Under the pieces are notes generated by a model that was not told where the DNA came from, did not search any database, and worked only from the letters and a program-made list of their open reading frames with translations. From NCBI GenBank assembly GCA_014871385.1, contig CM026433.1:8993433-9057432 (forward strand): 64,000 bases of DNA, written 5' to 3'. This DNA comes from Ceratodon purpureus. Lineage: Eukaryota; Streptophyta; Bryopsida; Pseudoditrichales; Ditrichaceae. This document shows, piece by piece, positions 1-64,000 of the stretch; position 1 is the first letter of the stretch; each line of letters opens with the position of its first letter. Both the position numbers and the translations under genes were made by a program.

Positions 1-1821
1 AGTTCTACATATATCGTCAGCTTGATATGCGGATTCCTTCTGAGGAGGTACTTACCACAGATTTTTAGGTTCCATTATTTTGAAATCTTCGTTTTTTAGT
101 CTGAATTCATTTCGTTTTTTAGTCTGAGAGCTCTGAGGGTGAACACTTGTGTGCGAGGTTAAAGTTCTTGGAGTGTTTTTCTCTTTCTTTTTCTTGGATC
201 TCAGCGTGGACAGTCTTGAACTGGTTGTAGAGATGCTCGTATGGATCTGCTCAAAGTATACATATTTATGCGGACTGTAGCTTCATGGAGTGCGACTTTG
301 GTCCTTATGGAACCCTCCAGGTATGATCTACTTCATATTTTTGAAAGTTGATAACCAAGGAATATTGTATTAGTCAAACACCTACGCTGAAGGTCAGCCT
401 GTTTAATTCTAATAGTGGATCTGCTGAATTGCAGGACGTTATCAATTCTTATCTAAGTAAAGGCCAACGGATGGATGAGCCTCTATGCATTTTTTACACC
501 ATTGAAATGTTACATATGCTGGAAAGTCTGCACAAAGTTAATCTCATTCATGGGGACTTTAAGCCTGACAATTTGCTTATTCGCAGTAGCAGGTTCGGCT
601 TCATCCTTTCTTATCAATCCTCTTTGCATGATGAGACTTCATATTGCTCTCTGGAAGCGTCTTCGCCTAATCTGAGTTTTTAGTTCTGGAATTTGATTTC
701 GGGGTTTTTAATAACTTCTGGCAAGTTGCACGGACAGGGCTAACTGTTTGCATTTTCGGTATTCTGATTGTGCAGTGAGAATTTAGGAACTTGGTCGCCT
801 GATAAGCCAGGTTCCTGGAAGCAGCAGGTTGGGCTTCTTGGCAATGACATTTTTAATAGCTAGCCGGCTCTAGCATAAGATACTATTTGTGAACTGCGAT
901 ATCTACTATATATCCATTAAATCTTAAGTGTGTTCATTTTTATGCAGGGTGTATGTCTCATAGATTGGGGCCGCAGTATTGATATCTCTCTCTTCGCTGA
1001 TGGAACTGAATTTGTGGGCGACAGCAAGACTGATGGGTTCCGGTGCACAGAAATGATTGAGAAGAAACCCTGGACCTTTCAGGTACTTCATAAAACTGCA
1101 GCTGGTTCTTCTAATACGCTTCCTCAACATGGAGCTACACTGATTACACAACATTCTGGACCATGGGGATTTCAATAGGCTACACATTTATTTTTCATCT
1201 GCCACTTTTGAGCACCTCGGATAGTCCAGTATTGACGTTATTTTGGCAACGTATCTTGTCACCCACAGTATATTATATCATCAGTATGATATGGGTAGCC
1301 AATCGATGTCATTAATCTGATCCCTCTCTGTGGGTTTTCTGGCAGGTCGATACATATGGTTTATGTGGGGTTGCGCACTGTCTCCTGCATGGGAGCTATA
1401 TGGAGATTCAGAAATCCTCTAGTAATGGGACCTCCGAGGTCATTAACCGCCCTAAAGCGCCCTACAAAAGGTAAGATAGCGTCTTTTGACTTTCTGGATC
1501 GCACTATTTGCTGGGTGTATATCTTTACTTAACGCATGTCATTTGCCATAACTTCTATGATACACAGATGGGTTTCTTTTGTTCGTAATTTGGTTACTCG
1601 AAAGCAGTCTAAAATTCCAAAAACGATGCAGGTATTGGAACGTGAATCTGTGGCAGAATTTTTTTGAGACATTGCTGAACCTGAATACTAGCAAGAGCTA
1701 TGACACTTTGAGTAAGTTACGTAGGTCATTTGAGAACTATTTACGTAGTGATCCAGGGTTGACAAAGAAATTAAGAGAATTGCTGGTGAAGCAGAATACA
1801 ATGCTGCACTCACGTAAGTGA
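1..1821 (+). CDS. BUB1: BUB1 mitotic checkpoint kinase, C-terminal kinase domain (5' part outside window)
   Basis: Spliced exons read as the kinase domain of plant BUB1, the kinetochore kinase of the spindle checkpoint. Exons by GT-AG and phase: 1-47, 231-320, 435-592, 776-827, 948-1082, 1346-1470, 1632-1821. Visible in order: EFYIYRQLD, GPYGTLQ, the catalytic loop LIHGDFKPDN, the metal-binding IDWGRSID (DWG in place of DFG, as in other plant BUB1 proteins), the GTEFVGDSKTDGFRC stretch typical of BUB1, then VDTYGLCGVAHCLLHGSYM and a helical end finishing MLHSRK. The stop at 1819-1821 overlaps a donor-like CAC/GTAAGTG, so a further small exon cannot be excluded, although the protein ends where relatives end. 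The N-terminal TPR and GLEBS parts lie upstream of the window. All visible exons are open, with no sign of decay. The family is known to phosphorylate histone H2A; that role is inferred here from homology. Confidence 0.9.
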
Positions 1822-2934
1822 TTTTACGTCATGACTGTTCATCCAGGCTTCCTCGTTTGGGGATCTTACAACTTCTTTTTATTCTCTTGGTTAAAGTCCT
1901 CCTGTCTTCGAGCATAAGTGAAATGTAACATATTTAGACATCAAAATTCGCCTTGGCCATCCTTGAGGAATCTTATTAGTTTGCCGAAGCTTCTTGAATA
2001 TTCGCGTGATTAGAAGCCAGGCCTGCTTAAAGACGGGTTACTAATTTATTCTGTTCACCATGAACGAATTGAGAAGATCAGGGCAACTGTCTAAAAGAAG
2101 CTTGATACTCGCTACAGTTGCTTGACGGACACACTCGTGAACCAGTCACAATCAAAAATTGTTTCATTTCACGTTTGTATAATCTTTTGAATAATTTTTT
2201 ATATTTACTTGGGTACGGTAATTCAGAAGCTGTCCCTTATCTGTAGATGTATGTTTATATCCACAGGTAACTGTTGTTACTGAATAAGTCTCTAATTTTT
2301 AGATGAAAACTATTTGTTGAATACAGTCGGTTTGAGTCAATCAGTAGGTTTGTGAATTCTGCAGGTATTGCTGAAATTATTTGTATAAAAAATATCATTT
2401 TATCAGTATTTGTCAGCTGCAACATTGGAGCTAGTATTCATTCTTCCAAATCATGTTGCATTCTCCTTGTCTTTTACTGTGTCTTACATCAGGTTTTCAG
2501 TGCGCACATGATTTGCAACCTGCTCAGTCAGGTTGTTTGTCTGGAATGAGGACAAAATGGAGAAAGTACATTCGTTGACAGAGGGACTACCAAATAAAAT
2601 TTACAGTAGTTGGACATCAACTGCCAGTTACACCCCCAAGAAAAAGTGGGAACACAGTAGGGAAGTCACTATGATTCTTCTATGTCAATGTATGGTAGAT
2701 CCATGACAGTAGTGGATATTGTTGTTTCTGTCTCATTTGAGTTACCCTTCAGTTTTCTAGTCTCCATGTTGAATCTAATTTGTTTTTGATTGTGGCTAAA
2801 CTTCACCTCAGCGGCCTGCATCAAATTTGTCCTAGTCAAACCCAGACACTGTGATGATGTTCTGTATTTGCAGAGCATGTAACTTGCCCTTAAAAACTGT
2901 TTGGCGTGGTCCAGGCCCCAGGATGTAATTACTC
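1822..2934. other. BUB1 3' flank and spacer
   Basis: This stretch holds the probable BUB1 3' UTR and AT-rich spacer. No coding pattern, RNA gene or terminal repeat was recognised. It ends at the TTA target site (2935-2937) of the Harbinger element. Confidence 0.5.
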
Positions 2935-3132
2935 TTAGAGCATCCTCAGTAGGGCCAGGATGGCCCACGCCAACGGTAACTGGCGGGGGCGGTATTCCCT
3001 GGCGCGGTCCAACGGCCACGCTTTCCCTCCCGTTACCAGGCGGCTCCCTGCAACAGAGCTCCCGCTCTCGCCATTTTTTCTGTCTTTGGCGTGAGAAAGA
3101 GTCCTCCCGGTAGAGTGCTGACAGAGGCCACC

Positions 3133-5766
3133 ATGGCACATGTTGAGGCGGGAAAGGCAAAGAAGGGCCGAAATTTTAGTGCTGAGGAGGAGAGAAGCTT
3201 GTGTAGAAGTTTTCTTGCAATTTCGCAGGACCCTATTTGTGGTAATGGTCAACGCAATTCTGCGTTTTGGGAGCGTATCACTGCTCACTTCAATCAAAAC
3301 AAACCACGCACAAATCCTATGCGCCCTGCTAGGTCTCTAGAGACAAAATGGGGTCATATTAAGCACGACGTTGCAAAATTTTGTGGGGCATACAAGCAAG
3401 TGTTTGATATCAGAGAGTCTGGAACGTCGCTGGATGATGTTGTTGAGAAATCCTTGCAGTTTTACAGAGATCGACATCCCAAGCAGCAACCTTTTCTCTA
3501 CTTGCATTGTTGGCAGGTTCTAAAGGATGTGCCGAGGTGGTGGGATTCGCCCGTGGACGTGCAGAGGCGATCAGCTGCAGCGGAGACTGGAGCGAGGGCT
3601 GTAGCCATGGCGAAGCGCAAGTCCCCGCCCACAGTAGCGACGGGGGAGAACGGAGAAGCAACAGGGTCGGGCAGCGCCTCCGATGACGAGGTCGCGGTGG
3701 TGAGTCCGACCGGATTTCCAAGGAGGCCCAGTAGGCCACAGGGGTCGAAGGCGGCGAAGACCGACCTGCTGGCGCAGAAGAAAGGGGAGAAGATCCTGGC
3801 CGCACAGGCAAGAGCGACGGAGACGATTGCGGAAGCCAGTCTCCGCAAGGCGAACGCGCTGCAGGACCAGTGTGCGATGTCCCTTTTCACAATGCCGGAC
3901 CAAGACTCCATGACGGATGAGGCCAAAAAATATTTTGCCCTCCGTCGCCAGGAGGAGATTCACCGCCTGGAGCGGCGGATGCAAGCCGAGAAGCGGCGCG
4001 CGGAGATGGAGGAGCTTGAGCACGCGAAGCTCCTCAAGGAGCGCAACCTTGAGAAGGCCGCAACGAAGACCACTGCCGCTGCAACCCCCGCCGCTGCAGC
4101 ATCCCCTGCTCCTGTGGTGACCGCCGCTCCGCCCTCGGCACCCTCTCCCACCGTCCCGAACTCTGCCGCTGCCGAACCAGGTGAGATTTTTGTGCACCTT
4201 TTTTTTTGCGTATTGGAGCTTACAAGCTCCTTTGGTTTTTTTGTTTTCATTCATCTCAGCCGAATCATGTCGTTTTAGGAGCTCAGAAGCTCCGTTGTAT
4301 TTTTTGGTTTCATTTCTCTCTGCCGAATCAGGTCGGAGCTGGAGCTGAGAAGCTCCGTTTTTTTTTTTTTTTTTTTGAATCTCTGCCGAATGAGGTCGGA
4401 GCTCGAGCTGAGAAGCTCCGTTGGTTTTTTTTGTTCTGAATCTCTGCCGCATGAGGTCGGAGCTGGAGCTGAGAAGCTCCGTTTTTTTTTTTTTTTTTTG
4501 AATCTCTGCCGCATGAGGTCGGAGCTGGAGCTGAGAAGCTCCGTTTTTTTTTTTTTTTTTTTGAATCTCTGCCGCATGAGGTCGGAGCTGAAGCTGAGAA
4601 GCTCCGTTTTTTTTTTTTTTTTTTGAATCTCTGCCGCATGAGGTCGGAGCTGGAGCTGAGAAGCTCCGTTTTTTTTTTTTTTTTTTTGAATCTCTGCCGA
4701 ATGAGGTCGGAGCTGGAGCTCAGAAGCTCCGTTATTTTTTTTTTCTTTTGAATCTGTATCGAATGAGGTCGGAGCTGGAGCTGAGAAGCTCCGTTTTTTT
4801 TTTTTTCCTTTTGAATCTCTTCCGCATGAGGTCGGAGCTGGAGCTCAGAAGCTCCGTTTTTTTTCTTTTTTTTTTGTTTTGGATCCATTTTGAATCAAGG
4901 TAGGTGCTGGAGCTGAGAAGCTCCTTTGTTTTTCTTTTGTTTTCAATTTCCATTTCGAATGAGGTAGGTGCTGGAGCTTAGAAGCTCCTTTGTTTTTTTT
5001 TGGTTTTCAATTTCCATTTTCAATTAGGATGCTGCTGGAGCTCAGAAGCTCCACCGTTTTTACTTCGATGTTTCTGTCTGTAAGCCGCTGAAGCTTACAG
5101 CTCCATGTCGATGTGTCTGTGTTCTTTCTTTTTTTTTTTTTTTTTTTTTCAGTTCGATCAAAGCTGCGCCTTCTGATCGAACACCTTGCCTTGACATACA
5201 GTTGCTGTAACTGAACTTGAGGTCATCTCTCTTGGCGTCCGTGAGATTGCGATTCGGTAGCCTGTCGCCACAATGCGCTTCTAACTCTGCTTGTATGCTC
5301 ATTAATTCCCCCTTCTGTCGATGTTGTTTCTTCATTCTATTTCATTTTTTTTATTTTTTTTTCAGAAGTTTACATCTTTGTTTTGTATTCAATGTATTTT
5401 AACCGCTGAATCTGTTCCTCTATACTCCAAGTTCGGTCTTATTTTCATTTGGTATCCTTTCTCAGCTGCGTCTGTCCTTTTTTTCTTTTGGTCTTGTTTT
5501 GGTTTTTATTTCTTTATAAACTGTTTGGGCTCCATGTTCACTTCGTTTTTCCAATTTGCACCTGCGGCCTGTTCTCAGAGGTCGCTGCTGTGCATGTCAA
5601 TCCCATTTTATTTTTTTTATTTGCTGAATTCAAACTGCTCTTTCCTGCAGAGGATGGAGAAAACTCGGAATGGGAGGACACAGACTGTGTTGCAGACACC
5701 CCAGTGGAAGCCGGAGAGTCACAGGGTGATCCAACTTTCGGAGGGAGCGATTCCTTAGGGCCTTAG
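3133..5766 (+). CDS. Harbinger Myb/SANT-like DNA-binding protein (transposon ORF1)
   Basis: Two exons, 3133-4180 and 5651-5766, joined across a GT-AG intron (phase 1), give 387 residues. The start sits in a strong context (GCCACCATGG); an upstream in-frame ATG at 3091 is less likely. Residues about 12-130 (RNFSAEEERSLCRSFLAI, then a three-helix stretch with RSLETKWGHIKHDVAKFCGAY and LHCWQVLKDVPRWW) match the Myb/SANT-like domain and the NAM-associated block found in plant Harbinger ORF1 and its host-derived relatives. A charged coiled-coil follows (about 215-320), then an Ala/Pro-rich linker and a short acidic second exon. In this family the protein binds the transposon ends and brings the nuclease into the nucleus. 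The 1.47 kb intron contains a minisatellite. Confidence 0.85.
4212..5058 (+). repeat. Minisatellite (about 14 units of 55-65 bp) inside the ORF1 intron
   Basis: Each unit has a run of 10-18 T, a GAATCTCTGCCGCATGAGGT-like core and a short hairpin (GGAGCTGGAGCTGAGAAGCTCC-type, arms GGAGCT/AGCTCC). The central units (4320-4860) are nearly identical; those at both edges are diverged, with T-tracts broken by other bases. The ORFs crossing it on the minus strand are low-complexity artefacts of the repeat. Confidence 0.9.
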
Positions 5767-6000
5767 GCTTTGTAGTTCCCAATCAGGTTAGGAATTTCAG
5801 AGGTCCTTTTAATTCAGAAATGTCCCATCCTCAGTATATGTGTAGCCCAGGAAATTCATTTGGACAAGGAAACACTGGTTATGGTGGACATAGGGCAGCT
5901 GTAAGCCCACTGCAAGGAGGCTTTACTGAAAATCAAATGCATCATTACAGAAATGCTGGGCCAGGTTTTAACCTGAATGCTCAGTTCTATTGACAATAAA
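5767..6000 (+). other. Coding-like tail after the ORF1 stop, in another frame, plus poly(A) signal
   Basis: From about 5745 to the TGA at 5991-5993 a frame different from the annotated second exon is open. It reads as a Gly/Asn/Gln/Pro-rich tail (VPNQVRNFRGPFNSEMSHPQ, then GNSFGQGNTGYGGH and so on to NLNAQFY), much more protein-like than chance. It may be an alternative last-exon frame, or the true C-terminus separated by a small frameshift. AATAAA at 5995-6000 is a plausible poly(A) signal for this gene. Confidence 0.5.
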
Positions 6001-6022
6001 GCTATTTGCCCTCCTTATCAGT

Positions 6023-7327
6023 TTAAAGCTGCATCCCTCCCTTCCGTCTCCACAAGTGTTCCATAAGATCATTGCGTAGAGCGAAGTGTGCTTCAACATT
6101 CTCCAAGTCCTTGGTGCCGTCCTGCAACTCTCGGAATGATAAAGGATGCCTCACCCGCTCCACCGGAAGTCCCCAATCTGCAAATGCCTCTAGTGAGAGG
6201 CCCTGCTCATCTTCTATAATCATATTGTGCATGATTATGCAGGCAATCATGATGTCCTCAATAGTGGCAAGATCCCATTGGCGAACGGGATTCTTGACAA
6301 TCTCAAACCTTGCCTGCAAAACTCCAAATGCACGTTCCACATCCTTGCGGGCACCTTCTTGGCACTTAGTGTAGTGCTCTTTCATCTCCCCAATGGGCTC
6401 ATGAATTGGCTGCACAAAGCATGCCCACGCTGGGTAAATACCGTCTGCAAGAAGGTAGAATCGAGGATAGACGTGTCCATTCACCTGGAAGCTGAGATCA
6501 CGGCCTTCTCCTCGCAAGATGTTGGAAACAAGAGGTGATCTATCCAACACATTAATGTCGTTATTCCCACCGGGAAGCCCGAAAAATGCGTGCCAGATCC
6601 ATAAACTCTGATCTGCTACGGCCTCCAGGATAATAGAGCGGTTCTTGTCCTTGTCCTGATATTGCCCTTGCCAAGCAACCGGATAGTTCTTCCATGTCCA
6701 ATGCATACAGTCAAGACTACCAAACATACCAGGAAAACCTCGTGCCTCATTGATAGCCATCTGGCGCTCAAAATCCTGACGTGTGGGCTGCCTGAGATAG
6801 GTAGACTCAAAACATCCCCTCACTGCCTTCACAAACCGCTTCATACACTCAGAGGCTGTAGACTCCCCCAGTCTACAATACTCATCGCATGCATCTGCAG
6901 GCAATCCATACCCAAGCATCCTATTCGCCGCAGTGCATTTCTGCAACGTGCTCAAGCCCACTCTACCAACCGCATCTTTACCTTGGACAAACCATGGATC
7001 AAAGTGTGCCACAGCATCCATAATGCACACAAACAATTCACGCCTCATTCTATAACGCCTACGGAATTTAACTGGACCATAGGTAGGATTCTCTGCAAAG
7101 TAATCCTGGTACAGGAGATGATGGTATGCTTCCCTGTCACGGAAGATGCTCCTCCTCCCAATTGTACTACCACCAGGCTTCCTTCTCACTTGTGCCACAC
7201 CTTCCACCTCCTCCATAACTGCTCCAACCATAGCTGAAAAAAATCCCTCCTCGTACTCCTCTTCATCTTCATCACTCTCTAATGCCCTCTCAATGGACGC
7301 CTGAACCTCCTTCCTCCATGCCTCCAT
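6023..7327 (-). CDS. PIF/Harbinger DDE transposase (DDE_Tnp_4 type nuclease)
   Basis: An intronless frame of 434 residues. The N-terminal third has an acidic stretch (DEDEEEYEEG, 20-28) and helices (RDREAYHHLLYQDYF, RMRRELFVCIMDAV) that match the helix-turn-helix region of plant Harbinger nucleases. The catalytic core shows SLDCMHW with D206, GNNDINVLDRS with D257, YLLADGIYP with D295 and KDVERAFGVLQARF with E331, so the DDE residues are present. It ends with IMIACIIMHNMIIED, typical of the family. The length matches functional relatives and there are no internal stops. It lies 3' to 3' with the Myb-like gene, its expected partner. Confidence 0.93.
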   Translation of the reverse strand: MEAWRKEVQASIERALESDEDEEEYEEGFFSAMVGAVMEEVEGVAQVRRKPGGSTIGRRSIFRDREAYHHLLYQDYFAENPTYGPVKFRRRYRMRRELFVCIMDAVAHFDPWFVQGKDAVGRVGLSTLQKCTAANRMLGYGLPADACDEYCRLGESTASECMKRFVKAVRGCFESTYLRQPTRQDFERQMAINEARGFPGMFGSLDCMHWTWKNYPVAWQGQYQDKDKNRSIILEAVADQSLWIWHAFFGLPGGNNDINVLDRSPLVSNILRGEGRDLSFQVNGHVYPRFYLLADGIYPAWACFVQPIHEPIGEMKEHYTKCQEGARKDVERAFGVLQARFEIVKNPVRQWDLATIEDIMIACIIMHNMIIEDEQGLSLEAFADWGLPVERVRHPLSFRELQDGTKDLENVEAHFALRNDLMEHLWRRKGGMQL

Positions 7328-7674
7328 CTCTACTACAATGAGAGATGAAACAATTACAAGAGAAGGGACTAAACTATGACAGGAGAAAACAATAACAGAC
7401 AGGAGAAAACAAGAACAGAGAGAGCTGCAGCTTCGAAGCCGGCCCCCTCACGTCGACCCTCAGCCCCGAGCCCTAGAACCTGCCAGCGTGTCAGGCCTCG
7501 TGGCTCACCCTGGCCAAGTGGCTGCCCTTGTGGCAGGGCGAAGGCGCTCCCCGGGGCGGGTACCGGGAGTCCCACTGGACCCCTCGCCCGGCACTCACGC
7601 CCGCTCCTTCGCGGGGCTCCCTGCAAAAGCCCCTGCCGGGAGCGTATGGCGGGCCCCGACTGAGGATGCTCTTA

Positions 7675-10284
7675 ACTTACTTGCAGTAACATGCTGAAGA
7701 AGTGATTTGAAAGTAGGTCAGCAATGTGGTTCTAGCATGGAGTTGTAAGGCACTCCACACTATTCCTGTTAATTTAAGCCATGCTGCATACTTGCAAGAA
7801 TGGTTTCCTTTGAAAGAAAAATACCCACATGTGGAACTTTGAGTGAAAAACTCATAGTTGTTTTCTCATTTACAAATGGACTTATTATAAAAATAATTAT
7901 GAAATATTAAAATAAATCCTTGTAGACCCCAATAGTTATTGGCAAACTAGTGATTTGTTGTACACTTCATCCACCAATCACCTAACATCATACTAGTAAT
8001 ATTCAACTCCATAACCGAGAGTGAGGATAATTGGATTTGGAACTTTACTAGTCTGCTTTACCTTATGCCTTCGTACTACTGCAGCTTGTTACACAGTGTC
8101 CTATCAATTCAAGGAAAGCATCAAGCTTGTAACTGTTTACACTTACAATAGTACTGTCATCCAACCTATGTGTAGTAGTGTACATTGTCACAAGATTTTC
8201 CATCGGGGAAAAAGTTTGCAGAGTAACAGATGCTTGTAAATTGTACTGGATGGGTACAATATACATATTTCAAATACAAGTTATTTTCTGCCTCATAGTA
8301 ATTGCATCTGTACAGCACACCGTACCTTGTACTATTCCCTGTAAGATGGCTACATCGAAATTTCAAAAATATATTACAACTTTGAAATTCTAACCTATGA
8401 AATTGCTCCTTCGTGCTCACAGACCGTGCACACTGCACAGAATCTTTAAGTTTCACCCTCTAGAATCATGACTCATGCCTCTAGAAAGCTATGTAGTTGA
8501 CTTCGTTTTCACAAAAGCAAACAGTCTATGTAGAGTGTAAAATATGCTACCATATGTAGTTGACTTTCATTGCATAAAACAAAAACACTTCATAAGTTCA
8601 TGTATGTTCCACATATGAGCGTCATACAATAAATCAAAGACCAATTGATGGACCACATACTCTGTAAGGTAGGAGGTTCAAAACCTGTCCATCTAAGCAG
8701 AAGGAAGCATCTGTAGGGTTGTAGGTGCAGCCAAATGTGCTGAAATTTTTTGAGCAAAGGCAGAGATAAGAAAGCAAACTCTGTCTATTTTTTCAGAATT
8801 TTCTGAGTCAAATCACATGAGATAATCAATTTCAAAGGGAAAAGGTTGTAGGTCACCAATTGCACTCATAGGCACAGTTAAAACGAAGTTAAAGGAATTA
8901 AACACAACACTTCAAAAAGTAAATGAATATGATCCTTTTAATGTTTCAGACAGACCTAATTATGTTTCAGGAAGTTCTAATTAATCACACTTGACGACTT
9001 CTGGCACTGCGAAATTAGGTCTGGACAGGATGATGGCGCCTCACAGACGGCCACGATGCGATCTCAAACCCCCGTAGGGCGACTACCACCGCACGATTGG
9101 AGCGCTACAGGGCGCCCTACCCCGGACCGCTACTTTGCGGAGCAGAGCGGATCCTAATAGGTAGTCCTAATTATGTTTCACTAAGTCCTAATTATGTTCA
9201 TCCTAGTGCGTATTATGAACACTTCCATTTCGTGAAAAGAAGCTCAAATACTCACATTGGCTGCCTTCAAAAATGATTACTAAGTTGCAATTTAGAAGGT
9301 ACAATTTATGGCCCTCTTATAGGCTCAATTCTAAATGGCCCTACAACATTTGAGCCTCCTACCTTAAAACAAGAACTAAAATTGGACACAAGGGTCTCTG
9401 CACCTCCCAACATACCAATTAGCACTTCAAATGGTAAAAAAGTCCCTGGATTTAGCAGATTTTTCCAACAACAATTCTTAAAATTAAAAAAAAAATTAAA
9501 ATTTAAGAAGACAAAAAATAAAATGAAAATAAATTAGTTTTTGTTATTTCTGAGTCATTTAAGGTCATTTTTACTGACTTTTTTTGTTGAAAAGAGAAAA
9601 TTAAGAAACTCGGTAACTTTTGGGAGTCAAACCTTACTTTTTTTCTAGGAAAAACAATTTTTAAAAATCATTCACAAAGTGGCAAACCTGCTATGGTGTT
9701 ATGGTACTTCAACGGTTTTACCATTTGAAGTTTGTTGAGTTGGGTGCAGAGGCCATACGGGCGCTACACTGCATAATTTCCCTCCTCCAATGTATCCCGT
9801 GTCAAAACAAGGCAACAATGGGGATCAGCTGGAACAAGTGTGTAGCACTAATCTCAATAGTAAATGCAGCTTTGGCCAGGACATGAAAGCTGGGATAATC
9901 TGAGACATGAATACCTCAGATTACATTCAAGCCTGGACATGATAAAATTGAGAGGTGATGCAGTTGCATTGAGAGGTAAGCTAAGCACTTTGCTAATGTC
10001 ATCCTGAAACTATTCAGACTTTCAAAAATTGCTCTAAAAGCAGAGGTCATGTGTTGATGTGGCTAAACATTCTGCTGTGTTTTAGACTCTCAGAGAACCT
10101 GAAATTCAACACTTCTCTCAAGGTTGATCTCTGCATGTAAGGCACAGCAGACTATTTCCATCAGGAAACTGTGCCAGCCTCCTATAAATGCACCTGTCCT
10201 CAACACCTTAGTTCCCTGTCCAGCCTCCAACACCTTCAACTAGAAATACTTTTATTCCGATAACTCAAGTTATCTACATTATTT
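7675..10284. other. Intergenic AT-rich DNA, no gene recognised
   Basis: Short ORFs here have no coding character. The only compositional break is the GC-rich patch at 9000-9165. Confidence 0.5.
9000..9165. repeat. GC-rich island of unknown origin with internal hairpin
   Basis: About 165 bp of GC-rich sequence in a very AT-rich setting. It contains an inverted GTAGGGCG...CGCCCTAC pair (about 9076-9120) and a GCGG-rich stretch ending AGAGCGGATCC. No reading frame, tRNA fold or terminal repeats were found. It may be a fragment of a GC-rich MITE. Confidence 0.3.
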
Positions 10285-10610
10285 ATGGACCAGCTATTAA
10301 CAAGGTGATAATTTCAGGCATAGAAATTTAGTTTTCATGAAGAATACCAATTTTTACATCCTTGTTTATTTCCCAACATTAAAATTTGTAGAAATCTTGA
10401 AAGTAATTATTTTTTGATGGCCATCATAATCTCTAAAATTCCTTGACGGTTTCTCACCAAGACACTTCAAAACTACCATTTCTAATGCCTATTGAATGCC
10501 CTCTTTTGTGAATTTGCAACTACAAATGATGCGAGAAAGACCATACTTTAAGTATTGCTTCATCTGTAAGTTCATGGTTTCAAAAAAGGTATCTTAAGGT
10601 TGCTTGGCAT
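10285..10610. mobile_element. Diverged copy of the AGGTA-type MITE family (see 30669-30951)
   Basis: The stretch from ATTAACAAGGTGATAATTT through TTCATGAAGAAT and TTCCCAACATTAAAATTTGT aligns by eye with the middle of the element at 30669-30951, in the same orientation. The ends are too decayed to place. Confidence 0.35.
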
Positions 10611-11176
10611 TCTAGTCCCGCTTTCCTTGACATTGAGTACAGTTTAAAATAACAAATTGTAAGAATAAAAATAAATTATTAAATAAAAATAAAAATCCAA
10701 ACAACTGTAAAGACTTCATTGAAATATTCATTCTAAGGTGACCTCATCTTCAATTTCTTAGCATGTTTTGACTCCAAAATAAATGTCAAGCCTTTAACAC
10801 GTGTTATCATGGAGTGTCAAGCTCTGGCTGTAGGCTTCTCAAATAATGCTCCACTATCCTCCCAAATCTCACTCGCCATTTGGGATGCATTAATTAATTA
10901 ACGAGGGGGCTGGAGTTGGGGGGGGGGTACGTGGGGAGTGGGGAGGGGGTCCACGTGGCAAGAGGAAGCCGAAGCCTAATATCAGGGAGAATATCAGGCA
11001 AGAGCGCTTCTGCAATCGCCGAAGCTGCGTTGCGGCTGGACATTGGGAACCGTCTGGCGCCATTCTCAGATTCGCAACCTCCTCTGCATAGTTTCTACGT
11101 GCTGCCTGCATCCCAATACCTCCTCAAGTTTTACAACGGTCTCTCAAGCTCAAACTTTACCTAAGAAATTTACACG

Positions 11177-12250
11177 TTACCGCGACTCTGAAACCGATCC
11201 TCGTGTAGAGGTTTGAGAAACGAAGGGCACCTGTGCATGTGAAGTATCAATGCCTGCATGATCCATCAGATAATGCAGCCACGACGTTCCTATTACTCCC
11301 CAACCTTCTTCTTTATCAGGGACTTCTTTATTCCCCGGCAGTGTCGTCGTTGAACAGCTTACAGAAGCAGCTGGCTTAGGGTTTGATGGTGGTGCTCTGC
11401 TGGGAGCTTCTGCAATCCACGCATCTGTGAAGTTAAAGACATGCTGTATCGCGGGAGCTTTTTGACGGCGTTCTGCCTCTCAGTATGTACAATTCTGTCA
11501 ATCTTACTAATTTGTGATCAAGGTGGCTGCACACTGAGATTGCCGTGGCAACTTGATGACGTGATATTCTGATTCATTTCTTGGCACTACTATGGCCTTT
11601 CCTGCAGGATCCGACACAGATGCTTCGTTTAATGCTTTGCCAATTTCCAGATTGCAGTGGACTTGTATTTGCAGACATATGACTAAAACCCTAAGTTCCA
11701 AACAAAATGGTGACATCTCTCCTGTTCGCAACATTCACGGCATAAAAATGTTAGAAATCCGACTCGAAAACGTCATGACTCCTGCCGTCCAGTTAGCGTT
11801 CGATAGTGTTGCATAAACATCCTAATTTGTAAATCGGGGTACCTGTAGTTATGTACTTTGATTTCTACATAAGGCCCTAATTAGCGGAGCACAACTGCAG
11901 CATGCAAGCAACCAGGAGACTATCGACAGGGACCATCGCTGGGCATGTCTGGAAAGCGAGGCCCTTCAGCAGCAATGTCTCTGTTCTAGCAGCTCCAGGA
12001 TTTCTTCCTTCCTTCAGAAATTGTAACGCCATGTGCACTTCCCGGGCTTCTTTCAAAGGTATTTGCAAGTGCAGGCTAGAGAATTCTTTAGAATTGGAAT
12101 TGAGCTGCTCCCGATCATGATCATCCAATGAAAATGTTGCAGAACTTGGCAGTCCTTCAGCGTTGATTTTTCCACATGGAATAATTATTGAGCCTCACCT
12201 GGATTCAGATTATCCCATATGGATTGACCCTCCTCACCTCCCCTCAAAGT
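11177..12250 (-). other. Unidentified coding-like patch on the minus strand (possible gene, pseudogene or captured fragments)
   Basis: Several minus-strand stretches look like real exons although most lack a start codon. One is open from 11479 to the stop at 11177-11179 (about 100 codons, including KAPAIQHVFNFTDAWIAEAP and DKEEGWGVIGTSWLHYLMDH). One lies at 11507-11700 (VHCNLEIGKALNEASV, EYHVIKLPRQSQ). One spans 11877 to about 12190 (SLHLQIPLKEAREVHMALQF). A short piece near 12205-12250 reads GQSIWDNLNP before a GTGAGG donor. The patch is richer in GC than its surroundings. I could not join the pieces with normal-size introns: the gap between the first two is under 30 bp and changes frame. 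I do not recognise the protein. Two G-boxes lie just upstream for this strand. Confidence 0.3.
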
Positions 12251-12301
12251 ACAAGAGGGTGGGTGGGGGTGGGCAAGATTATTAAGAAGCGTTCCTGATT
12301 G

Positions 12302-12333
12302 CCACGTGGCACCTCCTCAAGGTGTCCACGTGG
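12302..12333. promoter_or_regulatory. Pair of G-boxes (CCACGTGG)
   Basis: Two perfect palindromic CCACGTGG sites at 12302-12309 and 12326-12333, with a third at 10951-10958 on the other side of the coding-like patch. CACGTG is the core bound by plant bZIP and bHLH factors. If the minus-strand patch is a gene, the pair would lie upstream of it. Confidence 0.4.
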
Positions 12334-12345
12334 CAGTGTGAGTAT

Positions 12346-12385
12346 GTGAGAGTTGTGTATTAATTAATTAATGCACAATTCTCAC
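12346..12385. repeat. 40 bp imperfect palindrome around TTAATTAATTAA
   Basis: The arms GTGAGAGTTGTGTATTAA and TTAATGCACAATTCTCAC are complementary with few mismatches. The core TGCATTAATTAATTAA recurs in inverted orientation at about 10885-10900, so the pair brackets the coding-like patch. Confidence 0.5.
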
Positions 12386-12389
12386 ACTA

Positions 12390-13715
12390 TCAGGGACATT
12401 CTGACTTTGTGACACATTCTGACTATCAGGGACACATGCTCCACTTTGTGAGGTGTGGAGGCTGGTCAAAGTATACAATAATTTGAGGTGTAGACAACCT
12501 TTTATGTCCATCAATTTTCTAGTGTTCAGCGCAGGCATTTTTGTTTTTCACTTTAGCCTATTGTATGGTGGATCCAAGAACTTATGTAAACACTTGGACA
12601 TTGGGCATGCTCACTCACACTTCAACTGGACTAATTACTTCAGACCAAGTCAATGTTCACTTCAAGGATACATGTAAATTACAAAAAATTATCTACCATG
12701 TTGAAATTACACTATGGTTGAAGATCCATATTTTAGATCAGTTGTTTGGGAGTAGCTAGTGATTGCTCAAACACACTTGTTCACGTACTTGACTCACAGT
12801 CCGAGGGATCAGTTATGAGAAGTGTACAAAGTAATTGGACATTCGAAGGAAAACACATATGTAATATGATCGTAGAGTGCAATGTGCATTGGCCACAGAG
12901 TTATGCCATCTGCAAGACATCAAACGCTAGAAGCATTTCATTTAGTTTCTTTTTGCAGATACTCCTGTATTGAATTTAGTGTTGCAAAAATCAACAGGCA
13001 GTAACAACAAATACATAAATCTATGGGTCCATTCTCCAATCCACCGTGCAAGACGCACGGATGGAACAATCTTGGGAAGACAGCAAATAAGGACGGGGGC
13101 ATGAACATTTAGATTCCCCAAGAGTCTTATCATACAGTATGAGAAAGCAGCCATTGACGGATCCCTAATTCTGGATTTTGAGGACCAAAATAATCAACTT
13201 GTCAGCACAATAGGAAAAAAAGTGGTGGAAGTGACAAAGACTCTTCTGCTCTCCATCAAGTCATGTCATTCTGTTCTCGAAATGCAAGTGAACTGCCCAA
13301 ACAATGACCTCAGCTGTTCCATATTGCTCTGTTTGGACAGCTCTCATCCAAGCAGAAGCATATTGGTACAGCAAAGTTTTTTACTTCATATTTATGTGTT
13401 TATTTTTAAAACAACCTCAAATATATTTTTGACTCCATTTGTGTCAAATAACAGTTTAAAATAAGATATTATCCAAAACTCCAAGCCACTGTCCTTGATT
13501 CACTTCGAATCAATTCTTCAGGACTCAAAATGTTTACTGACAGTGTGCTTAAAATTAGATACATTTATGATGAGGTGTTGCAGGAGGCATGTGGCTGGCA
13601 TGCTCAAATATGAATTACTGTAAATAGGTTAGGGCAGGTTTACACACAAAAAAAACATTGGGTTAGAGTAAAAAGAAATGGAGATTTTTCATTGGTAGAT
13701 AGATAGCCTTGGGAC
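12390..13715. other. Intergenic AT-rich DNA, no gene recognised
   Basis: A CTATCAGGGACA segment is repeated at about 12387 and 12424. Nothing else was recognised before the TTA target site of the next element. Confidence 0.5.
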
Positions 13716-13867
13716 TTAGGCCCTCTTTACACTAGAAACCAAAAGTCATGGAGAAAATCAGCCAAGGGCCATGGCTTATTCTTGAGAAGTTCAACTCCAA
13801 ACTTGGTGTTCTTTGGATACAGTGTAAAATGAGAAGGGGCCTACAAATAATGTGCTAAAAAATTTAA

Positions 13868-14721
13868 CCCCTAATTGACCAAAGTCCTAGAATGGGCGTT
13901 TTTGAAATTTGGGCAGGTTCCTAAATATTCAAATTTACTTGAAATTTTTTGAATTTTTTTTGTAGGGAAAGGTTTTTTCAAAAGGTTTATGGGGATATTT
14001 TTTTAATTTTTTTTGGATGAAGTGAGCAAAAGTTATGCTCCTCTGAGCATAAAATGCCCTTCCACGGGCAGGCTCTCAGCCACTGTGAATGCAGCAATGT
14101 TTGCCCGAAACTGCCCAAAACTGCCCAAAACTGCCCAAATCTGCCTAAAGACAAAACTTTGAAATTCCACCAAAAATTGAGATTCTAGTTTTTCCCAAAA
14201 ATAAAAATTTCTATATGTAGAAGAGCTGCCAGTAGAGCATGTTTCCACCGTTTGGATTTTCAATCCAAGAATGTTTCATATGCTATTTTTATTGTTTAAA
14301 AACGGCCTTTGTATGTGAATTTCAGCATACCCTCTTGTGAAAATTGATGATTTTCTCAAGGTCCAACACCTTGCATGGGTATGCCATTTTGTGGACATGT
14401 ACCTAACTCACCTAGGAACACGAATCTAAAGAAACGCCATCCAAATCTACTCAAAAAAATGGTTTTTTTGGACCCCAAAATACTGCTGTCGTCTTTTTGC
14501 AGGGTAAAAAAAACTTTTTTTTCAACTTTGAATGTTATAATCACTCAAATGGTAAGGAATGAGATTGTGAGATTTGATATGCTTATAGACATAGAAGTTA
14601 GATACAAGATCTTACGGTTGGAAATACCAAAATTGGTTTCAATTTTGCACTATCTAGCTTGCTTTCAAAAGGGACTATTTGGTGGCAGTTTTGAGCAAAA
14701 ACATCCTTGGTCAATTAGGGG
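13868..14721. mobile_element. TTAA-flanked non-autonomous DNA transposon, copy A
   Basis: Ends CCCCTAATTGACCAA and its inverted copy, with TTAA at 13864-13867 and 14722-14725. 854 bp, non-coding. It lies inside the PIF-type MITE at 13719-16141. Confidence 0.8.
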
Positions 14722-14737
14722 TTAATACCTTTTTTAA

Positions 14738-15824
14738 CCCCTAAAGCATTTGGCCATAAAATCCCAAATTCTGCAACAAATCTTCCATGTTTTAGTTCAA
14801 GGTAGAATTATGCAAACTTGAACGTATTTAGGAGAATCCAACCGTAGGATCTAGTACCTAACCTTGTACATGTATGTGTACACAAAATTTCAGACTTTAA
14901 CTCTTCACCGTTTGGAAGATCATAAGGTTTGAACTTGAGTGAAAAGTTTTTTTTGGTCCTGCCCGGCAGGGACAGCCATACTTTGGAAAGTAAAACAATC
15001 CATTTTGAAGATCGCATGGGTGGAGGCTCTTCAGTTTTGGATTCTAAAGTGAGTTGGGAGTATGCTCAAAAAAATTGAAGACAATACAACACACATAAGC
15101 ATTGGAAAACCACATTTCGAGTGACAAGAGTCAAATGAAATGCATATACACTGGCTCTTTTTCCACACTACAAATGCCTAAGAAGATCATCTAATTTTTG
15201 GGAATCCGAACGGTGTATACATGCATTTGTATGGAAAAGAAATTGTAGAGGAAAGAAATCCAAAAAATAAATAAATCTAAAATAGATATGAATTTTACAG
15301 CATATACTGTGGTTTGGGAGGAGAAAATGGTGAAGGAAAAATGGGTGATGAAGGTGACCCAATCACTGTTGATCTGTCTTGACAGTTCTTATAATACTTG
15401 AAACTTTGATTGAGTATATCTCAAGATCCGTACGGTCAAAGTTTACAAAACTTGGCTTGTAGACTGATTGGACGGCTTTGAACAAGATCCTACGGTTGGT
15501 TTTTTCAAAATCAAGTTTTAAAAAAAATTGTGAAACAATTTCAGAAAGGATTATTTGGAAGTCACTATAGACTTTCACAGATTTGATACACCACTCCCAT
15601 CGACCGCAAACCTGCCCGAGTTGCCCTGAATTGAATTTTGGTCTTTAAACACGAATTATTTCTTAACTACGGGCCCGATGGAAATAAAATTTGGTCTTGC
15701 TAGAAAGATATGACAATTTCCCATGTTGTGCCAAAGTTACAGCCACATCCGAAAAATTTTGACTCATAGGGAGCCTGACCGGACCCTAAATCATACCAAA
15801 ACTGTTGAGTTGGTGCTTTAGGGG
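14738..15824. mobile_element. TTAA-flanked non-autonomous DNA transposon, copy B
   Basis: Ends CCCCTAAAGCA and its inverted copy, with TTAA at 14734-14737 and 15825-15828. 1087 bp, non-coding. Interior and right end (GAGCCTGACCGGACCCTAAA ... GTTGAGTTGGTGCTTTAGGG) resemble copy E, making B and E one subfamily. It starts 8 bp after the right TTAA of copy A. Confidence 0.8.
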
Positions 15825-15908
15825 TTAATATAGGATTATGAAAAATTATTAAATAAATGAAAATGATTAGCTGTGAGAATTTTGGCCAAATGGCCTCTCG
15901 GATTTTAA

Positions 15909-15938
15909 GTCAGGCCGACCTCTTGAGGTTGGCCTGAC
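15909..15938. repeat. Internal hairpin of the PIF-type MITE
   Basis: A 30 nt near-perfect inverted repeat: arm GTCAGGCCGACCTC pairs with the following arm with one G-T position. It occupies the position held by a different but also self-complementary 30 nt sequence in the MITE at 19852. Confidence 0.75.
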
Positions 15939-16144
15939 TAAAAATCTGGGGGTTATAAAAAATGTGCCTTTTTGTTGCTACCAATGACAAAAGTATTGTC
16001 TATATCATTTTCTCCTCGTTTAGTTTCTTCGGCTGAAATTTTGGAGGTAAAGTGACATTTCTTGGTCTTCTCAATTTCTAGGCATGTCATTGGCTGAAAA
16101 ATCTTTTCTCACAGCCTTTCTCCTCTAGTGTAAAGGAGGCCTTA

Positions 16145-19100
16145 GCTTTTGGGTATATACCAAAGAAAATATGGGTTCGAGCTCAATTGTTTTTTGTAGA
16201 TGAAAAATCTAGTTTGAATCCTACATGGCAAATGTAGATTGTGATTTCCTTGGGCTCAAGCCCATTCAACATAGAAACCTCACAAAGCTTTTTATTTCTT
16301 AAGTACATGTCAAAAAATTACTCTTAGAATCATTTGGATCCAGAAAAACTAAAAAATTTAGAAAGTGAAATTTACAGTCAAAGATTATTGCAATTAAGAA
16401 ATACGCTCAATTATTTTTGGACTTTAATGATTTTATTATTATCATTTTTCTTCCATGTATTATGACTATTCATTTTGGATTGACATAAAAATTTGGTCCA
16501 CAACTCACTTGCAACTCATAAGATAATGGGTGACAATAGAGGAAAGGACTCATCTCTTTTATTTTTTGTTTCATTAAATGTAACTATGATATACGACAAG
16601 CAAAAAATGGAGGTATGTGCATGTTTTATGAAATCAAAACAATCAAGTCATGTCATAACTATGTATTTTGGAAATTTTTCAACTTCGTTTTTTGTTGCAA
16701 TGAAATGTTGCACATACAATCAAAGAATTAAAGATTTGATGATGAATTAAGCTTTGTTTAAAGAATGTTTCAAACCATTGTTGAAGATTATAATGAAAGG
16801 TAGTTCGAACAGACACTTAATTCACGTTGGTCTCCTCTGAAGACCAAAGTTTTTCTCTCTTATAATGAAAGAATTGATGTCCTTCATTTTTACAAAATTT
16901 ATCTATAATGATGAGACAAGAAAGGTGACTCTGGCTAGGTGCTAAGGATTTAATGAAGTCTAATTTTCATTCTATTTCTAACTTGATTCTTTTTGATTGA
17001 ATGATTTGTATTTAATACAAGATAAAGGAATTTTACCATGGTCTTTATTATATTTTCTATGATTTTAGTTTTTTTCAATATAATCATCAATCACATATTA
17101 TTTACAGCACAGTAATTAAATCGATATTTTGGATTTTCAAAAATTCATTTATTTCCAATTTTCTATAAACTTGATAAAAATGTTTTTTGATATTTGTTTT
17201 TCGAATAGTGACCAATGAATTTGAAAAGAACATTATCTGTAGATAGCACATCGATTTCTTAATATAGAAAATTATAAAATTCACATTATACATTGATCAT
17301 AGTAGCCAAATTAATCATCCATAACAGAAGCCTACTTCCATGGTCATAGGAATAAGCATTTAGAAATTAACCAACTTGTGGAAAAATTGCAACAATATAT
17401 TCAATATCATTTAGAAGTTCCTCTTTATTGAAATTGAATTATTTAGTATATTTACACTAGCATAGTTTTGACGTCATTAAATGTTAAATGGTTAATAAAC
17501 AATGCGTGAATAGGCATGTATATCATGACCAACTACAGATAGTAGAAGATTTTTATTTTCTTGTGAATATTTTGACAAAGAAAATAATTTTGGCTCTAAA
17601 AGAAATTTTGGCTTAATAATCAATTAAAGTGCAAAAAGTGGTTATAGGCAGTTCAAAAAATAATATCTCAAACTTGGGCAGTTTTAACTTACACTTTGTA
17701 GTGTGCTCTTCAAACCATCACATTCCACTACCAACACTAGAATTCTATTTTAATTTTTTTGGACAAATAGAGTCAAGAATTTCCAAAAAATTTAGGCAGA
17801 CCTGTATTTAAATATTTTCTACCTAAGGTGCTAGTAACTTCCGGTCCCGACACAAAATTGGAGCACAATATAAAGCTCGTTGAAAGCAAACCAATACTTT
17901 CCAAATTTTGTTTTTGGAAGATTTGAGCCATACTTGGTAATTGAAACCTCCATAAACCACTCAATTCTGAAATTTATTTTATAAAATTCATTGCAACTAA
18001 TTTCAAATACATATTAAATTGCCATTATAAAGATGATAAAAGGCTTGTTTCCTTTACAAGAAACTCTAATCTCACAAAAAATTCACTGTATTGGATACTT
18101 TGGATAACTTTAGTACAAAACCAAAGTGTTTGACACTTAGCATCCTTGCAATTGTGATTGCAAAATCCTTAGGATGCTCTACCTTTCAGTAAAGCGTGCA
18201 AACGGGCCTAGTTAGAATCATATGAATACGGTACTCCAGGTTCACGTACAATACGATCATGCTGTACTGTACCACATATATACTTATTACTCACTTGGTA
18301 AATTTTCATATACGGTATTGTACTATTGTAGCTGTTAGAGTATTCTGCGGTAAAGCTGCTGCCATGTTTGTCTGTTTGCAACAGTAAGTAATGGAATGAA
18401 GATAATAACAGTGACAAACTTTTAACTCAACAGAGTTCCATGATTTGGACGAACTTGGTCTAAGCTAGCCTGGGATTTGCAAAGCAAAAGCAGGGAATCT
18501 TTGGGCACCAAGTCATTCAGTTGGTGTTCTCCACAAGTGACCAACATGCAATATAAAAGTGGCCTCGGGGTTTCAACTCTTTCTAAGATAGGAAAAGTGG
18601 CCGTTGATAACTAAACGCCAGGTTTGCGTCACCACTGCCACCGTCTAAGTTACCTGATGGACCTCACCACAGTGCCACACAATCCCTTTGCAATGGATGT
18701 GGAGTCCAATAAATGTCAGTGTGAACTCCACATCCATTATACATAATTATTATCATGTAAAATTGTGGTAAAAATTTCAATGCAAAAAAAGGATAAAGTG
18801 AACTTTTTTTGTTTTTTTTTTTTTTTTGTTTTGTTTTTTTTTGTTTTTCATATTTTCTTTAAAAATAATTAAGTGGTGTTCTTGGATCCGAAAATAGATG
18901 TATGAAGGAACTATGATTTGGGATTGAGATATGAATGAATTCATGTTTTGTAAGTAGTAATGCTACACATTTATAAAATTTTGAAGGGAATTTTGTGTTT
19001 ATTTCAATCATCCATCTAAATTTGTTTTAGAGTAGAGGCACCAATGTATGGTTATAATTTATGTTGTTGTATTATTTAGAAACCAGGTGTGTATTTGACA

Positions 19101-19848
19101 AAATTTTAGCGAGATCTTATGAGAATTGAAGGTTTGTGAGAGCACATCCTCCAATCCACTCCCCAATTTCCTGTCCCTATTGCATTTTTTCTCTCTCCAA
19201 GCCTCAGCCAACTCTAAGCACTCTCCCAATTCTTGTCTCTTTTAGCCGAGGAAAAAAATGCCCCTCCTCCAGTACATTATAGACTGGATCCTCAAAACAT
19301 GATGATAGGCTTGTCACTTGTGTCTTGACTCTTTGCAACCTCACAATTGGTGCTTAAGCATCCTAGGACACAAATCACAACCATCATAAAATCACCAAAA
19401 GCATGTCAATCAAATGATGCCCCAAGGGTACCTCTTATTGAAAAACTTAACTGCTTTTGCGACATACCGATACTGTATGAAGGAAATACTTAAAAAAAGG
19501 AAAAAATAAGTTCTGACAGTCATAATTTTTGGAGTGAGCCGTGGCCTGCATTTATATCTACTTGAGAAGATGCTCACCTGCAATGCCTGTGCACATGCAG
19601 GCGTGCAGGAACCTGGGGTGCAGCATATGCCGTCTCTCTTGAGTCTTCATCATGCTCGGTGACTGAACTCACAGAGCATCCATTGCACCGGTGCCACTCA
19701 AAGGGGGCTTCATCTGTTAATGATTGATGGCAAACACAGTAGTATAGTACCATATCTGCAAAATAGAATAAGACTGTACTAAGGTTCAACACCTCCCTGC
19801 TAGTCATAGATAACCTATCTCCACTGGGTTTCTGTAAACACGAGAACC
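16145..19848. other. Intergenic AT-rich DNA, no gene recognised
   Basis: About 3.7 kb without a coding pattern. T-rich low-complexity sequence is at 18809-18850. No terminal repeats with target duplications were found. Confidence 0.5.
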
Positions 19849-19851
19849 TAA

Positions 19852-20302
19852 GGGGCGGTTTACACTATGGACCATGAAGATATCCCAAGAGAATTATAAA
19901 GATTTCATGGTCACGGCTCTTGGTCTAGAGCCGTGACCATGAAAAAAAAAAAATCATTTTTTAAATGTCTTGGTCACTTGTCATGGTGTAAAGCGGATTT
20001 GGACCGGGACGACTTTGGGCTGAATTTTTCAGATTTTGGCCAATCACTGATTTTGTGCCCAACGGTCCCCTTGTTTTCCGTCGAGTCGACCTCTTTACCT
20101 CGACTCGACTAAAAACCCGTTGGACCATGAAACATTATCCACTAGGTAGAAAATAGCACATTTTGGTAACCTCAAACTTTGTGGTCAATCTCCTTTTTTC
20201 AAGGTAGTGTAAAGCGAAGTCGGACAGGGACAACTTCCTTGGCCAATCACAGATTTTAGAGGGCCGTGGTCAATGTCCACGGTCCATAGTGTAAACCGCC
20301 CC
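19852..20302. mobile_element. PIF/Tourist-type MITE, 451 bp
   Basis: The termini GGGGCGGTTTACACTATGG and its inverted copy are flanked by TAA at 19849-19851 and 20303-20305. Further GTGTAAAGCG motifs lie inside each end. The GGSSNNNTTTACACYA terminal pattern is shared with the elements at 13719 and 45859. Confidence 0.9.
20080..20109. repeat. Internal hairpin of the PIF-type MITE
   Basis: Perfect 10 bp arms GTCGAGTCGA/TCGACTCGAC around a 10 nt loop, 30 nt in total and followed by TAAAAACCCG. The equivalent hairpin at 15909-15938 is also 30 nt and is followed by TAAAAATCTG. Confidence 0.75.
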
Positions 20303-20305
20303 TAA

Positions 20306-22384
20306 GTATCAGTTCTATTGTTCCCTTCAATTGTTTTCTTTTTGTAAGTTGGCCAAACTTGTAAAATACAAAATGAAAGAAGAATTCTAGTCCCTTTTAT
20401 ATGCTACAGATATTAGGTTGTCAATGAAGAAGAATTTGATTCATGTTAGGGGAATAACGACAGCCTTTCAAGAAAAAAAAATAAAACGAAAAAATTCTTT
20501 GAAAAAATATCCCATGTAAAGGTTGTTTCAATAAAAGTCTTGATTTCAACACCCAAATGGACTTTCTCACACAAAGATTGACACTACTTCTACACTACCG
20601 ACCTACAACATATGACCTATATCCACAAATACTGGGTGATCAAAGAACAGTCACTGAATGCACGCAGGGCCACTGGCCCATCAACCAAAGCTCCACTGCC
20701 CAGCCCATTTCTCTTCCTCCCCTCCCCTTCACCACTCTCAAGAAAACTGTTCCCAAAATCCCCATGGATGAAAGGAAAACACGACCACTCTGGCACTCAC
20801 ACTCGCATCACACCCATGGCATGAACACCAGTGTCAAACATTTCTAACTTATACGATGATGATGCTTTTGCGCTACAGTCCCCTCATCTCACTCTTGCCC
20901 AAAAAGACCTCCCCTTTCCTTTTTCCACTCCTCCCCAAGCCTGTCTGAAAAAAAACACCCACACTCCCTTCTCTCCAACCCCATCATCCTCAAAACTCCA
21001 TACTTCTCATAGCTCTCCACCATCATCATCACCATCAATACCATCATTCTCTACTCCCCACTGCTTCCATTTGTCACCCACATTACTTGTGAGCTCCACC
21101 ATCATTAGTACCCTCCATCATCCCTGTCTGGTATTCACACCAAGAGACTGGGTTGTCTAGATTGCATTCGATTGCACAATATCACAGCTTGAGTGAAAGC
21201 TCAGTCCAGACAGAAACTGCAAGCGACTGATCACATCTGCAGCTGCGTCTGAAACAGTTCATACTGTTGAACCGAAACAGAGCCAAAACAGTGGCAAAAC
21301 AGTGGCAAAAACAGCAACTTTGAGGAGGAGCTAGAGTTGCTAGATTGGTCATTCCGGGAGAAACTTGGTAGCTAGAAACAGGGAAGAAATTTTGCAAGGT
21401 TTGATGTGTGTGTGTGTGTGTTTGTGTGAGGATTTCGGTACTGGTGTTTGGTTCTGTGAGTTTGGGATGAGTTTGTGAGGAGAGAGGTGCTGGTTGGTGG
21501 AGTGACTGGAGTGACGACGTGAGGAGCCATATTTGGAATTCGGCTAGCGCATGGCGGCGGTGTGGGAATCTCGCCGCATTGACGAAGGTGAGCTTGTGGA
21601 AGAGCGTGGCTTGATTCGGGGGGTTGGGTGCTTGGTTTCTAGAAACTAGCGCTCAGATGGGCGCCGCCAGCAGCAGTGGGGGAGGGGGAGGAGATGCGAG
21701 ATGGATGTGAATTCTGTGCATGAATTGGGTGGAGGCGAATCTAGGAAGCTCTGTTAGGGTGGGTTGAGAGTGGGGTGGAGTGGAGTGAAGTGGGATCATG
21801 CCGCGGAGGGCGTGGAATTTCGTTGCGTGACACGCGAGTGTGTGGCGGCTGAGATCTCGCACCAGGTGGCTCTGGCGCGGAGGGTGGTGTCAGTGGGGGT
21901 AGCACAGATTGTCGGAAGGGAGGGAGGGGCGGTGGAAGTTATGGAGTTTCAGATCCGGAGCGCAGGTGGGGCCGAATGCTGCTGCTCCGGCAAGCGCAGC
22001 CAGTTTGGGATTACCTACTGGTTGACAGAGTTCAATCTCGTCGCGTAAGGTGCGCTTCCAGGTTCCAACTCCTTGGTTCTTGTGGGGTGAAGATCGAGCT
22101 TCTAGGTTGGCGTCTCTGAAAGATTAGGAGACAAGGATCACTAGTCGGTTAAAGCTAGCGAAATGCCCACCGACTAGGACATGCCCTAGATTTCAGTGCA
22201 TTCGTGTTCGTTAGTTGAGATCTGGTTCACGGGTTGAGTCGCCGAATTCGTGACGGGAAATGAATTCCGGAGCGATGTAGATGGTTTCTGGATTTCCGGT
22301 TCAGTGGAAGATGATGTCTTCTTCGTCTGCTGCAACAGGTAGGAGGTGAGGATCAGTCGGAGTCCGGAAGTGGAGTTCGCAAGG
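20306..22384. other. 5' flank and probable leader of the FPP gene
   Basis: This region contains CT/CCATCA-rich low-complexity sequence (about 20990-21130), a TG microsatellite (21405-21420) and then a GC-rich stretch from about 21530 to 22340 that is probably the transcribed leader. A short upstream frame starts at ATGGCGGCGG (about 21550) and runs into a GTGAGC donor. A leader intron ending at CTGCAACAG (about 22339) is possible. Confidence 0.4.
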
Positions 22385-25300
22385 ATGGATTTAAAGGAGA
22401 TGGAGAAGCGGCGGGGGTGGCCATGGAAGAAGAAGAATGGCTTTGGCGAGGGGGGGACTTCTCCGCCGACCGTCAAGCTCTTCGACGAGCAGGAAGTGGC
22501 GAGGATCCTCGAAGATCAAATTCGGGGCCAGCAGGAGCAAATGGACAGCACCCTTCGCGAAGTCGATGAGAAGTACGCGGACAAGGAAAAGGCTATTAAC
22601 GAGAAATTGGAAGCTGTGAATAAGAAACTTGCAACTGCACTCGCGGAGATCACTGTGAAGGATAACCTCGTCAAGCAACACATCAAAGTCGCGGAAGAGG
22701 CTGTCATCGGTAAGCTTGCATTTGGGATTCGGTTTGGTCAATTGGAGTGGTATCCACATTGTTGCGGATTCTGAACACGATTGTTGGGGGTGTTTAGGTT
22801 GGGAAAGGGCAGAGAATGAGGCGGCAGCGTTTAAACAGCAGCTAGATGAAGCCATAGACCAGAAGCTGGGGACGGAGGATCGCGTACAGCATCTAGATGG
22901 CGCGTTGAAGGAGGTGGTGAAGCAGCTGCGTAGCGCCCGGGAAGAGCAGGAGCAGCGGATCCATGAAACGATCGTGAAGAAGACGCAGGAGTATGACAAG
23001 CTGAGGATGGAGATGGAGACGAAGCTAGCGGAAGCATCGCACACTGCGGCGCAGACGAGAGCGGAGCTCATTGAATCTCGAGCTGAGAGTAAAGCCCTCA
23101 CTCACGCCTTGCAGGTAGTCACCGCTACCTCTCTTGTCTCCAGTCACTGTAACAATGTACTTTGTTTTCGCATTTATTTTTCATTTTTTCCTATCGGTTG
23201 ACAGGTTTTCATAAATGATTTGAGTGCAGGATCGTTCGAGAGTTTTAGCAGAAGTGAATGACACAAGGGCACGTCAAGAGACTAACATGAAAGTTCTTCA
23301 GGTAATCAGTAATCCAACGCCTTCAACCAGAGCAAAACAGGAGCTTCTCTGTTCATTCTGAATTTGATAATCATTTTTTCAGATGGTTTTACTACTTGTG
23401 GGACTTTCATTAGGGTTCTCCTCAATTTCTTGGTTCATAGAGTTCTGATAGATATCTGATACTGGGAAGACCTAATAGGTTTGTCAGTAATGTGCACGGC
23501 TTTGTAGATGGATTTCCTAATCTAGAGAGCAGTTGGAGATACCCATCATTTGGATAGTTGCACAGTGCAATGAGATGGATAGTTGTACAGTGCAACGAGA
23601 GACAGGGACAGGAGACCAATCCTGATAACTTAGTGAAGACGCAAGTCTATCTGATGAGTGAAATGGAGGAACTTTTCAGTCTCTCAGCTTGCTTGATTTG
23701 AAACTCGTGTGTAGGTGCGGCTAGAGGGAATGGAGAAAGAAAATATTGACCTCAAGTACGAACTCCATCTGGTAACTCAGGAGCTTGACTCTCGAATGTC
23801 AGAGCTTGAGCATATGAGAAAAGCATCCGACTTCGCTTCCAGGCAACACGGAGAGGCTCTGAAGAAGATGACCAAGCTAGACGAGGAATGCACACGGCTT
23901 CGCACTCTAATGCGCAAGAAGCTTTCAAGTAGAGCCTCTACCGCTAACTCAATTCTTTCACCTTGCCTGTAAAATTTGGAATTTACTTTTGGGTGCTACA
24001 GAAGCTTTTTCATGGTTCCAGTAAATTGTTGTGTGACACGTGGTACTTTTTGTAAAGGAAATATAGCAGGATGCATACTGGTATATTGAAGATAAAGAGT
24101 ACATAGCAACCTGGGTCTTAAGTACTCACATTCATATAGTGAATGGGTGCCACTGGGTGGCAATAGTGAGTACACTACCGGTAATGCTACTAAATGAGTT
24201 AGCTTGGGAGCTGGTGCACTTAGAAGCTCCGTTCTAGCAGAAAATCGTTAATTGGATCGAACCTGGCCCTGAACTTTGGTATCGTGAGTTCCTTGAATTT
24301 TGATGTTTATCCATTTTGTGTGCAGACTCTGCTGCAGTGACGCGGTTGAAGCAGGATGTGGACTCTTTTGGAAGGGAACACATAGGTAAAGTTAGCCCAC
24401 GTAGACGGCCCTTGGGAAGAAGTCACAGTGCAACGGATCAAGAGGAAGCAGCTGCGCAAGATAATATGCAGTCGTTTCTGGAGGAAAAGGCTGCAGCTGA
24501 GAAGATCTTCAACTTGGAGGAGGAGACTCGGATGCTTAAGGAAGCGCTTGCCAAGCGGAACGATGAGTTGCAGAATGCTCGCATCATGTGTGCAAAAACT
24601 GCCAGCCGTCTCTCATCGGTGGAGGAAGAAGTTGAGACACTCAGATCAGGTATGCTTTCAAACCAAAGCGCCTTCCCCTCCTTGATCATGTGCCTTGTGT
24701 TTCATTCCTAGTATGCGTGAAATCAGAAACTGAGCTAAATTGGCACTAGTCGTGACAAATGGGCACCAATCCAAATATCGCTCTTCGCTACTCTTAACAA
24801 GAAGACTTTTTTTTTTATCAAACTAAGAATTTGATATCCATCTCTTCTCTTCTTACCTTTGTCTGTACTTTTTGAACCTATCACTTATTTTTCCAAACTG
24901 GGCTGGGCCTCATTTAACACTTAGTGAGTAGAAAGTGATCTCAAGTGGGCACTAACTTAAATGGACACCAAATCAGGTCAGATCTCCAGTTCGAGGGACT
25001 CAGTTTAAAGATAACTCTGTCACCATGAAATTTGGATTTGTGTAGCTGGCTTGATAAGGACGTGTTTTTCTGTGCTTCTTGTTACTGTTGCAGCTTCAAA
25101 GTCTTCACAAGTAGAGAAAGAGCTGCTCGATGCGACATCTCTTCGAAACTTAACCTCAAAACCTCGAGACAACTCCCTGAACTTCGAACTTATGGACGAT
25201 TTTATTGAAATGGAGCGGTTGGCGGAGTCTCAGTCCCATTCGCACTCGGTATCAGGCTCCGACCATACAACAGTAGAGTCTGCTCTTATGTTCGGTGCAG

Positions 25301-27568
25301 CTGACGAATCAAATAACCAGCTTCGTATTGCTGGTCTTGAGGAAGCCCTGGCAGTGAAGGACAGGGACCTGGAGGCAGCGAACGAAATGTGCCATGATCT
25401 TAGTAGAAAGCTTGCTGTAGCTGAAGAACAGCTCGTGGCTTTGCAGAATAAGAATGCTGCTAATGAACAGTCGGTTATTGATTTGCAAGACCGGTTAGAC
25501 TCTTTGTTGGAGAAGCAAGCAAATCCAAGAGAGAGTGTAGACGAGGAGGTGGCTATAACGGTTCGAAAGCTGGTTCATATCACTGAAGCTCTGGCCCAAG
25601 CAACTGGAACTGAGTCTACTCCAATTACAACCACTGTGGGTGACTCTATTGCCTTGTCTTTGCACTGGAAAGATGATATGTTGGATACTTCCATGGGTAA
25701 TCTGGTGCAAGCTGCCAATGCGTTTCTGGAGAGTGGGTATCCAGGAGTTTTAAAGTTCGTTCTGGAGCTCACTGCTACGTTAGATTGTATTCTGGTTATT
25801 CATATTACTGCCAACGAGGAGGTGCGAAAGGAGTGTGAGACTTCAGCTGGTGAACGGCTGGCGGTGTTCATGGAGTTAGAGTCTGCTAGAGTTCAGGTGT
25901 CTGAGCTGGAAGAGGAGCTTTGTAGGATGCGGGCGGAGCAGGCTGATATAGTAAGGAAAGTGCAGGTGGAGATGGACAGGTTTCCAGAGCTGGAGACTGA
26001 GATTGAGCAGCTGAGGGCAGAGAAATGTGAGCTGGAGAATAATATGTCGGAAATGGACCAGCACCTTGTGGAGGCTAATGGTAGAGTGGAGACTTTGAGG
26101 GTGCGGTTGAGTGAATCCGAGGCTCTTGTGTCAGAGCTGAAAACACGAGAGGTGCTCGTTCAATCAGTCTCAACTTATTTTATATTTGATTAGAGCTTTC
26201 GGTGCATCATGTTTCTGGCAATTAATGGCAGGTGTTGATATGATCTGGGTTAGTAACTTTATTTAGTTGCTTGACCTATATTTTGCAGGCTGCACATGTT
26301 AACGAAGAGAAGGAGGAGGATTTGATAGAACGAGAATTGTTGGAGCTTTCGTTTCCGGCTCTTGGGCTTGCGTCAAGCATGCGAGCTGCGGACGCGGAAA
26401 TGCATCAACTTCATGACAAAGTAGCGGCTTTGGAAGTGGAGCTGCAGGGTGAACGGCGTCGACACCAGGAGGTGGTTGCAAAGCTGGAAGATATGCAAGA
26501 ACAAATACACAGGTGCCCATTTAATGAAGTTATCCTTATAATTAGTCAACGTACCACGTGAAGAGCGAAAAAAAAGGAAATTTTCACTTACTTGAAACAT
26601 AATATCTTTGTGTTTAATTTCCTATATCTACTCCTACGAAGAGATTCTTACCCGAGCGATCCTGGATTTACCTTCATTTCAAGCACGCTTGCTGATAGAA
26701 TTCATCAACCATGTTCCAGGGGGGTTGGAAGAATGGATCCGTCATCCAGAAGCTTCGGCAATAGAGAAGGGTCGGAGCACTTGCAACTCGCATTGCTAGA
26801 GGACGATGCAACCAGAAGCGCACGGAAGGTAATTCTTTTCATTCGACACTTGTTCATTTTCAATATACGCAAAGTCAATTCTTAAATTACCTTAAATCGT
26901 CTCATTTCTGATCCTCACGGTCTAATAATTTTCAGGAGAAAGAGATTGCTGCAGCTGCGTTAGCTGAGTGTCAACGCACCATCTTAGCTCTTGGCAAGCA
27001 GTTGAAGGTGCTTGGCCTTCAGGACCATGACTTAGCCCTCGCCGATCCTGCTTCCCCAGACTCCATCGAAAAGATGACCCATACCATGGAGTTTCTTCGG
27101 TCGCAAGCAGACTTGGCTGCTGAGCAACCTGCCTCGCCAGCAGCTACAGGGACCAGTCTCACCTGGGCTCCGAGATCATCACCACGCTCTGCCCTCCCTG
27201 GGACCCTACTTCACCGAGCAAACAACGTCAATGGCTCAGGATCATTCAGAAATGGCTTGAATTCGTCCACAGATGGGCCACTACTATTGAACTCCGAACA
27301 GTCGGATTCCTCTGTTCCGGATTTGCCTTCGTCACCTGCGTCACCCGCCTCGCCATTGCGTGTCCTGCGGAGCGTTCGAACTATTCGCGGATCACCTGGT
27401 ATGAAAGCAGCAAACGGTGATTCACCTAGCAACAACTTGGTTAGCAACATCGAAGGGACGAGTGTGGATTCCAGGAGCACAACAACGTCGACATTCAGGC
27501 GGTTCTACTCCAGATCTCAGAGCGAAACGAGTATGTCATCTGAGCACTCTAATCCTGGACCAATGTAA
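22385..27568 (+). CDS. Filament-like plant protein (FPP, DUF869 family), long coiled coil
   Basis: Nine exons fit in phase: 22385-22709, 22798-23114, 23230-23301, 23715-23928, 24326-24649, 25094-26151, 26289-26512, 26642-26828, 26936-27568, giving 1117 residues. The start MDLKEMEKRRGWPWKKKN has the basic, Trp-containing opening usual for FPPs. The hallmark blocks follow: GWERAENEAAAFKQQLDEA, RVQHLDGALKEVVKQLR with EEQEQRIHE, and LKYELHLVTQEL with LDEECTRLRTLMRKKL; then MDDFIEMERLA, a middle block (RKLVHITEALAQ), and near the end EKEIAAAALAECQRTILALG before a Ser/Pro-rich tail ending SNPGPM. Most of the chain outside the tail is heptad-like coiled coil. FPPs are linked to microtubules, the nuclear envelope and membranes in plants, but their biochemical role is not settled. 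The gene appears intact. The short third exon and the exon 26642-26828 are the least certain. Confidence 0.88.
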
Positions 27569-29335
27569 TACATATACAACCACCTTGCAATGCAAAGGGG
27601 GTAAGAATGATGTCGATATATAGCAGGAACTAATTCAATTATAATATTAGTTCCAGCTATGACGTAGTGCGGATGACTTTGAGTGCCCGTTGATGGGAAC
27701 GATGGCTGTTCTAGCCAACGTGTTGCCAATTTAATGCGGCGTTACGTTAGTTGTGAATCTATCATGAGCTATTGTAGTTTTAAACTCCGCCGCCTCGACG
27801 ATATTCCAGCTATGTATATAATTGCAGTTTCGTAGTGTGTATAGGTACTTCATCTTCCGGGTAGCTAGCTTCCCCAATAGTTACATTATAGAGAGTGAGA
27901 GTGAATGAGAGAGTGCCGCCGGCCTACAAAAAAATACGTGCACTTATCACGTGGTAGATATGGATCAGGTTTAAGCTTGAAAACATCTATCTGCAGGCTG
28001 GTTTGCTGTACTTCTGTGCAATGGCTTGGGGTATTGGGGTATTTCTTTTGTCATGGTGTACCGTCTTTCACAATTTGACGTCTGAATGGCGAGTGCTTAC
28101 TGTTGATAATTCCATAATTTTTATAGCATGTGTTTTTGTTCGAAATATTGGCATGGATTAGAATTTAGCGGTATTCAGTTCGAAGTGACCGAATTGGGAT
28201 TTTGAAACCTTTGGCACATGATTTGCAAACCACTTATCACATGAAAAGTACGGGAACACCTTAGTCTTGCAAGTATTGTATGGTAATATCCTGACGAGAG
28301 TGTCAATGTCGTAGACCTTCTCAAGTTCCGTTTACGAGAGTGCCACATTTCATGCACTGGAGTCTTATCTCATGGTTCTTAAATTGCATGCTACGATGAC
28401 GAAATAAAGACCTCAAATCTGGGAAAGGACATGAGCAAAGATGGGTACAGAGATAACCAAAATGCAAACAGTAGATCAAACTTGAGAATTTGATCCAACT
28501 CGAGCAGACTTTTGTCCCACCGCCAGATATCAAAACTGCGTACGCGAAATAACGCATCTTGCTGTTTGCAACACACATAGCTGGACATGCTGAGCGTCTA
28601 AAAGATAAACAATCACGAGAAACTAAGGAGTCAAGCGAAAGCTGATAACTTTTTATTCTTGCACCGACCAACCCTACCATAATGCTTGATTTCATGGTGA
28701 GTGCTCTCTCTTGGTTGGTTCACATATCCAGTCAGCAGGAGCAGGAGCAGGTAGGCTACTACTCAGCAGGTCTCCTGCTGATATTGTAGGTGAAAACCCA
28801 TGAGAACCAATTCAGCAGAAGACCTAGTACTGAAAAGTAGCTTCCCTGCGCCTGCTGCTAAGGAAGTGTGAACGAACTCTCTATCACACTGACAAGGCTG
28901 GGCACAGAAACCATGTACGTTAAAACATTTTCATTGCACAGTGAAGTTAGACAAGGAAAGAACATAAGTTTCAACTTAAATGGAACGTCCTACAAATTTG
29001 GACACAACACACAAGCTTGAAGGCTGAACATCTACACCTCCATCAGTTATCTAGAGCTTTTCGAGTAGAAGAAGTCTGCCAGAACACAATCATTCTATGA
29101 CATTCTATATGAAATACTTATTCTGTATGCCAGAATCTAGAGCACCTTGCTTACAGTGGATTAAAACTCTGCAAACTCCTGTGTGTAGAACCTTTTAGCC
29201 AATGTCAGACGGCATCACCCAGGGAGCCTGGGGATACATACTACTGCATGAATCACTGACATGCTTAATATTAGCACCTCACATGCATACCGAAAGAGCC
29301 GATTGATATTGGCAGTGGTTTGCAGAATCTCATAG
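27569..29335. other. FPP 3' flank and spacer
   Basis: Probable 3' UTR, a GA-rich stretch (about 27890-27915) and AT-rich spacer. Apart from the hairpin at 28735-28862, no gene or element was recognised. Confidence 0.45.
28735..28862. repeat. About 130 bp imperfect foldback (AGCAGG-rich)
   Basis: The left arm (28735-28795, GCAGGTAGGCTACTACTCAG ... GGTCTCCTGCTGA) pairs with the right arm (28805-28862) with roughly three-quarters complementarity and a short loop. It could be a small MITE or a hairpin RNA precursor. No clear target duplication was seen. Confidence 0.45.
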
Positions 29336-29779
29336 CTAGATCTTGGGAGGAATTTTCCAAATCGGGTTCGAGCGTTTGGGTGGAGAGCCCACCTCCAGGC
29401 AAGCACCAATATCGTTAGGAGGTCCAGCTCCACCTCCACCCTGAGGCTGAGGATTATTGCCACCTCCACCTTGAGGCAGCGGATTATTTCCACCTCTTCC
29501 CTGAAGCAGCGCATTATTTCCACCTCCACCTCCACCTCCACCCTGAGGCAGCGGATTACCTCCACCTCCACCTCCACCCTGAGGCAGCGGATTACCTCCA
29601 CCTCCACCCTGAGGCAGCGGATTATTTCCACCTCCACCTCCACCCTGAGGCAGCGCATTATTTCCACCTCCACCCCCACCCTGAGGCAGCGGATTACCTC
29701 CACCTCCACCCTCACCTCCACCTCCACCCTGAGGCAGTGGATTATTTCCACCTCCACCCTGAGGGTACACGCCTGCCAT
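29336..29779 (-). CDS. Glycine-rich repeat ORF (NPLPQGGGGG units)
   Basis: An open frame of 147 residues from MAGVYPQGGGG. Its body is about nine imperfect units of the form (N)NPLPQ or NALPQ followed by 4-8 Gly, and the last 35 residues are non-repetitive (GAGPPNDIGACLEVGSPP ... PPKI). At DNA level this is a minisatellite (about 29430-29760) rich in CCACCTCCACC on the plus strand. All unit-length differences are multiples of three, which supports coding, but other frames are also open and no signal peptide or known domain is visible. It may be a structural or disordered Gly-rich protein, an exon of a larger gene, or a non-coding repeat. Confidence 0.35.
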   Translation of the reverse strand: MAGVYPQGGGGNNPLPQGGGGGEGGGGGNPLPQGGGGGGNNALPQGGGGGGNNPLPQGGGGGNPLPQGGGGGGGNPLPQGGGGGGGGNNALLQGRGGNNPLPQGGGGNNPQPQGGGGAGPPNDIGACLEVGSPPKRSNPIWKIPPKI

Positions 29780-29788
29780 GGGAATCAC

Positions 29789-30668
29789 TCACTTTCACTT
29801 CTGCAACAACCAAACATTTAAGCGTCAACACTGAAACTCAAAATCTCAACTACGCCTCACACCCCACCCGTCAGCCTCCAAACAGTCCAGTAGTACACGG
29901 TGATCACATGGACAATCACAACGACAATGATCACAACGATCTAAAAGAATTAGTCCTAGCTCTGATAGTCCGAGGAAAGCGAAAAACTAAACAAACATCC
30001 TTTTCAAGCGCCAGACTAACTAAACCGAAAGTGCAATCGTTTCATACAGAAGTGGAAACAGAAAACGGCACACTAGAAGAGCTCTTCAGCCTCCATAAAA
30101 TCACTACCTCGAAATGAATTCGACAGTAGTGCCAAAGTCAGACAGATCAGCGGTACACACCGAGGCTGGTGTCACTAATTCGGCAAGAGAGTGCTAAGTT
30201 GAAAAATTGAAATGATAAAAGCCAGATCAACACAACAAATAGAAGCTCATATTTATGTCGATGAGGACAAAGTGCGCCGCAGCAAAGACTGGACATCTTC
30301 CGGAAGGTCGTCAGGATCTCGAAGACAACCTTTAAAGTACAGACAAAAGTTTCACCGGAAATGTTGCCTCAATATATGCGCCGGCCCACTGTGGGATTGG
30401 GTCTATCGAATTTCGCAGCGTCTCACTGCTTTGCCGCGTGACATTCCGTTCTACTTCCGAAAGCAAACTTGTCGATGGCACAGCTGCTCTCAATTACTGT
30501 GCTCGCCTACCAGGAAGTCCTCCAGAAACTCCAGATCCCACATAATAACTAAAAGTAAGGTAGCTGCACCAGTAACTTCACTAGTAATTGTGCAGCACTA
30601 GAAACAACCTGGTTCTGGTGGTACATAAAGGGGACGCACAGGGAGCCAAGTTCAATTGAAATGAACTA
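29789..30668. other. Intergenic DNA, moderate GC, no gene recognised
   Basis: The ORFs at 29737-30117 and 30212-30601 show no recognisable domain. If the Gly-rich ORF is expressed, this would be its upstream region. Confidence 0.4.
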
Positions 30669-30951
30669 AGGTACAGACACCTATAACCGACAACTTAAGC
30701 ATTTCAGCATATCAAAGCTTGGGTTATTGATAAGGAGATAATTTTCGTTTGTAGGAGAATAAGGTTCATGAAGAATGAGCATTTTTCCATGAATTATCTC
30801 CCAATATTGAAATTTGTACAATTTTTCAAAGTGAAAAGTGCTTCAGAACCCATAACCAATATATACAAATGAGGTACATCTGTTCTTTCACAATCTAGGA
30901 ACTAGGATATATCGGTTATTGGTCACTTGTCGCTTATGGGTGCCTCTACCT
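30669..30951. mobile_element. MITE with AGGTA termini and TA target (283 bp)
   Basis: Termini AGGTACAGACACCTATAACC and (reversed) AGGTAGAGGCACCCATAAGC, flanked by TA at 30667-30668 and 30952-30953. A TA target suggests a Tc1/mariner-type source. Related copies: 33869-36021, 36157-36576 and a decayed one near 10285. Confidence 0.75.
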
Positions 30952-30953
30952 TA

Positions 30954-32889
30954 GGTTGGCCAGTTGACCCTGAGATGGAAGTTTTCAACTGAACTATAGG
31001 TCGCACACGCAGTTGAGTTTAATCTATCCAGTTGAAATTTTTCAACCATAGTTTGAAAGTTTTCCAACTGGAGGCTGCACACGGTAACGAGTTGAAAATA
31101 CAGTGGATGAGAATTCATGATCCATCAATGTACATAATTCAAACTTTTTGTTCATAAAAATTATTTCATTGCAATTATTAGTTAATATATGAACCTATGC
31201 TACTTTACTTTTGAATTTGTACTTGATTGAATACATTATTCAAAATCCATATTCAAATAAATAAGATTTCATTGTTATGATTTGGCATGTATATCACTAT
31301 TTCAGAACACAATGATATGTTTAAAAACAAATTGGATTGATTTTTAAAAATTATAATTTTCTGATGCAAATTAAGTTATTTTCTTATGAATTGGATTATT
31401 TTGAAGAATTGGATTATTATTTCATAGACTATATTATCAAAAAAATAATTGAATTATTATTTACATGAATTGAATTATTGAGACAAAGGTTATACTCCCT
31501 TTGTCCCATAATGACTTTCTCGTAGGTTCTCTCAAATCTACTTGTGGAGGTAGATTTTAGAGAACCTACGAGAAAGTCATTATGGGACAGAGGGAGTATT
31601 ATTTTATATAAATTAGATGATTTTGAACCAAATTCTGTTATTTTGGCATATTCTAAATTATTGACATAAATTAGAATATTTTTACATAGCTTTAATTATT
31701 ATGACATAAATTTGATTACTTTCGAATAAATTAGAATGTTTTGACACAAATGAGATTGTTTTAACACAAATTTGATTATTACAATATAAACTGCAATATT
31801 GAGATTAGGTTGAATCACTAAGACATAAATTGGACTATTGGAACATATACTAGTTCATGTTAGATTGGATTGGAATATTTGGATTTTATTGAGGAAAAAA
31901 TAATATTTTTTTCGAATTCGAAAACAAAGGAGAACACAATCTTTGAACACAATCTTTGAACATTTGCATATCATTTTAAATGATAAGCTTGTATAATCCT
32001 TGAAACGCTTATTAAAAGTAAAAAATTATTAATAATTTTTAGATTTCTCTTTCATTGTATTAGCAATTGTATCTAGTGATTGCGCTAAATGTGAATCCAA
32101 AAACTCCTTCGTTTATTGTCAAAATCTTCATCCTTGTTAACGTATTTTTATTTATTTTTATTCAAATATTAGGAAAAATTTCAATCAATTATAATGACTT
32201 CATTAAAAATCTACATTAATTTTTAAAAATTAAAAATAATAGGTCATTAAATTATATATATTTATTCTAAAAAAGACATATTCCAAAAAGATGGATAGTT
32301 CCAAGTTCATGCAAATTAAGTGTTAGTCTATTGAATTGTACAAAATTCAGTGTTAATCTACTAAATTATACAACATTGGCGTTTGCTTGGACATACTGTA
32401 TGATGTATGATCCATACTATATACTGAAAATATTGTAGAATGGGCATTTGCCTAGAGAGTGGGTGGCACAAAAATTATGTGATGACTTTGCTCTATTTAC
32501 TATGAATTTTTCTAAACCAAGTTGTCACTGCACCTGCTCTGCAATGACATCACATTTGTTGACAAATAACTAGACATAAAATTTTTAATTATGGATTATG
32601 AAAAATAGGGGGAGCATTTTCCGTGAGCACATGAGAAGAATCATCCAATTTTCCGTAGGCATGAGCAAAAAACTTCACTCAATGGTGGGGGGGTACCATT
32701 GAATTTCGTAGTGTATTTTTCAACCATGGTGTGGGGGACCACAGCAGAGAATTTTCTCCCTTTGAGGGACCACACTTGAGTATTTTTCTCCCACTTCAAC
32801 TGGACCTCCATGTGCGGCCTCCGGTTGAAACCAATTTTAACCGGGAAGCACCTCAAATCTCAACTGGATGGCCCTGCGCGGCCCCCCTA
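30954..32889. mobile_element. Candidate MITE-like element with CAACTGG subterminal repeats
   Basis: Inverted CTTAGG/CCTAAG edges, GGCC-containing termini, and inverted CAGTTGA/TCAACTG motifs clustered at 30960-31100 and 32770-32870. The interior is very AT-rich, with many ATTGGATTATT-like units, and contains a Stowaway MITE. The target duplication is unclear. Confidence 0.35.
31495..31596. mobile_element. Stowaway MITE, 102 bp
   Basis: Starts CTCCCTTTGTCCCATAATG and ends with its inverted copy, flanked by TA at 31493-31494 and 31597-31598. The arms are nearly fully complementary. This is the classic Stowaway (Tc1/mariner-related) terminus. Confidence 0.95.
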
Positions 32890-33099
32890 AGTTTTGTTGT
32901 ACTTGTTTTTGATAGCTCAATACTTTTGCTTTTCAAAATTACTTATAGTTGATCACGAAACATTATTAGAAAGAATAACTATGTACTAAAAAGTGGATGT
33001 GCTGATTTTTAAATGATTTCCAAATTTGGCCAATCTGAAAAATTAGCCCTTTGCCTAAAAAATATTATTCAAAAATATTAAGATAGCATTTCATGCCTA

Positions 33100-33310
33100 T
33101 AGTCTCTTTGTTTTGTAATGAGAGAACCATTTTTTCCTCTCACCTAAAAATCCATAGACCTTTCAACATTATCTACTAAACCTATTTTAGGCCTTTTGGA
33201 GACCTCAACTCCTTTGAAAATTTTTCTCTTTTTGGATAGTGTAAACCCAAATCATCCCAGGACAAGTTGAGAGAACCGATTACAGATTTTATTGCTCCCA
33301 TAGGACTAGT
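33100..33310. mobile_element. Relic of a PIF-type MITE
   Basis: GGATAGTGTAAACCCAAATC followed by CAGGACAA and GATTACAGATTTTA aligns with 20205-20260 of the MITE at 19852. The ends were not found. Confidence 0.4.
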
Positions 33311-33412
33311 TCTTGGTCTGTAATGTTAACTACCCTTGAGTCACGGTTGAAAGCTGGCAGAATATGGAGGAGAGAAGTACAGTCCCTCAAAGTCAAATTC
33401 TTACATTCCCAA

Positions 33413-33719
33413 GGTGCTCAGGTCTCTCGGCGGACTTTCATTGCCAACTGGGGCACGACGCCTCTTCTATGTACCCTTAGGGACAATGCCATTCAATGGA
33501 ATCACATCCGGCCTCAGCGCGGGGTGTTCAGATAGACTTTGGCTGGTTGACAGTTAGTAGCTCGGTTACAGGTGTTTTTCATTTTGTAGCACAATTATAG
33601 GTTTCAGATTGTTACTTTGATCTCTCGCCGGCGAGGTTCTCCTTCGCCTGGTTTGCGGCAGTGTAATTTACTTCTTGCAATGGAATTTCACCGCTTGTCT
33701 CAAAAAAAATAAAAAATAA
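33413..33719 (+). mobile_element. 5'-truncated LINE-like retroposon with A-rich tail
   Basis: The 307 bp insert ends in CAAAAAAAATAAAAAATAAA and is flanked by a 17-18 bp direct repeat: AAATTCTTACATTCCCAA at 33395-33412 and AAATTCTTACATCCCAA at 33720-33736 (one base difference). Its first 125 bp keep an open frame (FIANWGTTPLLCTLRDNAIQ ... RGVFR) ending in TAG, plausibly the end of a LINE ORF2. The 3' region (CTCCTTCGCC ... TGCAATGGAATTTCACCGCT) resembles the 3' ends of plant LINEs. Confidence 0.7.
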
Positions 33720-33885
33720 AAATTCTTACATCCCAACAAATAAACTTCATCAACATATCTGGTGTAGCTATTCTGTAATGGTTAAGTCTTTGTCATGCAT
33801 GCATACAGGTGACAAAATCCAGCGGGGAATCTGGGAAACATGGAAAACACTTGAGCAGTGGGCATATAAGGTAGAATGTCCTTAA

Positions 33886-34803
33886 CCCCTAAAAATCCAG
33901 CCGTTTTTGGAAGCTCCAAGTTCCAAAACTGTCATTTTTGACCCCTTTGTGGGAATGACGGTTTGGACCAGTTTTTTTCCTTTTGTTTAGAAATTTAACC
34001 GTAAGATCTTGTACTTTACCCTCTTCAAAAGTACTGATGAAATTTTCAACCGTTGGATGTTTACCATTTGTGAGATTGTAATGTTCAAAGTTGCAGCAAA
34101 AGTTTTTTTTGGTATAAACCGAACGACATAGGGTAAATGGTGAAAATGGGGACTTGATGTTCATTATCCCAAACATTTTGCTCATATTTTTTTCCATGTA
34201 GGTAATCAAGTTGGGTACCTCCATGAAAAAATTTGGAGACTTATTCCTTTTTTTGGACCTTCATAAAAATTATTTTCTACAAGCGGGTCTAAAAACGTTG
34301 ATATCGTAAAACATGTATGACGTTACGTATACTTGGTTTTAGAAAAATCTAAACGGTGGTTAGGTGCCTTTATACATTTTTTATTTTTGGGTGAAATTAT
34401 TTTTGAAAATTTTCAAAATCTCAAATTTTGACAAATTTTGAAAGAAATAATTCAAAATTTTGAAGCTTGTCTTTGTAATTTTTGGAGGCTGCCCTTGTAA
34501 AATTGGTTTATTTTTTGACTTTGGTCTCTTTGGAATCTGAGTGGTGGTTTGGTTATGAAAATATTTCAAGAAAAAAAAATTAAAAAATCCCTAATTTTAA
34601 GCTGCCCGTTTTGGACTTGAAACCTAAATTTTCTAGATGAAGGTCTTAAAATTGGAATTTGGCTTTGAAAATTTTACCACATACACCATGCAGTATGAGG
34701 AGCATCTAGTAAAAATCTTAGGCAAAAATATGAATTTTAACCCCTTCATCTTGGCTGCCCAAAACAGCAAAAACCCATTTCGGCTTTCCTGGATTTTTAG
34801 GGG
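33886..34803 (-). mobile_element. TTAA-flanked non-autonomous DNA transposon, copy C
   Basis: Ends CCCCTAAAAATCCAG and its inverted copy, with TTAA at 33882-33885 and 34804-34807. 918 bp. It is in inverted orientation to copy D: read from its right end it matches the left part of D over several hundred bases (GGGTTTTTGCT, TTTTTGCCTAAGATTTTTA, TGGTAAAATTTTCAAAG). Confidence 0.85.
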
Positions 34804-35070
34804 TTAAACCACCCACTTAAGGATTTAGGTATAATTGAGGCGCTGCTATGTATTTTTTGTAGTTTTTCATCAAAGGCAGAACAAGAATGATGCCAAAGGC
34901 ACTTTTTTCCAAAATTAAATAGCAAAAAACCAATTTATTATGAACTTTATAAGTGAAAAGTATCCCCGACCTAAAACGGATCAGATGCTGAAATGTACAA
35001 ACAAGGTACATCTGATTTTTCAAAATCTAGAAATTAGTCATGATCGATTTTATGGCAGTGGATGGTTTAA

Positions 35071-36004
35071 CCCCTAAAGATCCAAGAAACCCGATTTGGG
35101 TTTTTGCTATTTCGGGCAGCCTGGTTGAAGAGGTTAAAAGTAATATTTTTGCCTAAGATTTTTATTGGATGCTTACTTTACCGTAAGGTGTACGTGGTAA
35201 AATTTTCAAAGTCAAATTCCAATTTTAGAACCTTCATCTAGAAATTTTAGGTTTCAAGTCGAAATAGGGCAGTTTAAAATTAGGTTTTTTTTCAATTTTT
35301 TTTTTTAAAACTATGTTCATAACCAAATCATTACTCAAAATCCGAAGTGACCCTAGCCAAAAATTTTACCAATTTTACAAGGGCAGCCTCCAAAAATTCT
35401 ATGAACAAGCTTTAAAGTTTTTTGTAATTTTACATTTTTTCCTTTCAAAAATTTTCAAAATTTGAGATTTAAGAATTTTTCAATTTTTTTTTCTTCCAAA
35501 ATTTACAAACTCATAGATGTAACTTTTTACCCGTCACTTTTTTTCCGAACCAAAAACATTTAATGTTATTTAAGGATTACCATATTGAAGATTTTGTACC
35601 TACTTTTAGAAAATAATTTGCATGAAGGCCAAAAAATCAAAAGAAGTCTTCAAAATTTTGCATGGAGGTGCCCAACTTAGTTACCTATATGGAAAAAATA
35701 TGAGCAAATTGTTTGGGGTAACAATCATCAAGTCTCTCTTGGCACCATTTAGACTATGCCTTTCGAAGAAAACCAAAAAAAAAAAAAAAAACAGTAAACT
35801 TTGGACGCTATAATCTCACAAACGGTAAAGATCCAACAGTTGAAGTTTGACATGGTGTTAGTGCAAATAGTTAGGTTGAAGATCTTACGGTTGGAAATAC
35901 TAGGAAAGGAAATTTTATTGGAAACATACATCAATTTCAATAAGGTGGTCAAAATCTGCAGTTACGGGTCTTGGAGGTCCCAAAACACTCTAGAGCTTTA
36001 GGGG
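35071..36004 (+). mobile_element. TTAA-flanked non-autonomous DNA transposon, copy D
   Basis: Ends CCCCTAAAGATCC and, reversed, CCCCTAAAGCTCTAG, with TTAA at 35067-35070 and 36005-36008. 934 bp. Close relative of copy C in opposite orientation; C and D together form a large inverted repeat with a spacer of about 260 bp. Confidence 0.85.
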
Positions 36005-36156
36005 TTAAGGACATTCTACCTTACGTGGCTTGTTAAAATGGGATATCTAGGAACAGTCAACTTAGTAAAATGGATATTCAGGGTATCCTTTTGTGCATGC
36101 TACAACAACAAACATGCAGTGCACTACTTTTGTTGCAGCAATTTTCTAGATTACTT

Positions 36157-36576
36157 AGGTTGAGACACCCATATCCAATTAGCCACCCATAACTGATCAA
36201 TAGACTTCTCCATATATGAGAAGTTTTAAAATCATCACACAGAAGTTTCAAATTTTAAACCTTGGGAGATCTAGAAGAAAGTATCAAGTATGATTAGTAG
36301 AAAGGGAATTGTATGGGAATATTTTGGTAATAGCACAGTGATCAAGTTTTGGTGTCATGGTGGTCGGTTTTAGGTGAATCCACATATCGGTTACATGTAT
36401 TACAAACATTTTGGCTTTTAAAATTTATAGGAATTTAAATATTGGAGTAAACATGAAAATTGAAGTTGCATTCCTCATAAGACTTATTTCCCTTCAAGGA
36501 AAAATCTCCCTCAAGTAATACACCTCCAATTCTAGTGGGAAATCTCTTAACTAGTCATTTTTAGGTGCCTCAACCT
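36157..36576. mobile_element. AGGTA-type MITE, 420 bp
   Basis: The left end AGGTTGAGACACCCATATCC and right end, reversed, AGGTTGAGGCACC match the termini of the element at 30669. TA follows the right end (36577-36578); the left flank has TT, probably a mutated target copy. Confidence 0.6.
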
Positions 36577-36708
36577 TACTGCGGTGTAGTCTATGAATTT
36601 AGGAAGTAACTATTCCTTCCTGAAATCAACACAGATTTTAAAGCACTAAAATGGCCTCCTCTTTCCAATGGTCTTCACATATAAATAAGAATTTCAAGAT
36701 AATGTTAA

Positions 36709-37541
36709 CCCTTAAAGTAGAAAGGCCTCAAAACTGCTAAAAACCCTCAAAACTAGACTTTTTCAATGTAAGGTGTAAGTTTTTAAGTTTTGACGTATTT
36801 TGGAGAAAATAACAGTAAGATCTAGTACCTTACTTGTACATGTACATGTACCTCAAATCTTAGATTCAAACTCCTTACCGTTTGTGAGATCATATTGTTC
36901 TAAGCTGGACAAAAAGCTTTTTTTCTTAGTTGCAAAATGGGTTTCAAGTGTTTTGTGAGCCAAAAACACCAATTTCAAAAGCAAATTCGATGTGAGGCTC
37001 TTCAAATTCTTGTTCCTAGGTGGATTAGGAATATATCCATGCACTTGTTTCCCTCATACGACCTGTAAAACCTAAAGAAATGCTTGATTTTTCACATGGA
37101 GGTATACTGAAATTCAAATACAAAGGCGGGTCTATGATAGTAAAAAGGCATATGGAAAAATATTGGATTGAAAATCCAAGCGGTGGATCATGCCTTCAAA
37201 TTTTATTTACATATTAAAAAAATAAAATTTGAAAAAAAGTATAATCTTAATTTATGGTGAATTTTTGAAGTTCCTTGTGATCTAATTAATTTTGGGCAGG
37301 TTTTGAGCATATACTGGAGTTTTGGGTAGATTTCAGTATGCCCTAATAGTGTTTTCAAACTTTGGCTAAGAATATCTCCTAATGTATGAGGAATTTTGAA
37401 GCATGAATGGTCTTGTTAAAAAAAATATGATAATTGTCTATACCATGCCAAAATTACAGCTTCATCATCTAAAAATTGACTTATGGGGAACCTGACCAAA
37501 ATCTAAATCATACGATTTTTGTTGAGTTCATGCTTTAAGGG
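36709..37541. mobile_element. TTAA-flanked non-autonomous DNA transposon, copy E
   Basis: Ends CCCTTAAAG and its inverted copy, with TTAA at 36705-36708 and 37542-37545. 833 bp. It shares the interior motifs AAGATCTAGTACCTTAC and ACCGTTTGTGAGATCATA with the other copies, and its right end with copy B. Confidence 0.8.
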
Positions 37542-37545
37542 TTAA

Positions 37546-38480
37546 CTTCCATATCAATTCATACAAAGTTGATGTGAGAATAGACAATTTTGACTATTCC
37601 ACCAATTTTTTGAATATGATGATTGTAGAGTGGGGATGAGTGTAACACAAGAGATGCCACTAGACATAACTTTAGCAATGTTGGTGTTAAGGTAGAACCT
37701 AAAGGAATTGTCTGTTCTTAAAGATCGTAACCAATTAATGGATTAGAATTAACTTAATTTATTTTTTTAAAATTATTTGAGGTATTCAATTTTACTATAG
37801 AACTTTATTTTTAGCCAAAAACAACCATTCAACCTAGTGTGCAAGCTACAGTTGAAAACTAAGAAGTTTAGAATATTTTGAAAAACTCATGTCTTATTTA
37901 TACAATGTTTGAATAACATGTTCTAACTCCTAAAGTTTGTTGACTATGTTCCACCAAGAAACGCTCCAAAAGTGTCATTTTTAATGTAAAAAGCATGAAT
38001 GACTAAAAAATCATTATTATCCTATATTTTGAAGCCCATTTTGAGGAAGAAAAAAAAAGAAGACATTAATAGATTTCTTGCCTTGCCTAAAATTAATTTC
38101 TGTTCTTTGCATTAATGAATTTTGTGGAAAACCTTTTTATCTGCATGGACATTTAAGAATTATCCAATTCTAACCATAAGATCATCATGTAGATTGTTCT
38201 TTAAAACAATTTAAAAACATGTTGACACACTCCAATTTATAGCTTTTTGCATTATGGATTTTGAGGGTTTTGGTGCAATGTGACAAAGACCACTAAGGTA
38301 GCTAATTGTATAAGACAAATCACACAGAGAAAACAAGTGTAGCATGTGTTGAAAACCATATTTTTATTAAGTTGAATACAAAAGAATCCTAATTCATATT
38401 TCTTTCCTAGAAATTTCATTATTTCATAAATTCCCAATTCAAACAATCAAAGTAAAGATTGATGTTCATCCTTTAAATTG

Positions 38481-38528
<48 letters not shown>

Positions 38529-39421
38529 CTTAAATATAAACTTTTTAAAACTTTTATGAAGGAAAGAAGAAGCTTTTTTGGTACATCGCCCAAATGTGTG
38601 AACAAATTTTGATCTTTTGTAGAATGAACATTTTGTACTGAAAGAAGTTTTTTTTTTTTTTTCGGAAATCTCGAAGATGACGACATTAAGTATTTAAAGG
38701 AAAAATATTCAAAGCTAACAGATATATTAAGAATGGCCCACCAATAATTCCACCAAACAAAAAATTCCACTTTAGGTACCATAAATATTCTTTTAAATGT
38801 CTAATTATAAAAAATTAATATCCCTCAAAGTCCTTATTACAGCAAATATTCACAAAAAAGTGTCATTTAAAAAAAAATCTAAATTGACATGACATATACC
38901 TGCCCAAACTTTCAAAAAGCCCAGAAGTGGACATTGTCTTTTGGGGGTTGAAATTTGTAGTAAGGTCAAGCCACTTATTACCAACCAGGAACCCATCGAC
39001 AGCATGTAGGATACATAGAAATAGTCACGGGTTGGACGCATTTCCGATCATGTCTACTTTTTGTGGATGCTTCTAAATAGGCTTAGGTGGTTCACTCTTA
39101 GTAGTTCTTATAGAGTTGTGTTTAAAAAAATCTGACTTTCTTTGTTCACAATTATATGCACCGGAGTTCGGAACTGAGCGGTTATGTAGCACACTATAGG
39201 TTGGTTGTGGGTTACAAGCAACTTTTCACTTCAAACAATTATAACTATTTGAACAGTGGAAATTAAATCGCGGAAATTTTTGCATTCAACAAGAACCTTA
39301 TGTTTGCACTCATAAAAAATCCTAAAAAAATTATATACCTTAATTTCATATGCTAAAATCCTTAAATGATCGCTTATGGGTGGCTCGACCTTAGTCCCTT
39401 TGAAAATATCTTCAAATGTTT
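37546..39421. other. Intergenic AT-rich DNA
   Basis: No gene was recognised. A pure run of 46 A lies at 38481-38526. Near 39365-39395 a CGCTTATGGGTGGCTCGACC stretch resembles the right terminus of the AGGTA-type MITEs, with no convincing left partner. Confidence 0.45.
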
Positions 39422-39425
39422 TTAA

Positions 39426-39526
39426 CCCCTAAAGTCTAAATCTACCGGATCATTGTTCAACGATTTCAGAAAAAAATCATTTCAGGTAGAAGAACAGTGA
39501 TCGGGTCGAGTCCTCGACTTTAGGGT
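39426..39526. mobile_element. TTAA element, miniature copy G (about 100 bp)
   Basis: Left end TTAA then CCCCTAAAGTC; right end GACTTTAGGGT followed by CTAA, a degraded TTAA. The inner arms (GATCATTGTTC/GAACAGTGATC) are also complementary, so the element is little more than a hairpin. Confidence 0.55.
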
Positions 39527-39530
39527 CTAA

Positions 39531-40978
39531 AAACACAACCCATTCTAATAATAGTAAACATATGTACAGGCTGCAAAGCTAAGCTATTCAAGGTTCATTT
39601 TTCTCTCTCTTGAATCCTTATTGTTGATGTTTTGTAATTCGTCATATCCTAAAATAAAGGTCTGTCTTGCCTTTAATAATTCTTGACATATATTAATAAA
39701 AAGGATTTCCATTCTGTTTCTACCTTACAATAAATACAAGCCCTTCACCATCTCAACTCCAGCAATCAGATTCTACAATATCGCGGGTACCAACTTCCCA
39801 AAGATTGGCATTCTATCCACTGATCGAGTCTCGCCGCTGCAGACGTACTAGTACGGGTGCGGCTTTGTCGAGCTTGGAAACAGTGGTCACGTAGTCTAAA
39901 GCACATGGAAACTGACATGTGGTGAAGTGATGCCTCACTGGGAAACAGCCCACCCTGGGCCACCCTGCTTTCGTTTGCCATCAACTTTCTGTACAAACTC
40001 GTGATGCAAGCGTCCTTTAGGGAACGCGAAACCAGCAAGGTATCTTGGAAATTGGGAATGGGGGATTTCTTGATGAAGAGGACTCTTGGTGTATTCGATT
40101 CTATGAATCAAAAGTGAATTTTATTATTTTCAATCCATGAACGTTTCAGAAGTTGAATTAGTCTTCAAAAACTTTGAAATCTACTTTGCCAAAGAGTATG
40201 CCTCCACTGGCATTCTCAGAGATGACTCAAACTGAGTTGAAATATATCACTACTGTCACAGAATGTTGACGCTTGATATATGGTAATTTTAGACTCAATC
40301 ACTGTTGAGAATCAATACTGGAGAATCTTAAACTGAATTAAGTGCTGTTGAGAGTGTGAATTAAAACCATACTAGGTTCTTTGCGCAGAGATCAAGTTAT
40401 TACTCAATCATGATCAAGAGTACTATCATCAAGATCGAAGAAGTAGTCCTGCACTTCCAACTCACCCTTCCCGGCCTGTAGCGTGTTCAAAAGGATGGTT
40501 CAAGAATTCAATCGAAATTGAAAGCTTCGCCGGCTAGTTCTTAGTCATTATCTGGGTAGTTATCACTACGCCAACATGCCAGTGCCCATAGGCAAGAGTA
40601 TGCTAAGATTTGGCAGAGAGAAAAGTGTACCCTATCTCACTCTCTAAAATAGCATGCAGAACCATGGGAGAAGTTGAGTGTACAAAAATACAAATTGCCA
40701 AGAGTGTCATAGATTGCGCAAACATCATGCACAATTTCATTAAAATGGTCGTATTCCAAGTGACATTTTGCCATACCAATTTTTGATACTTGGGATATCA
40801 CCATTGCACATTGTATTGATGATTCCAATAGGTCTAATCTTCTACTCACATCACCCATACAATCAAATTACTCACACCACTGACTTCATTACAGAATCGC
40901 CGTGCTGAAATTTGCACCATTATTGAGCAGGTTACCTTACATACATGAAATGAGCAGCAGGCTCACAGGCGTGCGACA
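39531..40978. other. Spacer 3' of the metalloprotease gene
   Basis: No gene was recognised. A moderately GC-rich patch at 39770-40040 has no identifiable frame. Confidence 0.4.
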
Positions 40979-42799
40979 TCATTCAGTGAGTGCAGTGAGT
41001 TTTTGCAGCTTGGTGACCTCCGACACACTCGCAACACAATCCTGGAGGAAATCGCGAGCGCTATCCAAGTCGGCAAGTCGATCCTCGAATGGTTGAGCCA
41101 GCCTCTTGGCGACGATAGCTGCAAAATGGGGCCGCAAAGTGTCGTCATCCAGGGCAGCCTGGATGGCTTCTAGCCCTTCTTCCAAGTGATCGCCACCTAC
41201 AACCAGCACCAGATGTGCGTCCGGAGTGGACAGAATCTTCTTTGCGGCGCTCGCATGGCTGTCGGTTTCAGGTTCCGTCACACTCACCGTCGTCGTCCCC
41301 ACGAGCCCCACCACCCCATCTTCCCCTTCCCAATGAACTTCCACCGCGATCTCCGCGTCACCGCTCACAGGAAACAGCGCACCTTCCCCGCCGCGCATGA
41401 GCGTCAGGGAGCTCGTCACGCTCTCGCCTTGCTGGAGCTCCACCATCGGGTGATCATCGACCAGCATGAGCGGGGAGAAGCTCCGACTCACCCCATCAGC
41501 GTCTGTCACCGTGCCGCGCACGAACCCTGCTTTAAGGCTCAGGCTCGCGGGGACCGTGATCGGCTCCTCGCCCTCGTTCGTGAGCGTGACGTCCACTCGA
41601 ACTGGCGCGCCGAGCGGGACCTCCGACAGATTCGCCTCCACCTCGAGAGTCAATCCCTCGGGGGCTGTGATCTGCGAGTCACCCACATCGCTAGCTTCAC
41701 CGAACGGGACGCCACCGGGACGGACGAACACGTCCGGGTAATGGCGCAATCGATGGAGATCGTCGTCCGCGAACGCCCACTTGATATTATTCGGAAACTC
41801 GACCTCGCCGCTGTTCCCCGCCTTGGCGATGACATCGCTCGTGTTCATGAACCCCAAGTCAATAGTGTTGTGGTACAACCCCAGCGCATGACCAAGCTCG
41901 TGAATCGCCGTCCGGAAGTAGGCCTCTGTGGCGTCGGCGAATCGCATCCCGCTCGCGAGACCCCAGCCGGAATCGACCTTCCAGTCCGTGGCAATACCCA
42001 CGCCCTCGCGGGGCACCTTATCAGAATCTGTAGCACCCGCATCGTACATGATTCCACGCGGGGTCGACTTGATCCCCTTCACAACCAAAATGTGGTACCG
42101 CCAAACTGTATCGAGATCGTTCAAGTCTCGCCACTTGAGCATGGCGGCGTGCATCTCGGCATCAGCCCATGAAGTTCTCCCCCCTGGTTGCGTTACATCG
42201 ACATTACTCTTGGGCCAGAGCGTCACCTCCCAGCCTACCGCGTCGAAGACCGTCGCCCAATCTAAACCATGGCCGCTCTGGAGGGGACGAGTTCCCCCGC
42301 GAACAGTATCAATCTCCACTGTAGCTTTCCGGAACATCGACGACACCCACACCATCTTGAGCGAACCCACAGCAGCTTCGCCTCCTGTCACATCGCCTTG
42401 AAGAGTATCCGGACTCACCGCCGACAGAACTACTTCGAAAGCGCCGTGCAAGCTCCAGGATCGTGAGCTTAAGCTCAACTGCCACATTTCGAATCCCAGC
42501 GTGGTCTCTGAGCCTTCGACGATCTTGGTGACAGTGAGATAGTACACGTAATCGCTTCGGCTGAAAATGGGGATGCCGTCGGCTGGGTTCGGCTCATTCG
42601 CAGAGCGGTTGTAGAGGTCACCGCTCACAATCAACCCATTCGGATTCGCTTCGACCCGGATAGTGCCGTCGTAGGTCACGCCAGAGTGCTCTTGGTACTC
42701 AACAATCCAACATCCGGCTCTTAGAGCTCCAGCACCGTCTCTACTCGCAGTGGGCAATGGCTCTGGCAGTGGCACCCTCTTCCTCTCGTCCGAAGCCAT
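40979..42799 (-). CDS. Intronless metzincin-type zinc metalloprotease, bacterial-like
   Basis: A single open frame of 606 residues from ATG at 42799. The zinc site HELGHALGLYH (residues 300-310) fits HExxHxxGxxH, with catalytic E301, followed by GFMNTS with a Met-turn at M318, so it belongs to the metzincins. A Trp/Tyr-rich beta domain comes first (about 29-160, CWIVEYQEHSGVTYDGTIRV). After the protease are PDVFVRPGGVPFG (355-367), a beta-sandwich-like region (about 380-505) and a helical end. No signal peptide or prodomain cysteine switch is visible, unlike plant matrix metalloproteinases. The coding sequence is GC-rich against AT-rich flanks and has no introns in a region where host genes have many. 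Substrate unknown. Horizontal transfer from a bacterium (or fungus) is an inference. TTTTTTGCAG directly before the ATG could end a leader intron. Confidence 0.8.
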   Translation of the reverse strand: MASDERKRVPLPEPLPTASRDGAGALRAGCWIVEYQEHSGVTYDGTIRVEANPNGLIVSGDLYNRSANEPNPADGIPIFSRSDYVYYLTVTKIVEGSETTLGFEMWQLSLSSRSWSLHGAFEVVLSAVSPDTLQGDVTGGEAAVGSLKMVWVSSMFRKATVEIDTVRGGTRPLQSGHGLDWATVFDAVGWEVTLWPKSNVDVTQPGGRTSWADAEMHAAMLKWRDLNDLDTVWRYHILVVKGIKSTPRGIMYDAGATDSDKVPREGVGIATDWKVDSGWGLASGMRFADATEAYFRTAIHELGHALGLYHNTIDLGFMNTSDVIAKAGNSGEVEFPNNIKWAFADDDLHRLRHYPDVFVRPGGVPFGEASDVGDSQITAPEGLTLEVEANLSEVPLGAPVRVDVTLTNEGEEPITVPASLSLKAGFVRGTVTDADGVSRSFSPLMLVDDHPMVELQQGESVTSSLTLMRGGEGALFPVSGDAEIAVEVHWEGEDGVVGLVGTTTVSVTEPETDSHASAAKKILSTPDAHLVLVVGGDHLEEGLEAIQAALDDDTLRPHFAAIVAKRLAQPFEDRLADLDSARDFLQDCVASVSEVTKLQKLTALTE

Positions 42800-42992
42800 C
42801 TGCAAAAAAACACCAATCGAAATATCAATGATTCAAACTTATATCAATGAAAGCTCACAGATAAGAGCCAGTCCAGTACTAGATCTTCACCTTGTTGGCT
42901 GGGGTGTGCTTTCACCAAGTTTCTATCACTAGCTTGATACAGAGTGGATAGTGACCGACAGCTCGTTGTGAAAGTGCGGTGCACTGAAGCGG

Positions 42993-43000
42993 CTTATATG
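42993..43000 (-). promoter_or_regulatory. TATA-like box of the metalloprotease gene
   Basis: On the minus strand CATATAAG lies about 195 bp upstream of the ATG, a reasonable position if the leader is about 165 nt. Its presence suggests the gene has a eukaryotic promoter. Confidence 0.4.
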
Positions 43001-43435
43001 CTCTTGATGATCGGAGAAGACCGTTGTCGGTAAATGAGCGGACTTTTTTTCTTTTTTTTTTCCTTCAAGCAAAAAATGACCGGACTTTTGATCACGCTAC
43101 TTGGAATGGATATTCCTTCGGCAGATGGCTGAATTTTTTTTTTGTTTCTTTTATCGGAGCAAATGGAACGTGTATTCCTCCGTTGATCGGTTAGGAATCC
43201 AGTCATCCAGAGGTGAATAATAGCAATGTCGTGTCAGGACTCACGATGGCTGGTCAGTTGGGTCGTCATTGACGTGCTATCAAGGCCCCACGTGCTTCAT
43301 TTGAGTGCTATTGACATTCATCTTCCGGTACTGTCGGTAATTGAATGGAATCTAGTACAGCTTTTTTACAGAAGAAAGCTCATAAACTACTAATTTTTAA
43401 GAAGTATGATTCCAATTCTACAGGATCGCAATGTA

Positions 43436-44762
43436 CAGTCGGGTACAACTTGCTTACGAATTTTTCTTTGGAGGAAGTTTTTATATCAAAAGTTTGAAAA
43501 TTCATTAGAGTTATATGTAAAGTCAAGAAAAGTTTCAAGAAGATACCCCTCTTTTGATTTATTGTAATACTATTTGTTCACTCTAAATAGTTAGTAGATA
43601 TGAAAGAGCTTGGTGGTCTTACAATTATAATATTTATTATGTATAGAAGAGATTGGTGGTCTCTAAACACAAGTTAGAAGTTTTTTAGCCACCTTTTAGA
43701 AGCAAAAAGTAGAGGTCATGTTGTACCAAGAATCCTAGCCGCATTTTTCCTCCGTGAATTGATTGTAGAAATTTAACGCTATTAAGGGCTGATTTTAATT
43801 ATTTAAATTGGAGAAGAGAGGGTATCTTTTTCAAAACAATGGTTACCTTTGCAAATAACTCTATTGTGAACTCAAAAATTATCGGATTTGAAAATCGTAA
43901 AGTGTTTTGGAATCACATCGGAGTGTACTATTATATTGTGATATTATTCATCATATTATTCATCAATGCCGTTTTGTGATATTATTCATCATATTATTCA
44001 TCAATACCTTTTTGTGATATTATTCATCATATTACAATTAGTTTATACACCACCTAATATTAACTACTCCTACCTTTTGTTTCAACATTTCAATTACAAA
44101 TTGAAAACAAGCTTCCAAAGTTGTTTTTGGGATACTTTAGTGCATACTTGTGATATCATTGATATACTTCTTATCAGGTTTTTGGCTTTGAGGAATTTCA
44201 TGAAAAGTTTTAATGAACTCTAAATTTTTCCCAAAGCCTTTCACACTACTACAAATGTCCTCTAAGGACTTGAAAAATGGTTGAAGGCTATTAGAATAAT
44301 AACTCTCATGTCTATCTTAAATTATTCTAGTATTCTTGCCAAGTTTGAAAGAAGATTTACTTTCCACCTTGAGTTTTGATTCAGAAATTCATAAAAAACC
44401 ACTCCAAACCAAGGAATTTAAAAAGAAAATATTATTTTTATCATTCAAGTATACACTTAGGTATCCCAAGAACAACTTCAGAAGTTCATTTTCAATTTGC
44501 ATTTGAAATGTACATTGTAATTGAAACAAAAGGTAGGAGTATAAAGTAATGGTAATATGATGGTGTATAAAGTAATTGTAATATGATGAATAACATCACA
44601 AAAAGGTACTGATATTTTATCATAGTATTATAGCACACTCCGATTTGATTCCAAAATACTTTACGATTTTCAAATCCGATCATTTTTTAGTTCACAATGA
44701 ATTTTCAAACTTTTCACAAAACTTCATCCAAAAAAAATTCGTAAGCATGTTGTACCCGACTG
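43436..44762. mobile_element. Long-arm foldback element with CAGTCGGGTACAAC termini
   Basis: The left end CAGTCGGGTACAACTTGCTT and its inverted copy at the right are flanked by TA (43434-43435 and 44763-44764). Inner arms also pair: 43862-43935 (ATCGGATTTGAAAATCGTAA ... TCGGAGTGT) with 44630-44700. The interior is AT-rich and non-coding. TA target and CAGT start suggest a Tc1/mariner or pogo-type origin. Confidence 0.75.
43936..44038. repeat. Tandem repeat, 38-39 bp unit, about 2.7 copies
   Basis: Unit TTGTGATATTATTCATCATA plus TTATTCATCAAT and a short tail. It lies at the inner edge of the left arm of the foldback element, and a partial reverse copy is in the right arm (about 44580-44610). 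Confidence 0.75.
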
Positions 44763-44764
44763 TA

Positions 44765-45399
44765 CAAGTCTCGCCCTCCCATGTCGATATGACTCATATG
44801 AGTGCTCCACATTATCTAATTGGATCTGGCTGTGTCACATGATACTGTAGAAGGAGGACGCCTGTTTTTGTTTTTTTCGTTTCTTTCTTACTTGAAAAAA
44901 AAGAATCAGTTGTTTGAGGAATATACGGTATCTTGGAGCAAAGCAATTGCTTGCTGGCTAGGGGTGGAGAACTGTACATATACAGTACAATTTGTTATAG
45001 TAAGGGCTCAATAATGGCTCAATTTTCAACACCGAAAATATATAGAGTACTTAATAGTGCAAGCAATTTTTGTTTATGGGAAAAGTCAGTGGAAAGACAT
45101 AGCAAGTGGAATCATCATTTTTGGACTCTTCTACAATTAGTTATGAATTTTTGAAGTTGGATTTATAGGTGTTACTAAAATGGTGCTCTAAAATGGCACC
45201 TTGTAATGTTTGATCTGACTACATGGCACTGTTGGATTGGGAAGCTATTATATACCTCTAAGTGAAGATTATTACAGCTCCATTATTGGACATGTTTCAT
45301 TTTAGAAGACTCTCTCATAGGAAAATACCAAAAAAATTGGTTACTCATGTGACCATAAGCGTTCACGTTAAACTGAGGTTGTAGGTAAATCACTTCTCA
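44765..45399. other. Spacer, no gene recognised
   Basis: AT-rich DNA. CAGTACAATTTGTTATAG at about 44989 could be a decayed left partner of the isolated terminus at 47340-47368. Confidence 0.35.
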
Positions 45400-45401
45400 T
45401 A

Positions 45402-45578
45402 CTCCCTCCGTCTTACTAAAAGAGTCTGGTTTGGTAAAATAATTTGTCTCAAAATGAGAGAGTGGTTTCTAAATTTGGCCAAATTATTTCTAAATTTGGC
45501 CAACTTGTTTTTTAATTTAGAATTGCCTTAATTTTTCTATTATTAGCAAAGCATGCTCTTTTAGTGAGACAGAGGGAA
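45402..45578. mobile_element. Stowaway MITE, 177 bp
   Basis: Starts CTCCCTCCGTCTTACTAAAA and ends with an inverted copy (reversed: TTCCCTCTGTCTCACTAAAA), flanked by TA at 45400-45401 and 45579-45580. Confidence 0.9.
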
Positions 45579-45858
45579 TAATTTTTTTCTCTTGGCCATA
45601 AAGATCATCACGTATTTGAGAGATGTGCTCAGAAGCAATCATGCAATTATTAATTGGATATCTTCATTTAAAGAATTGTATGGATAGAATATTTCCAGAT
45701 AGGAAAACCAACGCAAAATATTTGTAAAGAGGGGAAGAAAAAGCGTCCCATTGTCACTTCAAAAGCAGGAGGAATTAGCTTGGCATCTCATTGGCCGCAC
45801 AAAAACACCTCACATTGGCATTGGTAGAAAACATAACATCTTAGCATGTAGAAACTAA

Positions 45859-46842
45859 GGGCCGATTTACACCTAGGGGCCGGGCCAATTCGGCCCGTTT
45901 GAGAGCTGAAATCCTCACTCGTGATTGGCCGAAAGGTAAAAATGAGCCCCATCCCCTTACACCTAGAGGTCGCGCCAATCTGGTGGCAGAAAAATTTTAA
46001 TCAAAAAATGCAAGTTCTGACATGGCCCGAGCTTGGTGAATTGGGTGCACCGAGAATGGAAGGCCAATTCTTGGTCTCGGGGCCAATGTCAGATTTTAAT
46101 TAAAATAGTATTTTACAATTAAAAATCCTTTAACTTCAACCAATCAGTGATCACAGACTTTTCCAAAGCCACGGGGAATTGAGCCCACCACCTTGCGGCT
46201 ATGAGGAAAGATCCCATGACGATCTCATTCACCATGTCCTTCCTTCAATTCCCCACCGGGTTAAAACAAAAAAAGTAACCAACAAGAGAAAGTTCCCGCC
46301 TTTGCATTCACCATGTCCTTCCATGCTCCTTCATGTCCACCGCCTGTAATTCATTGTTTTTTGTACCCATATCATTGCTGGAATTTTAATTTCATGGACC
46401 AATTGGAGGCCAAATGAAGCCCAAATCCTTTTTTTTATTATGTTTTTGGTCTATGTATTAGATGTGCAAGTGTATATACGTCATTGAGACTATATTCTTG
46501 TTTGATTGCGGTGATTCTTAGACTTTTAATCAAATAAAAACATTATTTCCATAACAATTTGCATGACCATGAAGAACACAATAACCATTAAAATCTTATG
46601 TTTTCATTCATCCATCTTGTGGAAATGGCAATGAAAAGAAAGAGAGAAGGGCTGAAATTTTCTAGATTTATTGGATCGGCCCGGCTTCTTGGCCCGAAGG
46701 CCGTTACATATGGGAAAATCGGCCCCCGTTCTAATCTTATTATAATGAGGACTTGAGGTCGGCCCCAACCCAAAAATAGGCTGAAATTTCAAGCAATTGG
46801 CTCCAAGGAAACTTGGCCCGGCCTCTAGATGTAAATCGGCCC
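45859..46842. mobile_element. PIF/Tourist-type MITE, 984 bp
   Basis: The termini GGGCCGATTTACACCTAGG and, reversed, GGGCCGATTTACATCTAGAG continue into GGCCGGGCC and are flanked by TAA at 45856-45858 and 46843-46845. Same terminal pattern as the MITEs at 13719 and 19852, but with an unrelated interior. Non-coding. Confidence 0.88.
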
Positions 46843-47339
46843 TAATATGAAGCTTCATCTTCTTGCACTTGAAGCAAAAGTGGGAATAAAATTGGGAAAT
46901 TTCACTCCCCTTTCATTTTCAATCCAGCAATGGGAAGTATTCATTCCCCTCTAAGCAAAAAAATTGTGACTGTTCTCTTATGTGGAAATATTTTAAATAT
47001 CTCTTTGTGGTCAAATCTTTCGAAGTTGAAAATTTTCACACATATTATCAACATAGAGGTAATCTCGTGCTAAAATTTTCATGGCCAAATTCTGTTTTTC
47101 CAATCTTTGGGAGGGTGTCAAAGTTGGTAGTATTGATTTTTTTTTTTACTTAGCTACACATGTTGTTAGATTTTGAATATCTTTTTTGTGTAGATCTTCT
47201 GGCCTTGAAATTTGGTACACGTGTTATTAACTTAAAGATGATGTTGTGGTAAAATTTCATGGTAAAATTCCAGTTTTTGAGATCTTAAGAGGGCGGAATA
47301 GTTGGGAGCAATGAAGCTTTTTTTCCCCATGTGAATGCA

Positions 47340-47368
47340 AAAATTCGTAAGCATGTTGTACCCGACTG
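47340..47368. mobile_element. Isolated terminus of the foldback family
   Basis: AAATTCGTAAGCATGTTGTA then CCCGACTG and TA is nearly identical to the right end of the element at 43436-44762. A left end was not found with confidence. If it is near 44989, the element would enclose the Stowaway and the PIF-type MITE between. Confidence 0.55.
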
Positions 47369-47692
47369 TACATTACGAATTATGTAGTGGGAGCATGGAG
47401 CATTGCTATGAGGAGTAATAGAGTAGCGCATTAGCGCTGCAACAATACGATCTGGCGCTGCGAAACGCTCTCATTACCTAGTTCATGATGTACCGGTCGA
47501 GAGAATTTTCATCCACACAGCAGTAGATTACAATCAAATTTCATCCACACACTCATCGATTACGAACATCCCTATATTATGGACTGTAATGTGTATGCCC
47601 AAAACCAATCAGATTTTGCCAAGTCAGCACATTTTTGAGACTGGTTAATTACAGTACATTAATAATGAAATATAGTGTTGCAATACATTTAA

Positions 47693-48816
47693 CCCCTAAA
47701 GGCCCAATTTGGGTCGCAACACTTTCGGGCAAGCTATTTTATAGTTTCAGAATTCAATAATTTTCTGAATTTTTACTCCATGTAGCTTTCAACACTAGTT
47801 TTTCAATGGCAAGCAATTGGAGTTACGATGCAAAAGTTATGAATTTTAGAAGAATCTGCTTTAATTTTGGGCAGCCAATAACCAATCAAAATCTCCCATT
47901 TTTTGTCCAAGTTGCCCATCATTCACAAGGGCAAAAAGTGACAAGACAAAATTTCAAAGGGAGGGCATTTGCAAAATGATAGGCCCAATGTTATTTCATC
48001 CATACACATTCATGATGGTTTTCATCCAATATAATTTTTTCATCTAATTAATCATTTCCGTCTAAAGAGGTTGCTGATTTTTTTCATCCAAATTACAATC
48101 ATCATCTAAAGCTTATTTTTCATCCAAATTCCATTTTACATCTACATAAACTATTTCATTCAAACTCCAATTTTCATCTGCATAAATTATTTCATCCAAT
48201 CTTCATTTTTCATCCAATCTTGATTTTTCATCCAAAATTAATAAATTTCATCCAGTATCTATGATGTGGCAAGGGGTCCCTCCAAAGGACTCCCTATACC
48301 AAAACTGCCCTTTGAAATAAAAGGAAAATATACAATTTACACTTCAAAAAATTATGGAAATTTGAAATCTACTCCAATTGCATTGAATTTTTTTGTGGTT
48401 GTTTTCTTCATTGACTTCAACATATCTACCATTCAAATTTTAAATTGGACATTTTTAGACTACCCCTTAAGTAGTTTTAATTTTGGAGAATGTAAGGCAA
48501 TTTCAGCACACCTTTTTTCACAAAACCAAAGATTTTATGACGCTCAAACTTTGTGAGCTTATACTTAACTTTGATATCTAAAGGAATTGATGATATTCCA
48601 TAGATAAAATATGCAATGACTTCAAACGTTATATTCTCGAAATATGTAGGGTGGATTGTCTTCTAAATTGGTATACACCTTTTTGGATATGGTAGGTATA
48701 AGATCCTACTGTCGAATATTCAATATTAAGTCTAAATTTAGAAACAAATAGGGTTCTATCAATAAGGGTATGTTTTTGGCAGTTTTGGCTGCAAAAACAC
48801 AAAGGGCCTTAAGGGG
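47693..48816. mobile_element. TTAA-flanked non-autonomous DNA transposon, copy F
   Basis: Ends CCCCTAAAGGCCC and, reversed, CCCCTTAAGGCCC, with TTAA at 47689-47692 and 48817-48820. 1124 bp, non-coding. Contains a cluster of TTTCATCCA repeats (about 48000-48260). Confidence 0.8.
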
Positions 48817-48820
48817 TTAA

Positions 48821-49405
48821 TGTTGTTACCTTGACTTACCTGTTAACACTAATGGCCATTTTTCTTACATATGGTGTTGCAACACTAAGAGTTTTTTTTT
48901 TTGAAGTCTCATGTAAATAACGTGTTTTTTTCCTACATTCTCATAATATGGCATTTTAGTGTTGCAACACCAAATGTAATCATAGTCAAAATTCTTTTAA
49001 CTGATATGCACTTTTAGTGTTTGAATTTACATTTAGTGTTGCAACACTAAAAGGTGCAGTTGCTATTTAGTGTTGCAGTTCCTAATTAGTGTTTGCAACA
49101 CTGTATTTCATTATTAGTGTAGTGTACTGTATGAAAAATGTAGCAAGAGACAATGCAACCAATATAGCTGAATGTAGGCTGCTACGGAATCCAAGTTTAG
49201 GATAGACATGGTCCCCAGCCTATTCGCAAGGCCCAAAAGTACAAAACGAGATAAGGCCCCACTACGACCCAACTCACTCAGCCCCCCGCATTCTCACACC
49301 CCGCCATTCCTTGTCCAAGCAGATCACAATTTATCAATCGACAAGCTCGGAGAACGCATTTCGCAGCTCCTGGTGCTGTTTGAATCGAATCCGGTGGCTG
49401 CAGCC
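48821..49405. other. Upstream region of a possible host gene
   Basis: The first 250 bp are AT-rich, with recurring TTAGTGTTGCAACACTAA motifs (six or more copies between 48860 and 49115). From about 49200 it becomes GC-richer and CT-rich, like a 5' leader. Confidence 0.4.
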
Positions 49406-49541
49406 ATGGCACATTCCTGCCTTCACTCCACCACTTCTGGTTTGCATTCCTCCCGCCTCTTCCATCCAGTCTCCCCAGAACCCACATTGTCCTTTCGAAT
49501 CTTTGGGTTCACATTACCGAGCTACTCCATCCTTGAGCTAG
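49406..49541 (+). CDS. Possible host first exon with organelle-targeting-like start, cut by the CACTA element
   Basis: ATG at 49406 in a good context (GCAGCCATGGCA) starts a Ser/His/Pro-rich, acid-poor sequence (MAHSCLHSTTSGLHSSRLFH ... LPSYSILEL) resembling a plastid or mitochondrial transit peptide. The CACTA element begins at 49542, right after the TAG target copy. The frame continues in host DNA beyond the other end (63720 onward) for about 20 codons before a stop. The rest of any gene would lie past the window. No domain is visible; this could be a chance ORF. Confidence 0.35.
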
Positions 49542-50482
49542 CACTAGTAGAAAGAGGGTGTTCAAACACCGGGAGTTTACACCAGGATTTGCGAACGGTG
49601 TTGGTCCTGAAAAGAGGAAAGGCGCTGATTGGTCGTTCCTAATTTCTGGTGTTAACTGTTGTAGAAACCTGTCAGTGGGAGTCGCGGAGGGTCACGGGTT
49701 TCCCGTGGATTTCAACCGTCCAATCAGAAGCCAGGTTGTTTTTGGACTGTGCTAGGTGTTTTATTCATTCCTAGGCTACGTCCAAGTTTAGATCTGTTTC
49801 AGCGTGTGAGGTTACTGCGAGGGAAATCGATATTGTAACTTCCCCGGATGAGAAACGACGATGCTTCGATTGGATGTAAAATGACACTTATCGGTTAGCG
49901 TTCACCTCGACTTACCTACAGCGTAAGTTGGTCCGTAAAAGTGCACCTCTTTCGGGAGATGAACGGTTCATTTCGTCTGCGCACTGAGTTCGCGTTCATC
50001 TCGTTTCATGGATGTGGTTGATGCCCGGACCTAATGCCGGGTGTGTCCACGCGGGTTCTTTACCTGTGACGGCATTCGTGAGAATCGGGGAAAGATTAGG
50101 GGTATATACTTCAATCACGCACAGTACTGTATGCAAAGGGGGAAACAATTTTTCCATGCAATATCCACTGGACGTGTTGTATTCGAGTTACAGTGCGAAG
50201 CTGTACCCACGTAGAAACATCCGTGGAGAAAGTTGCACAGATTTACAACTTACTTTCAGTGCCTCACTCTTTGCGGCAGTATTTCTGTTCGATAACGCTC
50301 AAAGAACGATTAGATATGAGTCAAAAAAATTTCGGAGTTCAGTGTATCTATCTCCAGCGGATTACAGGAAATCAAAGACAATGCCGCGCAAAGGGGAGCG
50401 TTTGTTATGCACTCCTAAAAGACTGCTACTGAACACATCACAATCACTACCTAGGTGCAGGCGCAGGGATTCAAGGCGAGCA

Positions 50483-52119
50483 TCAGGTCTGAGCTTCTTC
50501 AGGGGCATCCAACAACGCCTTCAGTGTTCCGAGATTGGCTAGGTCTGCGTCGATTTCGACTAAAGTCTTGCGATAGTTCTCCTCTGATGCTGTTACTTCG
50601 GCTGCCAGTTTGTTCACAAGATTGGCTTGTCGGCCAGCTTTGTGTTCCCAAGCCATTCGGCGATGTAAAGCACCGTCCATGGATTCGAACCACGAATGGA
50701 CCAATGCCTCAGCGTTGGAGAGGATACTTGCGTGAATTGCTTTCTCTGAGGGCGTTGTGCATGTAGATCCCCACCGCTTTGCAGCAACACAATTCTGGCG
50801 AGCATTTTCATAATCCTCTGCGATTTCGGCATGCTGCTCGGACTTCTCTGATAATTTTTCCTCAATGAACCTCTGCCTGTCCATTTCTTCCATTAAACGC
50901 ACCTTGCCATTGCTGACCCCTGCGAAGGCTAAGTGGCGACGCTCTTGCAGCTTCATGCCGTGCGAGATGATCAGAGGCACCAATTCTTTTCGTATGACGT
51001 TCAATCCCGGCATGACCTCTGCTAAACCAGAAGCTGAATCCAGTAGACCATCTACTGACTTTGCTTCGTTTGGACGGCCTGACGATTCTCCGACTTCGCA
51101 TCTTGTGGTGACTGCTTCATGTACATGAGTAACTGTGCGAGTACTTGACTCAGGGCACATTGCATGCGGAGGCAATTCCAAGTGACTCTCCTCCATGCGA
51201 GGGTCCACATGAGTGACTCCGGCCGAGGTAGCTCTAGTCCCCAATACCTGCTCTGAGACATCCTCCGATGAAGTAACGGTGTCCCCAACCTGCAATATTG
51301 GAATGGGATACAAACCGAAGAGTAAGAGAAATTTCTAATACAGAGGACCTGCGGAAAATAGTGTATAGCAACAGAAACATTATTTGTGCTTTACGAATGA
51401 CAGAAATTAGGCATAATATTTAATTCAGAGTGATATATAATTGGATTCGCGCCACCGTTTATCTAAGACTACACGTCCATGCCTTACATATCGCGGTCCA
51501 GCCATGTCCGGCACTAATGGTTTCTATCACAATATCTTGTACACACAATTCAGGACATAGGCAGTGACTTGGAACTCTCAATTGGGGAGTACTCAAGCTA
51601 AGTCAAGAGATTTCAGTTGAAAGAATTATAAGCACGAAAATGAAGGAATTATGCTATTTGAAAGCGACAAAGTAATACCTGGTCTGCGAATCGGCCGGGA
51701 AGAACTTTCGGGAGCGGCGGGAGTGGTTCAGTGAGCACTTCGAATTCAGGCAGTACACGGGGAATAGTTGATCTTGATTGATGGGGGTGTGTAGCTTTAA
51801 ATCCGAACTCTGCCCAGTTGATTTCCAGACCAAGTGCCTCCGCACACAGAGCGCGAGCAAAGTGAAAAGATAACATATTATTCAAAGGCCATCGCTGCTG
51901 CAGCACACGCACATGCAGGTTCTTCACGTACTCTTCATACTCCGGACTCCCATGATTGTCGAACGCATATGAGTTATTGTACCTTCCTCCCCAAAATTCA
52001 GCGACGGTCTGCCGGGATGGAAAGTAGCTGCTAGGAGTCACGGTAGGGACGAGACCGGAGTTGTGAAGCTGCATAAACACCACGAACCACATGATGGAAG
52101 CGTCTTCAGGCTTCGCCAT
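50483..52119 (-). CDS. Unknown two-exon coiled-coil protein of the CACTA element
   Basis: The exons 51679-52119 and 50483-51289 join in phase 0 (CAG/GTATTA ... TTGCAG/GTTGGG), giving 415 residues. The start at 52119 has a strong context (CCACCATGGCG). The first exon is compact and aromatic-rich (IMWFVVFMQLHNSGLVPTVT, FWGGRYNNSYAF, LNNMLSFHFARALCAEALGL). The second has a linker and then a helical, charged region likely to form coiled coil (about 270-415, LMEEMDRQRFIEEKLSEKSE, NLVNKLAAEVTASEENYRKT). I recognise no known domain. It is not TNP2 or a typical TNPA. Possible roles are partner of the transposase or regulator; neither can be told from sequence. It lies nearest the left end, tail to the terminus. 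Confidence 0.7.
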
Positions 52120-53590
52120 GGTGGACGGACAGCGAAGACAAAAGGCGGAGGCAGAGTCGACTACGGAACAGGATACGCAGAGTCAGTGTGAGTTGAAACC
52201 ATGAACAATGTAGGAGAGATGGAGCTCTGGTGAGGGAGATGAAGAAATGGAGACTTGACTGGTTGAGGTCAGGGTTACCATGCAAAGTAGTGGAAGGCTG
52301 CGGACACAACCCATGCAGTCACGTCAATCTGGAGCAACCTATCATGAATCAGCAATGTGGCGAGATTCAATTATGATTTCACAGTACGGAACTGATCTCA
52401 GAAGTCAGTTCTAATTAAGAATGACGTAAAACTTGAAGGGGAGTATGATAAATATTTATTGGGAGTACATGTGATGTTTAATGAAAATAATCGCAGCTGG
52501 ACAATTTAATCACCTTATACGAAATTGCTCCGATGCAGCGTCGACAACTGTCTTGGAGTCCGGGTTAATTCATAGATACCTGCACAACAATTTCCACGAC
52601 CGAGAGAAGATTGAAATTAGTGTTGGGCTGTAAATAGACGGTCCTGATGAGACAGTCTTGATTTAAGGAGTAAGCTGGATTAAAGTTGATGAGAGTTGTG
52701 GGTTTACTGGGGAGCATGGCGCGATCCATTTTGCATGTCTAGTTGTGGGAACCGTGTCACTTAAGTCACGGGATTACAACAATTGGAATTGTGTCACTCA
52801 CTAAACTCTAAAAATTAAAATGATAGTGAATTGGGTTCCCTTAGTGTCCATTACTAATCCAATTAGTTGGTCACTAAACCTTCTGGAAGATGCATCTTAA
52901 GGAAAGATGAGCCAAGCCCACTTTTCGAATTTCAAGGACAAACTCGGGCTCCTAATCGTACTCAATATTCCACGCACCAATTAATGAGTAGGCCCCCCGA
53001 ACAAAATTACGCACCAGAGAAGAAATTGTCATCAAAGGATTTGGGGGAGAAAGGCGAATCTGCAATGAGCGTAAATCATCCTCGCCCGAATGTAGGTTGT
53101 ACCAGCATCGACGTTGCATAATTCGGAACTGGAAGTAGGATCGCTGTGGAATTCCAGTCTGCAAGCATACACAAAGACAGGGGAAACTGTGCAGATCTTA
53201 GACAACAATCTTCCATTTGAGCCCCCGAATCAACAACTGTATTACATGCTTCTCAAACTGATGCAGGAAATAATCAGTACTTCGCACTAATCCATTAACT
53301 GCGACGTAATTCAATAACTGACCAGGATTCAATGTACAGGGATGCGATTAAGTGTTGTATCCGAATTACCAATGGCAAATAATACCCGAGAGACAGTTCA
53401 TCAGTGGAACCGACAAAACTGAAATCGAAGGTATCTGTTCAAAGTAATTGAGGGTGACAACGCGTCTACGATACTCGGCTCAAATCTGACATAGCCTCAG
53501 TGCATGCAAGAAAAATTAATTCAGAATCTCTCACTCACAATTACCTTCACGCCAGAGCACTCTTAGGGATGAGTAGAAGTGATTGGAGCG
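52120..53590. other. CACTA internal spacer
   Basis: 1.5 kb between the coiled-coil gene and the 3' end of the transposase gene. No coding pattern was recognised. It must hold the promoter of the coiled-coil gene and the transposase poly(A) region. Confidence 0.5.
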
Positions 53591-56500
53591 TTATTCCACG
53601 TACTGAACCTCTACTTCGTCTATCCATTGTGTGTCATCAAAATGGGTATCATCTTCCGGTTGCATCTCCTCACGCAAGAATGCGTTGACTTGTTCGATCG
53701 GGACTTCCTCCGGTGCATCCTCTCCGTGGACTGGCCCAGACGAGCTGCCTCCTCCACGAGACATGCTGGACCGAGAGCTCATTGTCGGTCGATTCGTTCC
53801 TTGTGCTCCGAATAGGTGAATTTCTCTATCGCCCTGAATTCGTTTGCTTCTAGGGTCATGTCTGAGGACTACTTTCCAAGCAGGGTCTCGTGAATCTTCT
53901 ACAAAAAAAACCTGCGATACATTGGAAGGATAGACATATGGATTGTCCTTCTCTCGCACCTCCCTACATAAGTATTGGACAGTCCAAAAACCATAGGAGT
54001 CCTTCTTTATTACGCGTCGACCCTGGTTGGAAGATTTGATCCATGACCCTTCCATCAACACACAATTGAATCCAAGGTAGGACACCAAGATGATACTCTT
54101 AAGGATTCCGACGTCGATTTCTGTGCATGTCGCAGACGGTGGTATCGCAGCGATTCCACTATCAAACGCAACTGTGTTGACATTGGTTTCGTCGGTGCAA
54201 GAGTAATGACATCCATGTGCCCACATGGCATGGAAGCTCAAGGCGTGATCAGAAGGTGGACAATGAAGAGATTCCAGTTCGGAAGAAACCGGATAATTAT
54301 CTTCCCGCAATAACCTTACATGCAGATTCAGCCAGGCTGAAAATTTCGGGAAAGGATTTGAAATATCCTCAGGATAAGGAATGGGATGACCTGGGTGCCG
54401 TCGCAAGGAGTTAACAAAGGCTTGTCGACGTGCTTTATAACGTTGTTTTTGATCCTCCCATTCTCTGCATCAAAAGGTTTCAGCAACAGCCATGACAATG
54501 TGAGCATCAAGGTGGTGTGGCCAGCGCAGGGATTTCAATAACAACTATGCTCATTATGGTAACACACTAGTTCATAAGAGGATACAGTCACAGTGCGTAC
54601 CCCAACAGCTCTTCAGTATGGACGGAGTGCTTTATCACGTAATCGTGTAAAAATTCCAGTTCACGGTCTGAAAGTCGTTTTGGAACAGGTTTCCCTAGGA
54701 GGCATTCTCCCGCATCCTTCAACTCCTCCTCCGCATCCCATACTCTGCTCTTCGCGTGATCATAGAGGGAAAAGTATTCGGTACAGAAGCCCAAGCTTTC
54801 ATCAATCATATAACCGGACGCCATTCCAGCTTCTGGTTTCGATTTATCCCGCACATACTTCGTAAGAACTCCCAGATATCGTTCAACAGAATAACACCAT
54901 CTCGCATGCACTGGTCCGCATATTTCAATCTCATCCACCAAGTGGACTACCAAATGTGTCATGATATCAAAGAACCCTGGAGGGAAGTTAAGATCTAGCA
55001 AACATAATACTTCAACTGCGCAAGTACGAAGAGAGGCAATCTCAGATCGACGTATCACCTTTGCACATATTCGGTGAAAGAGGTTACCCAAACGAATAAT
55101 GGTTTCACGTACACCCGGGGAAAGACTGTACCGAATCGCAGCTGGCAAAATCTGCTGTAGTAGCACATGATGATCATGTGATTTGAGCCCGTTCAACCTG
55201 CGCTCCCCGATATGTTTAATCAACGTGCTGCTGTAGCCTGTAGGAACCCGTGTGCTAGATACAGTCCTCAGGAAGTTTGTCTTCTCAGATTCTGAGAATA
55301 CATATGGGGCCTTCGGCTTAATGTAGTTCCCATTTCTTCCTATCTGTAGGTGCAGGTTATGCATGCGGTCTGCCTGCATCATGTCACGCCTTGTTTCTAG
55401 AGTGTCCTTTTCACCGAACAAGTGCTTCAATAAATTGTCGGATACGTTTCGCTCTATGTGCATCACGTCAAGGGTGTTGCGTATGGGCAGTTCCTGCAAG
55501 ATACAATGCATCATCAAATTCTGTTAATATGCATGTCAGATTTTCTCTTCCGTCACAACGACATACACTCAACAGGGAGTGTGCTGATTCGGAAACCATC
55601 TACATCAAAATCTGTGCAGAAGTCTCATGTGGACGGTGGAGAGACACTCCCTACTACTCGAATATCAAGGCGCGGTGCATGCTACACAGCTTACTCATCA
55701 ACATGGTATACCGTTATGCTATGGACACATATATATACGCAGCAATTTCACTAATAAAAAACTTCGTTTCAGTGACTGTCAATAGCTGGAATAACGATCT
55801 ACAAAAAAACATCTCGAATCAAGCGGGAACATATGCTGATTTCTGGTTTCAGTAGGAGCTAAAAACAACCAAAAAATTGGAGTCACAGTCACCCCAACTC
55901 ACCATCAACATGCCATCCAGATTGTTAGCTATCACACATAATTCGTATAACTCAGACGCCCATTACTGATCGAACAGGTAATCCAACATGATCCACTAAT
56001 GCGACATTTCGAGAAAGGTGAATGCATTTCAAAGAACTCAAAGCAAACTGATGAGCTGTAGTCGAAGTTGACCAATCAGCACGAAAGTTGAGGCATAATA
56101 TATATCTTGGAGGAAAAAAAACTCACCCTCCAGTACGGCAGCTGGAAAAGGGCTGAGACTCTCTTCACACCGAAGTCACGAGCAGGATCGGAAGACTCAG
56201 GACCCGCTCCAATAGCTAGCCAATCCTCCCTCAGTTGACCATATCTGATGATATCGTGGGGGCACATCTTGGGAGGAGGCTCTCTAGTCTCTGCGAGGCC
56301 ACCAAACTCCACTCGAGGACGTCTCCATGGATGATCATGAGGGAGAAAACGCCGATATTGACCATCATAAACATTTTTTCTCAAAGCTCGAGATCGTCTT
56401 GAGATGGTGTGTTCGCCACACACAGGACATCCTCGATAACCTTTGGTTACACACCGTGCCACTATACCATAGGCAGGGAAGTCATGAATGCTCCAGAGAA

Positions 56501-58202
56501 GCATGGCCTTCATATTAAACTGTCGACTACCTTGATACATGGATGCATCATCCGTGGGAACCCCTTCATTCCACAGTATTTTTAATTCCTCAAGTAGAGG
56601 CTGCAAGTACACATCAAAATTGTCTCCGGTCACCGACTTCTTACCGGGTATAATCAAACTCAACATGATAAAATGCTTCTTCGTTGTCATCCACGGTGGC
56701 AGGTTGTAATTCAAAATCAAAACCGGCCAGGTACTCCATGTGGATCTCTTGATTGAAAACGGGTTCACTCCGTCCGTTGCTAGTCCCAGTCTCAAGTTCC
56801 TATGCTCAAACGCAAACTCCGCTTGCCACTTCCAGTCCACGTATTTCCACTGGTACCCATCAACTGCACCCCTCATGACATCGTCATCGCTGTTGTGTCT
56901 AGCATGCCATGTCATGTAACTCGCTTGCAACGGGGTACTGAAATTCCTCTGTAACCTGGGAATCAAAGGGAAATGCCGTAGTACTCTGATTGGGACTTTC
57001 GATTTTCCTACAAGTCTGTAACGAGGAGAATGGCAGACAGGACATCTGTCCAAGTCTTTAAACTCCTCCCCCCGGAAAAGCACACAAGTCTTGGGTCCTG
57101 AACAACAATGGATTGTGTTGTACGCTAATCCTAACTGCTTTAACACTTTCGATGCCTGGTATTCATTACTTGGCAAAGAATTAACCGTCGGTAGCATGCT
57201 CTTACTAAGGATTGCAAACACTTCGTTCACTAGCTGATTCGAAGCACCATGAGTGCGTAAACAATTTAGCATCAACAGAGTGCCACCAAGCTGAGTGAGA
57301 CCAGAACCTGGGAAGAGCGGAGTAAGTGCACTGTCCTGGAGAAGTTCCTGTTCTGTCGGGGCAACATTCTCCATAGCGGGCAAGTCGTCGTCCATCAAAC
57401 CATCTTCTGCAGGAACAGGATGTTGCTCCTCCAAGTTCTCTGGCATCCCATATGCCTCTGGATTAGGAACGCCATCCGCCATGGGCTCCCCGGCATGACT
57501 CCGATCAGGTTCCGTTTTGGGCGCTCTAATGTCCTCGGCGACCCCAACTCCACCAACCAGACCGTCATATACATGAAAAGTATGTTGCACCAAGTTCTCC
57601 ATTGCCATGCCCGTGTCCAATTCCCTGTTTGTTCCATGAATATGACCAAGACCGTGAGTTCCGAACTGATCCTGTATTGATGTGTCCCACTCAACATCTG
57701 AGTCGTCTGAATTAAAACCCTGAGTCATTGAACAATTGCAGAGAAACATAAAGTCATGGCATCAGAGCTGTCCACGGTAGGAACTAAGCCTGAACTTGTA
57801 AATTCACATTGTGATTAAGAAGTGATACGGTCATCCATAATGAAGGTCGATATTAAAGTTAGCACTGAATACAGAATGGCTAATTTCCAGTGACTGTCCA
57901 GATTCTAAGAAGTTGAAATGAGACTAATATAGAGCAAGGGAATACAGACATATAAAGGAAAGTGGAGCGCTAACCTGTGTACTTCCTCTCCGAGAAGGAT
58001 GCCTTCCATATCGCCGCAGATGGTCTCTAACCACAGCTCTGAATCTCAGAGATCTGTTTTCCCCCAAGCATATGTTGCATGGGCATAGGCGCTTAGCGGC
58101 ACTAGTTCGGTCAGCAATAAGTTCTTCTCTGAATTGCAACTTAGCGTCGCGGGCCTTTCTCCGTTGTATATTCTGAATTGGCAACCTCTCTCCATTGTCC
58201 AT
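53591..58202 (-). CDS. CACTA TNP2-type transposase (TNPD homologue)
   Basis: Four exons in phase: 57975-58202, 56127-57719, 54601-55493, 53591-54464, giving 1195 residues. Exon 1 carries a cysteine cluster (CPCNICLGE, C40/C42/C45) like the transposase-associated domain. Exon 2 has RCPVCHSPRY, then the tnp2 core: LATDGVNPF (D392) and SIHDFPAYG (D489), followed by a YRGCPVCGEHT zinc-ribbon-like motif and LFQLPYW. Exon 3 has ELPIRNTLDVMHIERN and the DUF4218 region with PVHARWCYSVERYLGVLTKY (E811). Exon 4 holds a DUF4216-like domain (SYGFWTVQYL ... QVFFVEDSRDPAWKVV) and an acidic tail. D392, D489 and E811 are at the places expected for the CACTA DDE triad. The protein would cut and join the element ends. 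No stops or frameshifts were seen. Confidence 0.9.
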
Positions 58203-58652
58203 GGCTTCTCGATCAACTTAGGTAATGTTCACATAGATATAACGCCTCTAAGAATACAGTTCGCACTGAAATATTTGCAAAGGTACGCTGATACTGAGAA
58301 GAGCTGTGTTTTACAAATACATCGCCAGTCGAACAAATCTGAAGAGAAATACGAAATGATCATGAAGTGAGAAAGGGGATGTCCAGTGAAATATGCATTT
58401 GTATTAATATAAGTTGACGTTCATTCACATGCAGAATGATCGTTTGATAATGCTAAAATGAATTCAGATAACTGAGACAATATATTGAGCACGCCCACTC
58501 CAATTATTGCTCACTACTGCCTACCTGAAGTCTATCAGCTGTTGTTCCCAGCCGAAACTAATCCTCGGCTCTTCATAACAATCCAGCATGTAACACTCGA
58601 CTATGCACTTTCAACATAATTCTCATACAGGATCGACCATTCCAGAGAGCGA

Positions 58653-59339
58653 TTAGGTGATTTGCATCAAGCACACACAGAGAAGAGTGTCCAACGAATT
58701 GGTGAAAACAGGCGTCGGAACTTCGTACTCTTCACATATTAGTTGGAGCAGCACGAACTTGGCCACCAGGTCGCAGACACGTCCCAGTCGAGTAAATCCC
58801 GAAGTGAAGAAAGGGTCCACCTCCGTTGTGACCACATCTGCACCATCAAACCTGCCTATAGCGCTCTCGAGGTCTGGCATGTCCTGATAGAAGTCTACGT
58901 AATCACACGCATCCGGGGGCAGTAGACTCGGCATGTCTGCGTAGAAGTCTTCCACGTATTTTCGGTAATTGAACTCGCATACAGGACAAGGTTGTACCCG
59001 AATCTCAACGTTCCCGACATCGAAACGGCGGACAACCGGGCTACTATGAACGTAATGGCACACCTCGCATTCCTGCTGCGGCTCTTCATCAACTGCCTCG
59101 ACATTTGAAACAACCACTGCAGATCCTCCTTCTGCCACATCGACATTCACGTTAGTTTCTGACATGGACGCATAATCTTGGATTGGTAAGTCTACAACAT
59201 CCTCATGGTCTGAATCAGAGTCAATCCCGTTAAGAGCTGCATCTAACTCCTCAAAATTCCAGATCGAAACTACCCTCCCATTCTCATCCTCACGACAGAA
59301 CCCATACCGGACCAAAGTTGCAGGACTCCACCCTTCCAT
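58653..59339 (-). CDS. Unknown acidic, cysteine-containing protein of the CACTA element
   Basis: An open frame of 228 residues from the ATG at 59339 (MEGWSPATLVRYGFCREDEN). The upstream in-frame extension lacks an ATG. It is strongly acidic (LNGIDSDSDHEDVVDLPIQD) and has paired cysteines (CEVCHYVH and CPVCEFNYRKY, about 50 residues apart) that could bind a metal. A hydrophobic helix near the C-terminus (VCDLVAKFVLLQLICEEYEV) may mediate packing. No known domain was recognised. It lies between the transposase start (313 bp away, same strand) and the divergent TNPA-like gene. It might be a separate accessory protein, or a leader exon set of the transposase transcript, though its own stop argues against the latter. 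Confidence 0.55.
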   Translation of the reverse strand: MEGWSPATLVRYGFCREDENGRVVSIWNFEELDAALNGIDSDSDHEDVVDLPIQDYASMSETNVNVDVAEGGSAVVVSNVEAVDEEPQQECEVCHYVHSSPVVRRFDVGNVEIRVQPCPVCEFNYRKYVEDFYADMPSLLPPDACDYVDFYQDMPDLESAIGRFDGADVVTTEVDPFFTSGFTRLGRVCDLVAKFVLLQLICEEYEVPTPVFTNSLDTLLCVCLMQIT

Positions 59340-59879
59340 AGCCAAAACCCTTGCTACACTACAGCACTCACACAACGCTCATATGTCACGGGCAATCACA
59401 CAACACCTTACGAAACAAACAATGCGCACTGTGACCTGCAGAGGAAGCGAATACTTAACATTGAAGCGGCCACCCTCAGGCTAAAGCAGCGTTGCTTGCA
59501 CCAGCCGCCAAATGCGATCCACTTGTATTACATGTCAGAATTTGCTATTCCCGGATTCTAAGGTGGGTTCCCAAAGTTATCATTTCAACTCAGGCGTGCC
59601 CGGGTGGTCCTATGTATATGTGTAGATATTATTGAATTCTGATGACGCCGCCGAAGTCAGGGTTCTCAGCCACATTCTGCCACATTAACCAACCTGGGGG
59701 TACCGAATATAGCTCGACCTTCACTCGATCCACCATGATCTCCTTACAGCGCAATCTCAATTAGATTTGTAGCACACTTTTGGCAGGGTCCTAAGGTCGA
59801 CGACCACTTTACGGTGGCCTATTTTCCCCTCACCAACTTCGATCATCTAAAATTCAACACGCCGTCGTCCTAAACCCTA
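59340..59879. promoter_or_regulatory. Divergent promoter region between two CACTA genes
   Basis: A 540 bp gap with minus-strand genes on one side and the plus-strand TNPA-like gene on the other, so it should contain both promoters. I see no clear TATA box. Confidence 0.4.
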
Positions 59880-62668
59880 ATGGGACGCTTCGGGGGTTGT
59901 GACTGCTACGTGTTCGTTCCTTCCGATCAGGACTCACCTGATGCGTCCTCTCAAGGCAGTAGTTCGTCGACTCCCCTGCATTATTCGTCTGGAGGGTCTC
60001 AGATTTCACCAGGGAGCTCCAACGCCATGGCATTCCCGGCTCGGATGGCAGAGAGACCTGTAATCGATGGAAGGGGCGAGGATTCGGTTCGGGTGAATCT
60101 GGTAAGTACGTCATACGAAGCTGTAGCGTAAAGTTCTGCAAATCCATTCTCAAAATCTTGTCAAATCTCTATCGGTTGCACATGAACTGAAAAGCTTGTC
60201 GACAAACTACGACCGTGTTCTTGGAATGTTCCAGGATTTCTCAAGTCATTTACCTCGGAGTTCCTCACAAATGCAGGGCATCACACCCCCGCCCCTTCTC
60301 AGTGGCCATGGCCTACTGCCCCACCACACAACGCACATGCCGTCGTCGAACCATCATACACATGTCCAGTCTATGGCCGCTCCTGTCCCAGACATCCGTA
60401 TCGGTGGACCTACCCGGCGCAATTCTCTGGAAGTGCCGGACAGTCGCGACGTTAGTGGCATGGCTCCCCCTAATCCACATCAGACATGGCGTCCCGTTCC
60501 TTCAGCCCGGCCACAACTGAGCGCTCCAATGGAAACAGCGGCGCCTTCAACTGCACAAGAGATTAGGCGTGAGACCGAGACAAGGAAGCGATCCGTGACG
60601 CGCGATCTGGAACGTCCCTACTTGAAAGAGATGGCTCAGGCTCATGCCGAGAACAGAGAGCCTCGCATCGAAATCCCTGTCTGCCCAGCAGGTAAAGTTC
60701 TTGGCCTCCTAAGCCCGTGGCAAAGGGCTGCACGCCTAAGTGCCCGGCAAACATTCAATTATAAAATTAGGAGTTATAAGGCTAAACGAGATTATTGGGA
60801 CAGTCAGGTTCAATGCGTTGCTGAAAAACTAGCTCAGAAATTCACATATTCTAGGCCATTAGACATAGGATATCTAGGAAATTTTTTGAAAAATGCTTTG
60901 AAGAATGATAGAAAGCAGTGGAAAAAACACTTTATCGACTATGGAACGAGGCACAGTCGCTGTCCCGTGGAGGCGTTCACGGAGTGGAAGAAATATTGGG
61001 TGTCTGAGGCAGGGAAAGAGGAATCTGCCCAAATGACAGAAATGCGTAAAGGGAAGAACAAGTTGCCACGAACTGAGCCTTCATCGTTCATCCCTGGAGA
61101 CATACAGACCCCCCATCTACAACCTGAGGTACGAAGCAGTTACTATTGTGGAGATTAATTTAATCGCCTTTATGTATGTTGCATCGTCATATGGCTAGTC
61201 AGTATAGGTAACATCGGTACTGTTATGTGGCAGATGAACCCTTCCTGCATCCATAGCCGACCAGCTTATCAAAGTGCATCGACATTCAACTCAGAGTATT
61301 CCAACAGTCAAAGCGTAGATTTTCAACACAGTACACCAAATACATGTTATAACCATGTGACCACATGCGCATCGACTCAGGGTCCCAGGGCTGAGGACAC
61401 AACCCCCAGCTTCCATCGGGTATGTTTGCCATCAATAGTGGATTCTGCATTTTTCCCATCATAAGAAGCCTTCATTTCTTTCAGCACGAGTGTGCAGCAT
61501 GTATAGATCGTGAAGTAGTAGTGGTCCGCGGATTTGGCCACATTTCCGAACATGCTTCATATTCCTCGGAACTGTCGGCCTTACTAACAACATTAGCATG
61601 ATTGCACAGCGTCCGTCTACTCCGCCGTACATTCTGAGAGAGTCGACGAGGATCAACGCCCTCGAATCGACGGTCCAACAAATGGCGTCAGACCTCACGA
61701 GTAGTAAAGAACAGATTAAGGAGGTAAAGGACCTCCTATTGCGCCTCATCAATCCTGCAACACCGTACTCTTCGCATGGCGCGTCCCCGACTCCCTCGCA
61801 TGCCCCATATCAGCCACTGAATCACCCGTCTCCTCCACCAGCGCATCAGGAACAACGTACGGTGACCAACGGCCTCCTCCAACGCTCAAATGCAGTCGGG
61901 AATGTCCGTAGCGGAATCCATGTTCAAACCGTTGATGATGTGGCGGAGGTAACACCCGACGGCCTGTGCCCCTCTCCGACAGCAGTTCCAATGGCACAGG
62001 AAAAATCACCATCGTGGATGTCCGGTGACACGGTCCCTGTGACCCCGAATACAATGCTGCAGAATTTCTCGAATAGGATGCCGATAGGAGCGGCAGTGAG
62101 CACGGAAGTATCAGCATCCATTGGAACTGGATCGCATGACATATCCCCAAGACAAACCGCAGGTACAACTGATGTGGTGATGCAACGCCGTCCTCCACAA
62201 CCGAGTTCCCATGCAGTGCAGTCTGTGACACCCGCAGGTGATTTACAAGATGATTCCACAACGCATGACGGTGTAGCGACCAGGAGAATGACATCTCAGG
62301 TCGATCCGGTTCCGGTCAGAGCACCCAGACTGCGGCTTGAGCTAACACTGCAGCCACGCTTCACGAGTCATGCTCTTGCAGCGAATTCACTTTGTTACAT
62401 TCTGCATCCCGATCATGGCAACACGGTGGTCGGTGAAGGACGAACTGGAGGTAGCTGGAAGTGTCGAAGCGGGAAATACGGGTCGTTGTGCTCGGAGGGA
62501 GAACAGATGTTGCAGATCCACAAGCTGATCAAAACTGGATTACCGCTCGTATTCGTTGAAGGAAGACAGCCGTTCACAACAATGGATCAAGCGCTTGTCA
62601 AGCCCTCGGGGTCCAGTGTCTATGTAAAGTGGCTGACACGTCTGTTGTGGTCGAGGAAGAAGGTGTAA
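59880..62668 (+). CDS. TNPA-like CACTA protein (Ptta/En/Spm Transposase_24 type with C-terminal DUF8039-like region)
   Basis: Likely exons: 59880 to about 60101, about 60130-61128, 61234-61419 and 61610-62668; the last three join in phase 0. The second contains the conserved block SPWQRAARLSARQTFNYKIR ... LKNDRKQWKKHFIDYGTRHS ... EAFTEWKKYWVS, matching the plant Ptta/En/Spm transposase family (PF03004). The last exon starts with a short coiled coil (INALESTVQQMASDLTSSKE) and ends with a region (NSLCYILHPDHGNTVVGEGR ... LLWSRKKV) like the DUF8039 domain seen in such proteins. These proteins bind subterminal repeats of the element. The first exon is not clearly joined: its frame stops at 60129-60131, while coding-like sequence (VLQIHSQNLVKSLSVAHELK) resumes in another frame with room only for an intron under 40 bp. 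Either a frameshift or a mis-chosen exon is possible; ATG at 60226 is an alternative start. Confidence 0.75.
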
Positions 62669-63674
62669 GCACGTAGTAAGTGCTAAATTATGTAGCTGTT
62701 AATTTGCATTTAGCCAGTACCTTCGGGTCAGTAATTCGCAGGTGTAATCTCCTTTCTGTCACCTACCCTCGGGCGCCCCATTCACAATTGGAGCTTAGCA
62801 GAATAAACTGGTACCATTGTATGCAGACTTCACTAATTTATGTGACGCATGCATTCACCCCTAAACGCTTGGCCTTCTGAATTCTGTAAAAGTTTCTGTA
62901 CATGACATCAGTATCTCACAGCATTTCAAGAACCCTAAAAACACAGAATATGGCCTCCTGGCAAACCCAGACCGAGAATTCGAATCCAGTAGGACGACGT
63001 TTACAGACGGATGAAACAGTCGATGAAAGGAATTCATCCGCGTGGCTTACAATGAACTCAATGGCGGGCATCAATTCTCCGGAACGGTTATCAATAAGAA
63101 GTGAGGACATCAATAAAGTAACCAGTGGACAGGGTATGCATCAACCACGAATTGGAGGTCAGGTAGTCCTGCCACGTTGCTAGAATATTCGCGAGTATAG
63201 CCGCCGGGTATAGATTGTAGAAAGGATTCGGGCATACAAATTTAAGGGTATAGGCGATTGGCGGTCATGTGCTTCAAACGGAGAAACGGGTATCTTCGCG
63301 GACATCTTCCCGGGTTTGACAATATCGAAGCCGGTCATGATGAGCAGGGCCTTAGACGGGTAACAGCCACCAGTAACTTCAGATTATTACGGTCACGGCC
63401 CATGTTACAGTTACCTTGGGGCCCACTTCGACGGAGTCCTCATCCCCTCGCTTTCTGTCCAATGAATTACTGCGCCTTTCTGGGCTGTAAAATACGGACA
63501 TGTAAATTGGACTTTTCTGACACAGCTTCCCGACAAACAGCGGCGTTGCGTGGGCCCTCAGAACAAAATCCTCTCCCATCCTAAACGCCCCTGATTAGCA
63601 TTGTCAGTTGTCGAAAAACACCAAACGCACATAGCCTTACACCGATCCCTCTGTCCCGAATATAGGCCGGTTCT
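62669..63674. other. CACTA right subterminal region
   Basis: About 1 kb of non-coding DNA between the TNPA-like stop and the right inverted repeat. Short CGGGT/ACCCG motifs recur, but I could not define a repeat unit with confidence. Confidence 0.4.
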
Positions 63675-63716
63675 GAGTGTAAAGCCCGGTGTTTGAACAC
63701 CCTGTTTCTACTAGTG

Positions 63717-64000
63717 TAGCACTGGCCCGAATTTTGACGAGCGCATGCAAAAAATTTGATTACGAAATACATGTTTCTTAGATTGGTTCGGATTGGGTGC
63801 TACCACACTGGCGTTGTATAGGCCTGCCGCTTGTGCCGCGAGTCTGTCAATTAGTTGGCATTCACACTGACATTTGTGCATGGTTGAATGAAATATACAG
63901 TTTCAGATTGTGTCCTATTATTGCTCTTATGACGAAAAAATTAGGAAAATGGATTAAAAAATAAATAAATTATAAGGCTTTTCAAACTCATTGACCGGAG
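63717..64000. other. Host DNA beyond the CACTA element
   Basis: Starts with the second TAG target copy. The first 60 bases continue the reading frame interrupted at 49541 (ARILTSACKKFDYEIHVS then stop). The remainder is AT-rich to the window end. Confidence 0.5.

Follow-up and report, generated by a model that had tools for sequence, protein, structure and literature searches.

Short TTAA-flanked elements of the moss Ceratodon purpureus are very probably non-autonomous members of the piggyBac superfamily

The closest described relatives of the elements reported here are the piggyBac of Trichoplusia ni (6x67) and piggyBat (9c0f), with which they have in common a TTAA target and short inverted ends starting with CCC, and from which their land-plant host sets them apart. 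With the piggyBac superfamily they also have in common a DDE_Tnp_1_7 transposase with an aligned DDD and cysteines in its C-terminal stretch, although the moss proteins score below the cut-off of the piggyBac zinc-finger profile. The moss transposase-bearing elements are longer (5.3-5.9 kb, 1,012-1,050 residues) than the piggyBacs described from bees (2.23-3.52 kb, approximately 580 residues; PMC10140906). Among short elements, the coral CMITEs, which are piggyBac-type MITEs, are alike in TTAA and in CCC-starting ends and, as they are described, in inverted ends that differ by family, a more conserved interior and copies lying close together (PMC2872659). They differ in their host, their length of approximately 100 bp and their tandem arrays, whereas the full-size moss elements are 833-1,124 bp (n = 6). 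The same source gives piggyBac inverted ends as 12-19 bp beginning with CC[C/T]T, with one coral family starting CCCCT (PMC2872659). Kolobok elements are alike in their TTAA target and differ in their transposase and in their purine-starting ends, stated as 5'-RR...YY-3' (PMC9587614). In plants, piggyBac is presented as occasional in a 2025 paper that names red algae and calls plant studies limited (PMC12732532). The preliminary description of the locus had likewise called plant families of such type little described, which fits this literature apart from the angiosperms, where a 2023 review counts PiggyBac among the MITE superfamilies (PMC10004981), and the ferns, where PiggyBac is entered in a repeat table (PMC6890710). 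Our literature search, made mostly among papers outside subscription, returned nothing on piggyBac transposons in mosses, and the single moss genome paper matching the term has, in the matched text, only the word 'piggybacking' (PMC10619864).

We analyzed a stretch of 64,000 nucleotides from C. purpureus, hereafter the window, in which seven elements (E1 to E7), a possible eighth and a host repeat were delimited as follows.

13864..14725, minus strand: E1, non-autonomous; TTAA at both ends and 15-base perfect inverted ends CCCCTAATTGACCAA
14734..15828, plus strand: E2, non-autonomous; TTAA at both ends; one end starts with the 18 bases CCCCTAAAGCATTTGGCC
33882..34807, plus strand: E3, non-autonomous; TTAA at both ends; in the left arm of the host repeat
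35067..36008, minus strand: E4, non-autonomous; TTAA at both ends; mirror-image, in the right arm of the host repeat of E3
36705..37545, plus strand: E5, non-autonomous; TTAA at both ends; ends CCCTTAAA
39422..39530, plus strand: E6, 101-base hairpin miniature; ends like those of the other elements, flanks TTAA/CTAA
47689..48820, minus strand: E7, non-autonomous; TTAA at both ends; minisatellite of 18-base units in its interior
37923..38951, plus strand: possible eighth, decayed member; ends CTAACTCCTAAA and TTTGGGGGTTGA; weak
33867..36023, no strand given: host repeat; inverted ends TAAGGTAGAATGTCC-TTAA-ACC, with two TTAA sites filled by E3 and E4

Without the flanking four bases, the seven elements lie where the preliminary description had placed them, at 13868-14721, 14738-15824, 33886-34803, 35071-36004, 36709-37541, 39426-39526 and 47693-48816. 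Its account of their boundaries also held, with TTAA on both sides of the six full-size elements, TTAA and CTAA around the miniature E6, common short termini beginning CCCC(T)AAA and no further target duplication outside TTAA (none longer than one base flush outside it, 7/7 elements). Convergent TTAACCC[CT]T[AT]A...T[AT]A[AG]GGGTTAA pairs were observed six times in the window and never in 300 dinucleotide shuffles of it. Counted from the first base, the perfect inverted ends of E1 to E7 span 15, 11, 15, 9, 9, 0 and 5 bases, respectively, and the matches over bases 9-18 exceeded permutation (9 of 5,040 permutations were equally good).

Shared interior motifs had been proposed as well. The interiors of E1 to E5 are indeed homologous: a profile built from the other members recovers each one in turn (E-values of 9.6e-63 to 1.7e-12), and none of these leave-one-out profiles matched the reversed window at E 1 or better. 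Of the six aligned elements (E1 to E5 and E7), E4 and E5 alone carry the motif ACCGTTTGTGAGAT without a mismatch, and in E7 it is not recognisable. Standing outside the profile, E7 was matched at E 4.9e-13 and 5.7e-5. Only the ends of E6 are common with the other elements, to which it has no interior match, and it folds as a hairpin (z -4.2). The profile matched the right end of the candidate eighth member (E 3.8e-4), but the piece 37923-38951 alone had no match with the same profile. Rfam at gathering thresholds gave no match in the window.

Genome-wide copies, which the preliminary description had proposed to look for, were recovered as 9,407 exact TTAACCCCTAAA ends in the C. purpureus genome, compared with 128 for the reversed control. 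The ends are mostly CCCCTAAA with a few CCCTTAAA, their first seven positions having been set or constrained by the query pattern, and a strict CCCT start is found only in the few CCCTTAAA ends. The E2 end CCCCTAAAGCATTTGGCC (18 bases, queried without TTAA) has 189 copies in the genome, 176 directly preceded by TTAA and 13 without it. A second check that had been proposed was whether each insertion adds exactly one TTAA. Of seven readable empty-site alignments, four (three of five elements) show TTAA once at the empty site: two paralogues of L012, one of L014 in a short alignment (61 bp by BLAST) and one of E3 of the window (L027:1764-1961). The remaining three depart from TTAA by one base, with TAAA twice for one element and CTAA once; three more alignments, from a sixth element, were gapped at the junction and fall outside the seven. 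We read the TAAA and CTAA variants as probably decayed sites, and take the single-TTAA empty site as found.

A search for an autonomous partner with the same termini had also been proposed, and elements with these termini encode a piggyBac transposase (PF13843). Three elements with family ends (L030, L031 and L037, the last selected by its transposase and not by its ends) have TTAACCCCTAAA at both ends, a length of 5.3-5.9 kb and open frames of 1,012-1,050 residues for this transposase. PF13843 matched the L030 and L031 frames at E 4.4e-80 and 1.4e-80 and the L037 locus, with its 1,012-residue frame, at E 1.5e-78; L037 and L031 are 75% identical. L031 matched the solved piggyBac 6x67 (E 7e-28) and piggyBat 9c0f (E 2.7e-27), and its three aspartates align with theirs (DDD). 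The catalytic match is preceded by 464 residues in L030 and 512 in L031, and the C-terminal stretch contains cysteines, with scores of 15.7 and 17.7 bits for the zinc-finger profile PF13842, below its curated cut-off of 24 bits. Between the catalytic domains of L030 and L031, dN/dS was 0.053, with synonymous change near saturation.

In total, 116 scored loci matched PF13843, 93 of them without a stop inside the match (stops counted by hand). A second piggyBac lineage (L032 and L033) lacks CCCCTAAA ends in the 6.4 kb retrieved, hence not all 116 loci belong to the family of E1-E7. Three further loci selected by transposase, L034 to L036, are on three contigs and have the same ...TTTTTTAGGGGTTAA end at TTAA followed by different DNA, while their left ends lay outside the DNA reached. 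Over 5.6 kb, L034 and L035 share 99% identity. With L036 they share 98-99% over 3.2 kb and 91-94% over another 1.3-1.5 kb, plus shorter pieces at 81-86%. CCCCTAAA ends are also present in L037 and in L034-L036. Family motifs had 0 matches in public prokaryote contigs and 0 in viral contigs, and when the transposase alignment was compared with viral contigs, 27 stretches were matched by pattern and none was confirmed.

Short and transposase-bearing elements have their termini in common and, in part, their subterminal DNA. E1 is 81% identical over 184 bp to an end of the transposase-bearing L031, and E3 (228 bp, 70%) and E4 (211 bp, 68%) resemble the end of L034. No similarity to the sampled transposase-bearing elements was detected at E 1e-5 for 12 of 28 non-autonomous elements, including E2, E5, E6 and E7. 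Two 2.0-kb elements also resemble window members, one in L023 E1 (90-92% identical) and one in L025 E2 (87-88%).

The best overall explanation, to which we assign a probability of about 0.94, is that the window elements are non-autonomous piggyBac members in this moss, served by the transposase of full-length relatives. The TTAA boundaries, the genome copies and the same-ended partners support a non-autonomous plant family with a TTAA target, and among piggyBac, Kolobok and Sola3, previously left open, the evidence picks piggyBac. The full-length relatives (5.3-5.9 kb, DDD active site) would make a transposase recognising ends that start with CCCCTAAA; the element would be cut out between its TTAA copies and inserted at a new TTAA, so that insertion would add one TTAA plus the element. 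We infer trans-mobilisation of the short elements by this transposase, the cut-and-paste steps and any present-day activity.

E3 and E4 did not land in unrelated DNA: they occupy two mirror-image TTAA sites, one in each arm of a single host repeat. Beyond the outer TTAA their flanks agree at 15 of 15 bases, and beyond the inner TTAA at 9 of 10. A single insertion copied by inverted duplication or gene conversion, rather than two insertions, is a possibility that we entertain without favoring it: the two elements are mirror images with short flanks in common, and no other pair in the window is as similar (74% identical), yet this identity is low next to flanks identical at 24 of 25 bases. Moreover, an unoccupied relative of the host repeat with TTAA in each arm is found at L027:1542-1959, so two separate insertions are possible and a plain segmental inverted duplication is less likely.

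For the family as a whole, it is very improbable that the elements are ordinary Tourist or Stowaway MITEs, with their TWA or TA duplication and a Harbinger or mariner partner, sitting in TTAA. A PIF/Harbinger-type transposase frame does lie in the same window (6023-7447), and a TA duplication inside a TTAA target leaves the same product as a TTAA duplication, which makes the two inseparable by sequence alone. However, the outer T and outer A are invariant in all six full-size copies, TTAA precedes nearly all ends of the one type counted above (176/189), and the long frames of same-ended elements code for piggyBac transposases. The TA/TWA classes were rejected on the constant TTAA and the piggyBac partner. 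An equally slim chance is left to Kolobok, which targets TTAA with another transposase and has been reported from some algae (PMC9587614). The ends abutting TTAA are CCCC...GGGG instead of RR...YY, including in the transposase-chosen L037 and L034-L036, and elements with family ends carry a piggyBac transposase. Kolobok was rejected on both grounds, a C, as in piggyBac, and not a purine standing next to TTAA. Sola3, whose TTAA target is the sole point in its favor, is the least probable of all, as the transposase of the same-ended elements is PF13843.

A native plant piggyBac would be of practical interest because the moth element already serves in rice for footprint-free marker removal (PMC10905368). 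More tentatively, and with the odds somewhat against it, Ceratodon may harbor a native, still mobile piggyBac system of several lineages with transposases of approximately 1,000 residues, in which the inner bases of the ends (positions 9-15) would be read by each lineage in its own version, and kindred non-autonomous interiors would thereby persist through the acquisition of new matched end pairs; this system might be the source of a large share of the short repeats of the moss. The piggyBac superfamily is an established one, familiar above all from animals, and the moss family is a new addition to it from hosts for which few descriptions exist. With matching ends in the thousands and many open transposase frames, this land plant extends the known hosts of piggyBac, and the moss copies, some of them closely similar on several contigs, make the evolution of piggyBac in plants testable.

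The seven TTAA-bounded elements of the window, E1 to E7, lie where the preliminary description placed them (13868-14721, 14738-15824, 33886-34803, 35071-36004, 36709-37541, 39426-39526 and 47693-48816), with TTAA on both sides of all six full-size elements and TTAA and CTAA around the 101-base miniature E6. Convergent TTAACCC[CT]T[AT]A ... T[AT]A[AG]GGGTTAA pairs occurred six times in the window and in none of 300 dinucleotide-preserving shuffles. The absence of a duplication beyond the TTAA also held, with flush outer direct repeats of at most one base in 7/7 window elements. In a 33-element sample, the longest such repeat measured 0 bases in 19 elements, 1 in nine, 2 in one, 3 in one, 4 in two and 5 in one; since most are of 0-1 base, a longer target duplication is not general. 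The proposed kinship of the interiors was borne out for E1 to E5, which were interlinked by BLAST, and by profile for E7, while E6, which folds as a hairpin, has only the ends in common with them. Leave-one-out profiles recovered E1 (E 9.6e-63), E2 (E 1.9e-36) and E5 (E 1.8e-55), and a profile built without both E3 and E4 recovered them at E 1.3e-20 and 1.7e-12, respectively. E7, kept outside the profile at all times, was matched at E 4.9e-13 and 5.7e-5; the reversed window gave no match to the leave-out profiles at E 1 or better.

The family is large. Genome-wide copies, from which a consensus had been proposed, were found in numbers: TTAACCCCTAAA occurs 4,663 + 4,744 times in 362 Mb, compared with 70 + 58 for the backward-read pattern. 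By hand count, at least 27 convergent TTAACCCCTAAA pairs, 229-1,364 bp apart, were present among the places listed (the first of contig C1). The 18-base end CCCCTAAAGCATTTGGCC, searched without TTAA, had 189 occurrences, of which 176 were preceded by TTAA, so that 93% of these ends adjoin it. The 33 elements compared end to end are a biased sample, most having been fetched from listed exact TTAACCCCTAAA ends, and their first seven bases after the TTAA are constant by construction because the search pattern fixed or limited them. Base 8 was A in 64/66 ends, with variation starting at base 9. Over bases 9-15, the two ends of the same element matched at 127/231 positions (shuffled mean 96.3; 1/10,000 shuffles as good), and at 97/189 in the 27 non-window elements (78.2; 90/10,000). 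The excess was weaker over bases 9-20 (163/396 vs. 140.9; 393/10,000) and not significant there for non-window elements (1,787/10,000), and bases 21-30 matched less than shuffled pairs (62/330 vs. 105.9). Window elements alone had 41 matches over bases 9-18 against a mean of 26.9 (9/5,040 permutations as good), a weaker excess over bases 9-28 (437/5,040) and none over bases 19-30. Matching of the inner ends is thus genuine but limited to a short stretch. The end core CCCCTAAA includes CCCTAAA, the sequence of a single repeat unit in typical plant telomeres.

A search for an autonomous partner had been proposed for these elements, and copies with the same termini do carry open frames matching PF13843, the piggyBac transposase profile (L030, L031, L037). 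Three candidates (L029 to L031) were fetched through wider-spaced end pairs and six loci (L032 to L037) by their transposase rather than their ends. Those bearing a family end are:
L029, 75-7055: 6,981 bp, TTAACCCCTAAA ends, no frame of at least 130 residues
L030: 5,337 bp, open frame of 1,023 residues, PF13843 at E 4.4e-80
L031: 5,871 bp, open frame of 1,050 residues, PF13843 at E 1.4e-80
L034, L035, L036: on contigs C1, C5 and C6, common terminal TTTTTTAGGGGTTAA beyond which the sequences differ, left ends outside the fetched stretch
L037: complete element of 5,524 bp, TTAACCCCTAAA at both ends, 1,012-residue frame

L031 matched the solved structures of piggyBac (6x67, E 7e-28) and piggyBat (9c0f, E 2.7e-27), and alignment with them located its three aspartates in TIDE, MDNFF and GVDVADQ. 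The PF13842 zinc-finger profile stayed below cut-off in the L030 and L031 frames. Their catalytic domains had a dN/dS of 0.053, with synonymous sites near saturation. As the L030 frame opens directly after an AG resembling a splice acceptor, an upstream exon is likely. Where L037 aligns with L031, the two are 75% identical. Identity between L034 and L035 is 99% across two pieces totalling 5.6 kb. L036 matches them at 98.4-99.2% over 3.2 kb, at 91-94% over another 1.3-1.5 kb, and at 81-86% in shorter pieces; the contig bearing L036 (C6) has a length of 110.5 Mb, which would fit a Ceratodon sex chromosome.

Genome-wide, 116 loci matched PF13843 (all scored, from 999 first-look candidates), 93 of them without a stop within the match by hand count, and no match was found in any of 14 control genomes. 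The family end was seen in four of the six transposase-chosen loci (L034 to L037) and not in the fetched stretches of L032 and L033, so the 116 loci comprise more than a single family. L032 and L033, on contigs C3 and C10, each have a 955-residue frame (PF13843 E 1.1e-74 for L032) and share 94% identity across 3.6 kb and 88% across 1.4 kb; CCCCTAAA ends were not found within the 6.4 kb fetched. They are a second, distinct piggyBac lineage.

Sequence comparison connects the short elements with the long ones through common termini and in part through further sequence. When 28 non-autonomous elements were compared with L030, L031, L037, L034 and L029, 16 had a common stretch at E <1e-5 and 12 had none. 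E1 matched L031 (184 bp at 81%), and E3 and E4 matched L034 (228 bp at 70% and 211 bp at 68%); E2, E5, E6 and E7 had no such stretch with these five at that threshold.

A test of whether empty sites have a single TTAA had been proposed. We searched 32 elements against 28 sequences (292,831 bases) and obtained 10 junction-spanning alignments from six elements. Four of the seven readable ones have the single TTAA: L012 when aligned to L011 (90%) and to the window (79%), L014 in a short match to L016, and E3 in a 69% match to L027 for which the BLAST alignment has about 16 bases on one side. The others depart from it, L015 reading TAAA against two paralogues and L031 CTAA; the three L017 alignments have gaps or shifts at the junction that make them unreadable. 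Duplication of TA inside TTAA would leave the same product as duplication of TTAA, so these data fit both equally. E3 and E4 are mutually inverted and 74% identical, with 15/15 flanking bases in common outside the outer TTAA and 9/10 outside the inner one, beyond which the likeness ends. L027 carries an unoccupied repeat (1542-1959) with inverted TAAGGTAGAATGACCTTAAACC at both ends. Together, these flanks and this repeat place E3 and E4 at the two mirror-image TTAA positions in a repeat related to that of L027; they may have arrived separately, or one may have been copied from the other.

Further features of the window are:
2980-4278: frame with a NAM-associated domain, near the following frame
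6023-7447: PIF/Harbinger-type transposase frame (PF04827, E 1.5e-87); 2980-7447 is possibly an autonomous Harbinger element
31492-31599: two 50-base arms, 96% complementary, beginning ATACTCCCTTTGTCCC, which we take to resemble a Stowaway MITE
37923-38951: candidate decayed family member, weak profile match (E 3.8e-4) in the window search, not reproduced when the piece was searched alone
40979-42832, minus strand: intact 617-residue frame, weak M10 protease match below the Pfam cut-off
53591-57761, minus strand: CACTA-type tnp2 transposase piece and DUF4218, with DUF4216 below cut-off

The 617-residue frame is a candidate gene gained by the moss lineage from bacteria or fungi: among the 120 of 575 matches listed, named relatives were bacterial (~50% identity to Pseudomonas proteins) and fungal (~49%), and two closer matches (97% and 82%) were unnamed. 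A hand-spliced filament-like plant protein encoded in the window was 95% identical to Ceratodon purpureus M758_12G106800, its exons at 94.7-98.7% except for a ragged 47-residue piece at 83%.

Between piggyBac, Kolobok and Sola3, among which the preliminary description left the choice, Kolobok fits poorly, as its ends are given as 5'-RR...YY-3', unlike piggyBac, in a passage of PMC9587614, whereas those here start with CCC. The piggyBac hallmarks in an excerpt of PMC2872659 are CC[C/T]T, TTAA and 12-19 bp ends; the CCC adjoining TTAA here usually reads CCCCT rather than CCCT. Because of these ends and the PF13843 transposase, the class of the elements is piggyBac. Portions of the literature describe piggyBac as occasional in plants, e.g., red algae (PMC12732532), as identified in plants (PMC10140906) and among angiosperm MITE superfamilies (PMC10004981), and a Ceratopteris repeat table has 1,230 PiggyBac copies (PMC6890710); our literature search found no work on piggyBac transposons in mosses. 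The superfamily itself is already known and what is added is a moss family, the value of which lies in its host, its copy number and its open and partly closely similar transposase copies.
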